From positions 1 through 64,000 of the forward strand of contig JABSQO010000007.1 in the NCBI GenBank assembly GCA_013215775.1: a stretch of DNA of 64,000 bases, in the 5' to 3' direction. The notes below the pieces were generated by a model. The model ran no database searches. It was not told the origin of the DNA and saw only the letters and a list, made by a program, of their open reading frames with translations. The stretch's first letter is position 1. The number at the start of each line of letters is the position of its first letter. This DNA comes from Piscirickettsiaceae bacterium (GTDB lineage Bacteria > Pseudomonadota > Gammaproteobacteria > Nitrosococcales > Methylophagaceae). The translations under genes and the position numbers were made by a program. Shown in pieces: positions 1 through 64,000 of the stretch.

Positions 1-657
1 ATCTGCTTTTTTCTCTGCATTCCAGTCTGAAACCCACTGTGGATACTTATCATAGTAATAAGTACTGGAAACAAACTGACCGCTGCCACTTGAATACCAG
101 AATGCTTTACCTAAGTGTCCACCAGGCAAGATAGCACCACGATCTTTAATCGATACTGAATAAACACGTGAACGTTGACCTGAAGACAAGTACAACTCAT
201 CACCTATGGTGCTAGAGGTTAGGTTAAGCGGCGAAGTGCCTTTATTATCTTTGTATTCTTCACCGATAATGGTATGGCTTGGATCTTCAACGCAGTAAAT
301 ACGTTCACCGGTTGTAGAGTCCATCCAATCATTACCCGCTAAACCATGCTGCAAAGCGCTGCCGCCGGTTGCTAATGTTGCATGCCCAACAGCAGTAAAT
401 GTTGTTGAATGTTGATAATGTGCATTGTTGTAGATAGTTCCTTTATCCATCAAATATTTAAAACCGCCTTCTCCAAAACGGTCATAGTATTTCTGGGGCA
501 TATCACCGCGGAGTTGATCTATAGTGATCATTACGACCAACTTTGGATCTTCCGCTGCCATTACCTCAGAACCGACAAATACTGATTGCGCTATCATTAC
601 CGACAAGGCAATTTTTTTAGCGTACAGCTTCAGCTTATCTGTTCTTTTCTCTGTCAT
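1..657 (-). CDS. PafA-like alkaline phosphatase, N-terminal part (runs off left edge)
   Basis: The frame is open from ATG at 657 to the window edge, giving the first 219 residues; the C-terminus is missing only because the window ends. Residues 1 to about 34 form a signal peptide (basic start, hydrophobic stretch, VMA-A cleavage-like site), so the enzyme is exported. Asp47 in ITIDQLRGD is the expected first metal ligand, and the Thr-rich segment HSTTFTAVGHATLATG (83-98) carries the expected Thr nucleophile. These match alkaline phosphatases of the nucleotide pyrophosphatase/phosphodiesterase superfamily (PafA type), which release phosphate from organic monoesters in the periplasm. A related phosphodiesterase activity cannot be excluded. 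It lies just left of the tRNA-scar array and may be cargo too. Confidence 0.82.
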   Translation of the reverse strand, partial: MTEKRTDKLKLYAKKIALSVMIAQSVFVGSEVMAAEDPKLVVMITIDQLRGDMPQKYYDRFGEGGFKYLMDKGTIYNNAHYQHSTTFTAVGHATLATGGSALQHGLAGNDWMDSTTGERIYCVEDPSHTIIGEEYKDNKGTSPLNLTSSTIGDELYLSSGQRSRVYSVSIKDRGAILPGGHLGKAFWYSSGSGQFVSSTYYYDKYPQWVSDWNAEKKAD

Positions 658-684
658 AGCTCTCTCTCTATATTGATTACTTCA

Positions 685-699
685 CGGTTAAATTAACCG
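685..699. promoter_or_regulatory. Palindrome upstream of the alkaline phosphatase
   Basis: CGGTTAAATTAACCG is a perfect 7+1+7 palindrome 28 bp upstream of the phosphatase start codon. It is a possible operator. I do not see the direct-repeat pattern of a Pho box. A second inverted repeat, GCCCGT/ACGGGC, follows at 728-746 without a T-run. Apart from these and the tRNA scar, I recognise nothing between 658 and 1023. Confidence 0.3.
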
Positions 700-921
700 G
701 AGATAAGTATGCTGCTATAACAGAAACGCCCGTAAGGCCGACGGGCTAGTGGTCTATCAGTAATATCCTTGCAAAAATGTCCATATCTGGACATAGCTAC
801 TCAAGGCTTAACCCACCAACGTCTAATCGGAGGGTTTTCGTACATAAATGTGATTAATTCTTATTGGGAAATACGACGTTTGTGGATTGGGTTCAGAGGT
901 AAAAACGACCCACTGTCCAAC

Positions 922-1010
922 AAAAAAGCCCCAACACCGAAAAGGTGCTGAGGCTTTGATATATCTGGTGGGCCTGCAAGGACTTAAACCTTGGACAAAA
1001 GGCTTATGAG
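922..1010 (-). repeat. Displaced 3' half of tRNA-Ile2(CAU) plus terminator (scar B)
   Basis: This copy matches the live tRNA at 20483-20559 from its terminator hairpin through the CCA end, acceptor 3' strand, T-arm and variable region, and stops at the anticodon loop (TTATGAG in plus orientation). The 5' half is absent, so it is not a functional tRNA. It is the most degraded of the five displaced copies, with four substitutions in the tRNA part. The hairpin could still act as a terminator for the gene ending at 1024. Confidence 0.85.
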
Positions 1011-1023
1011 CTAAGCTATTAGA

Positions 1024-2022
1024 TTATAGTGATATAGAAAGGCCTGCGACAATACGAGTATCGAGATCAGTTTGTTTGCCATTCATATTCTCAATTATTG
1101 GCAAACCTACAGAGAGGAACCCACTAAAGTTACCGGAGGAAACCCTTAAGCCTGGTGATAATAATATAGCTGTACCACCAGAGTGCTCTTCAGAAGTTCC
1201 TGAAATTTTATTCTTACGGCGAGTTTCACCGTTTAACTCAATTACGGCATCCCAAGTAATATTTGTTTCACTTGAATCGGAGTGATGCTCATGATTATGA
1301 TTTGAATGATCTTCACCATTGAGTTTGTAGGTGATGGCAAGGTTGTAGCTTAGAATATCGCCAATTTCTGTTGATTGTGAACCTTCAGTCGTCTTATTGA
1401 ACAACACATTGGCATGATAGCTAAATTTCTTGTAGCTGTGGCTGACAGCACCACCAATAAGAAAATCCCATGAACCTGTTCCTGGTTGAAACTCTGTTTC
1501 AAATCTTTGACCGCCATCATCTTTATCATTTGTTTCCCCTGTCGGGGCCTTAAGTCCTAAAAGCAAAGAAATCTCGGTGTCATCTTGTTCAGAAATTCGA
1601 TATTGTCCAAACAGCAACAAATCCCCTAACCCAGAGGAATCTCCATGTCCGTGGGCTTCTGCATCACCATCTTCAATTTCACCTTCACGGATATTTTTTC
1701 GCTCAATGTATGGCAACCTTGCACTTAAGGTTAAATCATCATTAATACCGTAGGCCACGGATAGCGAGGTGCTTATAATTCTATCGACACTATGTACACC
1801 TTCAAGACCTTGATCTGCATAGTCAATTAGTTTCTGGTCACTGAATTCATCATTTTCGATCACTTCAGTTCTGATACCCGCACTCCACATCCCAGCCGGC
1901 ATGGTTGTGGCCGCTATAGTATTGATAGGGCCAGAGGCTTCATTACCAAAAGCAACGGTTGGATGGTCCGCAAGCGCTGGCATCGTGATACAAATCAATG
2001 GAACAATGATAAATCTATACAT
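1024..2022 (-). CDS. Outer-membrane beta-barrel protein with His-rich segments (transporter/MetA-like family)
   Basis: 332 residues from ATG at 2022. A longer frame from TTG at 2049 exists, but the ATG gives a clean signal peptide (MYRFIIVPLICITMPALA). The mature protein is rich in alternating hydrophobic/polar strands and ends in LSISL, with no predicted helices, as expected for an outer-membrane barrel. The pattern (early IAATTMPAGMWS, then SLSVAYGINDDLTLSARLPY) resembles the phenol-degradation MetA-like/transporter family. Two acidic His-rich stretches (near DAEAHGHGD and DHSNHNHEHH) suggest metal contact; this is inference. The substrate is unknown. The gene ends 13 bp from tRNA scar B, so it is the left-most gene of its module. 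Confidence 0.62.
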   Translation of the reverse strand: MYRFIIVPLICITMPALADHPTVAFGNEASGPINTIAATTMPAGMWSAGIRTEVIENDEFSDQKLIDYADQGLEGVHSVDRIISTSLSVAYGINDDLTLSARLPYIERKNIREGEIEDGDAEAHGHGDSSGLGDLLLFGQYRISEQDDTEISLLLGLKAPTGETNDKDDGGQRFETEFQPGTGSWDFLIGGAVSHSYKKFSYHANVLFNKTTEGSQSTEIGDILSYNLAITYKLNGEDHSNHNHEHHSDSSETNITWDAVIELNGETRRKNKISGTSEEHSGGTAILLSPGLRVSSGNFSGFLSVGLPIIENMNGKQTDLDTRIVAGLSISL

Positions 2023-2226
2023 AACTTTACTCGTTACTCGTGCATACAAAGGCCATAGTTTATCTTCAAGGCATGCATCATGAATGTGTTATTTAACTTG
2101 AAATTAGGTTAAATGACTCATTAGTAACATATAATTACTTTTCCCAGATTCAATATACACAGCTTTGATTAAACAAAGGTACCATAGTGCTCAACAGGTA
2201 CATCCAACGATGAGTAAACTTAAAAT

Positions 2227-3498
2227 ATGCCTTGCAAGCTGTCCTTAAATCAAGAGAGGTACATGTTAGCTGAAAAATTTACTAGCGGTAATTACAGCCT
2301 GCCGGTAAGTTATATAATTGAGGGCGCTCTCGATAAGGACAAATTGAGAGCATCTATTATGGCCGTAATGGAACGTCATGATGTGTTGAGGTTGTCGCTA
2401 TCCCGAGGTAGTAAAGTTTCATATGGCTTAAAAGTTAATTCGAAAATAAAATTAATTATTGATGAGCAAACAATAGAAGATGAAAACACTGAACTGATAA
2501 AGAAAAGTATCAATGACTATTTTTATAAAGAAGTTGATTTTAAAGTAGGTTCTCTTGTTAGATTTCAACTGATAAAACAATCAGATAATAAGCATGTTTT
2601 TACATTCTCAATACATCATATGCTCTCTGACGGTATATCAATTACTATATTTATAAAAGATCTACGTGATGCATGGGCTGATATAAGCAGCTACAAATTA
2701 AAACTTAAGTCATCATATATAAAATGTATAAGTGATAACAAACTTTCAGAATTAGAAAATCTAGAAGATTATATATCTTACTGGAAAAGCTACCTTTTAG
2801 GTGCTCGTGATATCACACTGAACTCTGACTACATATCATCTAAAGACAAGAAATATGATAAAAGGATGGTTTCACAGACCATTGGTAAAGAATTAACCCG
2901 AAAAATTGACATACTTTCTAGGCGTTTGGATGTCTCAGTTTTTAACATTTTTTATGCTGTTTATAATATATTAATTTCTAGATACAGCAATGAATCTGAC
3001 ATTTGCACAACATTTCAGAGCTCAGGTCGCCAATTAATAAATGGTTCGGAATCCACAATCGGCTTATTTTCCTGTGCTCTTATATTAAGAGAGAATGTCG
3101 ATAACAATTCAACATTTCGTCATTTGTCTAGCAGCATCAGAGACAAGGTATATAACTGTATTTCAAACCAAAAACTTCCATATCATTATATAATTAGAAA
3201 CACATCAATTCACCCAAAATATGGTATAAATTGGTACCCTAGTACTCCACCGTTAGTATTTGCGGGTTTAAATATATCTAAGCATGAATATACTAGTTGG
3301 CAATCTGATTTTGAACTGAATTTGCATTGTACAATTATTGAGGATGAAATCCTCTTAAACCTACATTATGATTATTATCTTTTTTCAAAAAAACGTGTTT
3401 CTACCATTCTGAAACAATTTGAGAATGTACTCATTCAAATATCGGAAACAGAAAGCACAGACATCAAGCTCTCCGATATAAAGTTAACGGCACTTTGA
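2227..3498 (+). CDS. Stand-alone NRPS-type condensation domain protein
   Basis: 423 residues forming one condensation domain. It begins with the LSLNQERYML segment typical of the first core motif and carries the catalytic HHxxxDG motif as HHMLSDG (about residues 134-140). In known systems such domains join an acyl or aminoacyl group on a carrier protein to an acceptor amine or alcohol. It is not fused to other domains, and it converges on the adenylation-carrier-hydrolase operon (4530-6267), whose products would supply its substrates. The gene is visibly more AT-rich than the core genes, with many AAA, ATA and AAT codons, which suggests transfer. No strong ribosome binding site is visible before the ATG. 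Confidence 0.8.
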   Translation: MPCKLSLNQERYMLAEKFTSGNYSLPVSYIIEGALDKDKLRASIMAVMERHDVLRLSLSRGSKVSYGLKVNSKIKLIIDEQTIEDENTELIKKSINDYFYKEVDFKVGSLVRFQLIKQSDNKHVFTFSIHHMLSDGISITIFIKDLRDAWADISSYKLKLKSSYIKCISDNKLSELENLEDYISYWKSYLLGARDITLNSDYISSKDKKYDKRMVSQTIGKELTRKIDILSRRLDVSVFNIFYAVYNILISRYSNESDICTTFQSSGRQLINGSESTIGLFSCALILRENVDNNSTFRHLSSSIRDKVYNCISNQKLPYHYIIRNTSIHPKYGINWYPSTPPLVFAGLNISKHEYTSWQSDFELNLHCTIIEDEILLNLHYDYYLFSKKRVSTILKQFENVLIQISETESTDIKLSDIKLTAL

Positions 3499-3532
3499 GA
3501 TTATTGGACAGCAACTACCATAGAAATCATAT

Positions 3533-3570
3533 GATTCACTTGGTGAATGCATGCGATATTACAGCATGCA
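3533..3570. repeat. Two inverted repeats between convergent genes
   Basis: ATTCAC-TTG-GTGAAT (3534-3548) is followed by TGCATGC/GCATGCA (3548-3554 and 3564-3570). They lie between the condensation gene and the convergent hydrolase gene, and the second overlaps the hydrolase stop. Neither has a long T-run; they may still form a bidirectional termination structure. Confidence 0.35.
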
Positions 3571-4530
3571 TTTAATCCGTAGTTTAGAGTTTCCTAGCGG
3601 TTTATTGGCGTACTCGATAATGGGAGGACCAAGAATAATATCCAAAAAGCAAGTAAGCATAGCCTCCTTTACAATGGGTATCAGTACATTATGCTTAATA
3701 TTCATATTTTCTGTTGCACTAAAAACCGTTAAAGTTTGGGTTTGAATAGAATTAGATAAATCTCTCGCGTTTGATATGTCTCGCTCAAAATCATCACCGC
3801 AGACATATAGAAGGTTAGACGTGCTTGATTGATGGAAAAGTTTTGTTAGCTCTTCGCTTGCATTATTTCTGGCCTGTTGCCAAGTTGGGTGAGATGGGCC
3901 GCATCCACCAATAGAAATCCCCTTATCAAGTTGGAGGCTAAGCGCTGTCCAAATTGCTGCTAAGCCACCCGAGCTAGTCCCCAGGCTAATTACAGACTTG
4001 TACTCACTTTTATCAATTAAGGAATTTATTTCTGCCATTAAACTTTCAAAATCATCCGCAATGCCAGGCAGACCATTTTGAAACCCATTTTTACTTAGAT
4101 CTTTTAACAGCAAAACATCATATTTATGAGCTGAAATATGCTGAAGGAAGACTGAAATCGGAATCATTAGTCTCTGGGCATTTCCAGCAAAGGCAATTAT
4201 GAGTGTTTTTTCTTTTTTCGAATCAAAAGTAGAAAACATTTGAATAGCCCTTTTGACTCTGTGGCGAATAAAAGGCTCTGGAATTTTCTTTCCGCTTTTA
4301 TTGATCAAGCCAATCAGTTTTTCAATTTCACTTAGGCCATGAAGCTTAAGTTTTATTTTGTGGGAGTGGAAAAATTTGAAATATCGGAAGAATTTCAATC
4401 TGAATCTGAGTTCTTGATACAATTTATAGAGTTCTGATACCGTGAGTTTATTGGCCAGTGCAATATGAACAGAATTTACTTGATTAATAGTTTGGCAACG
4501 GCTAAGTAATCTATTGTAGAGTTTTATCAC
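3559..4530 (-). CDS. Alpha/beta-hydrolase-like protein linked to a carrier protein
   Basis: 323 residues. A central segment reads like an alpha/beta hydrolase: strand TLIIAFAGNA (about 108-117), then a nucleophile elbow GTSSGG (about 200-205) after VISLG, and a late His in MNIKHNVLIP. The N-terminal 90 residues are basic and helical and match nothing I recognise. Its ATG overlaps the carrier-protein stop (ATGA), so the two are translationally coupled. A release or editing thioesterase role for the carrier-bound intermediate is plausible but inferred. Base composition is AT-rich like its neighbours. Confidence 0.55.
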   Translation of the reverse strand: MIKLYNRLLSRCQTINQVNSVHIALANKLTVSELYKLYQELRFRLKFFRYFKFFHSHKIKLKLHGLSEIEKLIGLINKSGKKIPEPFIRHRVKRAIQMFSTFDSKKEKTLIIAFAGNAQRLMIPISVFLQHISAHKYDVLLLKDLSKNGFQNGLPGIADDFESLMAEINSLIDKSEYKSVISLGTSSGGLAAIWTALSLQLDKGISIGGCGPSHPTWQQARNNASEELTKLFHQSSTSNLLYVCGDDFERDISNARDLSNSIQTQTLTVFSATENMNIKHNVLIPIVKEAMLTCFLDIILGPPIIEYANKPLGNSKLRIKCML

Positions 4531-4793
4531 GGTAGAAGATTCTGAATTTCATGTGTTAAGCCGTCAAGACAGCTCAATTGAGAAAGCTGCTCAGGGACAA
4601 TTGATACACCTAACTCAAGTTCGATGGCAATACATAATTCCATACTGGCAAGACTATCCATATTCAAATCTTCAAATATAGTATTTTGCTTGCCACTGAC
4701 AAAGGCTTGTTGGGATGCGGCGCTGTACAATGAAAAGATGTTTACTTCCCCCATCATTTTAATCAATACTTTCTTTATTTCATCATTATTCAT
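4527..4793 (-). CDS. Acyl/peptidyl carrier protein
   Basis: 88 residues, the usual size of a discrete carrier protein. The phosphopantetheine attachment serine sits in EDLNMDSLASMEL (about residues 43-55; the Ser follows Asp). It is flanked by acidic helices (IAIELELGVSI), as in the ACP/PCP fold. It overlaps the adenylation gene by 8 nt and the hydrolase gene by 4 nt, so the three form one tight operon. No phosphopantetheinyl transferase gene is nearby, so activation must rely on one encoded elsewhere. Confidence 0.82.
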   Translation of the reverse strand: MNNDEIKKVLIKMMGEVNIFSLYSAASQQAFVSGKQNTIFEDLNMDSLASMELCIAIELELGVSIVPEQLSQLSCLDGLTHEIQNLLP

Positions 4794-6267
4794 TTAAACG
4801 TCCTGTTGTAAACATTAAGCGTATCTTGTGTTTCTGTACTTTACCCATTTCATTGGTTGGTAATGAATCTAAAATAAGAATCTTCCTCGGTGATCTCAGT
4901 GCTAATTTCTTATGAGAAAAAGCTTGTAACTCTGTGGCTGTAATTACAGAATTGCTATAGAGTTCAACTGCAGCTACGGGTATCTGACCATGCACATGAG
5001 ATGAAATGCCAATTGCTGCAGCTGTTTTCACCGTAGGATGACATTCAAGAGCACGCTCAATCTCAATGGGGAAAATATTAATACCATTCAAAATTATCAT
5101 CTCATCCCGTCGACTATGGATAATCAATTCACCATTATTTTTAATGGAGCCCATATCGCCAGGGTAAAACCACCCATCTTTAAATGTTCTTGCACTCTTT
5201 TCTGGGTCGTTGAAATAATGTGTTGCCATACCCTCTGCTCTTAGGCGTACATGACCAATCGTGTTTGAGGGTATTATTTTGTCATTCTGGTCGACTATCT
5301 CAACTTCAACGCCATTCATCGGGAGGCCAACAGATTCTGAAGTTTGGTGAGTATTAGGGTTTGTGATTGAGCTGCTACCAAACTCAGTGGCACCATATAT
5401 AATATAAAGTTCAGGCGTGACGTTCTCTGATATTTGCCGCCTCAACTCGACAGGTATAACAGAACCACTCACTGCTAATTTAGTCGTTACTGGAAAATCT
5501 AGTGTGCGGTTACTGCCAGCCCAAATAAGATTAGCTGCATGTAATCTTGAAATATCTATAAGTGTCACATTGTGTTGGTGGCAAAATTCAGGCAGTGAAA
5601 AAGAGGAGGGGGAACGGAAAACTGCTGTACCGCCCATAAAACTAGTATATAAGCGATGCCTCTTACTATTATTATGTTCTATTGAGGAGGGCAAGAGAAC
5701 TCTTTCTGTAGCATAGTGGGGGTAACGTAGCGCCTGGTTAATTATTTGCTCCTGAGTAAACCCTACCATTGTTAATCCACCGGTAGTGCCCGATGTTCGG
5801 AGATAAATTTGCTCTTCTAAATGCCCTGTCCCCAAGGTTATATTATCTTTGTCAACGGATCCCGTATGACTAAAAACCATGTCAGCGGACAGCAAAACAA
5901 ATCCAGAATTTGTTAAACGATACTCCTCATCGACTGCCAGTACATCGGTTAGCCCCACATGTTCAGCAAGTTGTATACGAACAGATAGTGGATCATGAGT
6001 AGCAAGATTGACTTGCTTAGCGCCAAGAGCAAGTAGAGCGAGGGAGGAAATTAGATGAAGCACTTCATCAGCTATGCTAAGGCCTACTATGGATTCCTGA
6101 GTGATGTTGTTTTTATTAAGTATGGATGCGCAGACTAAAATTAGTCGAAATAAATCTGGATAGGTCAGGCTAATACCATCAGCAACAATAGCCGTGTCAT
6201 CTGGACGTAGTGCCGAATGGCGTTTAATCTCTGATAAAAATGATGGAGGCTTAACTAGGAGCTTCAT
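4786..6267 (-). CDS. AMP-binding (adenylation) enzyme
   Basis: 493 residues of the ANL superfamily, which activate a carboxylate as acyl-AMP and transfer it to a thiol. Visible core motifs are the phosphate loop YLRTSGTTGG (about 152-161), YGATEFG, GDMG, the hinge-region DEMIILNGINIFP and a C-terminal GKVQKHK with the catalytic Lys. The phosphate loop is unusual after TSGTTG: it continues GLTMVGF where a Lys-bearing P-(K/R)-G is normal. The first gene of the operon with the carrier protein and hydrolase, it most likely loads that carrier. The substrate (amino, aryl or fatty acid) cannot be read by eye. Confidence 0.8.
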   Translation of the reverse strand: MKLLVKPPSFLSEIKRHSALRPDDTAIVADGISLTYPDLFRLILVCASILNKNNITQESIVGLSIADEVLHLISSLALLALGAKQVNLATHDPLSVRIQLAEHVGLTDVLAVDEEYRLTNSGFVLLSADMVFSHTGSVDKDNITLGTGHLEEQIYLRTSGTTGGLTMVGFTQEQIINQALRYPHYATERVLLPSSIEHNNSKRHRLYTSFMGGTAVFRSPSSFSLPEFCHQHNVTLIDISRLHAANLIWAGSNRTLDFPVTTKLAVSGSVIPVELRRQISENVTPELYIIYGATEFGSSSITNPNTHQTSESVGLPMNGVEVEIVDQNDKIIPSNTIGHVRLRAEGMATHYFNDPEKSARTFKDGWFYPGDMGSIKNNGELIIHSRRDEMIILNGINIFPIEIERALECHPTVKTAAAIGISSHVHGQIPVAAVELYSNSVITATELQAFSHKKLALRSPRKILILDSLPTNEMGKVQKHKIRLMFTTGRLNE

Positions 6268-6363
6268 TTTGGGAGATAGTCTTTGAGTCCATACAAGTTA
6301 GGATTACCTGCGAGGATACTACACATAACGGCTAAAACAGAGGACAATTCTTTCCCATATTTA

Positions 6364-6445
6364 AAGTCCTAACACCGAAAAGATGCTGAGGTTTTGATAT
6401 ATGGGGACCTACAGGGACTTGAACCTTGGACAAAGGGATTATGAG
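6364..6445 (-). repeat. Displaced 3' half of tRNA-Ile2(CAU) plus decayed terminator (scar C)
   Basis: Same extent as the other copies: terminator remnant, CCA end, T-arm and anticodon loop (ATTATGAG). It differs from the live tRNA by a one-base deletion and two substitutions near the acceptor end, and the left arm of its terminator hairpin is eroded. It separates the NRPS-like module from the nhaA module. Between 6268 and 6622 I see this scar and no supported gene. Confidence 0.85.
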
Positions 6446-6622
6446 GCAGCTTACCTGTTTAATTAATCAATAACTTACAACGCTTGCCAACTTTAAAAGC
6501 TACCTCACCCTGCCCTATTTTTACCACAATCAACTTTGGTTGGGCACAAAATTGACACGATTCATAGTTTGTACCTATTCTTTTACTATAGAATCTGCCA
6601 ACAACTAAATTAGGCGTAAATA

Positions 6623-7987
6623 ATGACAACAAAAACAAATTCAACATCAGGTATTTACAATGCTCCTTGGGAAAAGAGCTTTGACAAACTCCTGACCCCC
6701 TTCGAAGAATTTATTCACCGACAAACAACCAGTGGATTACTGTTAATGGGTACGGCTGTACTCGCATTAATTCTGGCCAATAGTGCGTTATCTTCTGGGT
6801 ATTTACACATTCTGCATACTCCCATTAGTATTGGTATCGGAAGTTGGTCGGTAGAGATGAGTCTTCATCATTGGATCAATGATGGTCTGATGGCACTCTT
6901 TTTCTTTGTGGTTGGACTAGAGTTGAAACGCGAAATATTGGTAGGTGAGTTGGCAACAATACGCAATGCTGTTCTACCCATCTCAGCAGCAATAGGAGGA
7001 ATGGTTGTACCCGCGTTGATTTATTTTGCCATTAATCCAGAAGGTGATGCCGCCATTGGCTGGGGAATTCCCATGGCTACGGACATTGCTTTTGCTATTG
7101 GAGCATTAGCCTTGTTGGCAAGTCGTGTGCCTAAAGCATTAATTACCTTTTTGGTTGCTCTGGCTATTGTGGATGATCTAGGTGCCGTGGTTGTGATAGC
7201 TGCATTTTACACGGACACGATAGCAGTGATTCCACTCACAATAGCGGCTGCTTTATTTTCGTTATTACTCGCATTTAATATGTTTGGTATCCGTAAAACA
7301 GCACCCTATTTTATTGTTGCAGTGTTTCTTTGGTATGCCCTGCTATTGTCAGGTGTTCACCCCACCTTGGCAGGTATACTTGGTGCAATGTCAGTACCTG
7401 CCATTCCTAAATATGATCCACAACGATTTAGTGAACATGTTAAGAAGCTAATACAACGTTTTGATGCTAGCTATCAACCAGGGAAAAGCATTATGACAAA
7501 TGATGAGCTGAGTGCGGTGGTACATAAATTGGAATATAGCGTTGAAAGTGTTGGTGTGCCTCTTAAGCGTCTGGAACATGTTTGGCATATTCCTGTTGCT
7601 TACTTAGTGATCCCCATTTTTGCTTTAGCCAATGCGGGCATCGGGCTAGACTTTTCATCTATAGTCTCAACGATGCTACATCCCGTTACGTTAGGTGTCA
7701 TGCTTGGTTTGATATTGGGGAAATTCATCGGTATCGCTGGTGTGAGTTGGCTCATGCTGAAATTGAACTTAGCCGAGTTACCCAAAGATACCAAATTCAC
7801 TCAAATTGCAGGTGTGTCGCTATTGGCAGGGATAGGTTTTACGATGTCTATCTTTGTTGCTCAGCTTGGATTCGGTGAAAATGAACAGCTATTGTTGATG
7901 GCTAAAACAGGGATTCTTATCGCATCTTCATTAGCTGGAGTTGCTGGGTTTATTTGGCTTTATTTAGTAAGTACACCTAAAGATTAA
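6623..7987 (+). CDS. nhaA: Na+/H+ antiporter NhaA
   Basis: 454 residues, longer than the roughly 390 of the Escherichia coli protein because of an N-terminal extension and a hydrophilic insert around residues 265-305. Twelve hydrophobic segments are apparent. The paired aspartates that bind and exchange Na+ and protons are present in ALAIVDDLGAVV (about residues 188-189). The family motif LMALFFFVVGLELKRE is near residue 95. It expels Na+ in exchange for H+ across the inner membrane, which suits a salt-adapted bacterium. It is the first gene after scar C and is read away from it. Confidence 0.95.
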   Translation: MTTKTNSTSGIYNAPWEKSFDKLLTPFEEFIHRQTTSGLLLMGTAVLALILANSALSSGYLHILHTPISIGIGSWSVEMSLHHWINDGLMALFFFVVGLELKREILVGELATIRNAVLPISAAIGGMVVPALIYFAINPEGDAAIGWGIPMATDIAFAIGALALLASRVPKALITFLVALAIVDDLGAVVVIAAFYTDTIAVIPLTIAAALFSLLLAFNMFGIRKTAPYFIVAVFLWYALLLSGVHPTLAGILGAMSVPAIPKYDPQRFSEHVKKLIQRFDASYQPGKSIMTNDELSAVVHKLEYSVESVGVPLKRLEHVWHIPVAYLVIPIFALANAGIGLDFSSIVSTMLHPVTLGVMLGLILGKFIGIAGVSWLMLKLNLAELPKDTKFTQIAGVSLLAGIGFTMSIFVAQLGFGENEQLLLMAKTGILIASSLAGVAGFIWLYLVSTPKD

Positions 7988-8116
7988 AAAATAAGTACTC
8001 CGTAAGAAAATTACTGCCAAAATTCATTAGTACCAAGGTACAGTAGGAATTACGAACTATAGGGGCTATTATTAAGCAATATTTAAGTCGAATTAATGTT
8101 CGATGGAGGCTGTGCC

Positions 8117-10186
8117 ATGTTGAAAAGAATAATAAGTTTATTAATTCTTCCGGTATTTTTTGTTTCCACTATGGTTCTTGCCGGTGAGCAGGAGTCGGTT
8201 AGAGAGTCGACGGTTTTGTTTAAATTGAAGACAGATGCTTCGCCTGCAGAGCTCAAGAGGTTTAATGCCTTAGTAAATCCAAGCACCATTTTGGAAATGA
8301 GAGAAATAGAAGGTGTGGCATTTGTTGTTAAGTTTAGAAATGTTAAAGGCTTTGAAAAAGCGTTTAGCCAACAATTAATGACCACAGGTGCGGTTAGATT
8401 TGCCGAACCTGACGCGCTTATTCCACATGCTGCTGAGCCCAATGATACTTATTATTATCTACAATGGCATCATGCAACTATCAATTCACCTGTCGCATGG
8501 GACTTCTTAACGGGACCAGCTGATTTAAACGCGGTCAAAGTTTGTGTTTTGGACACCGGTGTTGATACGGACCACCCAGATTTAGTCGGTAATTTGTTGC
8601 TACCCGGATACAATGCACCCCTTGAAATCAGTGGAAATGTAGAAGATGTTCATGGCCATGGGACCAAAACCTCAGGTGTTATTGGCGCCATGGGAAACAA
8701 TGGCATTGGCGTTTCTGGAATGGTATGGGATATTAAGATTATTCCTGTACAGATAAATATTAGTGATCAGAATAGTAGTGCTTATATTTCAGATATGGCC
8801 GTTGGTATTGAGTGGTGTGCCTCTCAGGGAGTAAAAGTCGTCAACCTGAGTTATGGCGGCGCTCAATACGGTACGATAGACTCAGCTGCCCAAGTCCTTC
8901 GAAATAGTGGCGGTCTACTCTTTATGTCAGCAGGAAATGATGGCACTTATAATAGTTCAATCGATTATCCTGATTACGATTCTTTTATTGTCGTTGGTTC
9001 AACAGACGATGAGGATAGTATCAGTGGTTTTTCAGAAACGGGACCTTTCGTTGATGTGACGGCACCAGGAGAGGATATTGCGACGACGGGTATTTCTGCT
9101 TCTGGTGATAGTGGCTATTACTACGCGACGGGGACCTCATTTTCTTCCCCCATGACTGCTGGACTTGCTGCATTGATATACTCAATTAACCCAGAGTTCA
9201 CACCTGCCGAAGTAGAGAATTATATATTGAATACGGCCGTTGATTTAGGAGATGCAGGAGATGATGATATTTACGGTCATGGCAGAATTGATGCTGGGGC
9301 AGCAGTAGCCTCGGCATGGAATATATCGCCAAATGAGCCGCCAGTGGCAGTAGCATTAGCCACCAGCTTAACAAGTGGAATTGCTCCTTTTGAAGTTGCT
9401 TTTGATGGCAGCGACTCAAGCGATGATGGCACTATTGAGTCGTATGTTTGGGACTTTGGTGATGGTAACTCAGTGAGTGGTGCTACAGTAACGCATACGT
9501 ATAATGTAGCGGGGACATTTGATGCGACATTAACCGTGACGGATGATAGAGCTGCACAAACCACTTCAGCAGCGATTGTCATTAATGTTGCCCCAGATCC
9601 GAATCAAATTGATGCCCCTTCAAATTTAACAGCATCGGTGGATACAAATAATGTCACCTTAAGTTGGACACATAATTTAAATAATATCACTGGTTTTGAA
9701 GTGTTCAGGGCTCAAAAAATAAGAGGTAAATATAACTATAGCTTATTAGACATAACGGGGGGCGTGAATACTTATGTTGACATAGCCGAGGCTGGAAATT
9801 ATAGGTATAAAGTGAGGGCGATTAGTAGCGGGAGCCCGCCGACAGAATTTAGTAATGTGGTTTCAGCAACCGTGGAGAAGGCATCGACCGAACCTGATCC
9901 AGGCACATTGTCAGCACCATCATTAAGCGCTTCCTCCGCTGGATTAACAGTCACGCTAACATGGACACATGCATGTCCTTCAGGTGAAGTATGTACCTAT
10001 TATATTGAGCGAGGCGACAGAAAAGTTAAAGGAAATATTAATTGGGCTCCTATTGCCTCTGGTATTGGCGGGTCATCATATGTTTATGGTGAATCAAGTA
10101 AAGGCACATATTATTATAAAGTTCATGCTTCTACGGGAACTGATACCTCTGCGGATTCAAATACAGTGAATGTCAGGCTGAGATAA
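8117..10186 (+). CDS. Secreted subtilisin-family (S8) serine peptidase with PKD and two FN3-like domains
   Basis: 689 residues from ATG 8117, chosen because GGAGG at 8105-8109 is well spaced and a signal peptide (MLKRIISLLILPVFFVSTMVLA) follows; an in-frame upstream ATG at 8096 has no such site. Residues 25-105 look like an I9-type propeptide. The S8 triad is Asp146 (VLDTGVD), His181 (HGHGT) and Ser341 (GTSFSSP), with the oxyanion Asn in SAGND. A PKD domain follows (about 400-490, VWDFGDG), then two fibronectin type III-like repeats to the end. The protein is exported to degrade extracellular protein. A terminator follows, so it is probably monocistronic. Confidence 0.92.
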   Translation: MLKRIISLLILPVFFVSTMVLAGEQESVRESTVLFKLKTDASPAELKRFNALVNPSTILEMREIEGVAFVVKFRNVKGFEKAFSQQLMTTGAVRFAEPDALIPHAAEPNDTYYYLQWHHATINSPVAWDFLTGPADLNAVKVCVLDTGVDTDHPDLVGNLLLPGYNAPLEISGNVEDVHGHGTKTSGVIGAMGNNGIGVSGMVWDIKIIPVQINISDQNSSAYISDMAVGIEWCASQGVKVVNLSYGGAQYGTIDSAAQVLRNSGGLLFMSAGNDGTYNSSIDYPDYDSFIVVGSTDDEDSISGFSETGPFVDVTAPGEDIATTGISASGDSGYYYATGTSFSSPMTAGLAALIYSINPEFTPAEVENYILNTAVDLGDAGDDDIYGHGRIDAGAAVASAWNISPNEPPVAVALATSLTSGIAPFEVAFDGSDSSDDGTIESYVWDFGDGNSVSGATVTHTYNVAGTFDATLTVTDDRAAQTTSAAIVINVAPDPNQIDAPSNLTASVDTNNVTLSWTHNLNNITGFEVFRAQKIRGKYNYSLLDITGGVNTYVDIAEAGNYRYKVRAISSGSPPTEFSNVVSATVEKASTEPDPGTLSAPSLSASSAGLTVTLTWTHACPSGEVCTYYIERGDRKVKGNINWAPIASGIGGSSYVYGESSKGTYYYKVHASTGTDTSADSNTVNVRLR

Positions 10187-10217
10187 CAACGCCACAAAAT
10201 AGTAACAGGAAAATTTA

Positions 10218-10247
10218 GGGGCTTGTAATCTGGCCCCTTGTTTTTTT
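10218..10247 (+). terminator. Rho-independent terminator after the S8 peptidase
   Basis: GGGGC (10218-10222) pairs with GCCCC (10233-10237) across a 10-nt loop and is followed by TTGTTTTTTT. It lies 31 bp after the peptidase stop codon. Confidence 0.75.
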
Positions 10248-10475
10248 GCAGCATCACCCCAGCCATGGCTACCCCTAAATTTCCGAGAGATGGGCCTTTG
10301 GAACAGCTGGCAGGCAAGCAACTTTCACCTTTTTATACTCTGGACCAAGAGAATATAGATAGGGCAATTTTACTTGCCATTTCTCTCATAGTGGGTCGAT
10401 TATGATCACCAATTAATAATTCATATCCTCTGGCCCGTTTTAGAGTATCATTGGTGGATTTAGTTAAGGTCGTAA

Positions 10476-11129
10476 ATGACTGCGGAAAACTCAGAATCTA
10501 AAGAGTTACAACCTACCATTCTTTCCTATGTGAAAGATCTCCCCAACCTGTGTTCACTTGCAGGATTAGCTTGCACAATATTAGCTATTTACTTCAGTAT
10601 TTTAGGCGTTTACGCTGCCGCAATGATTGGCATGGTCTGGGCTGTTGCATTTGATTGGGCGGATGGTCTCATTGCGAGAAGAATAAAAGGGCGAACAGGT
10701 AACGACCGAGCATTTGGTGGGCAACTTGATGTCTTAATCGACATTGTGAGCTATGGTGTCGCTCCTGCAATTCTTTTAATGAGCTATGGGAAATTTGAGC
10801 CTATATTTTTATTCGGCGCTTTTTTAATGCTCGCTGCTAGTGCAATAAGGTTGAGTTATTTTAGTGTATACGGTCTTGCTGGTGGTTCGAAATACACTGG
10901 GTTAGCGCTTGATAACAACAGCCTAATACTCGTTTTCATATTTTTATTTGAAGGTATGTTTAGCGAGGGGACCTTTTCGGCCATTCTTTATCTTAGTGGC
11001 TTAGGACTTGCTGCTTTGAATGTATCGCAAATTAAAACACCAAAACTTTCTGGTAACCCAGTCAATGTTTATATTCTTGCTTTTTACACGCTTGGAATAA
11101 CAGCCATCTATGGTTGGAAACTTTTATAG
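10476..11129 (+). CDS. CDP-alcohol phosphatidyltransferase (phosphatidylserine synthase-like)
   Basis: 217 residues with about six membrane segments. The family signature is complete: DWADGLIARR (about residues 66-75) followed by GGQLDVLIDIV, giving the D-G-x2-A-R...G-x3-D-x3-D pattern that binds metal and the CDP-alcohol. These enzymes transfer a phospho-alcohol or diacylglycerol phosphate from a CDP carrier at the inner membrane. It is 42 bp upstream of a cytidylyltransferase gene that could make a CDP-alcohol donor, so the two probably form a headgroup pathway. The exact lipid is not determinable here; phosphatidylserine synthase is the nearest resemblance. Confidence 0.78.
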   Translation: MTAENSESKELQPTILSYVKDLPNLCSLAGLACTILAIYFSILGVYAAAMIGMVWAVAFDWADGLIARRIKGRTGNDRAFGGQLDVLIDIVSYGVAPAILLMSYGKFEPIFLFGAFLMLAASAIRLSYFSVYGLAGGSKYTGLALDNNSLILVFIFLFEGMFSEGTFSAILYLSGLGLAALNVSQIKTPKLSGNPVNVYILAFYTLGITAIYGWKLL

Positions 11130-11171
11130 CAAATAACGAAAATCACTTTAATCTAGGAGTTAGGTAACACA

Positions 11172-11627
11172 ATGGTTGTATATACGGTAGGTACCTTTGA
11201 TTTATTACATGTTGGGCATCTTGCATTATTGGAATATTGCGCTTCATTAGGTGATACGGTAGCTGTTGGTGTTGCTTCTGATGAAGTCGTGAAATTATAT
11301 AAGCCTAATATCCCAGTCATTCCACTTGAACAACGTATAGAAATGCTTCTGGCACTAAGCTGTGTAGATATTGCATTACCGTATCATGAGTTGGATTATA
11401 TTGCGGTTTGTAAGGAAGTTAAGGCGGATATCTTTGTTATTGGCGAAGACTGGGGAAGAAAGCCTCATAATCAAGGTGTTGAAGACTTTCTAAAATCTCA
11501 AGGTAAAGAGATTGTTCAAGTTCAATATAACCCAAGAAATTCATCGACTAAAATTAAAAAGGATGTCTTGTCTTTGCACCAGACAGGTAAAAGATTTGAG
11601 GCAGAAAAATTTGCTTTAGTATCGTAA
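11172..11627 (+). CDS. Cytidylyltransferase-like nucleotidyltransferase
   Basis: 151 residues, close to the 130-150 of glycerol-3-phosphate and phosphoethanolamine/phosphocholine cytidylyltransferases. The nucleotide-binding signature reads TFDLLHVGHLALLE (about residues 8-21), with HVGH as the HxGH motif. The second motif, normally R-x-x-G-I-S-T, appears as RNSSTKI near residue 118. It probably transfers CMP from CTP to a phospho-alcohol. It is coupled with the CDP-alcohol transferase upstream; a short AGGAG-like site precedes its ATG. The substrate is unproven. Confidence 0.75.
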   Translation: MVVYTVGTFDLLHVGHLALLEYCASLGDTVAVGVASDEVVKLYKPNIPVIPLEQRIEMLLALSCVDIALPYHELDYIAVCKEVKADIFVIGEDWGRKPHNQGVEDFLKSQGKEIVQVQYNPRNSSTKIKKDVLSLHQTGKRFEAEKFALVS

Positions 11628-11795
11628 TACATATTCTAACACTCCAATCCTGTTGACCGTGAAAAGGGACGTTAGGTCGTTAATCATGAAAACAGCTGTA
11701 GATTTTAAGTCATTTCTTCCCTAAAAATCACATGTTAACCATCAAGAAACGGTGGTTTGTCATTGGTTATACAAACAAATAGAAAAGAAAAAACA

Positions 11796-11885
11796 ACAAA
11801 AAAGCCCTAACACCGAAAAGATACTGAGGCTTTGATATAGTTGGTGGGCCTACAAGGACTTGAACCTTGGACAAAGGGATTATAA
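11796..11885 (-). repeat. Displaced 3' half of tRNA-Ile2(CAU) plus terminator (scar D)
   Basis: The tRNA part is identical to the live gene from the CCA end to the anticodon loop, where it changes (ATTATAAG instead of ATTATGAG). The terminator hairpin is the same type as the live copy, with small changes. It separates the nhaA/peptidase/lipid module from the actP module and may terminate the cytidylyltransferase transcript. Confidence 0.87.
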
Positions 11886-11891
11886 GAAATA

Positions 11892-11990
11892 CTAGACAAT
11901 CAAGCTGGTTGACCCCTTGATTCTTTGAAAATCAGCCACATGACCGTTAAGAAAATCCTCAACGACTTGGTTTTTTGCTCTGTTTGTTAA
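11892..11990 (-). pseudogene. C-terminal remnant of an unidentified gene abutting scar D
   Basis: Reading leftward, an open frame REALTNRAKNQVVEDF... runs to ...QRIKGSTSLIV and stops at 11892-11894, seven bases from the scar. It has no start: the frame enters from the tRNA-Arg fragment on its right. The last 11 residues recur after scar E as RIKGSASLIV plus stop. Conservation of a reading-frame end at two scars suggests the tail of a gene carried by related mobile elements, possibly the recombinase. The family is not recognised. Confidence 0.4.
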
Positions 11991-12042
11991 TGCCTCCCTC
12001 CTATGGGGAAGGCCGTGCGTTCGAATCGCGCCGGGGACGCTA
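11991..12042 (+). pseudogene. 3' half of a tRNA-Arg(CCU)
   Basis: The sequence contains an anticodon loop CTCCTAT (anticodon CCT), the 3' anticodon strand GGGG, a T-arm GTGCG-TTCGAAT-CGCGC that pairs completely, an acceptor 3' strand CGGGGAC, and CTA where CCA is expected. No matching acceptor 5' strand or D-arm precedes it. It is therefore a 3' half, broken near the anticodon stem like the tRNA-Ile2 copies but on the opposite strand. Between 11628 and 12239 I see scar D, the coding tail, this fragment and a palindrome (GGAACAGATGTTCC, 12200-12213). Confidence 0.68.
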
Positions 12043-12239
12043 TCTATGTTCATATTTGTTGTACTCAAATAACTTCTTGTGCCTATTGCTTAGCTTATCC
12101 AGCTTAAAGATTGATTTAAGTTTTATCTCTTTTTAAATAAAACTTGGGTTACTATGCGCTAGTAACATTTTCCGACTTGTTCCTCATGTATGTCGTGCAG
12201 GAACAGATGTTCCGTCATTGAATAATGGAAGAACTGATT

Positions 12240-12548
12240 ATGAGTGCAGATCTGTATGAACAAGTGAAACAAAACCCTAAATTCCATCAACTTGTGAAAC
12301 AACGTTCTCGTTGGGCATGGGGACTGTCTTCAATTATTTTGATTATGTATTTTTCCTTTATTTTGCTGATTGCCTTTTTTCCTGCATGGTTAGGCCAATC
12401 ACTCACCGGTGGTGTGATCACGATAGGCATTCCTATTGGTGTGTTGATTATTGTGATGGCATTTGTATTGACAGGAGTCTACGTGCACAAAGCCAATAAG
12501 GACTTTGATCGCATTAACGAAGAAATCATCAGTGAGATAAAACAATGA
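12240..12548 (+). CDS. yjcH: DUF485 membrane protein (YjcH-like) paired with ActP
   Basis: 102 residues from ATG 12240, preceded by GGAAG at 12228-12232; an upstream in-frame ATG at 12225 lacks a binding site. Two hydrophobic helices (about 25-47 and 57-80) lie between charged ends, the DUF485 layout. The stop overlaps the actP start (ATGA at 12545-12548), so the pair is translationally coupled, as in E. coli acs-yjcH-actP. Its biochemical role is not established; it is assumed to assist the symporter. Confidence 0.88.
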
Positions 12549-14197
12549 AAACTTGTCTCTTTTTGATGTCATTTCTTTTTACTTCTTTCAGTTGGGCTGG
12601 GGGTGCGTTAAGCGGTGCGGTGGAACAACAGCCATTGAATATTCCTGCCGTTGTGATGTTTTTAGTATTTGTGGCAGCGACATTGGTCATTACTTATTGG
12701 GCTGCCAAAAGGATGCGTTCAACCTCTGATTATTATGCTGCCGGTGGTGGTATTACTGGTTTTCAGAATGGCTTAGCCATTGCTGGTGACTATATGTCGG
12801 CCGCTTCTTTTTTGGGTATTTCAGGTCTGGTGTATTTATCCGGTTATGACGGCCTTATTTATTCCATCGGTTTTTTGATCGGTTGGCCACTTATTCTATT
12901 TCTAGTGGCTGAACGCTTACGTAATTTGGGAAAATATACCTTTGCCGATGTGGTCTCGTATCGCTTAGAACAGTTACCTATTCGAACCTTATCCGCCTTT
13001 GGTACCTTGGCCGTGGTGGCTTTGTATTTGATTGCCCAAATGGTGGGCGCTGGGAAATTAATCCAACTGTTATTTGGCTTGCCTTATCACTACGCGGTAG
13101 TAATGGTGGGTGTGTTGATGGTGTTATATGTGATGTTTGGTGGCATGTTAGCCACCACATGGGTGCAAATTATCAAAGCAGTGTTGTTGTTGTTGGGTGC
13201 TAGTTTTATGGCTTTTATGGTGCTCAAACACGTTGACTTTGATTTGAACGTTTTATTTGAACAAGCGGTGTCGGTACATCCCAAAGGTATTGATATTATG
13301 GCGCCAGGTGGGTTGCTCTCCGATCCGATTTCTGCCATTTCACTAGGAGTTGCCTTGATTTTTGGTACGGCAGGTTTACCACATATATTAATGCGATTTT
13401 TTACCGTCTCTGATGCCAAGCAGGCAAGGCGTTCGGTATTTTTTGCCACTGGTTTTATAGGATATTTTTATATACTCACCTTTGTAATTGGCTTTGGTGC
13501 GATTGTCCTATTATCAACGAATCCAGAATTTTTTGATGTGAACGGTCTGCTGCTCGGTGGCAATAATATGGCGGCTATTCATTTGTCAAAAGCAGTAGGA
13601 GGCGATTTATTTCTTGGGTTTATCTCTGCCGTTGCCTTTGCCACTATTTTAGCGGTGGTGTCGGGCCTGACGTTGGCTGGCGCTTCGGCCATTTCACACG
13701 ATTTATATGCCAGTGTTATTAAAAAAGGCAACAGTACGGCTAAACAAGAAATTCGGGTATCAAAAATAGCCACGGTTATTTTAGGTGCGGTGGCGATCTA
13801 TCTTGGCATTTTATTTGAAGAACAAAATATTGCCTTCATGGTTGGTTTGGCTTTTGCCATCGCGGCTAGTGCCAACTTCCCAACCTTAATTTTATCAATG
13901 TATTGGAAAGATTTGACCACACGAGGTGCGTTTATTGGTGGTTTTGCCGGATTATTAACGGCGGTCGGGCTGGTAATTGTCGGCCCAATCGTGTGGGTCG
14001 ATATTTTGGGTAACACGGAGGCGTTATTTCCTTATAAATACCCGGCCTTATTTTCTGTCTCCATTGCCTTTCTGTGTATCTGGTTTTTTTCAATTACGGA
14101 TCGTAGTCAACGAGCAGAAAATGAACGAAAAAAGTTTGAACATCAATTTATTCGTTCTCAAACCGGTATTGGTTCTCATCAGGCAGCAGAGCATTAA
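12545..14197 (+). CDS. actP: Cation/acetate symporter ActP
   Basis: 550 residues of the sodium:solute symporter family. An N-terminal signal-like hydrophobic stretch is followed by about 13 membrane helices. Family blocks include [23 protein letters not shown] (written here only to mark residues 60-82) and [15 protein letters not shown] near residue 275. It takes up acetate and similar short monocarboxylates with Na+. Unlike E. coli, no acetyl-CoA synthetase gene is adjacent; the yjcH-actP pair alone fills the module between scars D and E. Confidence 0.93.
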
Positions 14198-14344
14198 AAT
14201 GTAAAGAGATAGCGGTGCTCACTATTTTAAGAGGGTTCTCATAGTATCGGAAGGTGTTGACAATGGTTCTGATCAGCTGGCTCGTTATGCAGATAATGTG
14301 TCTCTCGGTAGTGGTCAGTTTTGACACAAACCTGACACAAATAG

Positions 14345-14433
14345 TAAAAAAGCCCCAACCCACGCTAGTGAGATGAGGCTTTGATATAGTTGGTGGGCCT
14401 ACGGACTTGAACCTTGGACAAAGGGATTATGAG
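14345..14433 (-). repeat. Displaced 3' half of tRNA-Ile2(CAU) plus variant terminator (scar E)
   Basis: The tRNA part matches the live gene except for a 2-nt deletion in the T-stem (CTACGGACTT for CTACAAGGACTT) and ends at ATTATGAG. Its terminator hairpin carries CACGCTAGTG in place of the CACCGAAAAGATG of the live copy; only scar F shares this version. The 35 bp beyond the break (to about 14475) closely match those beyond scar D. Otherwise 14198-14679 contains only a short possible coding tail (14205-14324). Confidence 0.87.
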
Positions 14434-14691
14434 TAACGCTAGACAATCAAGCTGGCTGACCCCTTGATTCTCCTTTGAGGATTGAGGCCAATTAGCCGTA
14501 TTACTGTTTTCAATACAGATTAGTGATAAAAAACAATTGTTAGAGGAATAAAGGTATTATCAAGTTCGATTCTTAAACTGATTATCTGTTTTAGATTAAG
14601 AAACGTGAGCGATAGATACAAAAACAAATAACCCCGTAAAAATTTAAGTAAAAACGCTGTATTTTTTCTTTTTTCAGGGATGCGACAATCT

Positions 14692-17600
14692 ATGCTAGAC
14701 ATGCCGAAAATTTCGATTAGAGTGAATGTGCTGACGGTGATGTTGTTGATCGCAGGTGCTATGGCTGCGTCACTGTTGTTATCGCAATACTATTTCAGCC
14801 AAAAACTGGCGATTGAATCTACTCATAAAACCTTTGAACTGATTTTTAAAAACATTACCGAGCATATTCGCGTTGAGGGAACCAATACTCGAAATATGCT
14901 TACGGCTAAAAGTCAGCAAACGGAATTACTTGAGCCGATTACGTTTGATCCTTTCCACCCATCTTTAAAGGGGTTAGTCGAAGCGCTTCAAGTTGGGCAA
15001 AACTTATATGCTATCTATTTTGCTCAACAAAATGGTCATTTTTATGAAGTGGTCAACATGCAGGACAAGCAATCACTTTTTGATGTATATAAAGCGCCTG
15101 AACAAACCGCATGGACCGTTATTACCATTATCGATAATCAGCAACAGCTGGCATTTTTAAACGATAATTTAGAGCTAATTAATAAAACTATCACCGCGAA
15201 GAAATACGACCCTCGAGTGCGCCCGTGGTATGTAGATGCCATAAATGCTGAAGGAGTCATTCGTACTAAGCCGTATTTATTTTCCCATCTTAATCAAGCG
15301 GGCATCACTTACGCTACACAGCTTGAAAGTAAAGGTGTGGTGTTAGCGCTTGATTTCACCATGGAGCAGTTTAATAAAATTTTGTCTTTGCAAAAAGTAG
15401 ATGCAAAGTCAGAAGTTTTTCTTATCTCATCGAAAGGTACCAAGATTGCTTCATCGGCATTTATAAATGAAAAAGAGTCACAGCAGGCAGAGGAAGAATT
15501 AATAAGCAAGCCAATAGCGTTTAGCGAAGAAGAAGTCGCGTATATAAAAAATCATCATGCCTTATTGATTTCCAATGAAAATGACTGGCCCCCCTTTGAT
15601 TTTGAAGAAGCCGGTGAACCGAAGGGATTCAGTATCGATCTTATGCGACTGTTAAGTAAAAAAAGTGGCTTGAAACTACAGTTTATGAATGGCTATCAAT
15701 GGTCTGAAATAATGACTATGTTTAAGAAAAGAGAATTAGACATCGTTCATGCCTTGTACAAAACACAAAAACGGGAAGAAATGGGCCTGTTTAGTGACTC
15801 AACTTTTAGCTTTAAAAATTATTTTATTGTGCCAAAAGGTGCACCCGATATCGCCCAGTTTAGTGATATAAAAGGTGAAACCGTAGTGGTAGTAAAAGGC
15901 TGGGCGACGCAGAGTTTTATGCAAAAAAATCATCCTGCTATTCCCACCTTAGTCGTGGATAGTGTTGAGGAAGCTTTTTTGGCTCTTTCAAAAGGTGAAG
16001 CTGATTTTATGATCGAGAGCAAAGAATCTTTTCTATATCAGCAACAACGTCTTTCGATTGAGAATTTAAAAATAAGTGGCTGGAATAAAGAGCTTGATAA
16101 GGGCCAAGCAAACAATATTTATATCATGGTGCAAAACGATCAGCCTATTCTGCTTTCAATAATTAATAAAACATTAGCGGCTTTAACGGCACAAGAACAA
16201 CAAAACTTACAGCAAAAGTGGTTTAAAAATATTGATGTTAGATCGGACATCAAGACGCTGGATTCAGAACTAATGAAATTAGTGATAGCTAACAAAACAG
16301 ATGTGGTTGTTGAATATGAAAAAACGGGAGATCAGGGTCACTATTTTGGAATGATTTCCCCTTTAAGAGACGGGTCATTTTTAGGGGTAAAAATTGATGC
16401 AGATGCGTTATTAAAACCCTATATAGAGAATATTAAAACATCATTACTCATTGCTGCGGTGCTGCTATTGATTGCCTTACTGACGGTGTTAAGAGCTACA
16501 AACTACATAGTAAGGCCGATTAAAGCACTGATATTAGAAAATGAGAAAATCAAAAATAGAGAGTTTGATGACGTAAAAAATATTAAAACTCATATACTTG
16601 AATTGGAAGAATTATCGGTTTCGTTTGTATCAATGTCCCACAGTATTCAGCAGTTTGAAAAAGTTCAAGAAGAATTGCTTGATGCCATGATCAAACTGAT
16701 TGCCGAAGCCATTGATGAAAAATCACCGTATACAGGGGGCCACTGTAAACGAGTGCCTGTAATAGCGTTTTTATTGTTGGATGCTGCAAGTCGATCTAAA
16801 GAAGGTGTTTTTGAGGATTTTTCCTTCACCGGTGAAGATGAATTAAGAGAATTTGAAATTGGTGCTTGGTTACATGATTGTGGCAAGGTCACTACTCCAG
16901 AATATGTTGTTGATAAGGCGACAAAACTAGAGACTATTTATAATCGAATTAATGAAATCAGAATGCGCTTTGAAGTGTTATGGCGAGACGCAGAGATCGA
17001 CTATTTAAATAAAAAAATATCGTTAGAAGACTTACAAGAAAAACGAACTAGCTTAGTGGAAGACTTTGAATTTATTGCCGAGGCTAATATTGGTGGTGAG
17101 TTTATGGGCGACGATCAAAAAGACCGAGTGAAAGCCATTGCAGAGCAACAGTGGTCACGAAATTTTGATGATAAGGTGGGATTGAGTGAGATAGAAAAAG
17201 AGCGGTTTATTGGTAGCGAGGATGAGGCATTGCCTGTGATCGAAAATTTATTAAGCGATAAAACTCACCATATCGTGCAACGTACAAACTTCAATCATGA
17301 AACCTATGAGTCCCAAGGTTTCAAATTACCAGTACCAGAGCATCTATACAACTATGGTGAAGTTTATAATCTTTGCATTGAGCGAGGCACATTAAGCCCG
17401 GAAGAGCGTTATAAGATTAATGAACATGTGATTATGAGCATTAAAATGCTTGAAAAAATACCATTTCCAGAGAATATGCAAAATATTCCTGAATATGCAG
17501 GAACACATCATGAGACGCTTATCGGCACCGGTTATCCGCGGAAACTCACCAAAGAAGAGCTTTCTGTTCCAGCGAGAATCATGGCGATTGCTGATATTTA

Positions 17601-17811
17601 TGAAGCGTTAACGGCGTCCGATCGGCCGTATAAAAAAGCAAAAACACTGTCTGCTTCGATTAAAATCATGAGCTTTATGGTCAAAGACCAGCATATTGAT
17701 GCTGATCTATTTAGGCTCTTTCTAAGTAGTGGTGTGTATAAAAAATATGCTGAAAAATATCTGAACCCTGAACAGATAGATGACGTGGATATCGCAAGTT
17801 ATTTAACATAA
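14692..17811 (+). CDS. Membrane HD-GYP phosphodiesterase with Cache and periplasmic-binding-type sensor domains
   Basis: 1039 residues from ATG 14692 (AGGGA lies 11 nt upstream; an in-frame ATG at 14680 overlaps that site). Order: membrane helix (about 8-28), extracytoplasmic dCache-like domain with DPRVRPWY (about 170), a type-3 solute-binding-like domain (about 275-510, NDWPPFDFEE), a second helix (about 578-598), a HAMP-like linker and an HD-GYP domain. The HD-GYP residues are intact: HD at 728-729 (HDCGK), HH at 939-940 (THHE), then GTGYP and a late ADIYEALTASDRPYK. Such enzymes hydrolyse cyclic di-GMP. It is the only gene between scars E and F. Confidence 0.9.
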   Translation: MLDMPKISIRVNVLTVMLLIAGAMAASLLLSQYYFSQKLAIESTHKTFELIFKNITEHIRVEGTNTRNMLTAKSQQTELLEPITFDPFHPSLKGLVEALQVGQNLYAIYFAQQNGHFYEVVNMQDKQSLFDVYKAPEQTAWTVITIIDNQQQLAFLNDNLELINKTITAKKYDPRVRPWYVDAINAEGVIRTKPYLFSHLNQAGITYATQLESKGVVLALDFTMEQFNKILSLQKVDAKSEVFLISSKGTKIASSAFINEKESQQAEEELISKPIAFSEEEVAYIKNHHALLISNENDWPPFDFEEAGEPKGFSIDLMRLLSKKSGLKLQFMNGYQWSEIMTMFKKRELDIVHALYKTQKREEMGLFSDSTFSFKNYFIVPKGAPDIAQFSDIKGETVVVVKGWATQSFMQKNHPAIPTLVVDSVEEAFLALSKGEADFMIESKESFLYQQQRLSIENLKISGWNKELDKGQANNIYIMVQNDQPILLSIINKTLAALTAQEQQNLQQKWFKNIDVRSDIKTLDSELMKLVIANKTDVVVEYEKTGDQGHYFGMISPLRDGSFLGVKIDADALLKPYIENIKTSLLIAAVLLLIALLTVLRATNYIVRPIKALILENEKIKNREFDDVKNIKTHILELEELSVSFVSMSHSIQQFEKVQEELLDAMIKLIAEAIDEKSPYTGGHCKRVPVIAFLLLDAASRSKEGVFEDFSFTGEDELREFEIGAWLHDCGKVTTPEYVVDKATKLETIYNRINEIRMRFEVLWRDAEIDYLNKKISLEDLQEKRTSLVEDFEFIAEANIGGEFMGDDQKDRVKAIAEQQWSRNFDDKVGLSEIEKERFIGSEDEALPVIENLLSDKTHHIVQRTNFNHETYESQGFKLPVPEHLYNYGEVYNLCIERGTLSPEERYKINEHVIMSIKMLEKIPFPENMQNIPEYAGTHHETLIGTGYPRKLTKEELSVPARIMAIADIYEALTASDRPYKKAKTLSASIKIMSFMVKDQHIDADLFRLFLSSGVYKKYAEKYLNPEQIDDVDIASYLT

Positions 17812-17850
17812 GTAGTTAAATCGCTTGGAGTAAGATTATCAATTAAACTT

Positions 17851-17893
17851 GCCTATCCAGGCACTATCCAGGCACTATCCAGCACTATCCAGC
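17851..17893. repeat. Short tandem repeat of CCAGGCACTAT units
   Basis: Three near-identical units, CCAGGCACTAT, CCAGGCACTAT and CCAGCACTAT, follow each other and end with a partial CCAG. They lie 40 bp after the HD-GYP stop. No coding or structural role is visible; a slippage product is likely. Confidence 0.7.
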
Positions 17894-17907
17894 AAACGAA
17901 AGGTTTA

Positions 17908-18108
17908 CTATTTCACGAAGCTTAAGATTAATAGTTGCAAGGCATATATGAAACGATGTTGATATTCTTCACCAATTGTTGGATAGGCTTTGCCGTTAGA
18001 GATCTTAAATAGCCAGAGATGAGCTTCTTTAACGGATATGACGGGTAAATATTTTCCTTGCGATGCACAATTTTGGTTTGTTCGGACGCTATTGTTAATA
18101 ATGATGTT
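17908..18108 (-). pseudogene. C-terminal fragment of an unidentified protein
   Basis: Reading leftward from 18108, 66 codons stay open to TAG at 17908-17910 and give a protein-like sequence (QGKYLPVISVKEAHLWLF..., ...GEEYQHRFIYALQLL...). There is no start codon with a binding site, and an in-frame stop lies directly upstream. It abuts scar F and looks like the tail of a gene cut at an element boundary. I do not recognise the family, and a chance open frame remains possible. Confidence 0.3.
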
Positions 18109-18123
18109 TCAAAGTTACACCAA

Positions 18124-18213
18124 CAAAAAAGCCCCAACCCACGCTAGTGAGATGAGGCTTTGATATAGATGGTGGGCCTACAAGGACTTGAACCTTGGAC
18201 AAAGGGATTATGG
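18124..18213 (-). repeat. Displaced 3' half of tRNA-Ile2(CAU) plus variant terminator (scar F)
   Basis: Identical to the live tRNA from the CCA end to the anticodon triplet; divergence starts immediately after ATTATG. It carries the same variant terminator stem as scar E. It is the nearest displaced copy to the live tRNA, 2.2 kb away, and the least decayed, as expected if insertions accumulate at the tRNA. Confidence 0.88.
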
Positions 18214-18304
18214 GCAAGCCGATCACTTACTTATCAACAATATGGTGAAATAGCGTTAAAGCTCGTCATTATCTATAGGAACAATTTTTACTCTGTACTT
18301 GTGA

Positions 18305-18334
18305 GGGCAAAACCAATCGAGTCTGACCTTGCCC
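18305..18334 (-). repeat. REP-like hairpin
   Basis: GGGCAA (18305-18310) pairs with TTGCCC (18329-18334) around a loop containing, on the minus strand, GGTCAGACTCGATTGG. From memory this loop resembles repetitive palindromes linked to REP-associated tyrosine transposases in marine gammaproteobacteria. Only one copy was noticed here. It lies 10 bp after the stop of the minus-strand secreted-protein gene and could also terminate it. Confidence 0.35.
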
Positions 18335-18343
18335 CCTTTGGTT

Positions 18344-18805
18344 TCATAATTTACAGATCTCACCACTGTAACGGACCAGTCCTTCCATATTATTCAAATC
18401 TACTAAGCCGTAACTTACGAAATCTCCTTCATAACCTTTGAATGTACCAGTCGTAGATTCTTTCTCAATTGAGTAATTAATCTCAATCATAAAATTACCC
18501 GCTTTACCTGGTACTTTGGTTAACTCAGCATGATCTACCGTGTGGAATGAACCACCTGTATTGTTTAAGAAATAATGGTTCAAATCCATTTCTAGACCAC
18601 TCTTAGTTTCACGTTGAACCGTAATTGTGCCGCTTGCTGCGCTAAAACTGCCAATTAATGGTGCTGTAATTCTCACCGAACCATCATCTTGAGGAGAAAA
18701 TGTTGGCATTGCCATACCACCTATTGGCGTACACACTTTCTGACCAGAAAAAGCACTCGTTGAAATGATGACCAATAAACTTGCAACTGCTATTTTGTTA
18801 AACAT
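18344..18805 (-). CDS. Secreted/periplasmic protein of unknown function
   Basis: 153 residues with a clear signal peptide (MFNKIAVASLLVIISTSAFS, cleavage near residue 20). The mature part is about 133 residues and beta-rich. It has Cys in KVCTPIGG near its start and Cys in EICKL at the extreme end, which could form a disulfide linking the termini. The family is not recognised. It lies in the module with the tautomerase and TetR genes but is separated from the tautomerase gene by about 140 bp, so co-transcription is uncertain. Confidence 0.65.
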   Translation of the reverse strand: MFNKIAVASLLVIISTSAFSGQKVCTPIGGMAMPTFSPQDDGSVRITAPLIGSFSAASGTITVQRETKSGLEMDLNHYFLNNTGGSFHTVDHAELTKVPGKAGNFMIEINYSIEKESTTGTFKGYEGDFVSYGLVDLNNMEGLVRYSGEICKL

Positions 18806-18945
18806 ATGATTTCTCTTTTTTAAGTTAAATGTCTTATAGATAACAAGAGGCTCATTTTAAGATTCAGCCGGTTGATACCGATTATTTTGTAGAATTTGTC
18901 ATTCCCCCACCCTATTCAGGATATGAATTAGGTAGGAAAGACCGA

Positions 18946-19362
18946 TTATCCTTTTGAAATTTCTTCACCAATTTCTTCATTGGTCATAGCGATGCCATTA
19001 AAATTCCATGACCCATCTGCCGTATGAATAACATTTGAGTAAATATTTTCTACAGGCTGTTTTCCGCCAGATAACGCTCTAATAATGTCAGTTGCTTCGG
19101 CAAAATGAGCTAATTGAATTTCTCTTGAAGCAAAAGCAAATGAAGGCACCTTCCATTCCATCCAAACGCCGGAAAACTCTTCTCCACCTGAGAAGGTAGA
19201 GTTTTTTGGTAGCACTGAAACATGGGCAGTTACATTAGGTGTCATTGCTTTATTACCTAAAAGTCCATGATGCTTAAGCATTGAATTAGTGATTTTTTGA
19301 ACCGCTTCTTTTTCAGAACCAGCAGGGATAACTCCTTCAGTAAAAGTAAGTGTTAAGGGCAT
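18946..19362 (-). CDS. Tautomerase-superfamily protein
   Basis: 138 residues from ATG 19362, chosen because GGAG lies 6 nt upstream and because it places proline directly after methionine (MPLTLTFTEG); an in-frame ATG four codons earlier has no site. In the 4-oxalocrotonate tautomerase superfamily the processed N-terminal Pro is the catalytic base. The opening strand followed by AGSEKEAVQKITNSMLKHHG fits that fold, and the length of about 138 suggests a fused two-unit form. It probably acts on a keto-enol substrate. It is divergent from the TetR gene and shares the operator region with it. Confidence 0.6.
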   Translation of the reverse strand: MPLTLTFTEGVIPAGSEKEAVQKITNSMLKHHGLLGNKAMTPNVTAHVSVLPKNSTFSGGEEFSGVWMEWKVPSFAFASREIQLAHFAEATDIIRALSGGKQPVENIYSNVIHTADGSWNFNGIAMTNEEIGEEISKG

Positions 19363-19441
19363 AGTATTCTCCAATAATATATGGGTTAATTGTTAGTGAT
19401 TAATCGAAGTTGTTTTCAAGAAACTTCAGTTATACTATAAA

Positions 19442-19527
19442 ATATAGAGGTCGTTATATTCTGTAGTTGAGGAGATATTATATAACGATCGTTATATTGT
19501 CAAGATAAAATATAACAGTCGCTATAT
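19442..19527. promoter_or_regulatory. Triple TetR-type operator between the tautomerase and tetR genes
   Basis: The centre holds a perfect 18-bp palindrome, ATATAACGATCGTTATAT (19480-19497). A weaker copy lies at 19510-19527 (ATATAACAGTCGCTATAT) and a half-matching one at 19442-19459 whose right arm TCGTTATAT is exact. Centres are 38 and 30 bp apart. This is the form expected for autoregulated TetR-family repressors controlling a divergent gene. Confidence 0.75.
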
Positions 19528-19581
19528 TATTAGGAGACACAGAGGTATAATGGGATCATTATCAGTACTTCAGATATTGAA

Positions 19582-20184
19582 ATGACGAAAGTAAGCAAAA
19601 GGCAAGAAACTAGAAAACGTATTATTAACGCAGCGAGCCAAGGTTTTAGAAGCAATGGTTATGCGGGAATTGGTGTTGACAGTATAGCTAAAGAGGCTGG
19701 AGTTACTTCGGGTGCCTTTTATGCCCACTTAGGTTCAAAAGATGGTGCATTTGAAGCAGCATTGTCGGTAGGCCTTGATGAAGTGATTGCTGCAATCCCT
19801 GAATTTCAACTTCAACATGGTAAGAAATGGATTGTGGCTTTTACAGATTATTATCTAGGCCAAGCCCATCGTGATAACCTTTCGTGTGGTTGTGCAATGA
19901 CAACCCTATCTCCCGAAGTTGTTCGCACTAAACCTGAATTACACGAAATATATGAAGAAAAAATGATCGAGATAGTTGAGCTTATGGCTCAAGGTCTTAT
20001 TGGAAATTCGCATGAAGAATGTCTATTTAAGGCCTGGGCGGTATTAGGTATTTTAATCGGTGGGCTTACTATGGCCAGAGCAGTAGCTTCTATTAAGACT
20101 GCAGATCAAATCGCTATTTCTATCACCAAAGCAGCAGTCAATGCTGCTGGGCAAACCAAAGAAGCTGTGGATCAGAGCCGATGA
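19582..20184 (+). CDS. TetR/AcrR-family transcriptional regulator
   Basis: 200 residues. The N-terminal helix-turn-helix is typical (RIINAASQGFRSNGYAGIG, then SIAKEAGVTSGAFYAHLGSKD, residues 15-55). The C-terminal ligand domain has Cys-rich NLSCGCAMTTLSPEV (about 98-112), as seen in a TetR subgroup that may sense reactive compounds; this is inference. It most likely represses itself and the divergent tautomerase gene through the palindromes at 19442-19527. Between its stop and the tRNA terminator (20185-20437) I see no supported gene. Confidence 0.9.
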   Translation: MTKVSKRQETRKRIINAASQGFRSNGYAGIGVDSIAKEAGVTSGAFYAHLGSKDGAFEAALSVGLDEVIAAIPEFQLQHGKKWIVAFTDYYLGQAHRDNLSCGCAMTTLSPEVVRTKPELHEIYEEKMIEIVELMAQGLIGNSHEECLFKAWAVLGILIGGLTMARAVASIKTADQIAISITKAAVNAAGQTKEAVDQSR

Positions 20185-20437
20185 AATGAACGCTTAGGAT
20201 ATTAACCTCCTATTCTTCTTATTAAGGGCACTCGACCGAAATCCACTCCAATGAACCATTTAGCCTCGAATATTAGTAGCCACCTTAGGCCATAAATCCC
20301 AATGACCGCTTTGGGTTGTGGATTCAACCGGTTGATGCAACACATATATTAAATCGTGCTGAATTAGCAAAAATTCACGGCGTAAGATTGATAAATGGCT
20401 ATATTTCATTTCACCATTGCCCCCCACCTAACCCCAA

Positions 20438-20475
20438 TAAAAAAGCCCCAACACCGAAAAGATGCTGAGGCTTTG
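20438..20475 (-). terminator. Terminator of the tRNA (and rpoD operon)
   Basis: On the minus strand AAAGCCTCAGCATC...GGTGTTGGGGCTTT forms a long imperfect stem followed by a T-run. It begins 8 nt after the tRNA CCA end. This same hairpin travels with every displaced tRNA half in the window. Confidence 0.8.
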
Positions 20476-20482
20476 CTGTATA

Positions 20483-20559
20483 TGGTGGGCCTACAAGGAC
20501 TTGAACCTTGGACAAAGGGATTATGAGTCCCCTGCTCTAACCAACTGAGCTATAGGCCC
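20483..20559 (-). tRNA. ileX: tRNA with CAU anticodon, probably tRNA-Ile2
   Basis: 77 nt with encoded CCA. The acceptor stem GGGCCTA/TAGGCCC, D-arm, anticodon stem GGGGA/TCCCT, loop CTCATAA and T-arm CAAGG-TTCAAGT-CCTTG all pair. The anticodon CAT is at 20523-20525. The GACTCATAATC...CTTTGTC and TTCAAGT segments resemble E. coli tRNA-Ile2 (read AUA after lysidine modification) more than elongator tRNA-Met, and E. coli ileX also lies beside rpoD. It starts only 7 nt after the rpoD stop on the same strand, so it may be cut from the rpoD transcript. It is the live target of the scar array. Confidence 0.93.
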
Positions 20560-20566
20560 AAAACTT

Positions 20567-22363
20567 TTAGTTATCTGAATCTAGGAAGCTTCGTAACTGA
20601 TCTGAACGTGTTGGATGACGAAGCTTACGTAGGGCTTTAGCTTCAATTTGACGGATACGTTCACGAGTTACATCAAACTGTTTGCCGACTTCTTCCAACG
20701 TGTGATCGGTATTCATGTCTATACCAAAACGCATACGTAATACTTTGGCTTCACGTTCTGTTAAGCCGCCGAGCATGCCTTGAGTTGCTTCTCTCAAACC
20801 TTCGTTCATAGCCGAGTCTTGAGGAGACATGACGTTCACGTCTTCTACAAAATCTCCTAGGTGTGAATCTTCGTCATCGCCGATAGGCGTTTCCATGGAA
20901 ATAGGTTCTTTGGAAATTTTAAGCACTTTTCGCACTTTATCTTCGGGCATCTCTACACGTTCTGCCAATTCTTCAGGAGTGGGTTCGCGTCCCATTTCTT
21001 GTAGCATTTGACGGGCAATACGGTTCAGCTTATTAATAGTTTCAATCATGTGAACCGGAATACGAATAGTACGGGCCTGATCTGCGATTGAGCGGGTAAT
21101 AGCTTGGCGAATCCACCATGTTGCATAGGTAGAAAATTTATAACCACGTTGATATTCAAATTTATCAACAGCTTTCATTAAGCCGATATTACCTTCTTGA
21201 ATAAGATCCAAGAATTGTAGGCCACGGTTAGTGTATTTTTTAGCGATCGAAATAACTAAACGTAAGTTCGCTTCCACCATTTCTTTTTTTGCACGGCGAG
21301 CTTTGGCTTCAGAAATCGACATTTGGCGACTGATTTCTTTTATTTGCGTAATGGTCATATCATGTTCGGTTGATAATTCAGCCATTTTTGTTTGTGCTGA
21401 TAGGATGGTATCAAGGCTTTTCTTAATGGTCGAAGAGTAGTGTTTTTTTGCTCTGATATGTTTGCTGGACCATTCAATATTAGCTTCATTGCCTGAAAAT
21501 GAGTCAATAAAGTCACGTCGATTCATTCGGGCATTATCAACAACAATTTTAGCAATAGTACGTTCTTGAGTGCGAATTACATTAATGGAGTTGCCCATTA
21601 AGGCGTTTAAGTAAATCAGTGTTTTAGGAGTAAGTTTGAACTCCATGAATAAGCTAGTAGCGGCTTCTTGTGCACTGCTTATCTCATCGCCTTCAGCTTT
21701 TAATAGTGCGCTATGTGCAGCACGCATGGCTTGAAAACGTTCTTGAGCTTCTTCAGGGTCAATACCTTGTGCTGCTTCATCTTCTTCGTCATCGTCATCG
21801 TCATTAGTGGAATTATCAGTACTTTCTTCAGTCTTCTCCGCTTCTTCTTCCTCGGGATAGATAAAGCCTTTGATTAATTCGTTTAAGCGCATTTCACCCG
21901 CTTCGACGGCATCGTGAAGCTCAAGAAATGAAGTAAAACAAGCAGGGAAAGTGGTTAGCAAAAGTAGACTTTCACGTAAGCCCGCTTCAATACGTTTTGC
22001 AATAACGATTTCACCTTCGCGGGTAAGTAGTTCGACTGATCCCATTTCACGCATATACATGCGTACAGGATCGGTTGTACGTCCGAACTCACCGTCAGAG
22101 CTTGCTAGTACTGCTGCAGCTTCATCGGCAGAGACGTCATCAGAGTTTGAGGCAGCCTCAGCCAACCTTTCCATTTCATCAGTATCCATGCCATCTTCAT
22201 GAACCATGATGCCAAGATCACTAAACATGCCGATAATATCTTCGATTTGATCGGCATCAACGAGATCTTCGGGCAGGTGATCGTTAATCTCACCATAAGT
22301 AAGGTAACCACGTTCTTTACCAAGGGTGATAAGTTCTTTAATGCGTGACTGTTGATCTTTCAT
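20567..22363 (-). CDS. rpoD: RNA polymerase sigma factor RpoD (sigma-70)
   Basis: 598 residues, close to the 613 of E. coli. Region 1.1 is at the N-terminus, region 1.2 begins with [11 protein letters not shown] (about 100), and a very acidic insert ([10 protein letters not shown]... to DDDDDEEDE, about 170-198) is in the non-conserved region. Regions 2.1-2.4 contain [19 protein letters not shown] and [10 protein letters not shown], and region 4.2 contains [22 protein letters not shown]. It directs polymerase to housekeeping promoters. It is the last protein gene of the rpsU-yqeY-dnaG-rpoD block. Confidence 0.99.
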
Positions 22364-22461
22364 TCGACCTCTTTAAAATTCGTACTTGTCTTAAACGAGC
22401 GGAACCAAACATTATAACGCTAAGCCTATAATAATGCACGCGTTTGTTTGCGCAAATTTAA

Positions 22462-24189
22462 CTAAATAGCAATCGTTCGTATTTCTTCTTTTTCAGCGTC
22501 GGTTAATTCGCTTAATGGTTTGTCCATTAAGTAAGCGTGCCGTTGCTTAATAGCTTGTTGCTGCAATTGTTGAATAATGCCGATCAGTTCATATTGTAGT
22601 TCATCCGCCGTTAACGATAATGGTTGCAGAGCCAATCGCTGAATGTGCTCTGCATGCTTACTACCCCGTGCACGCTCTAATAAGGCTGCAGTATTTAGAT
22701 GGGGGTTTTCGCGTAAAGTTTCAAGCATTTGGACTAAAATATTGATTCCCGGACGTTCCAACGATGTGAGTTTGTCAAAATCCCCTACAACAGAATGTAG
22801 CTTGGGATGTTGAAGCACAATCGTAATTGCCATGCGTACTGGTGATACGGTTGTGGATGATGCCGCTATTTTTGATGTTGTCTTTAATTTCTGCTCAGCA
22901 GGCTTGTCCAAATGTTTGTGCAGTAAGGCGATGTTTGTCTGAGCTCTGTCGGCGAGCTGTTGCTCTAACATATCGCGATATACACCCGCAGGAATATGGC
23001 GGAGGTAAGGTTTAGCTATTTCGACCAATCGTGCTCGTCCATCCATAGAGCTACAGTCTGTTCGGCTTTCTAGTGTGGCAAAAAAGAAATCAGAATAATT
23101 TTGTGCCAGTTCAACTAAGGCGTTAAATTTTTCTGGACCTTGTTGTCGAACTAGGCTGTCAGGATCTTCACCATCAGGTAAAAACATAAACTTTAGTTGT
23201 TGGTTGCCGCCTAATAATGGCAAGGAATTTTCTGCTGCACGCCATGCGGCATCTCGACCTGCGCGGTCGCCGTCAAAACAAAAGACGACTTCGGGTGTAC
23301 TGCGTTGTACTAAACGCAAATGATCGGGTGTTGTTGCTGTTCCTAATGTTGCGACAGCATTAGTGATGCCATGCTCTGCTAAGGCAATGACGTCCATATA
23401 ACCTTCGACGATAATAATCCGATCTAATTTACGATGGGCTTTGCGAGCTTGAAATAAGCCGTATAACTCATGGCCCTTATGGAAAACTGGGGTTTCAGGT
23501 GAGTTTAAATATTTGGGGCTACTATCATCTAATACTCGCCCACCGAAACCAATGACTCGGCCTCGACGATCTCGAATAGGGAACATAATACGGTTTCGAA
23601 AACGATCATAACTACGGCCTTTATCGTTACTGCTAAGTAGCCCCGCTTCCGCTAATTGTTGGCGCGCTTGTTCTGTTGTGCCAAATGTCCGTAGTACATT
23701 ATCCCAACCATCGGGTGCCATACCAATATTAAAGTGTTCGATGGTGTGTGCTGATAAACCACGATGTTTTAAATAGTCTACAAAAACAGAGCGCTGAGGA
23801 TGTGTTTGTAGTTGGTGCACATAGTATTGGCTGACTTTATCAAGCAAATCATAAAGATTTTGAGTCGCGGGTGATTGTGATATTGATTGCGTGGTTGGCA
23901 CGGTCATACCAACTAGATCAGCGAGCTCTTGAATAGATTCAGGAAAGCTCATTTGATCATATTCCATCAAAAAGCCAATCGCGGTACCGTGTGCACCACA
24001 GCCAAAGCAGTGATAAAACTGTTTTTCAGGACTTACGGTAAAAGAAGGTGTTTTTTCATTATGGAAGGGACAGCAAGCGTGAAGATTCTTTCCTGCTTTT
24101 TTAAGTGGGACTCGCGCATCGATAACATCAACGATATCAATACGAGTTAATAAGTCATCGATAAATTGCGGGGGAATTTTACCAGCCAT
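22462..24189 (-). CDS. dnaG: DNA primase DnaG
   Basis: 575 residues from ATG 24189; a TTG two codons upstream is less likely. The CHC2 zinc finger is at residues 38-65 (CCPFHNEKTPSF, then FYHCFGCG), followed by the polymerase core with the TOPRIM motif IIVEGYMDVIAL (about 260) and CFDGDRAGRDA (about 305). The C-terminal 140 residues form the helicase-binding domain. It makes RNA primers for replication. It sits between yqeY and rpoD as in the classic macromolecular synthesis operon. Confidence 0.99.
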   Translation of the reverse strand: MAGKIPPQFIDDLLTRIDIVDVIDARVPLKKAGKNLHACCPFHNEKTPSFTVSPEKQFYHCFGCGAHGTAIGFLMEYDQMSFPESIQELADLVGMTVPTTQSISQSPATQNLYDLLDKVSQYYVHQLQTHPQRSVFVDYLKHRGLSAHTIEHFNIGMAPDGWDNVLRTFGTTEQARQQLAEAGLLSSNDKGRSYDRFRNRIMFPIRDRRGRVIGFGGRVLDDSSPKYLNSPETPVFHKGHELYGLFQARKAHRKLDRIIIVEGYMDVIALAEHGITNAVATLGTATTPDHLRLVQRSTPEVVFCFDGDRAGRDAAWRAAENSLPLLGGNQQLKFMFLPDGEDPDSLVRQQGPEKFNALVELAQNYSDFFFATLESRTDCSSMDGRARLVEIAKPYLRHIPAGVYRDMLEQQLADRAQTNIALLHKHLDKPAEQKLKTTSKIAASSTTVSPVRMAITIVLQHPKLHSVVGDFDKLTSLERPGINILVQMLETLRENPHLNTAALLERARGSKHAEHIQRLALQPLSLTADELQYELIGIIQQLQQQAIKQRHAYLMDKPLSELTDAEKEEIRTIAI

Positions 24190-24262
24190 GATCAAAAGCC
24201 TATAGCTGATTTAATGTTGGTGCAACAAACTCGCCTACTTTACACGTTAGTAGGCACATCAA

Positions 24263-24724
24263 TTATGCAGTAAGGGCAGCCTTAACAAGGCCACTAACTG
24301 CGCCCATATCTGCACGACCTTGAAGTTTTGGTCGTAACATATTCATTACTGATCCCATGTCGCGTGGGCTAGATGCGCCGACTTCAGCAATAACAGCTTG
24401 AATTTCGCTGGCGATTTCATCATCACTCATGGCTGCCGGCATAAACTCGTCGATAATGGCGAGTTCTGCAATTTCAATAGCGGCTAAGTCATCACGACCA
24501 GCTGCTTCAAATTGACTTAACGAATCACGACGTTGCTTACACATTTTGGTCAGTATCGTAATAATGCTGTCATCATCTAAATCTTGACGGGTATCAATTT
24601 CGATTTGTTTAATTGCCGCGGTTATCTGGCGCAAAGTTGCAAGACGCTCTTTTTCTTTGGCGCGCATTGCTGCTTTGACGTTGTCTAGCAGAGTAACCTT
24701 TAATGGGCTGGATTCAGCGGGCAT
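24263..24724 (-). CDS. yqeY: GatB/YqeY domain protein
   Basis: 153 residues, the normal size for free-standing YqeY proteins. It opens with a helical ATLRQITAAIKQIEID segment and ends with the tail-like GSVMNMLRPKLQGRADMGAVSGLVKAAL. The domain resembles the C-terminus of the amidotransferase subunit GatB, but the cellular role of stand-alone YqeY is not firmly known. It lies 14 bp after rpsU and upstream of dnaG, a placement common in gammaproteobacteria. Confidence 0.93.
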   Translation of the reverse strand: MPAESSPLKVTLLDNVKAAMRAKEKERLATLRQITAAIKQIEIDTRQDLDDDSIITILTKMCKQRRDSLSQFEAAGRDDLAAIEIAELAIIDEFMPAAMSDDEIASEIQAVIAEVGASSPRDMGSVMNMLRPKLQGRADMGAVSGLVKAALTA

Positions 24725-24738
24725 AAAAATATGATTGC

Positions 24739-24954
24739 TTAGTACAAACGGATACGGCGAGCACTCTCACGAGAGACTTTTTTCTGATGACGCTTAACTG
24801 CTGCTGCTGCTGCGCGTTTGCGTACAGTTGTTGGTTTTTCATAAGCTTCACGTGCACGAGCTTCGGTAACGGTACCTGCTTTTTCGACGGCGCGTTTGAA
24901 GCGACGTAAAGCAATATCAAATGGTTCGTTTTCTTTTAAACGTACTGATGGCAT
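24739..24954 (-). CDS. rpsU: 30S ribosomal protein S21
   Basis: 71 residues with the expected strongly basic composition. Motifs [17 protein letters not shown] and [10 protein letters not shown] are as in S21, which binds the small subunit near the anti-Shine-Dalgarno region. AGGA precedes the ATG. It is the first gene of the operon; a candidate promoter lies 38 bp upstream. Confidence 0.99.
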
Positions 24955-24991
24955 TAATTATTCCTAAAAATATTTCGTGGAAAAGCCCTTA

Positions 24992-25020
24992 ATTGTACGA
25001 AATTTGGAAAGGAAAGCAAA
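24992..25020 (-). promoter_or_regulatory. Candidate sigma-70 promoter of the rpsU operon
   Basis: On the minus strand a -35-like TTTGCT (25015-25020) is separated by 17 bp from a -10-like TACAAT (24992-24997). It is in the correct position before rpsU. Confidence 0.5.
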
Positions 25021-25090
25021 GTGTTAGATCACTTTTCTTTTAAAGAAGGCATAATATTGTCATGAATTATAAGCAAAGACAGGCAACAGA

Positions 25091-26098
25091 ATGCGGGTAT
25101 TAGGCATTGAATCATCGTGTGATGAGACTGGCATAGCTCTCTATGATACCGAAAAGGGTTTGTTGGGGCATGCACTTTATAGCCAAGTTGAACTTCACGC
25201 TGAATATGGTGGTGTGGTGCCTGAACTGGCCTCTCGAGATCATATTCGTAAAACTTTGCCGCTTATTGAGCAAGTGTTAGCGCAAGCAAACGTCTCGCGT
25301 GATGACATTGATGCGGTTGCCTATACTGCAGGCCCAGGATTGGTTGGCGCGTTATTAGTTGGTGCAGCAATTGGTCGTAGTCTTGCTTGGGCCTTAGATG
25401 TGCCTGCTCTGGCAATTAATCATATGGAGGGGCATTTGCTCTCCCCTCTTTTAGAAGACAAGTCGCCGGACTTTCCTTTTGTTTCGTTGCTCGTTTCTGG
25501 TGGGCATACTTTATTGGTTGATGTGCAAGGCGTTGGGCAATACCAACTATTAGGTGAATCAATTGATGATGCGGTGGGTGAGGCTTTTGATAAAACAGCA
25601 AAAATGCTTGGGCTAAGTTATCCCGGTGGGCCTGTTCTTGCAGCGCTTGCGGAAAAAGGCATAGCAGATAAATATCAGTTCCCGAGGCCCATGACCAATC
25701 GGCCGGGATTGGACTTTAGTTTTAGTGGTCTCAAAACATTTGCCATGAATACGTGGCGGGCAAGTGAGCAAACAGAACAAGATCAAGCCGATATTGCTTT
25801 AGCATTTCAAACAGCAGCAGTAGAAACATTAGCCATTAAATGTAAACGTGCGTTAAAACAAACGGGACGTAACACGTTGGTGATTGCGGGGGGTGTGAGT
25901 GCAAATAAAGCGCTACGCGCGCGAATGGACGCAATAACTAACCTTGATGTTTATTACCCTCGATCAGAATTTTGCAGTGATAATGGTGCCATGATTGCCT
26001 TTGCAGGTGCGATGCGACAAGCAGCAATGGTTAAACAGGAAAAACCTACTTTTTCTGCCAGACCTCGCTGGCCATTGGATGAACTAAGTTCTCCATAG
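25091..26098 (+). CDS. tsaD: tRNA N6-threonylcarbamoyladenosine transferase TsaD
   Basis: 335 residues, the standard bacterial length. The ASKHA-fold ATPase features are present: [10 protein letters not shown] (residues 6-15), metal-binding HMEGH (about 111-115), LVSGGHT, and a late [10 protein letters not shown]. With TsaB and TsaE it transfers the threonylcarbamoyl group to A37 of tRNAs reading ANN codons. It is divergent from rpsU, as in E. coli. Confidence 0.99.
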
Positions 26099-26102
26099 AG
26101 CC

Positions 26103-26696
26103 TTAAGACTTTCCTTCATTCCCCGACAACAAACGTTTAATATTACTACGATGGCGCACCAATAGCATGACCGCCATCATCAGTATTATCCCGCGGGCGA
26201 TGATGCTATCAATCAGCCATAGACTATAGACGGGTGTCAGAGCCGCTGCTGTTAATGCGGATAGTGAAGAGATGCGGCTGATGGCAAACACAAGCCCCCA
26301 TGTGAGTAGACTTATGCCCGCCATTAGGGGTGACAAGGCAATAAAACCACCAAAAGCGGTTGCGACACCTTTACCGCCTTTAAAGCCAAAAAACATCGGG
26401 TAAAGATGGCCAAGAAAGGCAGCAAAAGCCGTAGCAGCAAGCCATCCCATATCTAGCCCCAGCAGCCGAGCAATAACAACAGGTAATATGCCTTTGACAA
26501 CATCAAGCAGTAGTACCGTGGCGGCTAATTTTTTACCACCAAACCGTAGTACATTCGTTGCACCAGGATTGCCAGAGCCTTGTGAACGAGGATCCGGTAA
26601 GCCCGCTAGCTTACATAAGATTATTGCGCTTGATAATGAGCCTATTAAATAAGCGCTAGCAACGACAAGCAGTGATAAATCAAGTATTTCAAGCAT
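26103..26696 (-). CDS. plsY: Glycerol-3-phosphate acyltransferase PlsY
   Basis: 197 residues from ATG 26696 (MLEILDLSLL), where a membrane helix begins at once as in other PlsY proteins; an in-frame upstream ATG would add ten hydrophilic residues. Motifs SGNPGATNVLRFGGKK (about 36-51) and FGFKGGKGVATAFG mark the acyl-phosphate and glycerol-phosphate sites. It adds the first acyl chain to glycerol-3-phosphate. Its stop is 4 bp from the convergent tsaD stop. Confidence 0.97.
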   Translation of the reverse strand: MLEILDLSLLVVASAYLIGSLSSAIILCKLAGLPDPRSQGSGNPGATNVLRFGGKKLAATVLLLDVVKGILPVVIARLLGLDMGWLAATAFAAFLGHLYPMFFGFKGGKGVATAFGGFIALSPLMAGISLLTWGLVFAISRISSLSALTAAALTPVYSLWLIDSIIARGIILMMAVMLLVRHRSNIKRLLSGNEGKS

Positions 26697-26777
26697 GATA
26701 TGATGCAACCTCTTAGTCTTTGGCACATTATAAGGCTGTTGGTAGTAATTTCCACCTTTAACGCGTAGATACTCTAA

Positions 26778-27131
26778 ATGGATAAAATTTTTCTTAACGA
26801 TCTTAAAATTGACACCATTATTGGTATTTATGATTGGGAACGTGAAACCCTACAAACGCTAAACTTTGATTTGGAAATGGACTGGAATATTCGCAAGGCG
26901 GCGGATAGTGATGATATTGCCGATACACTTGATTATGGCGCTATCGCACAAACGATAGTAAGTTTTGTTGAGAAAAGCCGTTACCAGCTTATTGAAACAT
27001 TAGCTGAAGATTTATGTGGCCTTTTATTAAAAAAATATCCTATTCCCAAGCTGAAACTGACGTTGAGTAAGCCAGTAGAATTGCATGGAAAGAACATGGC
27101 AAAAATAGTGATTGAACGAAGTAATAAATGA
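26778..27131 (+). CDS. folB: Dihydroneopterin aldolase FolB
   Basis: 117 residues, matching FolB. The opening IFLNDLKIDTIIGIYDWERETLQ and the KYPIPKLKLTLSKP segment are characteristic. It converts 7,8-dihydroneopterin to 6-hydroxymethyl-dihydropterin for folate and probably also for the methanopterin branch. The stop overlaps the folK start by 4 nt (ATGA), so they are coupled. It is divergent from plsY. Confidence 0.95.
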   Translation: MDKIFLNDLKIDTIIGIYDWERETLQTLNFDLEMDWNIRKAADSDDIADTLDYGAIAQTIVSFVEKSRYQLIETLAEDLCGLLLKKYPIPKLKLTLSKPVELHGKNMAKIVIERSNK

Positions 27132-27658
27132 GTTGTAAGTATTCAGGCTATTTATTAGGGATAGGCAGTAATATTGACCCAGACAACAACATTGCTCAAA
27201 TTATTGACCTTTTGCTTGGGTATTTCCCGCGATTTTCATTGAGTCGTGTGCTTAAAATTCCACCAGTTGGGATGAATAGCAGCCAAGACTTTCTGAATGT
27301 GGTGATCTTTATTGAAACGGATATGGCGGAGGAAGATCTCAAAACAATTTGTAATACCATTGAAACACAGCTTGGCCGAGATCGTAATGATCCCACTAGA
27401 AAAATGAAAGATCGTACGGCAGATTTAGACATCTTAACAAGCGCTCAATTTCCACAAGATGGTGAGCGACCAGCGAGAAGCATCACCGAGGAATATTTTC
27501 TCTATCCGTTATTGGATGAGATCAAAGCCTATTTGTCTGACAGTCAGGTTGACCCCTTGCCTGTAGGTGTTGAAATCAATCTCGAAGACTTAACGTTTGG
27601 ACAGGCGGCGACCACCATCGACCGCAATGCTGGTTCCAGTGATAAAAGGGTTATCTAA
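27128..27658 (+). CDS. folK: 6-hydroxymethyl-7,8-dihydropterin pyrophosphokinase FolK
   Basis: 176 residues, slightly longer than the usual 160. The GIGSN motif is at about 11-15 and the catalytic block reads RDRNDPTRKMKDRTADLDIL (about 80-99), a little off the usual RWGPRxxDLDIL but with the two metal Asp residues kept. It pyrophosphorylates hydroxymethyl-dihydropterin. Its last 69 bp overlap the 3' end of the convergent folM gene, an unusually deep tail-to-tail overlap. Confidence 0.93.
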   Translation: MSCKYSGYLLGIGSNIDPDNNIAQIIDLLLGYFPRFSLSRVLKIPPVGMNSSQDFLNVVIFIETDMAEEDLKTICNTIETQLGRDRNDPTRKMKDRTADLDILTSAQFPQDGERPARSITEEYFLYPLLDEIKAYLSDSQVDPLPVGVEINLEDLTFGQAATTIDRNAGSSDKRVI

Positions 27659-28312
27659 CAAACTTCTCACAGCTAGATAGACGGGTTCTGCCCCACCCTC
27701 CTTAGCTAACGGCGTCTCGGCCAACATTTGTTGACGAACGATTTCAGAATGTTGTTCGGTAAATAATACGGGTCCAGGCGCGACGGCATTGACCTTAATT
27801 TGAGGTGCATACTTTTTAGCGAGCACCAGCATCATGTTGTGTAAGCCTGCTTTAGTTGTGCCATAGATATCAAAATTTGGTGTTGGATTTTCAACATTAA
27901 TATCAGTGATATGGATAATATCGGCAGGATCCTCCCCCTCCCCTTGCATTAATGAGCGTAGAGCTTCATTTATTAAAAATGGAGCCATCATATGGACATT
28001 AAAAAACTGTTCATATTGCGTCGCTGCTACCGTTAAGTCTGTTGCTGTTGGTTCAAACGAAGAAGCATTATGGATAATAGCTCTATAGCTCGCAGAGCAG
28101 GCCTTTAGGTTCTCGATGAATTGTAAAATGGCGGTACTATCAACAAAATCAGCTTGAACCGTTGTTATTCCTAAATCTACTAAAGCTTGGATTTCAGCTG
28201 TAGGCGTACGATAATGGGCAATAACAATATAACCTTCTTGATGTAGGCGTGTGGCAATATGGTGGCCAATACGACGATTAGCTCCCGTGACTAAAACTGC
28301 ATTTTCTAACAC
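27590..28312 (-). CDS. folM: Short-chain dehydrogenase FolM-like (dihydromonapterin reductase)
   Basis: 240 residues from GTG 28312, chosen because AAGGA ends 6 nt upstream and because E. coli FolM is also 240 residues. SDR features: cofactor loop TGANRRIG (about 8-15, with the Arg typical of pteridine reductases), NAS, and the active site YxxxK as YGTTKAG. It probably reduces dihydromonapterin or dihydrofolate with NADPH. Its neighbours folB and folK support a pterin role. The divergent methyltransferase starts only 17 bp away, so their promoters must overlap the coding regions. Confidence 0.85.
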   Translation of the reverse strand: MLENAVLVTGANRRIGHHIATRLHQEGYIVIAHYRTPTAEIQALVDLGITTVQADFVDSTAILQFIENLKACSASYRAIIHNASSFEPTATDLTVAATQYEQFFNVHMMAPFLINEALRSLMQGEGEDPADIIHITDINVENPTPNFDIYGTTKAGLHNMMLVLAKKYAPQIKVNAVAPGPVLFTEQHSEIVRQQMLAETPLAKEGGAEPVYLAVRSLLDNPFITGTSIAVDGGRRLSKR

Positions 28313-28328
28313 CTGATATCCTTTGCTT

Positions 28329-29501
28329 ATGACCTTAACCTCCACCCTACCCGCTCCTGATACTGCAGCGCAACAACATAGTGAACAATTGTTGAACCAT
28401 ATTAAGCAAAAGATTACTGACGCGGGGGGGAAGTTGACTTTCGCAGAGTATATGAATTTATGTTTATATGCTCCAGGATTAGGTTATTACAGTGCGGGAA
28501 GTTATAAGCTGGGCAAGCATGGGGATTTCACCACTGCTCCTGAAATATCATCACTATTCTCACGGACATTGGCCTGCCATATAAAAGATGTTTTTCAGCA
28601 GCTTGAACAGAAAAATATTTTGGAATTTGGTGCAGGAAGCGGAAAAATGGCGGCTGATATCTTGCAGAAATTAGAGGCTGATCACTGTCTCCCAGAACAT
28701 TATTATATTATTGAAGCGAGTGCTGACTTACGTCAAAGACAAGCTGTAGCAATAAAAAAACATATTCCTCATCTTTTCGATCGTGTTGAATGGTTAGAGA
28801 TTATTCCCGAGAATTTTAGTGGTGTGATATTGGCGAATGAAGTGTGTGATGCGATGCCTGTACATTGTTTGCATTTCAATAATGGCAAGGTCAATGAGCT
28901 TCATATTGAAAATAAAGGTTCGATGCTCCAGTGGTGTGAAGGGGAACTTTCGCAACCATTACTTGCAGATCTGGCAGCTGAAATTCAATCTGTAATTGGC
29001 AATATTGATTACACCACAGAGGTCAATTTGGCTGCGGAGGCTTGGATTGCTAGTCTTGCAGATAATTTAAAATGTGGTGCAATTTTTGTTATTGACTATG
29101 GTTATGATCAGAAAAATTATTATCATCCACAGCGAGATAAAGGCACTTTGATGTGTTATTACCAGCATCAAGGTCATGACAATCCACTTATTTTGCAAGG
29201 CCTACAGGACATGACTGCCCATGTTAATTTCACTTCATTAGCCCAATCAGCGATAGATAACGGCTTAGAGGTTGTGGGATTCCAGTCACAGGCAGATTTT
29301 TTGCTGGCTGGTGGTATTTTAGAATTGAGTTCTTCGGATAGTGATACGGATGAATGGTTAATGCTGCAACAAGCAAACGAAATTAAGCAGCTTACTTTGC
29401 CGTCAGAAATGGGTGAGAATTTTAAAGTATTAACATTGGGCCGAAATCTTGAACAAGTTCTGCCACGAGTTCTGTTAGCTGACCGTCGGTATAGTTTATA
29501 G
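28329..29501 (+). CDS. MidA/NDUFAF7-type SAM-dependent methyltransferase
   Basis: 390 residues from ATG 28329. It has the family opening FAEYMNLCLYAPGLGYYSAG (about 36-55) with GDFTTAPEISSLFS next, the SAM-binding loop LEFGAGSGKMAADIL (about 97-111), and FVIDYGYDQKNYYHPQR downstream. The mitochondrial relative methylates an arginine of complex I; the bacterial target is unknown. No good ribosome binding site precedes the ATG. A shared terminator follows at 29512-29533. Confidence 0.9.
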   Translation: MTLTSTLPAPDTAAQQHSEQLLNHIKQKITDAGGKLTFAEYMNLCLYAPGLGYYSAGSYKLGKHGDFTTAPEISSLFSRTLACHIKDVFQQLEQKNILEFGAGSGKMAADILQKLEADHCLPEHYYIIEASADLRQRQAVAIKKHIPHLFDRVEWLEIIPENFSGVILANEVCDAMPVHCLHFNNGKVNELHIENKGSMLQWCEGELSQPLLADLAAEIQSVIGNIDYTTEVNLAAEAWIASLADNLKCGAIFVIDYGYDQKNYYHPQRDKGTLMCYYQHQGHDNPLILQGLQDMTAHVNFTSLAQSAIDNGLEVVGFQSQADFLLAGGILELSSSDSDTDEWLMLQQANEIKQLTLPSEMGENFKVLTLGRNLEQVLPRVLLADRRYSL

Positions 29502-29511
29502 CAGGCAATAA

Positions 29512-29533
29512 AAAAGGAGCCGAAGCTCCTTTT
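29512..29533. terminator. Bidirectional terminator
   Basis: AAAAGGAGC-CGAA-GCTCCTTTT is a perfect 9-bp stem with A and T tracts on either side. It lies between the convergent methyltransferase and lipoprotein genes. Confidence 0.88.
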
Positions 29534-29553
29534 CTTGTCAAACCTTGTACATA

Positions 29554-30447
29554 TTAAGGCTTAGATTTTAAGACTTCAATTTGCTGTTTTAAACGTTCAA
29601 TTTCATCGCTTAATTCAAATAAAATTTCTTTAATATTGCTAACATCATGTCGTAAATTGCCTGTTTCTTGTTTGCTTCGTGCAACATCTTCTAATAGTTC
29701 AGGACTCACGGCGCCAATGTCATCACCTTTACGCTCTGCAGCTGTTTTGAGCACGGTCGCAATATCAAGGATTAACCAATCTGTACGTTCTTTACCTGTT
29801 TCAGCGTCAAGGTAATTAGATTGCCCTTTATCCAATGCAATACGGATGGGTGGTTTAGAATCAAATTTACGCGTACCGGGCACTAATGGATGAAGTCGAC
29901 GGTCAATTGGTTGCTGGGTAATGGGGTCTTTATCTCGATAGATCTCATGAATTAAGCCAAAAACAATATTTAAACGGCCGCCACTAATAAATACTCTACC
30001 GGTAGTGGTTTTTTGTTCTTTAGAAATGATGCCTTTATGGGAACCAATAGTAACGAAGTTAATATCTTCATTGGGTTGCACCTGATTGAAACCATTTGCC
30101 AAGGCGGTGCTTAATACTTGTAATTCACCGGGAGAAAATATAGGGTTTTCAGCTTTTCCTATTATGCCTGAACGTTCAATTACATATATTGATTGAAGAA
30201 CGATTCGCATTTCTTCAGCTGAGATAGCCGTGGGATGTTCATTAGCAATACCGGCGATATCGCGATCGACAATTCGCACATATTGTAATTTTGACTCCCA
30301 CAATGTTCGCCCTTCTTGACTTTGCAAGATCTCGAGATCGGTTTGTGGCTTATCTCGTTCAAATAAACCGCCACCGCAACCGGTCAGTCCACCGGTTAAT
30401 AGCAAACTGACGGCGATAACACCGCTATATTTAACGAACTGCCGCAT
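29554..30447 (-). CDS. Lipoprotein of unknown function with C-terminal coiled coil
   Basis: 297 residues. A signal peptide ends in the lipobox LTGC (Cys24, GGLTGCGGG), so the protein is lipid-anchored. The middle part (about 45-240) has no recognised domain. The last 45 residues (VSNIKEILFELSDEIERLKQQIEVLKS) form heptads typical of a coiled coil. It is the last gene of the run ArsR-rhodanese-grxC-secB-gpsA, starting 14 bp after gpsA, but shares no obvious function with them. Confidence 0.72.
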   Translation of the reverse strand: MRQFVKYSGVIAVSLLLTGGLTGCGGGLFERDKPQTDLEILQSQEGRTLWESKLQYVRIVDRDIAGIANEHPTAISAEEMRIVLQSIYVIERSGIIGKAENPIFSPGELQVLSTALANGFNQVQPNEDINFVTIGSHKGIISKEQKTTTGRVFISGGRLNIVFGLIHEIYRDKDPITQQPIDRRLHPLVPGTRKFDSKPPIRIALDKGQSNYLDAETGKERTDWLILDIATVLKTAAERKGDDIGAVSPELLEDVARSKQETGNLRHDVSNIKEILFELSDEIERLKQQIEVLKSKP

Positions 30448-30461
30448 ATAAAATTTCCTCT

Positions 30462-31505
30462 TTAATTATTCTTTGTCGGAGCTGGGTGGCTAGCTTCAGC
30501 CTTTTGCTCCCTATTTAGTAATATTTGTACCGATTCTCGTGGATCGTACCCTTCAAATAGGATTTTGCATACTTGTTCAACAATTGGCATTTCAATACCG
30601 GCTTGTTGAGCACGCAGCAATACTTCACGGGCGGCATGCATTCCTTCAACTGTTTTACCCACTTCAGCAACGGCTTGATCTACCGTTAAGCCACGACCAA
30701 TTGCGAGCCCTAACTGCCGATTTCGACTTTGATCATCGGTACAGGTTAGGATCAAATCTCCAATGCCAGACAAACCAAACATGGTTTCTGTTTCGGCACC
30801 TAAATTAGCAGCCAGACGTAAAATTTCAGCCATACCCCGAGTGATTAATGCTGCACGTGCATTTGCACCGAAGCCTAAACCATCCGCGATTCCCGCGGCA
30901 ATCGCCATTACATTTTTTACCGTACCGCCAATCTGCACGCCTAATACATCATGAGTTGTGTATGCTCGGAATGTAGGACTATGCATAGCAGACGCTAAGG
31001 CGTGAGAAAAAGTTTCATCTTTGGCTGCAACGGTTATTGCTGTTGGTAAATCTTTTGCTACCTCTGCGGCAAAAGAAGGACCTGAAATAACGGCTAATGG
31101 ATGAGAAACGCCCAAAATGGTTGTTGCTGTGTCATACAAAAAGTGACCAGTTTCTGGTGTTAAACCTTTTGTTGCCCAGCTCACCGGTACTTTATCAGCA
31201 AGCAAAGGCTTTATTTTTTGTAGCATCTCGCTAAAGGCAATGCTGGGTACAGATATCAAAATATGCTTGCTGTTTTTTAATGCTTGCTCAAAATCCGGTG
31301 CAATCGTTAACGTGTCAGGGAAAGGCAATCCTGGTAAATAGCGTTCATTACTATGCGTTTTTTGCATAGCCGCTAAATGTTCGGAATCTCGCCCCCATAA
31401 AAGTACTTCATGGCCATTTCTAGCGATAGCGATAGCTAACGCTGTTCCCCATGCCCCAGCCCCGATGACGGTGGTGGGGAAAAGATTAGTGGCTGGGAGG
31501 GACAT
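30462..31505 (-). CDS. gpsA: NAD(P)-dependent glycerol-3-phosphate dehydrogenase GpsA
   Basis: 347 residues from ATG 31505 (MSLPATNLF). A longer frame to 31565 overlaps secB and adds a basic tail absent from the family. The Rossmann loop GAGAWGTALA (about 15-24), the VISGPSFAAEVA segment and the GLSGIGDL motif are present. It makes glycerol-3-phosphate for phospholipid synthesis, the substrate of PlsY. It follows secB with a 13-bp gap, the order found in E. coli. Confidence 0.98.
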   Translation of the reverse strand: MSLPATNLFPTTVIGAGAWGTALAIAIARNGHEVLLWGRDSEHLAAMQKTHSNERYLPGLPFPDTLTIAPDFEQALKNSKHILISVPSIAFSEMLQKIKPLLADKVPVSWATKGLTPETGHFLYDTATTILGVSHPLAVISGPSFAAEVAKDLPTAITVAAKDETFSHALASAMHSPTFRAYTTHDVLGVQIGGTVKNVMAIAAGIADGLGFGANARAALITRGMAEILRLAANLGAETETMFGLSGIGDLILTCTDDQSRNRQLGLAIGRGLTVDQAVAEVGKTVEGMHAAREVLLRAQQAGIEMPIVEQVCKILFEGYDPRESVQILLNREQKAEASHPAPTKNN

Positions 31506-31518
31506 TTTAATGGATTGC

Positions 31519-32007
31519 CTAGTGAGTTGTTTCTTTTGCTGCAGCTTGTTGTTTGGCCTTCTCAATTTGGTTCATATATAAGGCGTCAAAGTTGACAGGA
31601 GCCAGAACTAATTGTGGGAAACCGCCTTTCAAAACAATATCTGAAACGACTTCGCGAGCGAAAGGGAATAAGGTATTTGGGCAATAACTACCTATTAATG
31701 GTCCCATTTCTTGATCGCTGTATCCAGTTAGAGAGAAGATTCCTGCTTGTTTGACTTCAACTAGAAATGCAACCTTATCAGCTACTTTTGCAGTGACAGT
31801 CACAACCAATATGATTTCATGGTTATCATCATCGATACGGCGATATTCATTACTTAGCTGTAGGTCTAGCTCGGGCTTCCATTCGTCACGGAAAATCTCT
31901 GGAGAATTAGGTGTTTCGAAAGAGATGTCTTTAGTGTAAATTTTTTGAATTACAAATCGAGCTTGTTGTTGTTCACCTGTTGAGGGTGCATTTTCTTCTT
32001 CAGCCAT
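31519..32007 (-). CDS. secB: Protein-export chaperone SecB
   Basis: 162 residues, the normal size. It has the FVIQKIYTKDISFETPNSP opening and the central AGIFSLTGY/IGSYCPNTLFPFARE block of SecB. It holds preproteins unfolded and delivers them to SecA. The short acidic, Gln-rich N-terminus and basic Ala/Lys-rich C-terminus are variable in the family. It lies between grxC and gpsA, the conserved gammaproteobacterial order. Confidence 0.99.
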   Translation of the reverse strand: MAEEENAPSTGEQQQARFVIQKIYTKDISFETPNSPEIFRDEWKPELDLQLSNEYRRIDDDNHEIILVVTVTAKVADKVAFLVEVKQAGIFSLTGYSDQEMGPLIGSYCPNTLFPFAREVVSDIVLKGGFPQLVLAPVNFDALYMNQIEKAKQQAAAKETTH

Positions 32008-32036
32008 GATGTTTCCTTAAAACGTAAGTATAAAAA

Positions 32037-32288
32037 TTAAGCCAGCATACTGGCTAATTGTTGAGATTTATCAAGAGCCAACAGGTCAGTATAACCACCA
32101 ATCGCCTCATTATTTATAAAAATTTGTGGTACCGTTCGTTGTTGACTTTTTACCATCATTTCTTGGCGTTTGGCAGGATCGGCATCAATACGAATCTCGG
32201 TATATTCAATACCTTTTCGGTCGAGTAATTTCTTTGCCATTACACAATATGGGCACAGGGCAGACGAGTACACTTCAACTTTAGCCAC
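32037..32288 (-). CDS. grxC: Glutaredoxin 3
   Basis: 83 residues with the redox site CPYC (residues 12-15) in ALCPYCVMAKKLL, the cis-Pro motif RTVPQIFIN and the glutathione-contact GGYTDLLAL. It reduces disulfides with glutathione in the cytoplasm. It lies between the rhodanese and secB genes as in the yibN-grxC-secB-gpsA block. Confidence 0.98.
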   Translation of the reverse strand: MAKVEVYSSALCPYCVMAKKLLDRKGIEYTEIRIDADPAKRQEMMVKSQQRTVPQIFINNEAIGGYTDLLALDKSQQLASMLA

Positions 32289-32318
32289 GGTAATTTATCC
32301 AAATATCAAAAGAGTGAA

Positions 32319-32738
32319 TTAACTAAATAAGGGAAGCTTGGCTTCTTTCCAAGAATTTAAGCCGCCAGAAAGTATATAAACGTCAGAGAAATGACTGTTG
32401 CGCAGTTGTTTTGCTGCTGCACGAGCACGTTGGTCACTGGCGCAAACTAGAATAATAGGTTGTGCGGGATTTTTGAGTGTGCTGATATTATCTGCCAGTG
32501 TTGCGAGTGGCATATTAACGGAATCAGCAATATGCTCTTTTTCAAATTCAGACGCTTCTCTGACATCTAAAAACAGCCCTTTGTGTTGATTAATCAATTG
32601 GATTGCCTGTGCAGTGCCTACCGGATTTGCACCGGAAAGTTTTCGGCTTAATGAATCTGACATGATCAGCGAAATCAATACTACAAAAAGGGTGGCTAAC
32701 ACCCAGTGGTTGATAATAAATTCACCTAAATTTTCCAT
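32319..32738 (-). CDS. yibN: Membrane-anchored rhodanese-like protein (YibN)
   Basis: 139 residues. One N-terminal membrane helix (about 10-27) is followed by a single rhodanese domain (about 40-138). The active-site loop contains a Cys in ILVCASDQRARAA (about 105), so persulfide chemistry is possible. E. coli YibN has the same size and neighbours. The substrate is unknown. It lies 24 bp downstream of an ArsR-type regulator gene, which may control it. Confidence 0.93.
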   Translation of the reverse strand: MENLGEFIINHWVLATLFVVLISLIMSDSLSRKLSGANPVGTAQAIQLINQHKGLFLDVREASEFEKEHIADSVNMPLATLADNISTLKNPAQPIILVCASDQRARAAAKQLRNSHFSDVYILSGGLNSWKEAKLPLFS

Positions 32739-32762
32739 TTTGAACCTTAATGTTTAATGATG

Positions 32763-33116
32763 TTAATTCAATTCGTTAGAACAGAACACATCGCGCATCA
32801 TCTCAACTAAGCGCAGTGTTCGCTCATCTTTGACGCGGTAATAAATACGATTGGCATCTCGTCGTGACGCAAGAATATTTTTATCTCGCAACTTTGCGAG
32901 GTGTTGGGATACGTTGCTTTGCGTTGTTCCAACAAAATTAACAATATCCTGAACCGCTAACTCTTCCTCACCTACTGCACACAAAATTTTCAATCGCAAA
33001 GGATGCGACATCGCCTTTAATGCATAAGCAGCGCGTTCAATATCCTCATCATGTGCGATAAGATCATAGTTTTCTGTTTGGGCCACAGAATTTACCAAAT
33101 GCCAGAGTGACTGCAA
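32763..33116 (-). CDS. ArsR/SmtB-family transcriptional regulator
   Basis: Up to 117 residues. The start is uncertain: the longest frame begins with TTG at 33116, GTG at 33086 is possible, and no ATG is available upstream of the domain. A winged helix-turn-helix is clear ([14 protein letters not shown], then [21 protein letters not shown], with wing [11 protein letters not shown]). The classic CxC metal-site motif of ArsR is absent; single Cys residues occur in KILCAVG and VFCSN. Placed first in front of the rhodanese gene, it may be a sulfur or redox sensor; this is inference. Confidence 0.85.
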
Positions 33117-33221
33117 TTAGTCACAAAAGGCCATATAATACACGGCATTTTCAATGATTTGCATGTATTCCGTAGAACTATGCTGCCAAACAGTGAGTTT
33201 TCACGTTATAAGGATGATTTT

Positions 33222-34766
33222 ATGAGCCACCCTCACCGCCCATTAGCGCTAATAATTTTAGACGGATGGGGGTATAGTGAAGATCCAAAATATAACGCTA
33301 TTTATGCAGCTAACACGCCGGTTTGGGACCATTTATGGCAAGACTATCCTCATACTTTAATCAGTGCTTCTGGTGCGGGAGTGGGATTGCCGGGGGATCA
33401 AATGGGCAACTCAGAAGTGGGTCATATCAACATGGGCGCTGGGCGAGTGGTGTATCAAGAATTTACGCGTGTTAGCCGCGCAATTCGCACCGGTTCATTT
33501 TTTACTAACCTTACCTTAACCGATGCGGTTGATTCGGCGTTGGAAAAAGATAAAGCAGTTCATGTGCTGGGGTTATTATCGCCAGGCGGAGTCCATAGCC
33601 ATGAAGAACATATACATGCCATGGTGCAGTTAGCGATTCAGCGAGGGGTTAAAAAAGTATATGTCCATGCCTTCCTTGATGGAAGGGATGTTCCGCCCAA
33701 AAGTGCACACGCTTCGATAGAGGCGATGGAAGCTAAATTTAAACAGCTTGGCGGAGGGCAATTTGCGACATTAATTGGCCGCTTTTATGCCCTAGATAGG
33801 GACCAACGCTGGAAACGAGTCGAGAAAGCTTATCGCCTGATAACGGAAGGAGAGGGTGAATATCAGGCTTCAGATGCGAGTACTGCTTTGGAGTTGGCTT
33901 ATCAGCGGGACGAAACAGATGAGTTTGTTAAGGCGACCAGTATTGTTGCTGACGGTGAATCTGCAGTAACGGTTAATGAGGGAGACGTTGTTGTCTTTAT
34001 GAATTTTCGATCAGATAGGGCGCGTGAATTAACGCGTTGCTTTATTGATAAAGAGTTTGATGATTTTGAGCGAGTACGTGATATCAATCTGACTAAATTT
34101 GTCACCTTGACGGAATATAAAAAAGACTTCACTTCGCCAAAAGCCTTTCCATCTGAAAAGCTGAATAATGTGTTTGGAGCCTATGTTGCTTCATTAGGTT
34201 TGCGCCAGCTTAGAATTGCGGAAACAGAAAAATATGCACATGTCACTTTTTTCTTCAATGGCGGCAGGGATGAGCCTTTTGAAGGCGAAGATCGTATTTT
34301 AGTGCCTTCACCTCAAGTCGATACCTATGATTTGCAGCCCAGTATGAGTGCGCCCGAAGTGGCAGATCAATTGGTGAAGGCGATTCATAGCAATAAATAT
34401 GATGTGATTATTTGTAATTTTGCCAACGCAGATATGGTTGGTCATAGCGGAAATTATGATGCAGCCGTTAAAGCGGTCGAGGTTTTGGATAATTGTTTAG
34501 GACGGGTATGGTCTGCTCTAAAACAAGTGGGTGGCGAAATGATTGTGACGGCGGATCATGGCAATGCGGAATTAATGATGGATGAGTCAACAGGGCAAGC
34601 TCATACAGCCCATACTAGTAATCCGGTGCCTCTGATTTATGCTGGGCGAGAAGCCAGTTGTATTGAGCAAGGTACACTGGCGGATATTGCTCCTACCATG
34701 TTGTCATTGATGAATTTACCTATTCCAAATGAAATGGGTTCTCATTTTTTGGTTGAATTAAAATAG
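33222..34766 (+). CDS. gpmI: Phosphoglycerate mutase, cofactor-independent (GpmI)
   Basis: 514 residues from ATG 33222, which has AAGGA seven bases upstream and gives [17 protein letters not shown]; an in-frame upstream start is not supported. The nucleophile Ser lies in [14 protein letters not shown] (about 65-78) and the metal-binding triad in ADHGNAE. It interconverts 3- and 2-phosphoglycerate using manganese. It is divergent from the ArsR-yibN operon and followed by envC and ctpA, as in many gammaproteobacteria. Confidence 0.98.
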
Positions 34767-34791
34767 TTTGAGAGATGGCGTTATAAGCAGC

Positions 34792-35934
34792 GTGAAAACC
34801 TCCTTCCTTTTATCGGCACTACTACTCGTTTGCTGTATTGATTCTAATGCTGACGCTACGTCAGAAAAAAAGTTAGAGAATGTGCAGGCTGAAATCCAAA
34901 CATTAGCCAACGAGTTAGATCAAACTAAATCGACAAAGGCTGTGCTGTATCAGCAGTTAAAACGGCAGAGCCAAAAAGTGTCGACATTAAGTCGTGAATT
35001 ACACACTTTAAATCAACAAATCCAACAGCAGGCAACACAACTTGATGAGCTGAAAAAGCAACAAAATCAGCAGGATTTATCTTATGATGAGCAGCTTCAG
35101 GCCTTGAATGTTCAACTTCGAGCAGCGTACCTTAATGCTCAACCGAGTTATTTGAAGGTACTGTTAAATCAACATGAGCCAGCGAGCTTAAGTAGAAATA
35201 GCGTGTATTTTCGCTACTTTCATCAGGCTCGGCAGCAACAATTAGCAACGATTAGTGAAACGTTGCTAATGTTGACGAATAATCAACAGCAATTACTCGC
35301 TGCTCAGCAGAAGCAACGACAACTTTATAATCAATGGCAGCAGCAGCAGAAAACGCTACAGGAAAGTAATCAACAGCGACAATTAACCTTAAGACAGCTG
35401 GATAAAAAATTGAGTACTCAAGGCATACGTATGCTGGCGTTACGAGAAGAAGAGCAATCATTACAAGCAGTATTTGAATCATTTACACCATCTAAAGAAA
35501 CTCTTTCGGTACCGGTGAAGTCGAATCACATTGATTTCGCCAGTCTTAAAGGATCATTGCGTTGGCCTGTGAAAGGAAAAGTTCTAGCCCGCTATGGTAG
35601 CTCACGAAATATTGGTAAACTCACATGGCAAGGCATTATGATTAAAGCGACATCGGGTAAAGATGTTGTTGCTTCAGGTTCGGGCCGTGTCGTCTTTTCA
35701 GACTGGTTGCGAGGTTTTGGTTTATTGTTGATCATTGATCATGGACAACAGTACATGACGCTGTATGGCAATAACCAAGCACTGCTGAAAGAAGTAGGGG
35801 ACATTGTTCAAGCAGGGGATGTAATTGCTTTAAGTGGCAATGAAGGTATTCGACAATATGCAGGTTTATATTTCGAAATTCGACATAAAGGAAGCCCGAC
35901 CAATCCTGCAAAATGGTTAGGCAAACAAGGTTAG
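34792..35934 (+). CDS. envC: Murein hydrolase activator EnvC-type protein (degenerate M23 domain)
   Basis: 380 residues if read from GTG 34792 (signal peptide MKTSFLLSALLLVCCIDSNADA); a TTG at 34768 is an alternative. A long Gln-rich coiled coil spans about 25-235, followed by an M23/LytM domain. Zinc ligands are missing: the first His position reads LTWQGIMI and the HxH position reads LYFEIR. A non-catalytic LytM domain is the hallmark of EnvC, which activates cell-division amidases. It starts 25 bp after gpmI and is 20 bp before ctpA. Confidence 0.9.
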   Translation: MKTSFLLSALLLVCCIDSNADATSEKKLENVQAEIQTLANELDQTKSTKAVLYQQLKRQSQKVSTLSRELHTLNQQIQQQATQLDELKKQQNQQDLSYDEQLQALNVQLRAAYLNAQPSYLKVLLNQHEPASLSRNSVYFRYFHQARQQQLATISETLLMLTNNQQQLLAAQQKQRQLYNQWQQQQKTLQESNQQRQLTLRQLDKKLSTQGIRMLALREEEQSLQAVFESFTPSKETLSVPVKSNHIDFASLKGSLRWPVKGKVLARYGSSRNIGKLTWQGIMIKATSGKDVVASGSGRVVFSDWLRGFGLLLIIDHGQQYMTLYGNNQALLKEVGDIVQAGDVIALSGNEGIRQYAGLYFEIRHKGSPTNPAKWLGKQG

Positions 35935-35954
35935 TAACAAACTAGGGAAAATCT

Positions 35955-37277
35955 ATGAGAGTTTTAAATCGTGATCTAGGCTTAATTTCTGCGGGCGTAT
36001 TCCTTGGAGCTTCGCTGATCTTTGGTCAAATGGTGTTTGCTGATAAGCCGAACAACAAGCCTGATTTGCCTTTGGAAGATTTGCGCGCCTTTTCTGAGAT
36101 TTTTGGCCGCATAAAAAATAATTATGTTGAAGAAGTCGACGATAAAGAATTATTGCAAAATGCCATTCGGGGCATGTTGTCCGGACTAGATCCACATTCC
36201 ACCTATTTAGACTTCGACGATTTTAAGGACTTGCGAGAGGGGACATCCGGTGAGTTTGGTGGTTTAGGTATTGAAGTTACAATGGAGGATGGCTTTGTTA
36301 AGGTCGTCTCTCCTATTGATGACACGCCGGCCGCACTAGGTGGTGTGCTTGCTGGAGATTTAATTATTCGTTTGGATGATACGCCTGTTAAGGGTATGTC
36401 CCTGAATGATGCGGTTGATATTATGAGGGGAGAACCGGATAGTAAGCTCTTACTTACAATTATAAGAGAGGGCGAGGATAAGCCGCTTAAAATAGAATTA
36501 ACTCGAGCTATTATTAAAGTGAAGAGTGTCAAAAAAAGGATGCTTGAACCTGGTTATGGTTATGTCCGAATTAGTACATTTGCTGCTCGTACGGGAGCCA
36601 GTTTAAAAGAAGCAATCAGTGCACTTAAACAAGAAAATGAAGGTGCTCTAAAAGGCCTAGTGTTGGATTTACGAAATAATCCAGGTGGCCTATTGAATGC
36701 TGCGGTTGATGTTTCAGATGCTTTCATTACTAAGGGCTTGATTGTTTATACCGATGGCCGTGTCGAGGATGCCAAACAAAAATTTAATGCTAAGCCAAAT
36801 GATGTACTTAAAGGTGCGCCACTAGTTGTATTAGTTAATGGTGGTTCGGCATCTGCATCAGAGATTGTTGCGGGTGCATTACAAGATCATCATCGTGCCG
36901 TTATATTGGGCACAAAAACGTTCGGTAAAGGCTCGGTGCAAACTGTTATGCCGTTAACTAATAACACTGCCGTTAAGATGACAACAGCAAGATATTACAC
37001 GCCGTCAGGCCGCTCAATTCAAGCAGAGGGAATTGTGCCCGATATTGAAATTGAGAGGGTTAAAGTCACCTCTAGGGAAAAAAGTGAATTCACACCTTTA
37101 CGAGAGCAAGATTTATCGAAACATCTTGAAAATGGTAATGCGAAAACGGATACAGAGGTAGAAAAAGAGTCAGCTGAAAAGGATGAGGAAAAGCCACCAT
37201 TGGCAGTGACTGATTATCCGTTATCGGAAGCATTAAATTTACTTAAAGGGATTAATATCTTACATCCTAGGCAATAG
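35955..37277 (+). CDS. ctpA: Carboxy-terminal processing peptidase (S41 family)
   Basis: 440 residues. Signal/anchor helix (about 10-30), a PDZ domain (about 90-170, GIEVTMEDGFVKVVSPIDDTP) and an S41 catalytic core. The Ser/Lys pair is in GGSASASEIVAGAL (about 296-309) and FGKGSVQTVMPL (about 322). Periplasmic CtpA enzymes trim proteins and limit peptidoglycan hydrolases; placement after envC fits a cell-wall role. Confidence 0.96.
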   Translation: MRVLNRDLGLISAGVFLGASLIFGQMVFADKPNNKPDLPLEDLRAFSEIFGRIKNNYVEEVDDKELLQNAIRGMLSGLDPHSTYLDFDDFKDLREGTSGEFGGLGIEVTMEDGFVKVVSPIDDTPAALGGVLAGDLIIRLDDTPVKGMSLNDAVDIMRGEPDSKLLLTIIREGEDKPLKIELTRAIIKVKSVKKRMLEPGYGYVRISTFAARTGASLKEAISALKQENEGALKGLVLDLRNNPGGLLNAAVDVSDAFITKGLIVYTDGRVEDAKQKFNAKPNDVLKGAPLVVLVNGGSASASEIVAGALQDHHRAVILGTKTFGKGSVQTVMPLTNNTAVKMTTARYYTPSGRSIQAEGIVPDIEIERVKVTSREKSEFTPLREQDLSKHLENGNAKTDTEVEKESAEKDEEKPPLAVTDYPLSEALNLLKGINILHPRQ

Positions 37278-37288
37278 GAGTTTATGTT

Positions 37289-37840
37289 ATGCCAAGCGTA
37301 TTGATTCCACTTGCTGAAGGTTGCGAGGAGTTGGAGGCGGTTACCTTGATAGATTTATTAAGACGCGCTGGAATTACGGTTGTTACTGCAAGTTTGACGG
37401 AACAGCTACAGCTTACCGCGAGTCGAGGTGTTGGCCTTATAGCAGATGTCATTTTGGATAAAGTGGTCGACGATGAGTTTGATATGTTGGTATTGCCTGG
37501 CGGCCAACCAGGCACAAATAATTTGAATGCTGATCTGCGAATTCATACTATTGCCAATCGTTTGCATAGGATGAATAAACCCATTGCGGCTATTTGTGCA
37601 GCACCGCTTATTTTTGCATCATCAGGTTTACTGCAGGGTAAAAAAGCGACATGTTACCCCGGCTCGCTGACGATTGAAGATCGGTCTGATATAAGTCTCA
37701 GCGAGGAGGCAATTGTGATAGATAAGGATATATTTACTTCCCGTGGACCGGGTACGGCGATGGACTTTGCATTAACGCTTATTGAGCGTTTAACTAATAA
37801 ACAAACACGAGACGAAGTAGAAGCGGACTTGGTTAGATAG
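37289..37840 (+). CDS. yajL: DJ-1/PfpI-family protein (YajL-like)
   Basis: 183 residues of the DJ-1 superfamily. The reactive Cys is in the elbow AAICAAPLIF (about residue 106), with the conserved acidic residue in LAEGCEELEAV (about 15). E. coli YajL is a stress-linked chaperone/deglycase-like protein; the exact activity is debated. It begins 11 bp after ctpA and ends 5 bp from the convergent metR. Confidence 0.93.
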   Translation: MPSVLIPLAEGCEELEAVTLIDLLRRAGITVVTASLTEQLQLTASRGVGLIADVILDKVVDDEFDMLVLPGGQPGTNNLNADLRIHTIANRLHRMNKPIAAICAAPLIFASSGLLQGKKATCYPGSLTIEDRSDISLSEEAIVIDKDIFTSRGPGTAMDFALTLIERLTNKQTRDEVEADLVR

Positions 37841-37845
37841 CTAAG

Positions 37846-38727
37846 TTATTGGTTTTGTGAGCCCAAGGCGACAAATTTTTGGATATAGTGAATAGCTATA
37901 TCTGTTTCTCGCATTGCTGCATAGAGTGTTTTTCTTAGGCCGTTCTTGCTTAAACGAGTTATTGCAACAGGTAAGGTCTGGCTATATTCATCTGCTAACC
38001 AGCCGGGCAAAACAGTTACTCCACGGTTAAGAGCGACCATTTGAACCATAATATCGATTGATTCAATGGCTTTGCTTTTTGGATTCACGGATGCGGGTAA
38101 TAAAAATTGGGTAAAAATATCTAGACGATCGTGAGCCACTGGAAAGGTAAGCAATAGTTCCTCTGTTAGATCGTCGGGCTTAATAAATTCCTGCGTTGCT
38201 AATGGATGATTTTCAGCCACTAACAACATTAATTCATAATCAAATAGTGGTGCATTGTGCACGCCTTTTGCTGTCACTATATCTGGCGTGACCAGTAAAT
38301 CAATATGATGATTTAATAGACCCTCTAGCCCAGAAAATTGAAATTTTGATACGACATCAATATCCATATCTGGCATTTCGACTAAAAAATCAGCCAAAAT
38401 ACTTTTTAACCACTCATAGCAAGGGTGGCATTCGACTCCCACTCGTAAAATACCTTGCCGCCCTTCTCCATAAGCGATCAATGTCTTTTCCGTTTGGATT
38501 AATACCGGTAACACTTGTCTAGCAACTTGTAGCAGTAGTTCTCCAGCCTGCGTTAGGCGGATTTGACGACCATCCTTTTCCCAGAGTGCAACATCAAGCT
38601 TCTTTTCTAAATATCGCATCTGGTGAGAGAGTGCGGGCTGGGTTAAAAACAGGGCATTTGCTGCGGCTGTTAATGTGCCATTGTCAGCCAATGCTTGCAT
38701 AATTTTTAAATGAGAGCGCTCAATCAT
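37846..38727 (-). CDS. metR: LysR-type regulator MetR
   Basis: 293 residues. The N-terminal LysR helix-turn-helix (MIERSHLKIMQALADNGTL, then NALFLTQPALSHQMRYLEKKL) and the co-inducer domain with VECHPCYEWLKSIL are specific for MetR, which responds to homocysteine. It is divergent from metE, the canonical arrangement. A candidate MetR box begins 4 bp upstream of its own start codon and could serve both genes. Confidence 0.96.
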   Translation of the reverse strand: MIERSHLKIMQALADNGTLTAAANALFLTQPALSHQMRYLEKKLDVALWEKDGRQIRLTQAGELLLQVARQVLPVLIQTEKTLIAYGEGRQGILRVGVECHPCYEWLKSILADFLVEMPDMDIDVVSKFQFSGLEGLLNHHIDLLVTPDIVTAKGVHNAPLFDYELMLLVAENHPLATQEFIKPDDLTEELLLTFPVAHDRLDIFTQFLLPASVNPKSKAIESIDIMVQMVALNRGVTVLPGWLADEYSQTLPVAITRLSKNGLRKTLYAAMRETDIAIHYIQKFVALGSQNQ

Positions 38728-38730
38728 CTA

Positions 38731-38743
38731 TGAAAATATCTCA
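38731..38743. promoter_or_regulatory. Candidate MetR box between metR and metE
   Basis: TGAAAATATCTCA matches the MetR consensus TGAA-N5-TTCA with one mismatch. It lies 4 bp from the metR start and 78 bp before metE, so metR autoregulation and metE activation are both possible. No B12 riboswitch is apparent in the 93-bp gap. Confidence 0.55.
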
Positions 38744-38820
38744 TGTATTCGTCAAAAAACATCATTATTACTCATAAATGATCTTGTCTACAATAACTAT
38801 TTTTTACAAAGGATAAGAAA

Positions 38821-41094
38821 ATGGTGACAACTCATAACCTCGGTTTTCCAAGAATAGGGAAAAATCGAGAGCTTAAATTTGCTTTAGAAAAATACTGGCG
38901 TGGAGATATAGGCCAAGAGGATCTTCAAGACATTGGTCAATCACTACGGCAGTCTCATTGGCAATTACAAAATAAGCTGGACTGGCTTCCTGTAGGCGAT
39001 TTTTCATTTTATGACCACGTACTTGATATCAGTGTATTGGTGGGAAACTTGCCTAAAAGAGCCGATAAAGAGGTGAGTGCTTTGGATCGCTATTTTCAAG
39101 TCGCTCGTGGTCAAGCTGTTGGTCAAGATCAATGTCATCAAATTGCGGCCGGTGAAATGACCAAGTGGTTTGATACGAATTATCATTATATCGTCCCGGA
39201 ATTTGATGCCAATACATTGTTTAGTTTGCATAGCGAAAATTTGATTGCTCAGGTTAGAGAAGCTAAAGCACTTCAGCAGAATATTAAACCGGTGATTTTG
39301 GGGCCTGTTAGTTATCTATGGTTGGGGAAATCAAAAGATGAAACCGACAAGCTAAGTTTGCTTGATAAGCTGGTGGCAACTTATGAACAATTACTCATTA
39401 AATTAGCAGAAGAGGGTGTGGAATGGGTTCAAATCGATGAGCCTATTTTAGTCACAGAGCTAGACAGTTCTTGGCATAATGCACTTAAACAAGCTTATTT
39501 TTCCTTAAACAAATCACCGGTTAAATTACTATTAACTAGTTATTTCGGTGAGTTAAAAGAAAATTTACATCTTGCCTGTGAATTACCCATTGCTGGGCTA
39601 CATATTGATGCGATTAATGGTCTTAGCGAAGTCAATAAAGTGGTTGATTGGTTGCCTTCACATAAAATTGTGTCTTTAGGTGTGATAAATGGTCGTAATA
39701 TTTGGAAGACAGATCTTAATGCCATATTAGACTGGTTGGAGCCATTATCTGAGCGATTGAAAGACAGGCTTTGGTTGGCGCCCTCTTGTTCACTGTTACA
39801 TGTGCCTGTCGATCTGAATAGTGAACCACAATTAGAGGATGAGGTTTTTTCTTGGTTGGCATTTGCGGTACAAAAATTAGACGAGTTAACTATATTGGCG
39901 GTTGCTTTAAATGAAGGGTATCAATCCGTTGAGCAGAAATTACAAGATAATGCCGATGCGATAAAGTCCCGCCAGTTATCACCTCTCGTTCACGATTCTG
40001 CTGTCAAAAATCGTGTTGCCAGAGTTGACGGATCGTTAGCCCAACGTCAAAGCCCGTATAAGAAGCGATCAGCGCTACAACAACAACGGTTTAATTTACC
40101 CTTATTTCCAACGACGACTATTGGCTCGTTTCCTCAAACAGCAGAAATCCGAAAAACAAGAAGTGATTTCCGCCAAGGTAAATTGAATGAGCAACAGTAT
40201 CAAGAGCTTATTCGTGGTGAAATCAAACGGGCAATAGAAGAGCAGGAGGCGTTGGGATTAGATGTGTTAGTTCATGGCGAGGCTGAACGTAATGATATGG
40301 TGGAATATTTTGGTCAGCAATTAGAAGGTTACGCCTTCAGTCAGTTTGGTTGGGTACAGTCTTACGGCTCTCGTTGTGTTAAACCACCGATCATTTATGG
40401 TGATATTTCGCGCTCTAAGCCAATGACCGTTGAATGGGCTTCCTATGCCCAAACATTGAGTGACAAACCTGTAAAAGGGATGTTAACGGGCCCTGTGACT
40501 ATCCTAAATTGGTCTTTTGTTCGCGATGATCAGCCACGATCGGAAACATGTTTACAGCTGGCGCTTGCTATCCGTGATGAAGTGTTAGATTTAGAAAAAG
40601 CAGGGATTGCCATTATCCAGATTGATGAAGCGGCACTTCGTGAAGGTTTGCCTTTGCGTCAAACACAGTGGCAAGAATATCTTGATTGGGCGGTGAACAG
40701 TTTTAAGATTAGTGCCAATGGTGTAGGTGATGAGACTCAAATTCATACCCATATGTGCTATTCGGAATTCAACGATATTATTAATGCGATAGCAGACATG
40801 GATGCCGATGTAATTACGATAGAAACGTCACGTTCAGATATGGAATTGCTCGATGTGTTCAACGAATTTAACTACCCGAACGAAATAGGTCCGGGTGTGT
40901 ATGACATACACTCACCTAATATTCCGACAGTAGAGCAAATCGTAATGTTGATGAAAAAAGCAGCACAACGCATACCTGCTGAACGTTTATGGGTGAATCC
41001 TGACTGTGGATTGAAAACACGTGCTTGGGATGAAGTGAAACCAGCGTTAACGGCATTGGTGACCGCAAGCCGAATATTACGAGAAAGTACTTAA
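38821..41094 (+). CDS. metE: Cobalamin-independent methionine synthase MetE
   Basis: 757 residues, full length for the two-barrel enzyme. The N-terminal half begins [16 protein letters not shown]. The C-terminal zinc ligands are His and Cys in HTHMCYSEF (about 646-654) and Cys in [10 protein letters not shown] (about 727-736). It transfers the methyl group of methyl-tetrahydrofolate polyglutamate to homocysteine. AAAGGA lies just before its ATG. Divergent from metR. Confidence 0.99.
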
Positions 41095-41109
41095 TGAATT
41101 GAAAGGTAC

Positions 41110-41820
41110 TTAGGCTGGGACTGCTATAGCAGTCCCAGCTTGTGCGTGAATTGCGGGTGAAATTTGCTTAACCAAGGTTAAATCTAGTGCTGATGTGCGT
41201 TGATGTTGTAGACATAAAGCACTACGAAAGCCAAGGTAATCAGCACCAAGAGGTTGTAGCACTTTAATATCTTCATACCGTAATGCTCCAGCAAGCCCAC
41301 AAAGCATGGCTTGTTGGTGGGCTGAGTCAACAAAATCCGCTAACCGCAATAAGTCCCAATGCTCTAGCAGATGTTGACCATTTTTAATGGCAGTATCGAC
41401 CATTACACCATGAAAGCCACTGGCTTTTAGCAGTGGGAGAAAATCGACATCAAGGGACTGATCTGCAAACACCACAGCAATAATAGGTGTCTTTAACCTT
41501 TTGACGGTTTCTGCCAAATCAATAATACAGTTTGATAAGTTATTGTCGGGGAAGAGGCCAATTTTTATATAATCGACACCGGAAGAGGCCATATTAATCA
41601 TCGCTGCCGAGATCAATTTTTTTTGCATGGGTAAATTGCCAATGGTGGCGCTGGTCTGACAGCGGCCATCGATTAGTTTTACTATCCGACGGACAGTATC
41701 CACTTTTAATGCACCTAGTGCGCCTTCTGAAGGGTTTTTCATATCAAGGATATCTGGTAGGGCAGATATTAATATTTGTGCTTCTTCTAGCGATTGTACG
41801 CTGGCTAACCATTTACTCAT
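41110..41820 (-). CDS. mfnB: (5-formylfuran-3-yl)methyl phosphate synthase-like protein (MfnB family)
   Basis: 236 residues of the DUF556 TIM-barrel family. The catalytic-Lys strand LDMKNPSEGALGA (about 25-37) and DYIKIGLFPD (about 84-93) match MfnB, which joins two triose phosphates to build the furan ring of methanofuran. In methylotrophic bacteria such genes accompany the methanopterin/methanofuran C1 pathway. It overlaps the DUF447 gene by 8 bp and is the last of four genes. A perfect 11-bp hairpin overlaps its final codons. Confidence 0.88.
   Translation of the reverse strand: MSKWLASVQSLEEAQILISALPDILDMKNPSEGALGALKVDTVRRIVKLIDGRCQTSATIGNLPMQKKLISAAMINMASSGVDYIKIGLFPDNNLSNCIIDLAETVKRLKTPIIAVVFADQSLDVDFLPLLKASGFHGVMVDTAIKNGQHLLEHWDLLRLADFVDSAHQQAMLCGLAGALRYEDIKVLQPLGADYLGFRSALCLQHQRTSALDLTLVKQISPAIHAQAGTAIAVPA
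41114..41139. terminator. Perfect hairpin at the metE/mfnB junction
   Basis: GCTGGGACTGC-TATA-GCAGTCCCAGC, an 11-bp perfect stem, lies 20 bp after metE and inside the last codons of the convergent mfnB. There is no T-run, so it may be an atypical terminator or an mRNA 3'-end stabiliser. Confidence 0.5.
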
Positions 41821-42394
41821 CTAAATTAATTCCGGTATCTTGTATTTTTTTCATTAGCCATCCCCATGCTTCAAGCTCCCTTGGGCCAGCTGTTTTTTCA
41901 ATAGCAATAGAGAGGTAGGCGATCTCTTGCTGTATTTTTTCAGCGGATAACATCTGTAAACGACTGGTTAATACTGCCGCTTCGATCACAGCACTTTGAG
42001 CTCGATTAAAGCCACGAAAGGGAGCGTGTTGTACCTCACAGATCACTGAACCTTTAAAACAAGCACGAGGATTGTCATCATCAAATGCAACAATTTCTAA
42101 TTCGGTATGTGCCAAAGCTTGGCTTAAATATTCACCTTCAATTTGCTGGCAGGGTCGGGTGGTCCAATTGCGATGGCCTGTTAGTGCACCTGCAAAAACG
42201 CGGACATCATCAATATAATTGATGGTGCATTGGCGGTGCTGTTTTAAATTATCATAGGTTGTTGATGGTTTAAAAGGTTTGATAAGAATGTGACCATTCA
42301 CTTCGGATATTCCCATTGGTGCAGAATGAGACAGGCCTTCATGGCTTCGAGTTGTTATGATGACTTCGTGAATTTTGCCTTCAAGCTGTGCCAC
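41813..42394 (-). CDS. DUF447 family protein of the methanopterin cluster
   Basis: 193 residues. The opening IHEVIITTRSHEGLSHSAPMGI and the CTINYIDDVRVFAGAL segment match the DUF447 family, which has a flavin-reductase-like split-barrel fold and is found in methanogens and in bacteria that use tetrahydromethanopterin. Its reaction is not established. It overlaps both neighbours (8 and 14 bp), which implies a single tightly coupled operon. Confidence 0.82.
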   Translation of the reverse strand: MAQLEGKIHEVIITTRSHEGLSHSAPMGISEVNGHILIKPFKPSTTYDNLKQHRQCTINYIDDVRVFAGALTGHRNWTTRPCQQIEGEYLSQALAHTELEIVAFDDDNPRACFKGSVICEVQHAPFRGFNRAQSAVIEAAVLTSRLQMLSAEKIQQEIAYLSIAIEKTAGPRELEAWGWLMKKIQDTGINLDE

Positions 42395-43790
42395 ATTTTT
42401 TCCCTGTTGTAAGTGTTGTGCCTTCAGCTGTTTGCTGCGTTAAATCGTCTTCATCTTTAGTGACTGCGCACCCCCATTGAAGCTCTTCGTCTTGAGTGTA
42501 GCGCTTGCCAAGCTGCCAAGCGATTTGTGCTCGTGCTAATTCAGCGCCTAGATAAAAAGCGTGGCCGGTATCGTCTTTCAAATCCAGTTGAGGATAAAAT
42601 GAGAAAGGATCAATATCATGCATGATGCCGTCACGATTGAACATATAAATTCCTTGCTCAGCCACCTTGATGCGATAATTTGGGTCTTTAATATTATTTG
42701 CTAATTCGGCAATTTCTTGGGCATTATCAGGAAAAGGTCTACGTTCGTGGGCAACTAATAAGTCGGCAGTAAAATCACGTGGAAGACTAGAATCTTGTTG
42801 AGCAGCGAACATCATACGTCGTGCTATATCGGCTTCTTTGATGGCTCTGCAGGCATGAGGGCTGACTTCTGTTGCGAGTACATTAGTGATGTTAAGTTCC
42901 GAAATGATACCAAATAATAAGGCGTTGATACCACTGGTATCAGCATCCGTTAATTCGGTTAAATTACCGACCCCCATCATCATCGGTGCATCGGGATAAC
43001 GACGGCGTAGCTCATGGTAACGGACAATAGAATTGGTGAAACCAAAATGGATTGGCTCCAGTATGGGATCTGCTATCCAAGGCCGATTGATTTTATCCAT
43101 CAATTCCATCGCCCGTTCTAATGACGCTAGTGATCCACGTTCTGCCGGTACCAGGATTGGAATAGCATCAACTTCCTTGGCTAGGTGGTATGTTTCCTCG
43201 GTTAAGCTGAGCAAATAGTCTACTCCGGCTTTTCCTGCTCGGCGTAAATCATCTAATCCTAGTGAATCAACGCTGACTTTAAATCCCGCTTCGTGAAGAG
43301 CGATAATAGCTTCTTCCAGGTGAGGGAATTTTTCTTCGGGCAAGCAACCAAGATCAATGACGTTGGCACCATTATCACCATAATATCGCGCACGTTCAAC
43401 GATACTGTCGATATCACGCTCTGGGGCATCGACTATTTCAGCGAAGATATTGACGTTATATCGGCTCAAATCTGGTTCCTTACGTTCACCGCCAAAATAT
43501 ATCGGTAAGTCTTTTACTTCTTCTGGTCCTCTGACCACTGGAAGACCTAACTGTTTACTCAAGCTTTCTAAATCGCCTCGACATCGTCCCGGCACAATGA
43601 TTTGGTCGCTATCCGCAATATCTTCAGGTTTTAAACGCCGTGCAATCATTTTATCGGTCATTAATGCTGCTACGGAAAGGCCCAGTTGATGAATTCGATA
43701 CTCAAACGGAAGCGGCCCCATTTCGTGCAGCACTTTTCGTAAACTAGGTTCGGCTAGTTTACCCGTTAGGAATAATAGCTTTTCAGCCAT
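42381..43790 (-). CDS. Dihydropteroate synthase-related protein (DUF6513-type)
   Basis: 469 residues. The N-terminal 130 residues (LLFLTGKLAEPSLRKVLHEM) are specific to this family. The middle (about 135-345) is a DHPS-like TIM barrel, with ARYYGDNGANVIDLG and FKVSVDSLGLDDL corresponding to pterin-binding strands. It is found in organisms making tetrahydromethanopterin and is thought to act at the condensation of the pterin with the aniline moiety; that assignment is from family context, not proven. It starts 3 bp after the flavoprotein gene. Confidence 0.85.
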   Translation of the reverse strand: MAEKLLFLTGKLAEPSLRKVLHEMGPLPFEYRIHQLGLSVAALMTDKMIARRLKPEDIADSDQIIVPGRCRGDLESLSKQLGLPVVRGPEEVKDLPIYFGGERKEPDLSRYNVNIFAEIVDAPERDIDSIVERARYYGDNGANVIDLGCLPEEKFPHLEEAIIALHEAGFKVSVDSLGLDDLRRAGKAGVDYLLSLTEETYHLAKEVDAIPILVPAERGSLASLERAMELMDKINRPWIADPILEPIHFGFTNSIVRYHELRRRYPDAPMMMGVGNLTELTDADTSGINALLFGIISELNITNVLATEVSPHACRAIKEADIARRMMFAAQQDSSLPRDFTADLLVAHERRPFPDNAQEIAELANNIKDPNYRIKVAEQGIYMFNRDGIMHDIDPFSFYPQLDLKDDTGHAFYLGAELARAQIAWQLGKRYTQDEELQWGCAVTKDEDDLTQQTAEGTTLTTGKKCGTA

Positions 43791-43793
43791 ATA

Positions 43794-44342
43794 TCAATTG
43801 AGTTCATCTAAGCGAAGTTGCAATGCCGCCAGTAATTTAGCTGGGTTTTCAACGACCGTCGTGGCTTCATAAGAACGTAGTTTATGCGTGTGTGCTAAAT
43901 CAACTTCTCTGGGCCAGACCTTAACAATACGATCGGGGGCAGGGGTATCCATTTCTGGCTCGGTATCACAGGCTAAAACAATGCTAGGAATGCGGCACTT
44001 ACCCGCTTGAGCATAAACATTGGTGACTAAGCTATCCGATAAGCCCAACACCATTTTGGCAACGGTATTTGAGGTTGCTGGGGCAACGACTAAAGTATGA
44101 TAATCCCCACGATAAAATAGTCCTACCGGTGGCGAACTTGCCGCACGATCTCGGTAGACTCGGCCTGATCCGTTAATTTCCTTGGGGTCATGTCCGTACA
44201 TACGGATTACTTCTTCGCCAGCACGGCTATAGAATAAGTCAACATCATCTAAATCACGGATAATATTAAGACATTCTTCTAAGTAATGGCCTGAGCCAGT
44301 AATAGCCCAAGCGAGGCGTGGTTTTTCAGGTTTCGCCTGCAT
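43794..44342 (-). CDS. Flavoprotein of the archaeal AfpA/dihydromethanopterin reductase type
   Basis: 182 residues of the flavoprotein family with an FMN-binding Rossmann-like fold: opening LAWAITGSGHYLEE (about 9-22), phosphate loop VAPATSNTVAKMVLG (about 86-100) and a later ACDTEPEMDTPAPD. Related proteins include archaeoflavoprotein A and the reductase of dihydromethanopterin (DmrB). As first gene of the four-gene cluster it may carry out the final reduction to tetrahydromethanopterin; this is inference. Confidence 0.82.
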   Translation of the reverse strand: MQAKPEKPRLAWAITGSGHYLEECLNIIRDLDDVDLFYSRAGEEVIRMYGHDPKEINGSGRVYRDRAASSPPVGLFYRGDYHTLVVAPATSNTVAKMVLGLSDSLVTNVYAQAGKCRIPSIVLACDTEPEMDTPAPDRIVKVWPREVDLAHTHKLRSYEATTVVENPAKLLAALQLRLDELN

Positions 44343-44478
44343 AAAAAAACCTTTTGTAACGGTTAGTCAGTAAAGTTTGCCAGAGTCTACCCGTATAGTA
44401 AAAAATTTAAGATAGGTCTTAGATGGCTTCTGCGATAGAATTATACCAAATTAATGAAGATATTGGAGTTGAATAATA

Positions 44479-45804
44479 ATGGCATCAACAGAAAATAACA
44501 TCCCGAAGATTGTCGTAGTTGGCGGTGGCGCAGGTGGTCTTGAACTTGTGACATTGTTGGGTAGAAAATTGGGGAAGAAAGGTAAGGCAGAAGTGACGCT
44601 GATTGACAGCACACATACACATATCTGGAAACCATTATTACATGAAGTTGCGGCCGGCACCTTAGATTCACATGAAGATGAGCTTGAATATCTTGGTCAA
44701 GCTATGTGTAGTGGTTTTCGTTTTCGTTTGGGGAAAATGGATGGTTTGGATCGTGCAAACAAACAAATTTCGGTTGCGCCAACCTACAATAATAAGGGCT
44801 TAGAGATTATTCCTCGCCGCCAGTTTGAATATGATTATCTCGTTATTTCAGTAGGTAGTGTGAGTCATGACTTTGGTGTTAAAGGTGTCGCTGAGAACTG
44901 CTTTTTTTTAGATACTACTACGCAAGCAGAAGCATTTCAGTCTCAGCTTCTAGAGGCTTATCTACGAGCTCATACTCAAGGAAAGCCTCTTGATGAGGGT
45001 CAGCTTGATATTGCTATTGTTGGTGCTGGAGCAACAGGCATAGAGTTAAGTGCGCAGTTACATGAGGTGTCACATTTGCTTACTGCCTATGGTTTAGATG
45101 AGGTTAAACCAACGGACGTCAAAATTAGCATCATCGAGGCTGCCGATCGTGTTTTACCAGGATTACCAGAAAACTTATCAGCAGCAACTGAAAAAGAATT
45201 GGCAAAATTGGGCGTTCAGGTTTGTACAAATGAGCGAGTTATAGAAGTGACGGAAAATGCAATCTTGACTGAAAGCGGCAAGACTATTTCTGCTGCAATT
45301 AAGGTCTGGGCGGCGGGCATTAAGGCGCCAGATTTCCTCAAAGACATTGATGGTCTTGAAACAAATTGGATAAACCAATTGGTTGTTAAACAAACGCTAC
45401 AAACTACGCTTGATGATGATATATATGCGATTGGTGATTGTTGTGCCTGCAAATGGGAAGGTGGGGAGGCAGAAAATGTACCGCCTCGAGCTCAAGCAGC
45501 ACACCAAATGGCTACACTGACTTATAAATCTATTAAACAACGTATGGCTGGCAAGGATATTCCAGAATATGCATATCATGACTATGGCTCATTAGTCTCT
45601 CTCGGCAAGTACAGTACAGTCGGCAATATGATGGGCAGTTTGAGTAAGGGCAGTCTAATGATTGAAGGCTCTATGGCCAGAATTATGTACTTATCTTTGT
45701 ATAAAATGCATCAAGTGGCTTTGTTCGGTCTATTTCGTGTGGGTATGTTGTCGTTATCACACTTGTTCCGCCGTAGTGTGCATCCGAAAATCAAATTACA
45801 TTAA
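44479..45804 (+). CDS. ndh: Type II NADH dehydrogenase (NDH-2)
   Basis: 441 residues. Two dinucleotide-binding motifs are visible: VVVGGGAGGLELV for FAD (about 12-24) and AIVGAGATGIELSAQL for NADH (about 177-192), with YAIGDCCAC near residue 315. A C-terminal amphipathic region follows and would attach it to the inner membrane. It passes electrons from NADH to quinone without pumping protons. It is divergent from the methanopterin cluster and is followed by a strong terminator. Confidence 0.96.
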   Translation: MASTENNIPKIVVVGGGAGGLELVTLLGRKLGKKGKAEVTLIDSTHTHIWKPLLHEVAAGTLDSHEDELEYLGQAMCSGFRFRLGKMDGLDRANKQISVAPTYNNKGLEIIPRRQFEYDYLVISVGSVSHDFGVKGVAENCFFLDTTTQAEAFQSQLLEAYLRAHTQGKPLDEGQLDIAIVGAGATGIELSAQLHEVSHLLTAYGLDEVKPTDVKISIIEAADRVLPGLPENLSAATEKELAKLGVQVCTNERVIEVTENAILTESGKTISAAIKVWAAGIKAPDFLKDIDGLETNWINQLVVKQTLQTTLDDDIYAIGDCCACKWEGGEAENVPPRAQAAHQMATLTYKSIKQRMAGKDIPEYAYHDYGSLVSLGKYSTVGNMMGSLSKGSLMIEGSMARIMYLSLYKMHQVALFGLFRVGMLSLSHLFRRSVHPKIKLH

Positions 45805-45834
45805 CGTTGTGAACTAAGTTAATTAACGTAGATG

Positions 45835-45858
45835 AAAAAGGCCCGGAAGGGCCTTTTT
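45835..45858. terminator. Bidirectional terminator after ndh
   Basis: AAAAAGGCCC-GGAA-GGGCCTTTTT is a perfect 10-bp stem with flanking A/T tracts. It lies between the convergent ndh and cytochrome b561 genes and touches the stop codon of the latter. Confidence 0.93.
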
Positions 45859-46415
45859 TAATGTTTTCTTAATGACATTCGGTTGGTGATTTCTGTGCCG
45901 GATAATCGATGCTTAATGGCTGCTGCTATATGAATAATGATCACGCCAATAAACAAAAAAGCTAAAATCTCATGCACTTGAGAGAAAGTTTCACGCATTG
46001 CTTTATCTGCTTCGGCAACACGAGGTAAGACGATCCCCCAAAATTTAGTGTCATATTTACTGAACATAGATTGCATGTACCCAGAGAAGGGCATGGCGAT
46101 CATAATGCCATAAAGTAGCCAATGAACCGCTCCAGCAGCCTTTTGCTGCCATTTTGCTACTGTATCTGGTAATGGTGGTGCCTTATGGGTAATACGCCAG
46201 AATATGCGCAATAGAATCAACATGGCGGCCGTAATACCCATAGACTTATGTAATAGAAAATAAAAGGCACGAACACTCTCTTCGCCAGGCGCTAATTCTG
46301 ACTGTTTTGGTAGTTCAGTCATGTATAAGCCCAAGGCGATCATAAAGAAAACGATCGCTGCAATGATCCAGTGCAAAATTATTTGTACACGATTATATCG
46401 TGCAGAATCACTCAT
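45858..46415 (-). CDS. Cytochrome b561
   Basis: 185 residues with four membrane helices. Likely heme-ligand His residues lie in IILHWIIA (about 15), LLHKSMG (about 56), VHWLLYG (about 98) and IIHIAAAIKHRL (about 160 and 167). This di-heme family oxidises quinol or passes electrons to periplasmic acceptors. CGGAG in TTTCTCCGGAGG-type context precedes the ATG. It lies after gyrB on the same strand with a hairpin between. Confidence 0.92.
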   Translation of the reverse strand: MSDSARYNRVQIILHWIIAAIVFFMIALGLYMTELPKQSELAPGEESVRAFYFLLHKSMGITAAMLILLRIFWRITHKAPPLPDTVAKWQQKAAGAVHWLLYGIMIAMPFSGYMQSMFSKYDTKFWGIVLPRVAEADKAMRETFSQVHEILAFLFIGVIIIHIAAAIKHRLSGTEITNRMSLRKH

Positions 46416-46458
46416 ATATTTTCTCCGGAGGTCTCAATTTGGATTGTGTAATACAGCA

Positions 46459-46487
46459 AAGGCCATAATAACGATAATTATGGCCTT
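46459..46487 (-). terminator. Likely gyrB terminator
   Basis: AAGGCCATAAT (46459-46469) pairs perfectly with ATTATGGCCTT (46477-46487) across a 7-nt loop. It is 28 bp after the gyrB stop. The following T-tract is short, so termination may be partial. Confidence 0.6.
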
Positions 46488-46514
46488 CGTAACTAAGGAA
46501 AATACTTGTTTTAG

Positions 46515-48974
<2,460 letters not shown>

Positions 48975-48995
48975 TCATTTTACCACATCGGGGAA

Positions 48996-50072
48996 TTAGC
49001 TATCACTGTTAGTAATCTCACCTTGTTTCACGTGAAACACTTTAGATTTCTCGGAAGAATTAGCTAAGGAAATATCGGTGCTAGTGATAAAGGATTGTAC
49101 TGGTAATGAGGATAATTCATCTAGTACGAACTCTTGATGGGCGGGGTCAAGTTCTGAACTTATATCATCTAATAACAAAATGCTACTTTCCTGATTAAGG
49201 TGTTCTTCAGTGATTTTTGCTTGAGCCATGCAAAGTGCTAGGAAAAATAGCTTTTGCTGCCCGCGAGAAAAAATATGTGCGGGGTCAATATTGTTGATCG
49301 AAAATGCCCAATCAGCGGCATGGCTTCCAGAACGAGTGTAACCTATCTGTTTATCTCTCTCTATGGCTAGTCGAAGAGACTCTTCAAGCCTGTACTCTTT
49401 CGCCCAGCCTGTCCGATACTTTAATGTAAAAGAAGCTTGGGAATATTCAGGACATAAACGAGGGAAAACATCATTAAATTGTTCTAATAATCGCGCTAAT
49501 TGTTTTTGTCTTAATGTCGTTATTTGTTCACCGTGGGATGCAAGATGAGTATCCCAAAGTTGTATTTCAGCTATTTTTTTATGTTGTCGAATGGCGGAGT
49601 TTCTCTGTTGCAGTACTTTTCGGTAGGACTGCCAATGAAAATTAAAGCTTGGTTCCACGTGAAACAAACCCCAGTCTAATAGCTGTCGTCGATAGCGTGG
49701 TCCTTGTTCAAAGAACTGATGACAGTTAGCGGGAATTAGTTGTAAAGGGAGTTGCATTGCAAGCTCAGACAGTTTCTTTAATGGCGCATTATTGAGTCTG
49801 ATTTGTAGGCCGGCATGGAGATCAAATTGTAAGCCGATCGGTATATTAGTTGTGGTTTTTGCAATAATTTGTAATTTTTGCTGCTCTAATTGCACAACGT
49901 TTTTTAAGGTGCGAGTACGGAATGAGCGGCCAAGCGAAAGTAAATGGATGGCTTCTAAGATGCTGGTTTTTCCTGAACCATTACTGCCTAATATTAAGTT
50001 GATCGCAGGAGTTGGTTTAATACTCAGATCAGTGATGTTGCGTAGATTTGTGATACTGAGTTGGTTTAGCAC
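48996..50072 (-). CDS. recF: DNA replication and repair protein RecF
   Basis: 358 residues of the SMC-like ABC ATPases. Walker A is GSNGSGKTS (about 29-37), the signature region is in FSRGQQKLFFLALCMAQ (about 267-283) and Walker B is SILLLDDISSELD (about 301). It loads RecA at gaps. The usual dnaN-recF-gyrB order is half kept: gyrB follows but dnaN and dnaA are not upstream; a rubredoxin reductase gene is found instead. Confidence 0.98.
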   Translation of the reverse strand: MLNQLSITNLRNITDLSIKPTPAINLILGSNGSGKTSILEAIHLLSLGRSFRTRTLKNVVQLEQQKLQIIAKTTTNIPIGLQFDLHAGLQIRLNNAPLKKLSELAMQLPLQLIPANCHQFFEQGPRYRRQLLDWGLFHVEPSFNFHWQSYRKVLQQRNSAIRQHKKIAEIQLWDTHLASHGEQITTLRQKQLARLLEQFNDVFPRLCPEYSQASFTLKYRTGWAKEYRLEESLRLAIERDKQIGYTRSGSHAADWAFSINNIDPAHIFSRGQQKLFFLALCMAQAKITEEHLNQESSILLLDDISSELDPAHQEFVLDELSSLPVQSFITSTDISLANSSEKSKVFHVKQGEITNSDS

Positions 50073-50158
50073 CAGATTTTCAATCCGTATAAGAAAGGGT
50101 AGTAGTAGCTGAAAACCATTACTTTACTGGAAAACGAGATAGCAATATACCGCAAATT

Positions 50159-51313
50159 TTAACTTAACAGAACGGGTAGTTGTTTAGTAAGAGCTTGTTT
50201 ATCCGAGATCATATCGCCACTGAGAACAAAGCCAAGCAGCATATTATTGGCTCCAATAAATAAACCTTTTATCCCTGTACTTGTTGGTGATGACTCAAAG
50301 AGCCAGTTGCCTTTACTGCCTTGGGATGGCGGCGAGACCACAAGTGGATAATAAGGTGTTTTAATCGCAACGGGCATAGCAGGATATTTCACCGAGGTTA
50401 TTGTGCCAGAAAGTGTTTTGGCTAATGCTCTTGCAGCCACTAAGATGGGGGCAATGAAGAGTAAATTATGGCCAGCAACTTCAGCGCAGTCACCTAATGC
50501 ATAAATATCGGTATGACTAGTCTGCAGGTAATTGTTTGTCACAATGCCACGGCTAACCTTTAATCCTGCTAGTTCTGCCAATTCAGTATTTGACCGAAGT
50601 CCCACGGCTGAAATGACGATATCAGTATTTATGCTATCGCCATTTTCTAACGTTAACTGATAACCATCTTCAGTAGATACAATAGATGTTGTTGTTGTAT
50701 TTAGATGCCAATCAACCCCCGCCGCTTCTAAAGTAGATTTCAGCTCCTCAGCAATAGGTTGGGGTAGAAGTGAACTCATGGGATAAGCATCAGGCCCTAC
50801 AATTGATACTTTGACCTTGGCATTAAGTAAATCATTGGCAAATTCACAGCCGATCAATCCGGGTCCAATCAAGGTCACATGTTTGGCGTTATTTAGCTGC
50901 TCCCGAAACACGGAATAATCATCTAGGCTATTGATTGATATAATATTATTGCTAGATCTCCCTTTGATGGGAATATGAATCAGTTTGGCACCTACAGCTA
51001 GAACAAGTTGTTGATAGTTAAGCCGTTTGTTGGTCGTAGTTGTAATGATTTTGGCTTGAGGGTCAATATGACTGACGATGGTATGGGTCATTATTTCGGC
51101 ATTTAACGTTTTAGCCATGGCAGTTGAATCAGACAATGCAAGTTGCTCGGCTGTTTTTCCTTTAGTCAAAGCATTAGACAGCATTGGTTTGGGGTAGCTT
51201 CGACCATCATCGGAGGTTATGAATATTAGTGGTGTTTGACTATCTAGCTTGCGAAATTCACGCGCTAAGGTATAGCCCGCAAAGCCGGTGCCAATAATAA
51301 TAATTGGATCCAT
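50159..51313 (-). CDS. Rubredoxin-NAD(P)+ reductase-like FAD oxidoreductase
   Basis: 384 residues with two dinucleotide-binding motifs: IIIIGTGFAGYTLAREF for FAD (residues 4-20) and VTLIGPGLIGCEFANDL for NAD (about 145-161), then DIYALGDCAEVAG. This is the rubredoxin reductase/NorW type. The rubredoxin gene lies 59 bp upstream on the same strand, so it very likely supplies electrons from NAD(P)H to that rubredoxin. Divergent oxyR nearby points to a role in peroxide or oxygen stress. Confidence 0.9.
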   Translation of the reverse strand: MDPIIIIGTGFAGYTLAREFRKLDSQTPLIFITSDDGRSYPKPMLSNALTKGKTAEQLALSDSTAMAKTLNAEIMTHTIVSHIDPQAKIITTTTNKRLNYQQLVLAVGAKLIHIPIKGRSSNNIISINSLDDYSVFREQLNNAKHVTLIGPGLIGCEFANDLLNAKVKVSIVGPDAYPMSSLLPQPIAEELKSTLEAAGVDWHLNTTTTSIVSTEDGYQLTLENGDSINTDIVISAVGLRSNTELAELAGLKVSRGIVTNNYLQTSHTDIYALGDCAEVAGHNLLFIAPILVAARALAKTLSGTITSVKYPAMPVAIKTPYYPLVVSPPSQGSKGNWLFESSPTSTGIKGLFIGANNMLLGFVLSGDMISDKQALTKQLPVLLS

Positions 51314-51372
51314 ATTGATTCTTTTATAAATTGTGACAGAGAAAGGGAAAGCCTTTCTCTAAGGATAGTTTT

Positions 51373-51537
51373 TTAGACTTCTACCATCTCAAAATCTTCT
51401 TTTCCAGCACCACATTCAGGGCATACCCAGTCATCAGGGATGTCATCCCAACTAGTTCCTGGCGCTATTCCTTCTTCGGGTAAACCTTTGGCTTCTTCAT
51501 AAATAAACCCACATACGATGCATTCCCACTTTCTCAT
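51373..51537 (-). CDS. Rubredoxin
   Basis: 54 residues, read by translating the minus strand: [18 protein letters not shown] at the start and [13 protein letters not shown] near the end. The two CxxCG pairs (C6/C9 and C39/C42) bind one iron, and length and aromatic residues match rubredoxins exactly. It carries single electrons to rubrerythrin-type peroxidases or alkane hydroxylases. AGGAG at 51546-51550 precedes the ATG, and the ATG overlaps the stop of the upstream rubrerythrin remnant (TAATG). Confidence 0.96.
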
Positions 51538-51728
51538 TATTTTATCTCCTGATTATTCTGTAACGCTTGTTTAGCACGGGGTGTGGCTAAAGCGTCCTGA
51601 TACTGTTGAGCATGGCGTTTTTCAATTTTTGCTAATACTGAGAAACGTTTTGCTGCGATGGTCGGTATTTTAGCAAACATTGCTGCATGTTCTTTAGATT
51701 CTTCGATTTCGGCCACTGTCGCTTGCCC
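51537..51728 (-). pseudogene. C-terminal remnant of rubrerythrin
   Basis: A 63-codon frame following an in-frame TAA (51729-51731) reads TVAEIEESKEHAAMF, then FSVLAKIEKRHAQQYQDAL. This is the second half of a ferritin-like rubrerythrin domain with its E-x-x-H iron-ligand motif (EKRH). The first helices and the start are missing; only about 100 bp separates it from oxyR, so the N-terminal part is deleted. Its stop overlaps the rubredoxin start, preserving the ancestral operon order. An internal ATG could still yield a short peptide. Confidence 0.72.
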
Positions 51729-51827
51729 TTAAATTTCTGACTCTCTGTATGTTAGAAATAAGTTCATATTTTATGTTAATTTAGGCCCAACTGATTATTG
51801 TTATCAAAATAAGTGGAAATTCCGATT

Positions 51828-52748
51828 ATGAGTTTGCCAACATTAAGACAATTACACTATTTAACGGCTGTTGCTGAGCTAAAACATTTTGGCCGTGCCG
51901 CAGACAAATGTTTTGTCACCCAATCCACCTTGAGTGCAGGGATACAGGATCTTGAACATATTTTAGGGGTTGCACTGTTAGAGCGTACAAACCGTAAAGT
52001 GTTAGTGACAGCGATAGGAGAGCAGCTTACTAAGCGGGCACAACATATTTTATCGTTATCGGCAGATATGGTTGATTTGGCCCGTTCTGAAAGTAGTCCG
52101 CTAACAGGCCGGATTCGGATCGGCGTTATACCAAGCATTAGTCCCTTTTTGTTACCGAAAGCATTGCCTAAAATCCGCAAGAAGTTAGCGCAATTGGAGT
52201 TAGTGCTGATTGAAGATCAGTCTGAGCGGCTATTAAAACAGCTCAAGGATGGCGAGATTGATGTTGCAATACTTGCCCTGCCATTTGATATAGGGGATTT
52301 AGAACATAAGATCTTTGCACAAGAATCATTTTGGGTAGCGTTACCAAAACATCATTCTTTGGCGAAGAATACGAGCATTCATGCTCAGGAATTGCCCACA
52401 GATGATTTGTTATTACTGTCTGAGGGGCATTGTTTGCGTGAACATGCCCTCAGTGCTTGTCAGTTGCCGATGACAACGCATCGAACCAGTATGCAGGGGA
52501 CCAGCCTATATACTTTAATTGAAATGGTTGCTGGGGGTCTTGGTATAACATTAATACCTGAGATGGCGATTGACTCTGACATGGTGAGTCATGCAGATAT
52601 TTGTATTCGGCCGCTGGTGACCAAGGGTAAACATTCTATGCGCGAGTTAGGCCTAATATGGCGGCCAAGTTATCAACGAGTCAGTACGATAGAGCAGTTA
52701 GCTCAAATATTTGCCGATGCTCTTACAACAACAGTTCATTCTGATTGA
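51828..52748 (+). CDS. oxyR: LysR-type peroxide regulator OxyR
   Basis: 306 residues from ATG 51828, which has GGAA at good spacing; an in-frame GTG lies five codons upstream. The helix-turn-helix region HFGRAADKCFVTQSTLSAGIQDLE is typical. The peroxide-sensing cysteines are both present in LSEGHCLREHALSACQLP, corresponding to C199 and C208 of E. coli. It activates antioxidant genes on oxidation. It is divergent from the rubrerythrin remnant-rubredoxin-reductase operon. Its end overlaps the convergent SCO-type gene by 13 bp. Confidence 0.95.
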   Translation: MSLPTLRQLHYLTAVAELKHFGRAADKCFVTQSTLSAGIQDLEHILGVALLERTNRKVLVTAIGEQLTKRAQHILSLSADMVDLARSESSPLTGRIRIGVIPSISPFLLPKALPKIRKKLAQLELVLIEDQSERLLKQLKDGEIDVAILALPFDIGDLEHKIFAQESFWVALPKHHSLAKNTSIHAQELPTDDLLLLSEGHCLREHALSACQLPMTTHRTSMQGTSLYTLIEMVAGGLGITLIPEMAIDSDMVSHADICIRPLVTKGKHSMRELGLIWRPSYQRVSTIEQLAQIFADALTTTVHSD

Positions 52749-53386
52749 GCATAAAATTGTCGAAGTTTAAGGAATCGTGACTGAATACTGGTATTGCTAT
52801 AAGGAGGTCTAAAGGTGGCGTAAATGCGCCCTTTTGGATCAACTAGAAAAATGTGATGTTCTTGCTCAATTTGATAGCTACCATCGGTAAAATTCGTTGT
52901 TAAATACAGCGCAATAAATGCTTTGGCTAAGGATTCAATTTCTGGTTCAGAGGCTGTGGCGGCCGTGAGTTTAAGTTGTTGAGTCATTAAAAACTGTGAT
53001 AATGCATCTGCTGCTTCATGTTCGTTATCAAGTCCAATGACTAAGAATTGCAGATTATTATTGGCAAATGCGGATCGTAAATAATTCATTTTTTCTAGGG
53101 CTGGCTGACATTGAGGTAGGCAGTGGCTATGGGAAAAATACACGAATGTCCACTTATTATTAAGCCATTCGTTAGTAAGTGCTAACTTATTGCTCGTAAT
53201 CAATGAAAATGGGGGTAATTTCTTGGCAGGTGACTCAATATACGACAGCATATCCGTAGGAATATCACGGAGATCTTCTTGCATTAACGGTAAGCGGTTT
53301 ATCCATAAAACTAATAAAAAACTGACAATAATGAGATATGTGAACAAAAAACACTTAGAATTAAGATCTTTACACCGTTTGGCCAT
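52736..53386 (-). CDS. SCO1/SenC-family protein
   Basis: 216 residues. One N-terminal membrane helix (about 13-30) anchors a thioredoxin-like domain facing the periplasm. The copper-binding CxxxC motif is present as SHCLPQCQPAL (about 92-102), and the expected distal His is in EQEHHIFLVDPKG (about 177). SCO proteins deliver copper to the CuA site of cytochrome oxidase or act as thiol reductases. No oxidase genes are adjacent, so its partner is elsewhere. Confidence 0.88.
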   Translation of the reverse strand: MAKRCKDLNSKCFLFTYLIIVSFLLVLWINRLPLMQEDLRDIPTDMLSYIESPAKKLPPFSLITSNKLALTNEWLNNKWTFVYFSHSHCLPQCQPALEKMNYLRSAFANNNLQFLVIGLDNEHEAADALSQFLMTQQLKLTAATASEPEIESLAKAFIALYLTTNFTDGSYQIEQEHHIFLVDPKGRIYATFRPPYSNTSIQSRFLKLRQFYAQSE

Positions 53387-53453
53387 GATGTGGTACTCGT
53401 TACGCGATTATTAAGGATGATAAATCCTATCATTAAATTTGGATTGTTCACCA

Positions 53454-55001
53454 ATGAGTGAAAAATTATTTAAGTCTACCGCTATAGTAAGCAGCATGAC
53501 CTTTATCTCTCGGATTATGGGGTTTATTCGAGATATTGTGATTGCGCGTATGTTTGGTGCGGGTTTGGGCGCGGATGTCTTCTTTGTTGCCTTTAAAATT
53601 CCTAATTTTCTCCGACGCTTATTTGCCGAAGGTGCTTTTTCACAGGCCTTTATTCCTGTTTTAGCAGAATATCGCCAGCGTGGTGATCGCGACCTTAAAG
53701 ACTTCATTGCCAGTACTAGCGGCACACTCGCAGGCATTTTATTTGTCATCACCGCCATTGGTGTTATCGCAGCACCATTATTAATTATGGTGTTTGCTCC
53801 AGGATTCATTACTGATCCACATAAAATTGGCCTCGCAGGTGATTTACTTAAAATCACTTTCCCTTATTTGTTCTTTATTTCGTTGACTGCGCTTGCGGGG
53901 TCGATATTGAATAGCTTGGGTAAATTTGCTGTACCAGCATTTACCCCTGTATTTCTTAATATTTCCCTGATAGCGAGTGCATTATGGCTATCCCCACATC
54001 TTGAAGAACCGGTGACTGCTTTAGCGTGGGGCGTGTTTATTGGCGGCGTGGTACAACTACTATTTCAAATTCCATTTTTAATCAAAATAGGTCAGCTACC
54101 TAAACCCCGCTGGGCTTGGCAAGATAGTGGGGTTCAGAAAGTCATCAAGTTAATGATTCCAGCAATGTTTGGCGTTTCGGTTGCTCAAATCAATTTATTG
54201 CTAGATACATTATTGGCGTCATTCTTGGTAACAGGCAGTATCTCGTGGCTTTATTATTCAGATCGTTTAGTGGAGTTTCCGCTGGGTGTATTTGGAATTG
54301 CCCTATCCACCGTCATATTGCCGAGTCTTTCTAAAAAGCATGCGTCGGCATCAAAGGCTGAGTTTTCTCACATCATAGACTGGGCCTTACGGTGGGTATT
54401 TATTATCGGTACACCAGCAGCAATAGGGCTTATCTGGTTAGCAGAACCGTTATTATTGTCCTTATTTCAATATGGTGAGTTCAGCCCTGAAGATGCCTAT
54501 AAAGCTTCTCTAAGCTTAATGGCTTACGGTTTGGGTTTATTGCCATTTATCCTTATTAAGGTTCTAGCGCCAGGTTATTTTGCCCGCCAAGATACTAAAA
54601 CTCCGGTCAAAATCGGCATTATCGCGTTAGTCACCAATATGGTATTAAATATCATTTTAATGATTCAATACGCACATGTGGGTCTTGCTTTAGCAACAGC
54701 CATATCAGCGATGCTTAATGCTGGATTACTTTATGCCGGGCTTAGAAAAATAGGTGTCTATCAGCCTGATGCTGGCTGGGGTAAATTTGCTATCCAACTA
54801 TTGATTGCGAATGTTAGCTTGATATTGATGCTGGCTTGGCTGACACCGGAGAATGCGCAATGGGTTGATGGAACAGTATGGTACCGATTTACCGCATTAT
54901 TTGGTTTGATTGTGAGTACAGCGGTTGTTTATTTTTCTGTGTTGACGGTGGTGGGCATCAAGCTTAACAAGCTATTAAAACCAAATACAGTTATTGAATG
55001 A
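53454..55001 (+). CDS. murJ: Lipid II flippase MurJ
   Basis: 515 residues from ATG 53454 (MSEKLFKSTAIVSSMTFISR); the frame also contains a TTG five codons earlier. About 14 membrane helices of the MOP superfamily. Family segments RIMGFIRDIVIARMFGAG (about 20-37) and RRLFAEGAFSQAFIPV are clear. It flips the peptidoglycan precursor lipid II across the inner membrane. It is monocistronic, with a strong terminator after it. Confidence 0.97.
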   Translation: MSEKLFKSTAIVSSMTFISRIMGFIRDIVIARMFGAGLGADVFFVAFKIPNFLRRLFAEGAFSQAFIPVLAEYRQRGDRDLKDFIASTSGTLAGILFVITAIGVIAAPLLIMVFAPGFITDPHKIGLAGDLLKITFPYLFFISLTALAGSILNSLGKFAVPAFTPVFLNISLIASALWLSPHLEEPVTALAWGVFIGGVVQLLFQIPFLIKIGQLPKPRWAWQDSGVQKVIKLMIPAMFGVSVAQINLLLDTLLASFLVTGSISWLYYSDRLVEFPLGVFGIALSTVILPSLSKKHASASKAEFSHIIDWALRWVFIIGTPAAIGLIWLAEPLLLSLFQYGEFSPEDAYKASLSLMAYGLGLLPFILIKVLAPGYFARQDTKTPVKIGIIALVTNMVLNIILMIQYAHVGLALATAISAMLNAGLLYAGLRKIGVYQPDAGWGKFAIQLLIANVSLILMLAWLTPENAQWVDGTVWYRFTALFGLIVSTAVVYFSVLTVVGIKLNKLLKPNTVIE

Positions 55002-55031
55002 GAACTAAGCTGTTCAGGAGCGATAGGCAAA

Positions 55032-55057
55032 AAAAGACCCTCAATTGAGGGTCTTTT
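55032..55057. terminator. Terminator after murJ
   Basis: AAAAGACCCTC-AATT-GAGGGTCTTTT is a perfect 11-bp stem with A and T tracts. It separates murJ from the convergent ompW and can serve both. Confidence 0.93.
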
Positions 55058-55110
55058 AATTCGTGTTTAATACTTAAGAGAGATTTACACGATTTAAAGG
55101 TAATTCGTTA

Positions 55111-55791
55111 TTAAAAACGACGACCAATACCTACTCCCCAAACAATGGGGTCAATATCAACTTTAATTTTGGCATCAGCAGTACCATTTAAAATATCTGA
55201 GAAGTGTGCCTCAGTATCAATATCAATGTATTTGACATCGGCATTGAAGAACCAGTCCTCATTGATTGCAATATCGACACCCGCTTGTACCGCAAAACCC
55301 CATGAACTATCTAGGTTAATGTTGTCGCCTGATGTCTCAATAATACCTGTTGTTTCTTCATCAAAGAAATAAGTATAGTTAATGCCGGCCCCAACATAAG
55401 GGCGGATATTTGAATTAGGTGAAAAGTGATATTGTAATAACAATGTTGGTGGTAAAACTTTAGCATTAATAACATTGCCTAAGCTTGCTGGCACGGCAGA
55501 TTTTTCACCTGTGACAGTATGCTCCGAATAGCCTAGGATTAATTCAACACCCCAGTTAGGAGAAATCATATAGGTGATATCTAATTCTGGAATAGTGTCG
55601 TTATCAACTTTTACACCGTCTCCATTATCGACACCATTAACTATTAAGCCTTTACTACTATCTTGTGGGTCAATATTGATAATCCGGCCGCGAATTAACC
55701 AATCGCCTGCTTCATAAGCCATTACGGGTGTTGCAATTGCTGAAATACCGGTTGCTGCTAATAGTGCAACAGCCAATTTTGTTACTTTCAT
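55111..55791 (-). CDS. ompW: Outer-membrane protein OmpW
   Basis: 226 residues. Signal peptide 1-25 (ISAIATPVMA), then EAGDWLIRGRIINIDPQ and a terminal GVGIGRRF with the final Phe that guides barrel insertion. ELDITYMISPNWGVELILGY is a family hallmark. OmpW is an 8-stranded barrel that may pass small hydrophobic molecules. A candidate FNR box lies 75 bp upstream, and an FNR-type regulator gene is next door on the same strand. Confidence 0.95.
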   Translation of the reverse strand: MKVTKLAVALLAATGISAIATPVMAYEAGDWLIRGRIINIDPQDSSKGLIVNGVDNGDGVKVDNDTIPELDITYMISPNWGVELILGYSEHTVTGEKSAVPASLGNVINAKVLPPTLLLQYHFSPNSNIRPYVGAGINYTYFFDEETTGIIETSGDNINLDSSWGFAVQAGVDIAINEDWFFNADVKYIDIDTEAHFSDILNGTADAKIKVDIDPIVWGVGIGRRF

Positions 55792-55865
55792 TCGTTCGTC
55801 TCCTGAAAATTTAAACCTAAAATTCTGTTTAACTAGAGATCATACGGGGCGGGAAATTCCTTGCC

Positions 55866-55879
55866 ATGATCCACGTCAA
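55866..55879. promoter_or_regulatory. Candidate FNR/ANR box upstream of ompW
   Basis: ATGATCCACGTCAA matches the TTGAT-N4-(A/G)TCAA pattern of FNR/ANR sites with one mismatch at the first base. It lies 75 bp upstream of the ompW start and about 75 bp downstream of the fnr stop. In E. coli ompW is under FNR control, so the site is plausible. Confidence 0.55.
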
Positions 55880-55953
55880 GAAAGAGCAGGTAATTCTGTT
55901 TTTGATAAAAATAGGGAGGTTGAACGGGTATTTAGCAGCTTGGGACTGGTTCT

Positions 55954-56706
55954 TTATTCGCCACAGAGTACTTCAAGTTTTTCCATATCACGAAGTGAAA
56001 TAGATTTGCCAGCAATGTTGATAAGTTGATCGTCTTGGAAGCGGGAAAATAGCCTGCTGACTGTTTCGACGGCCAATCCTAAATGGTTGGCAATATCACC
56101 ACGAGACATGCTTAGATGAAAGTTTGTAGCAGAGAATCCACGCACTTGGAACCGTTTGGATAATGATAATAAGAAAGAGGCTAATTTTTCATCAGCCGTT
56201 TTTTTGCCTAATAACAGCATTAGCCCTTTATCATTCGAAAGTTCTTTACTTAGGCGCGTTAACATTTGTATTTGTAGCTGAGGCATCTCTTTGCCAAATT
56301 CTTGCATTTGCTCATAGGGCAACTCACAAACACTACTGGTTTCGAGCGCTTCGGCATTAGATTGATAGACATTCTGATGGATGGCATCTAAACCGATAAA
56401 TTCGCCTGGGAAATAAAAGCCGGTGACTTGTTCGCGGCCGTCGTTAGCAGTAATGGTGGTTTTAAAAGAACCTGAGCGAACAACAAATAAAGATAAGAAT
56501 TGTTTGTCAGCAGAAAATAGCGGTTGATTACGTTTGTAATTATTACTACGCTTGATGATGGTGTCTAGCTTTACAAGGTCACTATTGTGTAAGCCGAGTG
56601 GTAAACATAGGCGATAGAGAGAGCAATCATGGCAAGCAACATTTTGATCATGCTCAATCTTGGCAAGGTCTTTAAAAAGCGGTGTCACATTGTCGAGTTG
56701 AGCCAT
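55954..56706 (-). CDS. fnr: FNR/ANR-type oxygen-responsive regulator
   Basis: 250 residues from ATG 56706 ([11 protein letters not shown]); a longer frame upstream is not supported. The N-terminal Cys cluster [10 protein letters not shown] (C-x2-C-x5-C, about 25-34) plus a fourth Cys in [11 protein letters not shown] provide the four ligands of an oxygen-labile 4Fe-4S cluster. A cyclic-nucleotide-binding-like domain and a C-terminal helix-turn-helix ([22 protein letters not shown]) follow. It controls genes for low-oxygen growth. It is divergent from hisB. Confidence 0.95.
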
Positions 56707-56804
56707 TACACACCTATATATTGAGATTCGACCATAATACCCCTTCAATCCCTGCACTGAAAGAGTTATTATGCTGGTCTATATCGCTGAACTCAGGAAA
56801 AATC

Positions 56805-57398
56805 ATGGCATCACGTATTGCAACGGTTGCACGTAACACACTTGAAACTCAAATTGAGGTGACCTTAAATCTTGATGGTAGTGGTCAGTTTAGTGCCGAA
56901 ACGGGTGTTCCTTTTCTTGATCATATGATGGAGCAAATTGCCCGCCACGGCCTATTTGATTTATCAATAAAAGCAAAAGGCGATTTGGAGATTGATGCAC
57001 ATCACACGGTGGAAGATATTGGCATTACCTTAGGTCAGGCCTTGAAGAAAGCGCTAGGCGACAAAAAAGGGGTAGTGCGTTATGGTCATGCTTTTGTGCC
57101 GCTAGATGAGGCATTGGCACGTGTTGTTTTAGATTTGTCAGGCCGCCCAGGATTAGAATTTGATGTGACTTTTACCCGCGATAAGATCGGTGAATTTGAT
57201 GTTGATTTGTTTTATGAGTTTTTCCAAGGCCTCACAAATCACGCTAGTATTACACTGCATATTGACTCATTAAAAGGCCGCAACTCGCACCATATTGCTG
57301 AGACAATATTTAAAGCATTCGGCCGAGCGTTACGTATGGCGGTTACGCTAGATCAGCGTGCATTGGGGCAATTGCCCACGACTAAAGGTGCTTTGTAA
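56805..57398 (+). CDS. hisB: Imidazoleglycerol-phosphate dehydratase HisB
   Basis: 197 residues from ATG 56805 with AGGAAA just upstream. It is the monofunctional form without the phosphatase half. The two metal-binding His clusters are [16 protein letters not shown] with [11 protein letters not shown], and later [13 protein letters not shown]. It catalyses the seventh step of histidine synthesis. It is first in the block hisB-H-A-F-I-E. Confidence 0.98.
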
Positions 57399-57446
57399 GG
57401 CTATTACGTACAGTAAGTTTTTGACAGTAGAACATACAGGTTATTT

Positions 57447-58088
57447 ATGAGTCGTGTAGCAGTGATTGATTATGGCATGGGCAATTTGCGCTCAGTCTCG
57501 AAAGCGTTAGAAGCCGTAGGAAATAATGTTGAAGTTGAAGTCACTTCTGATCCGAAGAAAATTCTTGCAGCTGATCATGTTGTTTTCCCCGGACAAGGTG
57601 CTATCGGTGCCTGTATGGCAGAACTTCAAAACCTAGGCCTAACAGACGTTATTCAGACGGTTGCGGCACAGAAACCTTTCTTAGGTATTTGTATTGGTAT
57701 GCAGTTATTGCTAACCCACAGTGATGAAAATGACGGGGTGGAAGGTTTAAATATTTTTTCAGGCAATGTGCGTCACTTTGATTTGTCAGTCGCAGAGGAT
57801 GGTAGTCATTTAAAAGTCCCTCATATGGGATGGAATGAAGTTCATCAGACAATATCCCATCCGTTGTGGGATAACATTGAACAAGATAGTCGCTTTTATT
57901 TCGTGCACAGTTATTTTACTGCACCAGATGATAATAAGGTGACAGCGGCTACGACGGCATATCCAGATAAGTTCACCTCAGCGGTATATAAAGACAATAT
58001 ATTTGCTGTGCAATTTCATCCAGAGAAGAGTCATCATGCTGGGCTACAATTATTATCAAATTTTTTAAATTGGGACGGTCAAGTTTAA
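57447..58088 (+). CDS. hisH: Imidazole glycerol phosphate synthase, glutaminase subunit HisH
   Basis: 213 residues. The glutaminase nucleophile Cys is in LGICIGMQLL (about 77-86) and the catalytic His-Glu pair in QFHPEKSHHAGL (about 192-203). GMGNLRSVSKAL opens the domain. It supplies ammonia to HisF. Spacing to hisB is 48 bp and to hisA 31 bp. Confidence 0.98.
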   Translation: MSRVAVIDYGMGNLRSVSKALEAVGNNVEVEVTSDPKKILAADHVVFPGQGAIGACMAELQNLGLTDVIQTVAAQKPFLGICIGMQLLLTHSDENDGVEGLNIFSGNVRHFDLSVAEDGSHLKVPHMGWNEVHQTISHPLWDNIEQDSRFYFVHSYFTAPDDNKVTAATTAYPDKFTSAVYKDNIFAVQFHPEKSHHAGLQLLSNFLNWDGQV

Positions 58089-58119
58089 TTAAAACTTTGC
58101 CCCTATTGGAGAGAACCTT

Positions 58120-58884
58120 ATGTTGTTAATCCCTGCCATTGATCTAAAAGAAGGTCATTGTGTCCGTCTGCGTCAGGGGCGCATGGAAGATAATACGGTA
58201 TTTTCTGAAGATCCGATTGCTGTTGCCCGTAAATGGGTTGAAGCAGGTGCAAAACGTTTGCATATGGTGGATCTTGATGGTGCTTTTGCCGGTAAACCAG
58301 TCAATGCAGAAATTATTCATCAGATCTGCAAAGAATTTCCTGATCTCGATGTACAAATTGGTGGTGGGATTCGTGATGAAGATACTATCCAAACGTATCT
58401 TGAAGCTGGTGTTCGCTATGTGATTATTGGAACTAAAGCGGTTAATGCTCCACATTTTGTTGGTGATGTGTGTGCTGAGTTTCCAGGACATATTATTGTT
58501 GGTTTAGACGCTAAAGATGGCAAAGTGGCGATTGATGGTTGGTCAAAACTGTCACACCATGATGTGACCGATATGGCCAAACATTTTGAACAAGATGGTG
58601 TCGAAGCCATTATTTACACCGACATTAGCCGAGATGGCATGATGCAAGGAGTGAATCTTGAATCAACGCGTGATTTAGCTCGTGCGATTAAGATTCCCGT
58701 TATTGCATCCGGTGGCGTAACGGATTATAACGATGTTAAAGCCTTATGCCATTATGAAAGTGAAGGTGTGATGGGTGCGATTGTAGGTCGCGCTATATAT
58801 GAAGGTACGATTGATCTTGCGGAAGGGCAAGCATTAGCGGATCGGTTAAATCCACCGCACGATTATATGGGAGTCTCAGAATAG
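58120..58884 (+). CDS. hisA: ProFAR isomerase HisA
   Basis: 254 residues forming a TIM barrel. The catalytic Asp residues are in [17 protein letters not shown] (Asp8) and [12 protein letters not shown] (about 130). It performs the ring-opening isomerisation before HisHF. GGAG lies before the ATG. It ends 3 bp before hisF. Confidence 0.98.
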
Positions 58885-58887
58885 ATT

Positions 58888-59661
58888 ATGGGGTTAGCTA
58901 AACGCATTATTCCATGCCTTGATGTAGATAATGGTCGCGTAGTAAAAGGCGTACAGTTTGTTGATATTCGTGATGCAGGGGATCCTGTTGAAGTAGCAAA
59001 ACGCTATAACGAACAAGGTGCGGATGAAATTACATTTTTAGATATTAAAGCAACGCATGACAATCGAGGCACGATGGTTGATGTTGTTGAAGCGGTTGCA
59101 AGCCAAGTTTTTATCCCATTAACGGTGGGCGGAGGTATTCGCACCGTAGAGGATATTCGCCAGATGCTTAATGCGGGTGCAGATAAAGTAGGCATCAATT
59201 CTGCAGCAGTGAGTAACCCTGAATTTGTCCGTGAAGCGTCGCAAAAATTTGGATCGCAATGCATAGTTGTTGCCATTGATGCTAAACGTGTTTCAGCAGA
59301 GGGCGAGCCAAACCGCTGGGAAATATTTACCCATGGTGGTCGTAAACCAACAGGAATAGATGCCATTGAATGGGCAAAAAAAATGGTTGATTTTGGTGCT
59401 GGTGAAATATTATTAACCAGTATGGATCGTGACGGCACTAAATCTGGTTTTGATTTGGAATTAACGCGTGCCGTCAGCGATGCTGTTGCGGTACCCGTGA
59501 TTGCTTCAGGCGGTGTTGGTAAGTTACAAGATTTAACGGATGGGGTGAAAATTGGACGTGCCGATGCAGTATTGGCAGCCAGTATCTTTCACTTTGGTGA
59601 GCACACCGTTCAGGAAGCGAAACAGCAAATGGCATCACAAGGTATTGAGGTGCGATTATGA
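58888..59661 (+). CDS. hisF: Imidazole glycerol phosphate synthase, cyclase subunit HisF
   Basis: 257 residues, TIM barrel. Catalytic Asp11 is in [15 protein letters not shown] and Asp130 in [12 protein letters not shown]. It uses ammonia from HisH to form imidazole glycerol phosphate and AICAR. The hisI start overlaps its stop by 4 nt. Confidence 0.99.
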
Positions 59662-60038
59662 GCTGGCTAGAACAGGTTAAATGGAATAACGATGGTCTTA
59701 TCCCTGTTATTACTCAAGAGTTTGAATCGAAGCAAGTACTTACTTTAGCATGGATGAATAAAGAGGCTTTACAGCTTACTTTTGAAACCGGACATGCCGT
59801 TTACTGGTCTCGCTCTCGCCAGAAAATTTGGCATAAAGGCGAACAATCCGGTAATCAACAGCAGATTAAATCAATTCGCTTAGATTGTGATAACGATACG
59901 ATTTTATTAGAAGTAGTACAAAAAGGTGGTATAGCCTGCCATACTGGTCGTCATCATTGTTTCTATCAACAACTACAAGATGGTGAATGGAAAACGATCG
60001 AAGCAGTATTAAAAGATCCCAAAGAGATATACAAATGA
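59658..60038 (+). CDS. hisI: Phosphoribosyl-AMP cyclohydrolase HisI
   Basis: 126 residues, the cyclohydrolase domain alone. Motifs [12 protein letters not shown] and [18 protein letters not shown] are followed by zinc-site cysteines in RLDCDND and [11 protein letters not shown]. In E. coli it is fused to HisE; here the two are separate but overlap by 4 nt (ATGA). Confidence 0.98.
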
Positions 60039-60352
60039 GTGATGTATTAAATGAATTAGCTGAAATTTTGGAAGAGCGTAAGCAAGCTGATCCAGAGAAG
60101 TCATATGTTGCTAGCCTGTACCAAGGTGGTACGGATAAAATTCTCAAAAAGCTAGGTGAAGAGGCAATCGAGGTAGTGATTGCTGGTAAAGATGGGAACC
60201 AGAAAGAAATTATTCACGAAACAGCAGATTTATGGTTTCATTGTTTAGTTCTGTTGGCCCATAATGATATTAATGTACAAAGTGTTTTAGATGAACTGGG
60301 ACGTCGATTTGGTTTATCCGGTCTGGAAGAAAAAGCCAATAGGAACAAATAA
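60035..60352 (+). CDS. hisE: Phosphoribosyl-ATP pyrophosphatase HisE
   Basis: 105 residues from ATG 60035, coupled to hisI. The MazG-like helix motifs [13 protein letters not shown] and [15 protein letters not shown] hold the metal-binding acidic residues. It performs the second step of histidine synthesis. The stop overlaps the hinT start (TAATG). Confidence 0.97.
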
Positions 60353-60690
60353 TGTCGGATTGCTTATTTTGTAAAATTCTTGCTGGTGATATTCCTTCGG
60401 AAAAAGTGTTTGAAGATGAACAAATTTTTGTTTTTAAAGATATTTTCCCTAAAGCATCAGTGCATTTATTAGTTGTTCCCAAAATTCATATTGATAGCTT
60501 AGAGGAACTTAATACTGAACATGAAGCTCTGATTACACATATAATGCTGGCATTACCAAAACTTGCACGTTCTCAGGGTTTAAAAGATGGTTTCCGAACT
60601 ATTATCAATACCGGTCCTGGTGGTGGTCAAGAAGTAGGGCATTTACATATACACATACTGGGCGGTGACAATATGCCCAGTTTTAATTAG
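60352..60690 (+). CDS. hinT: HIT-family nucleotide hydrolase HinT
   Basis: 112 residues. CLFCKILAGDIPS opens the protein and the histidine triad is in GHLHIHILGG (about 98-107). HinT enzymes hydrolyse nucleoside phosphoramidates. It is translationally coupled to hisE and lies 9 bp before tatA, bridging the his and tat genes in one transcript. Confidence 0.96.
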   Translation: MSDCLFCKILAGDIPSEKVFEDEQIFVFKDIFPKASVHLLVVPKIHIDSLEELNTEHEALITHIMLALPKLARSQGLKDGFRTIINTGPGGGQEVGHLHIHILGGDNMPSFN

Positions 60691-60699
60691 GAGAAAGGT

Positions 60700-60939
60700 A
60701 TGGGATTTGGCGGAATAAGTATTTGGCAATTATTAATTGTTTTGGCCATTATCATATTATTGTTTGGTACCAAAAAATTACGATCTTTAGGTGGTGACTT
60801 AGGTAGTGCGATTAAAAGCTTTAAACAATCGGTGAGTGAAGGTGAAGGTAATACTGAGAGTAAAGACAGTGAATCGATTGAGCAAGATGATACGACTCAC
60901 GAGCAAGTAACTACCAAAAAAGATAAACACACGAGTTAA
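60700..60939 (+). CDS. tatA: Sec-independent translocase subunit TatA
   Basis: 79 residues. A short N-terminal membrane helix (about 8-22), the FGTKKL hinge, an amphipathic helix ([14 protein letters not shown]) and an acidic hydrophilic tail match TatA. It forms the pore-like assembly for folded proteins. First of tatABC. Confidence 0.97.
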
Positions 60940-60944
60940 CAATA

Positions 60945-61229
60945 GTGTTTGATATTGGTTTCTGGGAATTACTACTGATTGCCATAGTGGCATTAGTTGT
61001 TGTTGGGCCAGAACGTTTACCTAAACTTGTTCGAGTGACTGGCCTGTGGGTCGGTAAGGCGAATGCCTCTTTGCAAGCTGTTCGCAGTGAAATTTCACGC
61101 GAATTACGAGCAGAAGAGTTAAAACAAACACTCAATAAACCGATTGAGGACATAGCAGAACTTCAGAGTATTTTGCCAACTAAAGAGACCGATAAACCAG
61201 AGTCAAAGGATGACAATGGAAAAGGATAA
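60945..61229 (+). CDS. tatB: Sec-independent translocase subunit TatB
   Basis: 94 residues starting with GTG. MFDIGFWELLLIAIVALVVVGPERLP is the diagnostic TatB opening (Glu8 and the GPERLP hinge), followed by an amphipathic helix and charged tail. It forms the receptor complex with TatC for twin-arginine signal peptides. It overlaps tatC. Confidence 0.97.
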   Translation: MFDIGFWELLLIAIVALVVVGPERLPKLVRVTGLWVGKANASLQAVRSEISRELRAEELKQTLNKPIEDIAELQSILPTKETDKPESKDDNGKG

Positions 61230-61971
61230 TCAACAATCGCTCATTTTTCATTTAGTTGAGTTACGCGATCGACTATTACGCGGTATTTTAGTGGTGTTAT
61301 TGATTGCGGTTTGTTTGTTGCCGTTTTCTAATGATTTATATCATTTTCTAGCGGAACCGCTCCTGCAGCATCTGCCAGAATCAAGCACCATGATTGCCAC
61401 CGAAGTGGCATCCCCTTTCTTAACACCGTTTAAACTGACCTTAAGTGTTGCCATTATGTTGGCAATACCGGTGTTGTTGTATCAACTATGGGCATTTATT
61501 GCCCCAGGTTTATATGACAATGAACGCAAGATCGTCTTTCCACTATTGTTTGCCAGTACATGTTTATTCTTTTTAGGAATTATCTTTGCGTATGCAGTGG
61601 TTTTTCCGTTGGTATTTGGTTTTTTAACCCAAGCAGCACCGGAAGGTGTGGCGGTGATGACCGATATCAGTAGTTATTTAGACTTTGTCTTGAAACTATT
61701 TTTTGCATTTGGATTAGCATTTGAGGTGCCTATTGCCACCTTATTGTTGATCTGGACTGGCGTATCAACGGTAGAAAGTTTAGCTGAAAAACGTCCCTAT
61801 ATTATTGTCGGTGCATTTGTTGTTGGCATGTTGCTGACGCCCCCAGATATAATCTCACAGACATTATTGGCTGTGCCGGTGTGGCTACTATTTGAATTGG
61901 GTTTATTCTGCGCCCGCTGGCTGCCTAAAAAAAATCCAACAAGTAAAAGTGATTTAGACGACGGTGATTAA
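61216..61971 (+). CDS. tatC: Sec-independent translocase subunit TatC
   Basis: 251 residues from ATG 61216, which has AAAGGA five bases upstream; an in-frame ATG at 61210 overlaps that site. Six membrane helices. The receptor motif HLVELRDRLLRG is at residues 12-23 and the conserved Glu is in AFGLAFEVPIATLLL. It binds twin-arginine signals. Its stop is 3 bp from the convergent pentapeptide-type gene. Confidence 0.97.
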   Translation: MEKDNQQSLIFHLVELRDRLLRGILVVLLIAVCLLPFSNDLYHFLAEPLLQHLPESSTMIATEVASPFLTPFKLTLSVAIMLAIPVLLYQLWAFIAPGLYDNERKIVFPLLFASTCLFFLGIIFAYAVVFPLVFGFLTQAAPEGVAVMTDISSYLDFVLKLFFAFGLAFEVPIATLLLIWTGVSTVESLAEKRPYIIVGAFVVGMLLTPPDIISQTLLAVPVWLLFELGLFCARWLPKKNPTSKSDLDDGD

Positions 61972-61974
61972 AGA

Positions 61975-62334
61975 CTAGGTCGTGGCATTGATATTGCCAT
62001 AACGTAAACGCGTGCCATGTTCCAAAGACAATAGAATTTCTGAAGCATGAATGTCTTTAGGAAAAAACACCCCGGATATTTTTGCGGCATGAATACTCGC
62101 GCCTTCCATGCTTTTACAGTGAGAAAAATCAACTCCCCGTAAATCTGCCTGACGAAAATAACTGTCAGTAAAATCGAGTCCTTCTGTATTGATACCTTGT
62201 AAGTTTATGTGTCGAAAATCACAATTGACCAATACTGCTTTTTCGCCAGCGGTAATACGTTGATTGAACTCATCGACTTTACCGTCCCGCAATAAGCGGT
62301 ATAAAGGATCATCAGAAATAACAGGAGTAGCCAT
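61975..62334 (-). CDS. Small pentapeptide-repeat-like protein
   Basis: 119 residues. From about residue 35 the sequence follows five-residue periodicity with central Leu/Phe (VNCDF-RHINL-QGINT-EGLDF-TDSYF-RQADL-RGVDF), giving about eight coils of a right-handed quadrilateral helix. A short unrelated N-terminus precedes it. The role is unknown. It is 12 bp downstream of the next gene on the same strand, so the two may be co-transcribed. Confidence 0.68.
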   Translation of the reverse strand: MATPVISDDPLYRLLRDGKVDEFNQRITAGEKAVLVNCDFRHINLQGINTEGLDFTDSYFRQADLRGVDFSHCKSMEGASIHAAKISGVFFPKDIHASEILLSLEHGTRLRYGNINATT

Positions 62335-62346
62335 TAAATAAATTCC

Positions 62347-62595
62347 TTATGCAGTCAGGTTAATGCTGCCGTTAGGGTTGTTGGGATTAACATTTGTTGC
62401 ATCGGTTTCGTTAGTTTGTTCTACAACTTCAGTGTTTCGAATGGTTGTTGATTCTTGCTCGCTAACCGTGACAGTATTTTGTGTTTCATTACCACTTTGC
62501 GCCTGACTTGCACGGCCGACTAATTGTTCTTGCTGTGATAATGGATTTGTTAATGTGGGTTGTCCGCTAAATGGGGTAATTCCTGGAATCTCCAC
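62347..62595 (-). CDS. Small protein of unknown function, probably disordered
   Basis: 82 residues, rich in Gln, Asn, Thr and Ser with no hydrophobic core (MEIPGITPFSGQP at the start, NPNNPNGSINLTA at the end). An AGGAG-type site precedes the ATG. It is upstream of the pentapeptide-repeat gene and has no recognised family. Low-complexity composition means it could be a surface or flagellum-associated small protein, but nothing shows this. Confidence 0.5.
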   Translation of the reverse strand: MEIPGITPFSGQPTLTNPLSQQEQLVGRASQAQSGNETQNTVTVSEQESTTIRNTEVVEQTNETDATNVNPNNPNGSINLTA

Positions 62596-62782
62596 AATGC
62601 ACTCCTTATTTAGTTCAGAGCTTTAGCTTACAACGTGTCATTGAACTTGTAAAACCATCCCTAAGTATGGCCTGTATTTTTGTGACGTAGTTCACATTTT
62701 TTTATTTTTCACTAAAAAATAAGGCTAAATAGAGTCTCTAGAACCATGAGGCTGATACGGTTAAAAAAGAGAACGTCAGTAT

Positions 62783-63991
62783 TTAGGTTTTAAATTGTGA
62801 TGCAAGATCGTTGAGTCGCGTGGCCAAGCTCAATAATTCACTACTTGCTTGTGCTGTTTGACTTGCACCTTCGGTAGTCTGGTCGGTTAGCTGGCTAATG
62901 CGAACGACACTTTGATTTACTTCTTCGGCGACAGCGGATTGTTCTTGTGCTGCTGAAGAAATAAGCGCGTTCATATTATCGATTTCGGCTACTTTTTCTG
63001 CAATGGCGCTCAAGGCCACACCTGCGGCGGTCGCTTTTTCAAGTCCAATATTAGCTTTTCCACAACCATCTTCCATAACTTTTACGGCTTCTGATGAACG
63101 AGATTGTAGTTGTTCAATAATCGTTTTAATTTCCAGAGTGGCATCTTGAGTGCGCCCAGCCAGTGTTCGCACCTCATCAGCAACGACAGCAAAACCACGA
63201 CCTTGTTCACCAGCCCGCGCTGCTTCAATGGCTGCATTTAATGCCAATAAGTTTGTTTGTTCTGCAATGCCTTGGATAACCGCTAATACAGAGCCGATGG
63301 CACTACTATCCTCTTCTAAACCATGAATAACTGTTGAGGCATTCGCTAGGCTTGCTGACAAATCCTGAATAGTGGAGGCGGCCTCACTGACTATTACGGA
63401 ACCTGCTTGAGTCTCTGCATCCGCATTTTTTGCCGCTTCAGCCCCCATGTGTGCATTTCTAGCCACCTCTTCAGCGGAGGCTGCCAATTCTGTGATAGCA
63501 GTAGCTACTTGATCGGTTTCAGTTCGCTGTACCATCATATTTTGACTGGATTCAGCAGATAGGTTGTTTACTTGAGAAGAAGAGGTTGAAATACTACTTG
63601 TTGCTTGAGCAAACTCCACTAATACGGCAGAAAACTGCTGTAACATCATATTGACACCTTTAGCCATAGCATTAGCTAATTTATTATTACCTGGCGGGTT
63701 TAAAGGTTGTGTTAAATCGACATCGCCTTTTTCAATATCCTTTGCAATAAATTGCAATGAGCCAATGACATAATTTAAGGGATCCATGAACATAGGAATA
63801 AGTATTTTGACCAGAATGCCGTAGCTTAGTGCGCCAAGAATAAGTAAGGTGATTGCAGACCAAAATAAAATATCATCTATCTGTATTGTTGTTTTAGAGT
63901 GGTAGGACATTAGCGCCACCAGTACTATCGCCAATAGTAAGGCGGGGATCATGCTAAGCGATAGGAGTATTTGGAGTAACTGTTTTTTCAT
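62783..63991 (-). CDS. Methyl-accepting chemotaxis protein without a periplasmic sensor domain
   Basis: 402 residues. Two membrane helices (about 7-28 and 41-65) are joined by a loop of only about a dozen residues, so no periplasmic ligand domain exists. A short HAMP-like linker leads to the signalling domain with the CheA/CheW-binding hairpin [22 protein letters not shown] (about 238-259) and Glu/Gln-rich methylation helices. Signal input must come from the membrane or cytoplasm, for example redox or energy state. ATG at 63991 is close to the window edge. Confidence 0.93.
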
Positions 63992-64000
63992 GGTGCAATA

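Follow-up and report, generated by a model that had tools for sequence, protein, structure and literature searches.

The locus beside rpoD in a 64,000-nucleotide stretch of contig JABSQO010000007.1 from a Piscirickettsiaceae bacterium (hereafter the window) is very probably an accretion array at tRNA-Ile2, which, judging from its sequence, would have been built by tyrosine-integrase recombination in the anticodon loop. Elements whose attachment site consists of the tRNA-Ile2 3' half followed by a terminator would integrate successively. A tyrosine integrase would recombine within the 7-nt anticodon loop, the incoming 3' half and terminator would join the resident 5' half so that a whole tRNA is kept, and each insertion would displace the previous 3' half away from the live gene. 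The integrating enzyme and the order of events are what we infer. Successive insertion at one tRNA that pushes old 3' halves off, as the first-pass annotation had proposed, is supported by the breakpoint and orientation of the displaced halves and by empty sites and integrase-bearing elements in relatives. The locus would keep a legible record of genes gained at a single place in the chromosome, and related genomes show the same site empty, singly or repeatedly occupied.

Displaced tRNA-Ile2 halves in the window

The gene at 20483-20559 is labelled tRNA-Met(cat) by ARAGORN. We read it as tRNA-Ile2 because it sits after rpoD, which we take to be the position of ileX in E. coli. The host is a marine methylotroph-like bacterium whose assembly comprises 48 contigs, so that the array's left end is out of view. 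The features are listed from rpoD outward; displaced units were located by repeat finding, BLAST and a profile, and module contents were assigned with Pfam.

20567 to 22363, minus strand: rpoD, which is conserved and adjoins the live tRNA on its 5' side (compared with relatives)
20483 to 20559, minus strand: live tRNA, anticodon CAT, the putative integration target next to rpoD (ARAGORN; Rfam RF00005, 73.1 bits)
20434 to 20482, minus strand: terminator of the live tRNA, GCCTCAG...GGGGC family (read by eye)
18215 to 20433: module 1, presumably the youngest; two small ORFs without Pfam match (minus), TetR regulator (plus)
18120 to 18214, minus strand: displaced unit F, tRNA 3' half and terminator, subtype CTCATCTCACTAGCGTGGGTTGGGG
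14435 to 18119: module 2; 1043-aa SBP_bac_3 / HD_5 signalling protein at 14680-17811 (plus)
14341 to 14434, minus strand: displaced unit E, tRNA part shortened by a 2-nt deletion, terminator subtype as in F
11887 to 14340: module 3; DUF485 protein at 12225-12548 (plus), sodium:solute symporter at 12545-14197 (plus)
11793 to 11886, minus strand: displaced unit D
6446 to 11792: module 4; NhaA antiporter, subtilase, CDP-alcohol phosphatidyltransferase at 10476-11129, cytidylyltransferase at 11172-11627
6361 to 6445, minus strand: displaced unit C
1011 to 6360: module 5; condensation-domain protein, carrier protein, AMP-binding ligase, two ORFs without Pfam match
917 to 1010, minus strand: displaced unit B

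The unit of about 94 bp consists of the 3' half of tRNA-Ile2(CAT) from the anticodon loop, the CCA and the terminator; the 5' edge of the 7-nt loop marks its start, and the terminator is part of it. All five units lie 3' of the live tRNA in one orientation, with the tRNA on the minus strand like the live gene, and repeat finding, own-genome BLAST and the profile all confirm these five copies, which the first-pass annotation had reported. Their similarity is far beyond chance, with E-values of 2.3e-20 to 5.1e-32 in BLAST against this one genome. From the live gene outward, the tRNA parts are identical to it at 44 (F), 34 (E, ungapped), 44 (D), 40 (C) and 41 (B) of 45 positions. The 2-nt deletion noted earlier in E is present, but F, which had been called undamaged, carries one change in the anticodon loop, and the proposed growth of damage with distance is weak and non-monotonic. 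The suggested search for copies beyond the window yielded one more, which was found by own-genome BLAST near the end of another contig (C1:266335) and may lie farther out than the window units. It is identical at 43 of 45 positions and less damaged than some units nearer the tRNA, which speaks against accretion. Among the matches listed in the own-genome search, displaced tRNA-Ile2 halves occur only on C46 and C1, and the remaining matches are other tRNA genes, a tRNA-Thr half on C3 and terminators on C14. Finally, the similarity seen just past the loop in units D and E, considered as an attachment arm, is uninformative on attachment because it is a dispersed palindromic repeat, AATCAAGCTGGCTGACCCCTTGATT, which a search of the genus matched in 18 of 29 genomes.

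The breakpoint and the same locus in relatives

Nine genomes of the genus supplied 14 displaced copies, which we aligned with the live tRNA. From the loop onward they agree at a mean of 40.9 of 45 positions (range 34-45), on the 5' side at a mean of 8.6 of 32 (range 3-13); as a control for the 5' side, 2000 random 32-mers of the window gave a mean of 8.0 and a maximum of 16. All seven copies read in another genus break at the same point (40-41 of 45 from the loop, 3-9 of 32 on the 5' side), which brings the anticodon-loop breakpoint to 21 of 21 displaced Ile2 copies read. Moreover, every one of the 13 clear displaced copies that share a contig with the live tRNA (five in the window, three in other genomes of the genus and five in another genus) lies on its 3' side and in its orientation. 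The weak G022 unit (34 bits) was left out of both the linked and the 14 aligned copies, and terminator-only matches, for instance in G020 and G015, were left out of all unit counts. The constant breakpoint would fit a tyrosine integrase that cuts in the anticodon loop.

The junction between rpoD and tRNA-Ile2 was compared in 26 genomes of the genus, excluding G008, whose tRNA is not beside rpoD, and G021 and G027, which have no readable junction. Gene content at the locus varies, with both empty and occupied sites. Six sites are empty; the genes conserved between these six genomes start 102-523 bp after the tRNA, and there is no displaced copy among the matches listed for them. The empty sites sought in relatives thus exist, but all six genomes belong to one clade with an altered anticodon stem; among the 17 genomes whose tRNA is of the kind seen in the window, no empty site was seen.

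In G003 and G004 a PF00589 integrase lies between the live tRNA and a displaced copy; in G005 such an integrase is next to the live tRNA, and in G012 it lies 3' of the tRNA. The integrase-bearing elements of G003 and G004 measure about 6-10 kb, that of G003 carrying the integrase, a P2-type replication protein and a Shedu-like protein. Their integrases are distant (about 22% identical), yet their terminators are related, and copies from the other genus carry other terminators; the terminator is thus not a clean mark of integrase type. Three short integrase-like ORFs occur in G021 and G010 (95, 122 and 182 aa, the last in G010): two lie at or close to the end of a contig, and the one of 122 aa adjoins tRNA-Leu. 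No integrase-bearing element read in relatives has its inner flank in common with the displaced units of the window.

A tRNA-Leu(UAA) array and elements at two tRNAs

Another array in the window's genome consists of nine tRNA-Leu(UAA) half-units, several of them around single genes, and looks like the tRNA-Ile2 array. The single genes mostly share one orientation, and those for an HbpS-like protein and an isochorismatase, between neighbouring units, match most of their Pfam profile; some other intervals hold ORFs that are perhaps fragments (104 aa). The tRNA-Leu units are less uniform, several starting not at the anticodon but within the variable arm or the T stem (profile positions 16-30), which may reflect truncation or another integrase class. 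Row L052_2021 of the tRNA-Leu tables is tRNA-Ile2 itself and is kept among the 325 pairs.

By eye, the GCCTCAG...GGGGC terminator family is also present behind tRNA-Asn, Phe and Thr(TGT) and the tRNA-Leu(UAA) units; a pattern had flagged Asn, Ile2, Thr(TGT) and Ser(TGA), of which Ser(TGA) was dropped and to which Phe was added by eye. As some terminators were cut inside the loop, their comparison was used solely for the subtypes seen. A RIO1 gene with its leader lies behind tRNA-Ile2 in some species and behind tRNA-Leu in others (G013, a distant match of 30%, is excluded). One element family likewise occupies both targets: the elements of G004 (at tRNA-Ile2) and G005 (at tRNA-Leu) are related and share one gene order. 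Their DNA identity is 83-89% in the stretches closest to the tRNA and 65-70% across most of the remainder, and their integrases are 60% identical as proteins. The difference between them extends beyond the integrase.

Cargo, its movement and known systems

The CDP-alcohol phosphatidyltransferase and cytidylyltransferase pair of module 4 is common to the window, G002 and G003. The G002 match is 90.8% identical in DNA over window positions 10331-11886 and ends at the end of the anticodon loop; the G003 match is 88.6% identical over 10439-11640. For rpoD, the DNA identities are 78.5% (G002) and 76.8% (G003). Synonymous divergence (dS) of the pair is 0.23 and 0.20 for G002 and 0.30 and 0.44 for G003, with rpoD values of 1.60 and 1.83. 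As these comparisons show it, the gene pair has evidently been transferred horizontally, with a match that ends at a unit. The left end of the match (10331) is not at a unit, and the match covers 1.5 kb of the 5.3-kb module. The G002 contig that carries the pair also has a decayed unit but lacks the tRNA. The dN/dS of the pair against G002 is 0.12-0.13, which places this cargo under purifying selection.

Pfam detects no integrase, relaxase or phage families among the 15 module proteins, four of which have no match at all, and a six-frame profile search of window positions 1-20434 found no integrase (best E = 6.3; of its positive controls, L050 and L052 belong to its profile and L064 does not). 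That no integrase is found in the array at present speaks against accretion. The modules may, with a chance little better than even, be integrase-less CIME-like cassettes, mobilisable in cis or in trans by another element's integrase, rather than the outcome of five separate integrase losses. Somewhat short of an even chance is the reading that the modules are what is left of complete phage satellites or islands, each of which lost its own integrase, kept a few useful genes and cannot move without an integrase in cis. The integrase-bearing elements at this tRNA in G003 and G004, the short integrase-like ORFs of G021 and G010 and the possible fragments in the tRNA-Leu array all favour such remnants, but no remnant of an integrase was detected in the five modules, and the single genes between tRNA-Leu units, which match most of their Pfam profile, are not readily produced by random deletion. 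In viral sequences, considered as a phage carrier, each exact tRNA-half pattern gave 0 contigs and none of nine stretches that matched the pattern for the G005 integrase encodes a relative; the exact and the near search are both weak as evidence of absence.

It is unlikely that, after a first insertion, cassettes were swapped mainly by homologous recombination through units and terminators, for example after natural transformation. One terminator family behind several tRNAs and the RIO1 gene with its leader behind either tRNA would agree with swapping, which leaves the anticodon-loop breakpoint of all 21 Ile2 units unexplained. The terminator was also considered as an uptake signal, but no 8- to 10-mer is strongly over-represented in 300,352 bases of the genome, which bears on one kind of uptake signal only. 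Rather improbable, too, is an integron-like capture through tRNA genes, in which tyrosine-integrase elements would recombine integrase-less cassettes of one to a few genes in trans, with the tRNA 3' half and terminator as a portable site, and elements and cassettes would switch between tRNA-Ile2 and tRNA-Leu(UAA). The related elements of G004 and G005 and the presence of RIO1 at both tRNAs partly support this capture with a change of target; we rate it less probable because the G004/G005 difference is not confined to the integrase.

A dispersed repeat or mobile terminator that merely resembles a tRNA end is highly improbable: related terminators do stand behind several tRNAs, the Ile2 unit of G002 (C18) is on a contig without the tRNA and decayed or partial tRNA-Leu units occur on C12 and C1 of the window's genome, but all clear linked copies are 3' of the live tRNA and the displaced Ile2 halves listed in the window's own genome are confined to two contigs, so that the first-pass annotation's dispersed-repeat alternative was not borne out. 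A chromosomal integron with tRNA-half recombination sites driven by IntI is almost certainly wrong, since, although 11 of 29 genomes of the genus have TIGR02249 integrases over the cut-off and the tRNA-Leu single genes mostly point one way, the window's genome has none over it (there are just partial Xer-like matches and, on C48, a fragment covering positions 1-49), no match exceeds it in G004, G021 or G024, which do carry displaced units, and by eye the unit is a colinear tRNA 3' half and not an attC hairpin.

For the accretion array, two arrays in one genome, integrase-less cargo and one element family at two tRNAs together make a good place to ask how cassettes move and elements change target, which bears on additive genomic islands in general. 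In its workings the array resembles cis-mobilisable accretion islands or additive flexible islands and is not an integron; as a functional analogy it shares with integrons small gene cassettes separated by a recombination site, but its units are tRNA halves. Tycheposons, reportedly described by Hackl et al. in 2023, are said to be tRNA-bound, cargo-carrying elements of aquatic bacteria. A second-hand description in the available part of one article has them marked by a tyrosine recombinase (PMC10872708); by that description, the recombinase was not found in the window's modules and is present at the same tRNA in relatives.

CIMEs are integrase-less modules flanked by attachment-site copies and stacked beside a target gene by tandem island accretion (compare PMC3146451). 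The window's modules share the missing integrase and the flanking copies, in one orientation 3' of the target, but differ in standing five in a row with no resident integrase and with the tRNA terminator within the unit, and cis-mobilisation here is putative. The portion of that source at hand describes tandem Dehalococcoides ssrA islands, 15 of them without the integration module, with 28 direct repeats of the target's 3' end, a serine recombinase, the tmRNA T loop and a 20-bp repeat (PMC3146451). On that account direct repeats of the target's 3' end and tandem, integrase-less modules are common to both systems, whereas here relatives of tyrosine integrases, the anticodon loop and a unit of about 94 bp are involved. 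Additive flexible islands at tRNAs are described, in the parts of the sources available, for aquatic bacteria as fGI-2 of Methylophilaceae, with tRNA-fragment direct repeats (PMC10872708), and for Ca. Actinomarinales, with tRNA-part repeats and several tRNAs as targets (PMC7771536). As in those parts, content varies at one tRNA locus and cassette ends carry direct tRNA-part repeats; unlike the islands there, for which a 20-bp repeat or no length is given, the present system repeats half a tRNA with its terminator, forms two arrays and has related elements at two different tRNAs. The array thus seems to be a long, integrase-gene-free example of a known way of gaining genes.

The tRNA-Ile2 array and its breakpoint

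The first-pass annotation described five displaced 3' halves of tRNA-Ile2(CAT) and read them as accretion, in which successive elements insert at one tRNA and push earlier 3' halves away from the gene. A repeat search, genome BLAST and a profile bear out five displaced copies of about 94 bp, in a single orientation and adjoining the live tRNA. Outward from that gene they are termed F, E, D, C and B. The features referred to by position are:

11793-11886, unit D
14341-14434, unit E
20483-20559, minus strand, live tRNA-Ile2, beside rpoD

The array is read leftward to window base 1, which is the start of its contig (C46:1-64000; the genome comprises 2.22 Mb in 48 contigs). Genome BLAST detected a sixth displaced copy at C1:266335, 6.7 kb off that contig's end, which could continue the window array, as its orientation is compatible with this. 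The exact tRNA half occurs in 11 public records, four labeled Methylophaga sp., one Piscirickettsiaceae bacterium and the others more broadly, and the organism is on these grounds described as Methylophaga-like.

In tRNA sense each unit runs from the anticodon loop through the 3' stem, T arm, acceptor 3' strand and CCA to a terminator. In 14 displaced copies, drawn from nine genomes within the genus, a mean of 40.9 of the 45 positions from the loop onward agree with the live tRNA; on the 5' side of the loop the mean is 8.6 of 32, compared to 8.0 for random 32-mers. Seven copies read in six genomes of another genus behave alike (40-41 of 45 and 3-9 of 32). Such a break results when a tyrosine integrase exchanges strands in the anticodon loop, as is established for tRNA integration.

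A dispersed palindromic repeat (AATCAAGCTGGCTGACCCCTTGATT) is found about 10 bp or less past units D and E (window 11892-11924 and 14439-14471). Its matches are spread over 18 of 29 genomes, in part as opposed pairs, and it is REP-like.

Occupied and empty sites in relatives

Our genus sample consists of 29 genomes including the window's own (G000), and the rpoD-tRNA-Ile2 junction is readable in 26. At least one displaced Ile2 copy is present in 10 of the 29 (G000-G005, G009, G016, G021 and, weakly, G022), the highest number being that of the window's genome, and partial copies occur in six of 28 genomes in the remainder of the family (E <= 1e-9). Wherever a clear copy shares a contig with a live tRNA (13 copies), it is located 3' of that gene and in tRNA orientation. 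Empty sites, which the first-pass annotation proposed to seek in related strains, are found in six of the 26 genomes (G011, G014, G023-G026), with a conserved gene 102-523 bp past the tRNA and no displaced copy among the matches listed. This gene is conserved in pairs of the six and the neighborhood exists in three versions, in a comparison for which three of the six genomes served as their own reference; a 546-aa gene of the neighborhood is found on contig C48 of the window's genome (83% identity). Nine of the 26 genomes, including all six with empty sites, carry TCGA rather than TCCC in the anticodon stem of tRNA-Ile2 (G011, G013, G014, G018, G022-G026). Among the other 17, some of which reach a contig edge, no empty site was seen. 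The shared terminator is missing in eight of the nine TCGA genomes. The altered stem or the missing terminator perhaps reflects escape from integrases.

Integrase-bearing elements occupy the same tRNA in relatives. In G003 and G004 the space between live tRNA and displaced copy contains PF00589 genes; such genes also adjoin the live tRNA in G005 and are located 3' of it in G012, and in G010 an integrase-like ORF of 182 aa is found there. Besides an integrase that has an arm-binding domain, the G003 element (L057:12374-17707) codes for a replication protein of P2 type and a Shedu-like protein. It therefore looks like a phage satellite, and possibly is one.

Two genes and unit D make up window 10331-11886, which has a 90.8% match in G002 that stops at the end of the anticodon loop. 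The two genes are 88.6% identical to those of G003; rpoD identity is 78.5% and 76.8% in the respective genome pairs. Their dS values are 0.23 and 0.20 for G002 and 0.30 and 0.44 for G003, those of rpoD 1.60 and 1.83, and dN/dS with G002 is 0.12-0.13. This points to horizontal transfer of the pair. The pair lies directly past the displaced unit of the integrase-bearing element in G003 and past three modules in the window, which is the order predicted by accretion. Two facts count against so simple a reading: on its left the G002 match does not end at a unit, and the G002 copy lies on a contig that lacks the target tRNA. Seven other genomes have relatives of the cytidylyltransferase with 74-95% identity; a position at the tRNA-Ile2 locus is known here for the G003 relative only.

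A second array and two targets

Contig C14 of the window's genome carries nine tRNA-Leu(UAA) 3' halves with terminator at 386-22005 (stretches L049 and L149). Of its eight intervals, five contain a single ORF of 80 aa or more, one holds TetR-HlyD-AcrB and two are longer. The single ORFs are:

104 aa
217-aa putative lipoprotein
HbpS-like
isochorismatase
118 aa

A profile search found no integrase in this array; a match of E = 0.03 lies beyond 22.5 kb, and the others have E > 1. In a comparison of 325 pairs, the flank of the unit at C14:17729 was similar to the far attachment end of an integrase-bearing element in G005, with a local score of 44 against 26 at the 99.9% point of shuffled pairs. 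A decayed half with terminator at C12:25093-25141 (L262) and the end of another unit at C1:23923-23975 (L263) lie outside the C14 run, and therefore not every Leu unit is within it. Some of the Leu units (C14:386, 846, 1623 and 3420) begin within the variable arm or T stem and not at the anticodon loop. tRNA-Thr(TGT) is a third tRNA with a scar in this genome: its 3' half and terminator are displaced at C3:13373-13423 (L048:5347-5423), and the live gene is on C47.

No live tRNA-Leu(UAA) is among the tRNA genes detected in the assembly. The left end of C14 truncates a RIO1 gene, which suggests that the live tRNA is located just beyond, because RIO1 directly follows it in G002, G003 and G011, three of the 21 genomes covered by a comparison of RIO1 flanks. 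In two others RIO1 directly follows live tRNA-Ile2 (G006, G022), in five a unit that is displaced or decayed (an Ile2 unit in G004, a Leu unit in G008, G009, G025 and G028) and in one a lone terminator (G015); no unit was seen upstream in eight, and two reach a contig end. Moreover, the G004 element at tRNA-Ile2 and the G005 element at tRNA-Leu have a common gene order. Their DNA is 83% and 89% identical in the two stretches closest to the tRNA and 65-70% identical across most of the remainder, and the integrase proteins are 60% identical.

Among the 31 tRNA genes listed for the window's genome, sorted by eye, those for Ile2, Asn, Phe and Thr(TGT) are followed by terminators of one family (GCCTCAG...GGGGC), which also stands behind the tRNA-Leu units. 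Closely related integrases at tRNA-Leu in G007, G010 and G015 go with a common different terminator, G003 and G004 have related terminators despite distant integrases, and displaced copies of the other genus carry other terminators. We infer that the terminator arrives together with the element. Literature searches, not aimed at a switch between tRNA-Ile2 and tRNA-Leu, found no paper on one.

Cargo and known systems

Judged by Pfam matches of 15 module proteins, four of which had no match, the window's five modules are cargo carriers.

Module contents (Pfam), outward from the live tRNA
Module 1: TetR regulator and two unnamed ORFs
Module 2: HD-domain signalling protein
Module 3: DUF485 and sodium:solute symporter
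Module 4: NhaA, subtilase, CDP-alcohol phosphatidyltransferase, cytidylyltransferase
Module 5: condensation / carrier protein / AMP-ligase set

No integrase family is among these matches, and a six-frame profile search of window 1-20434 found no integrase remnant (best match E = 6.3). The search recovered a 95-aa integrase fragment from outside the profile (L064) and two further controls whose own integrases were profile members.

An integron reading failed in a search of the window's genome for integron integrases: 11 of the 29 genomes have one above the cut-off, whereas in the window's genome there is no more than an intI-like fragment (positions 1-49) at C48:4602-4748.

The array that the first-pass annotation found is thus real and its interpretation right in outline, and the locus is richer than first described. 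It is of a kind already known. Dehalococcoides ssrA is described as having tandem islands between repeats of the RNA-gene end, many without integration genes (PMC3146451), Methylophilaceae (PMC10872708) and Ca. Actinomarinales (PMC7771536) as having tRNA-fragment repeats beside cassettes or islands, and Alteromonas as having additive islands (PMC5217437). The window array belongs with these islands.
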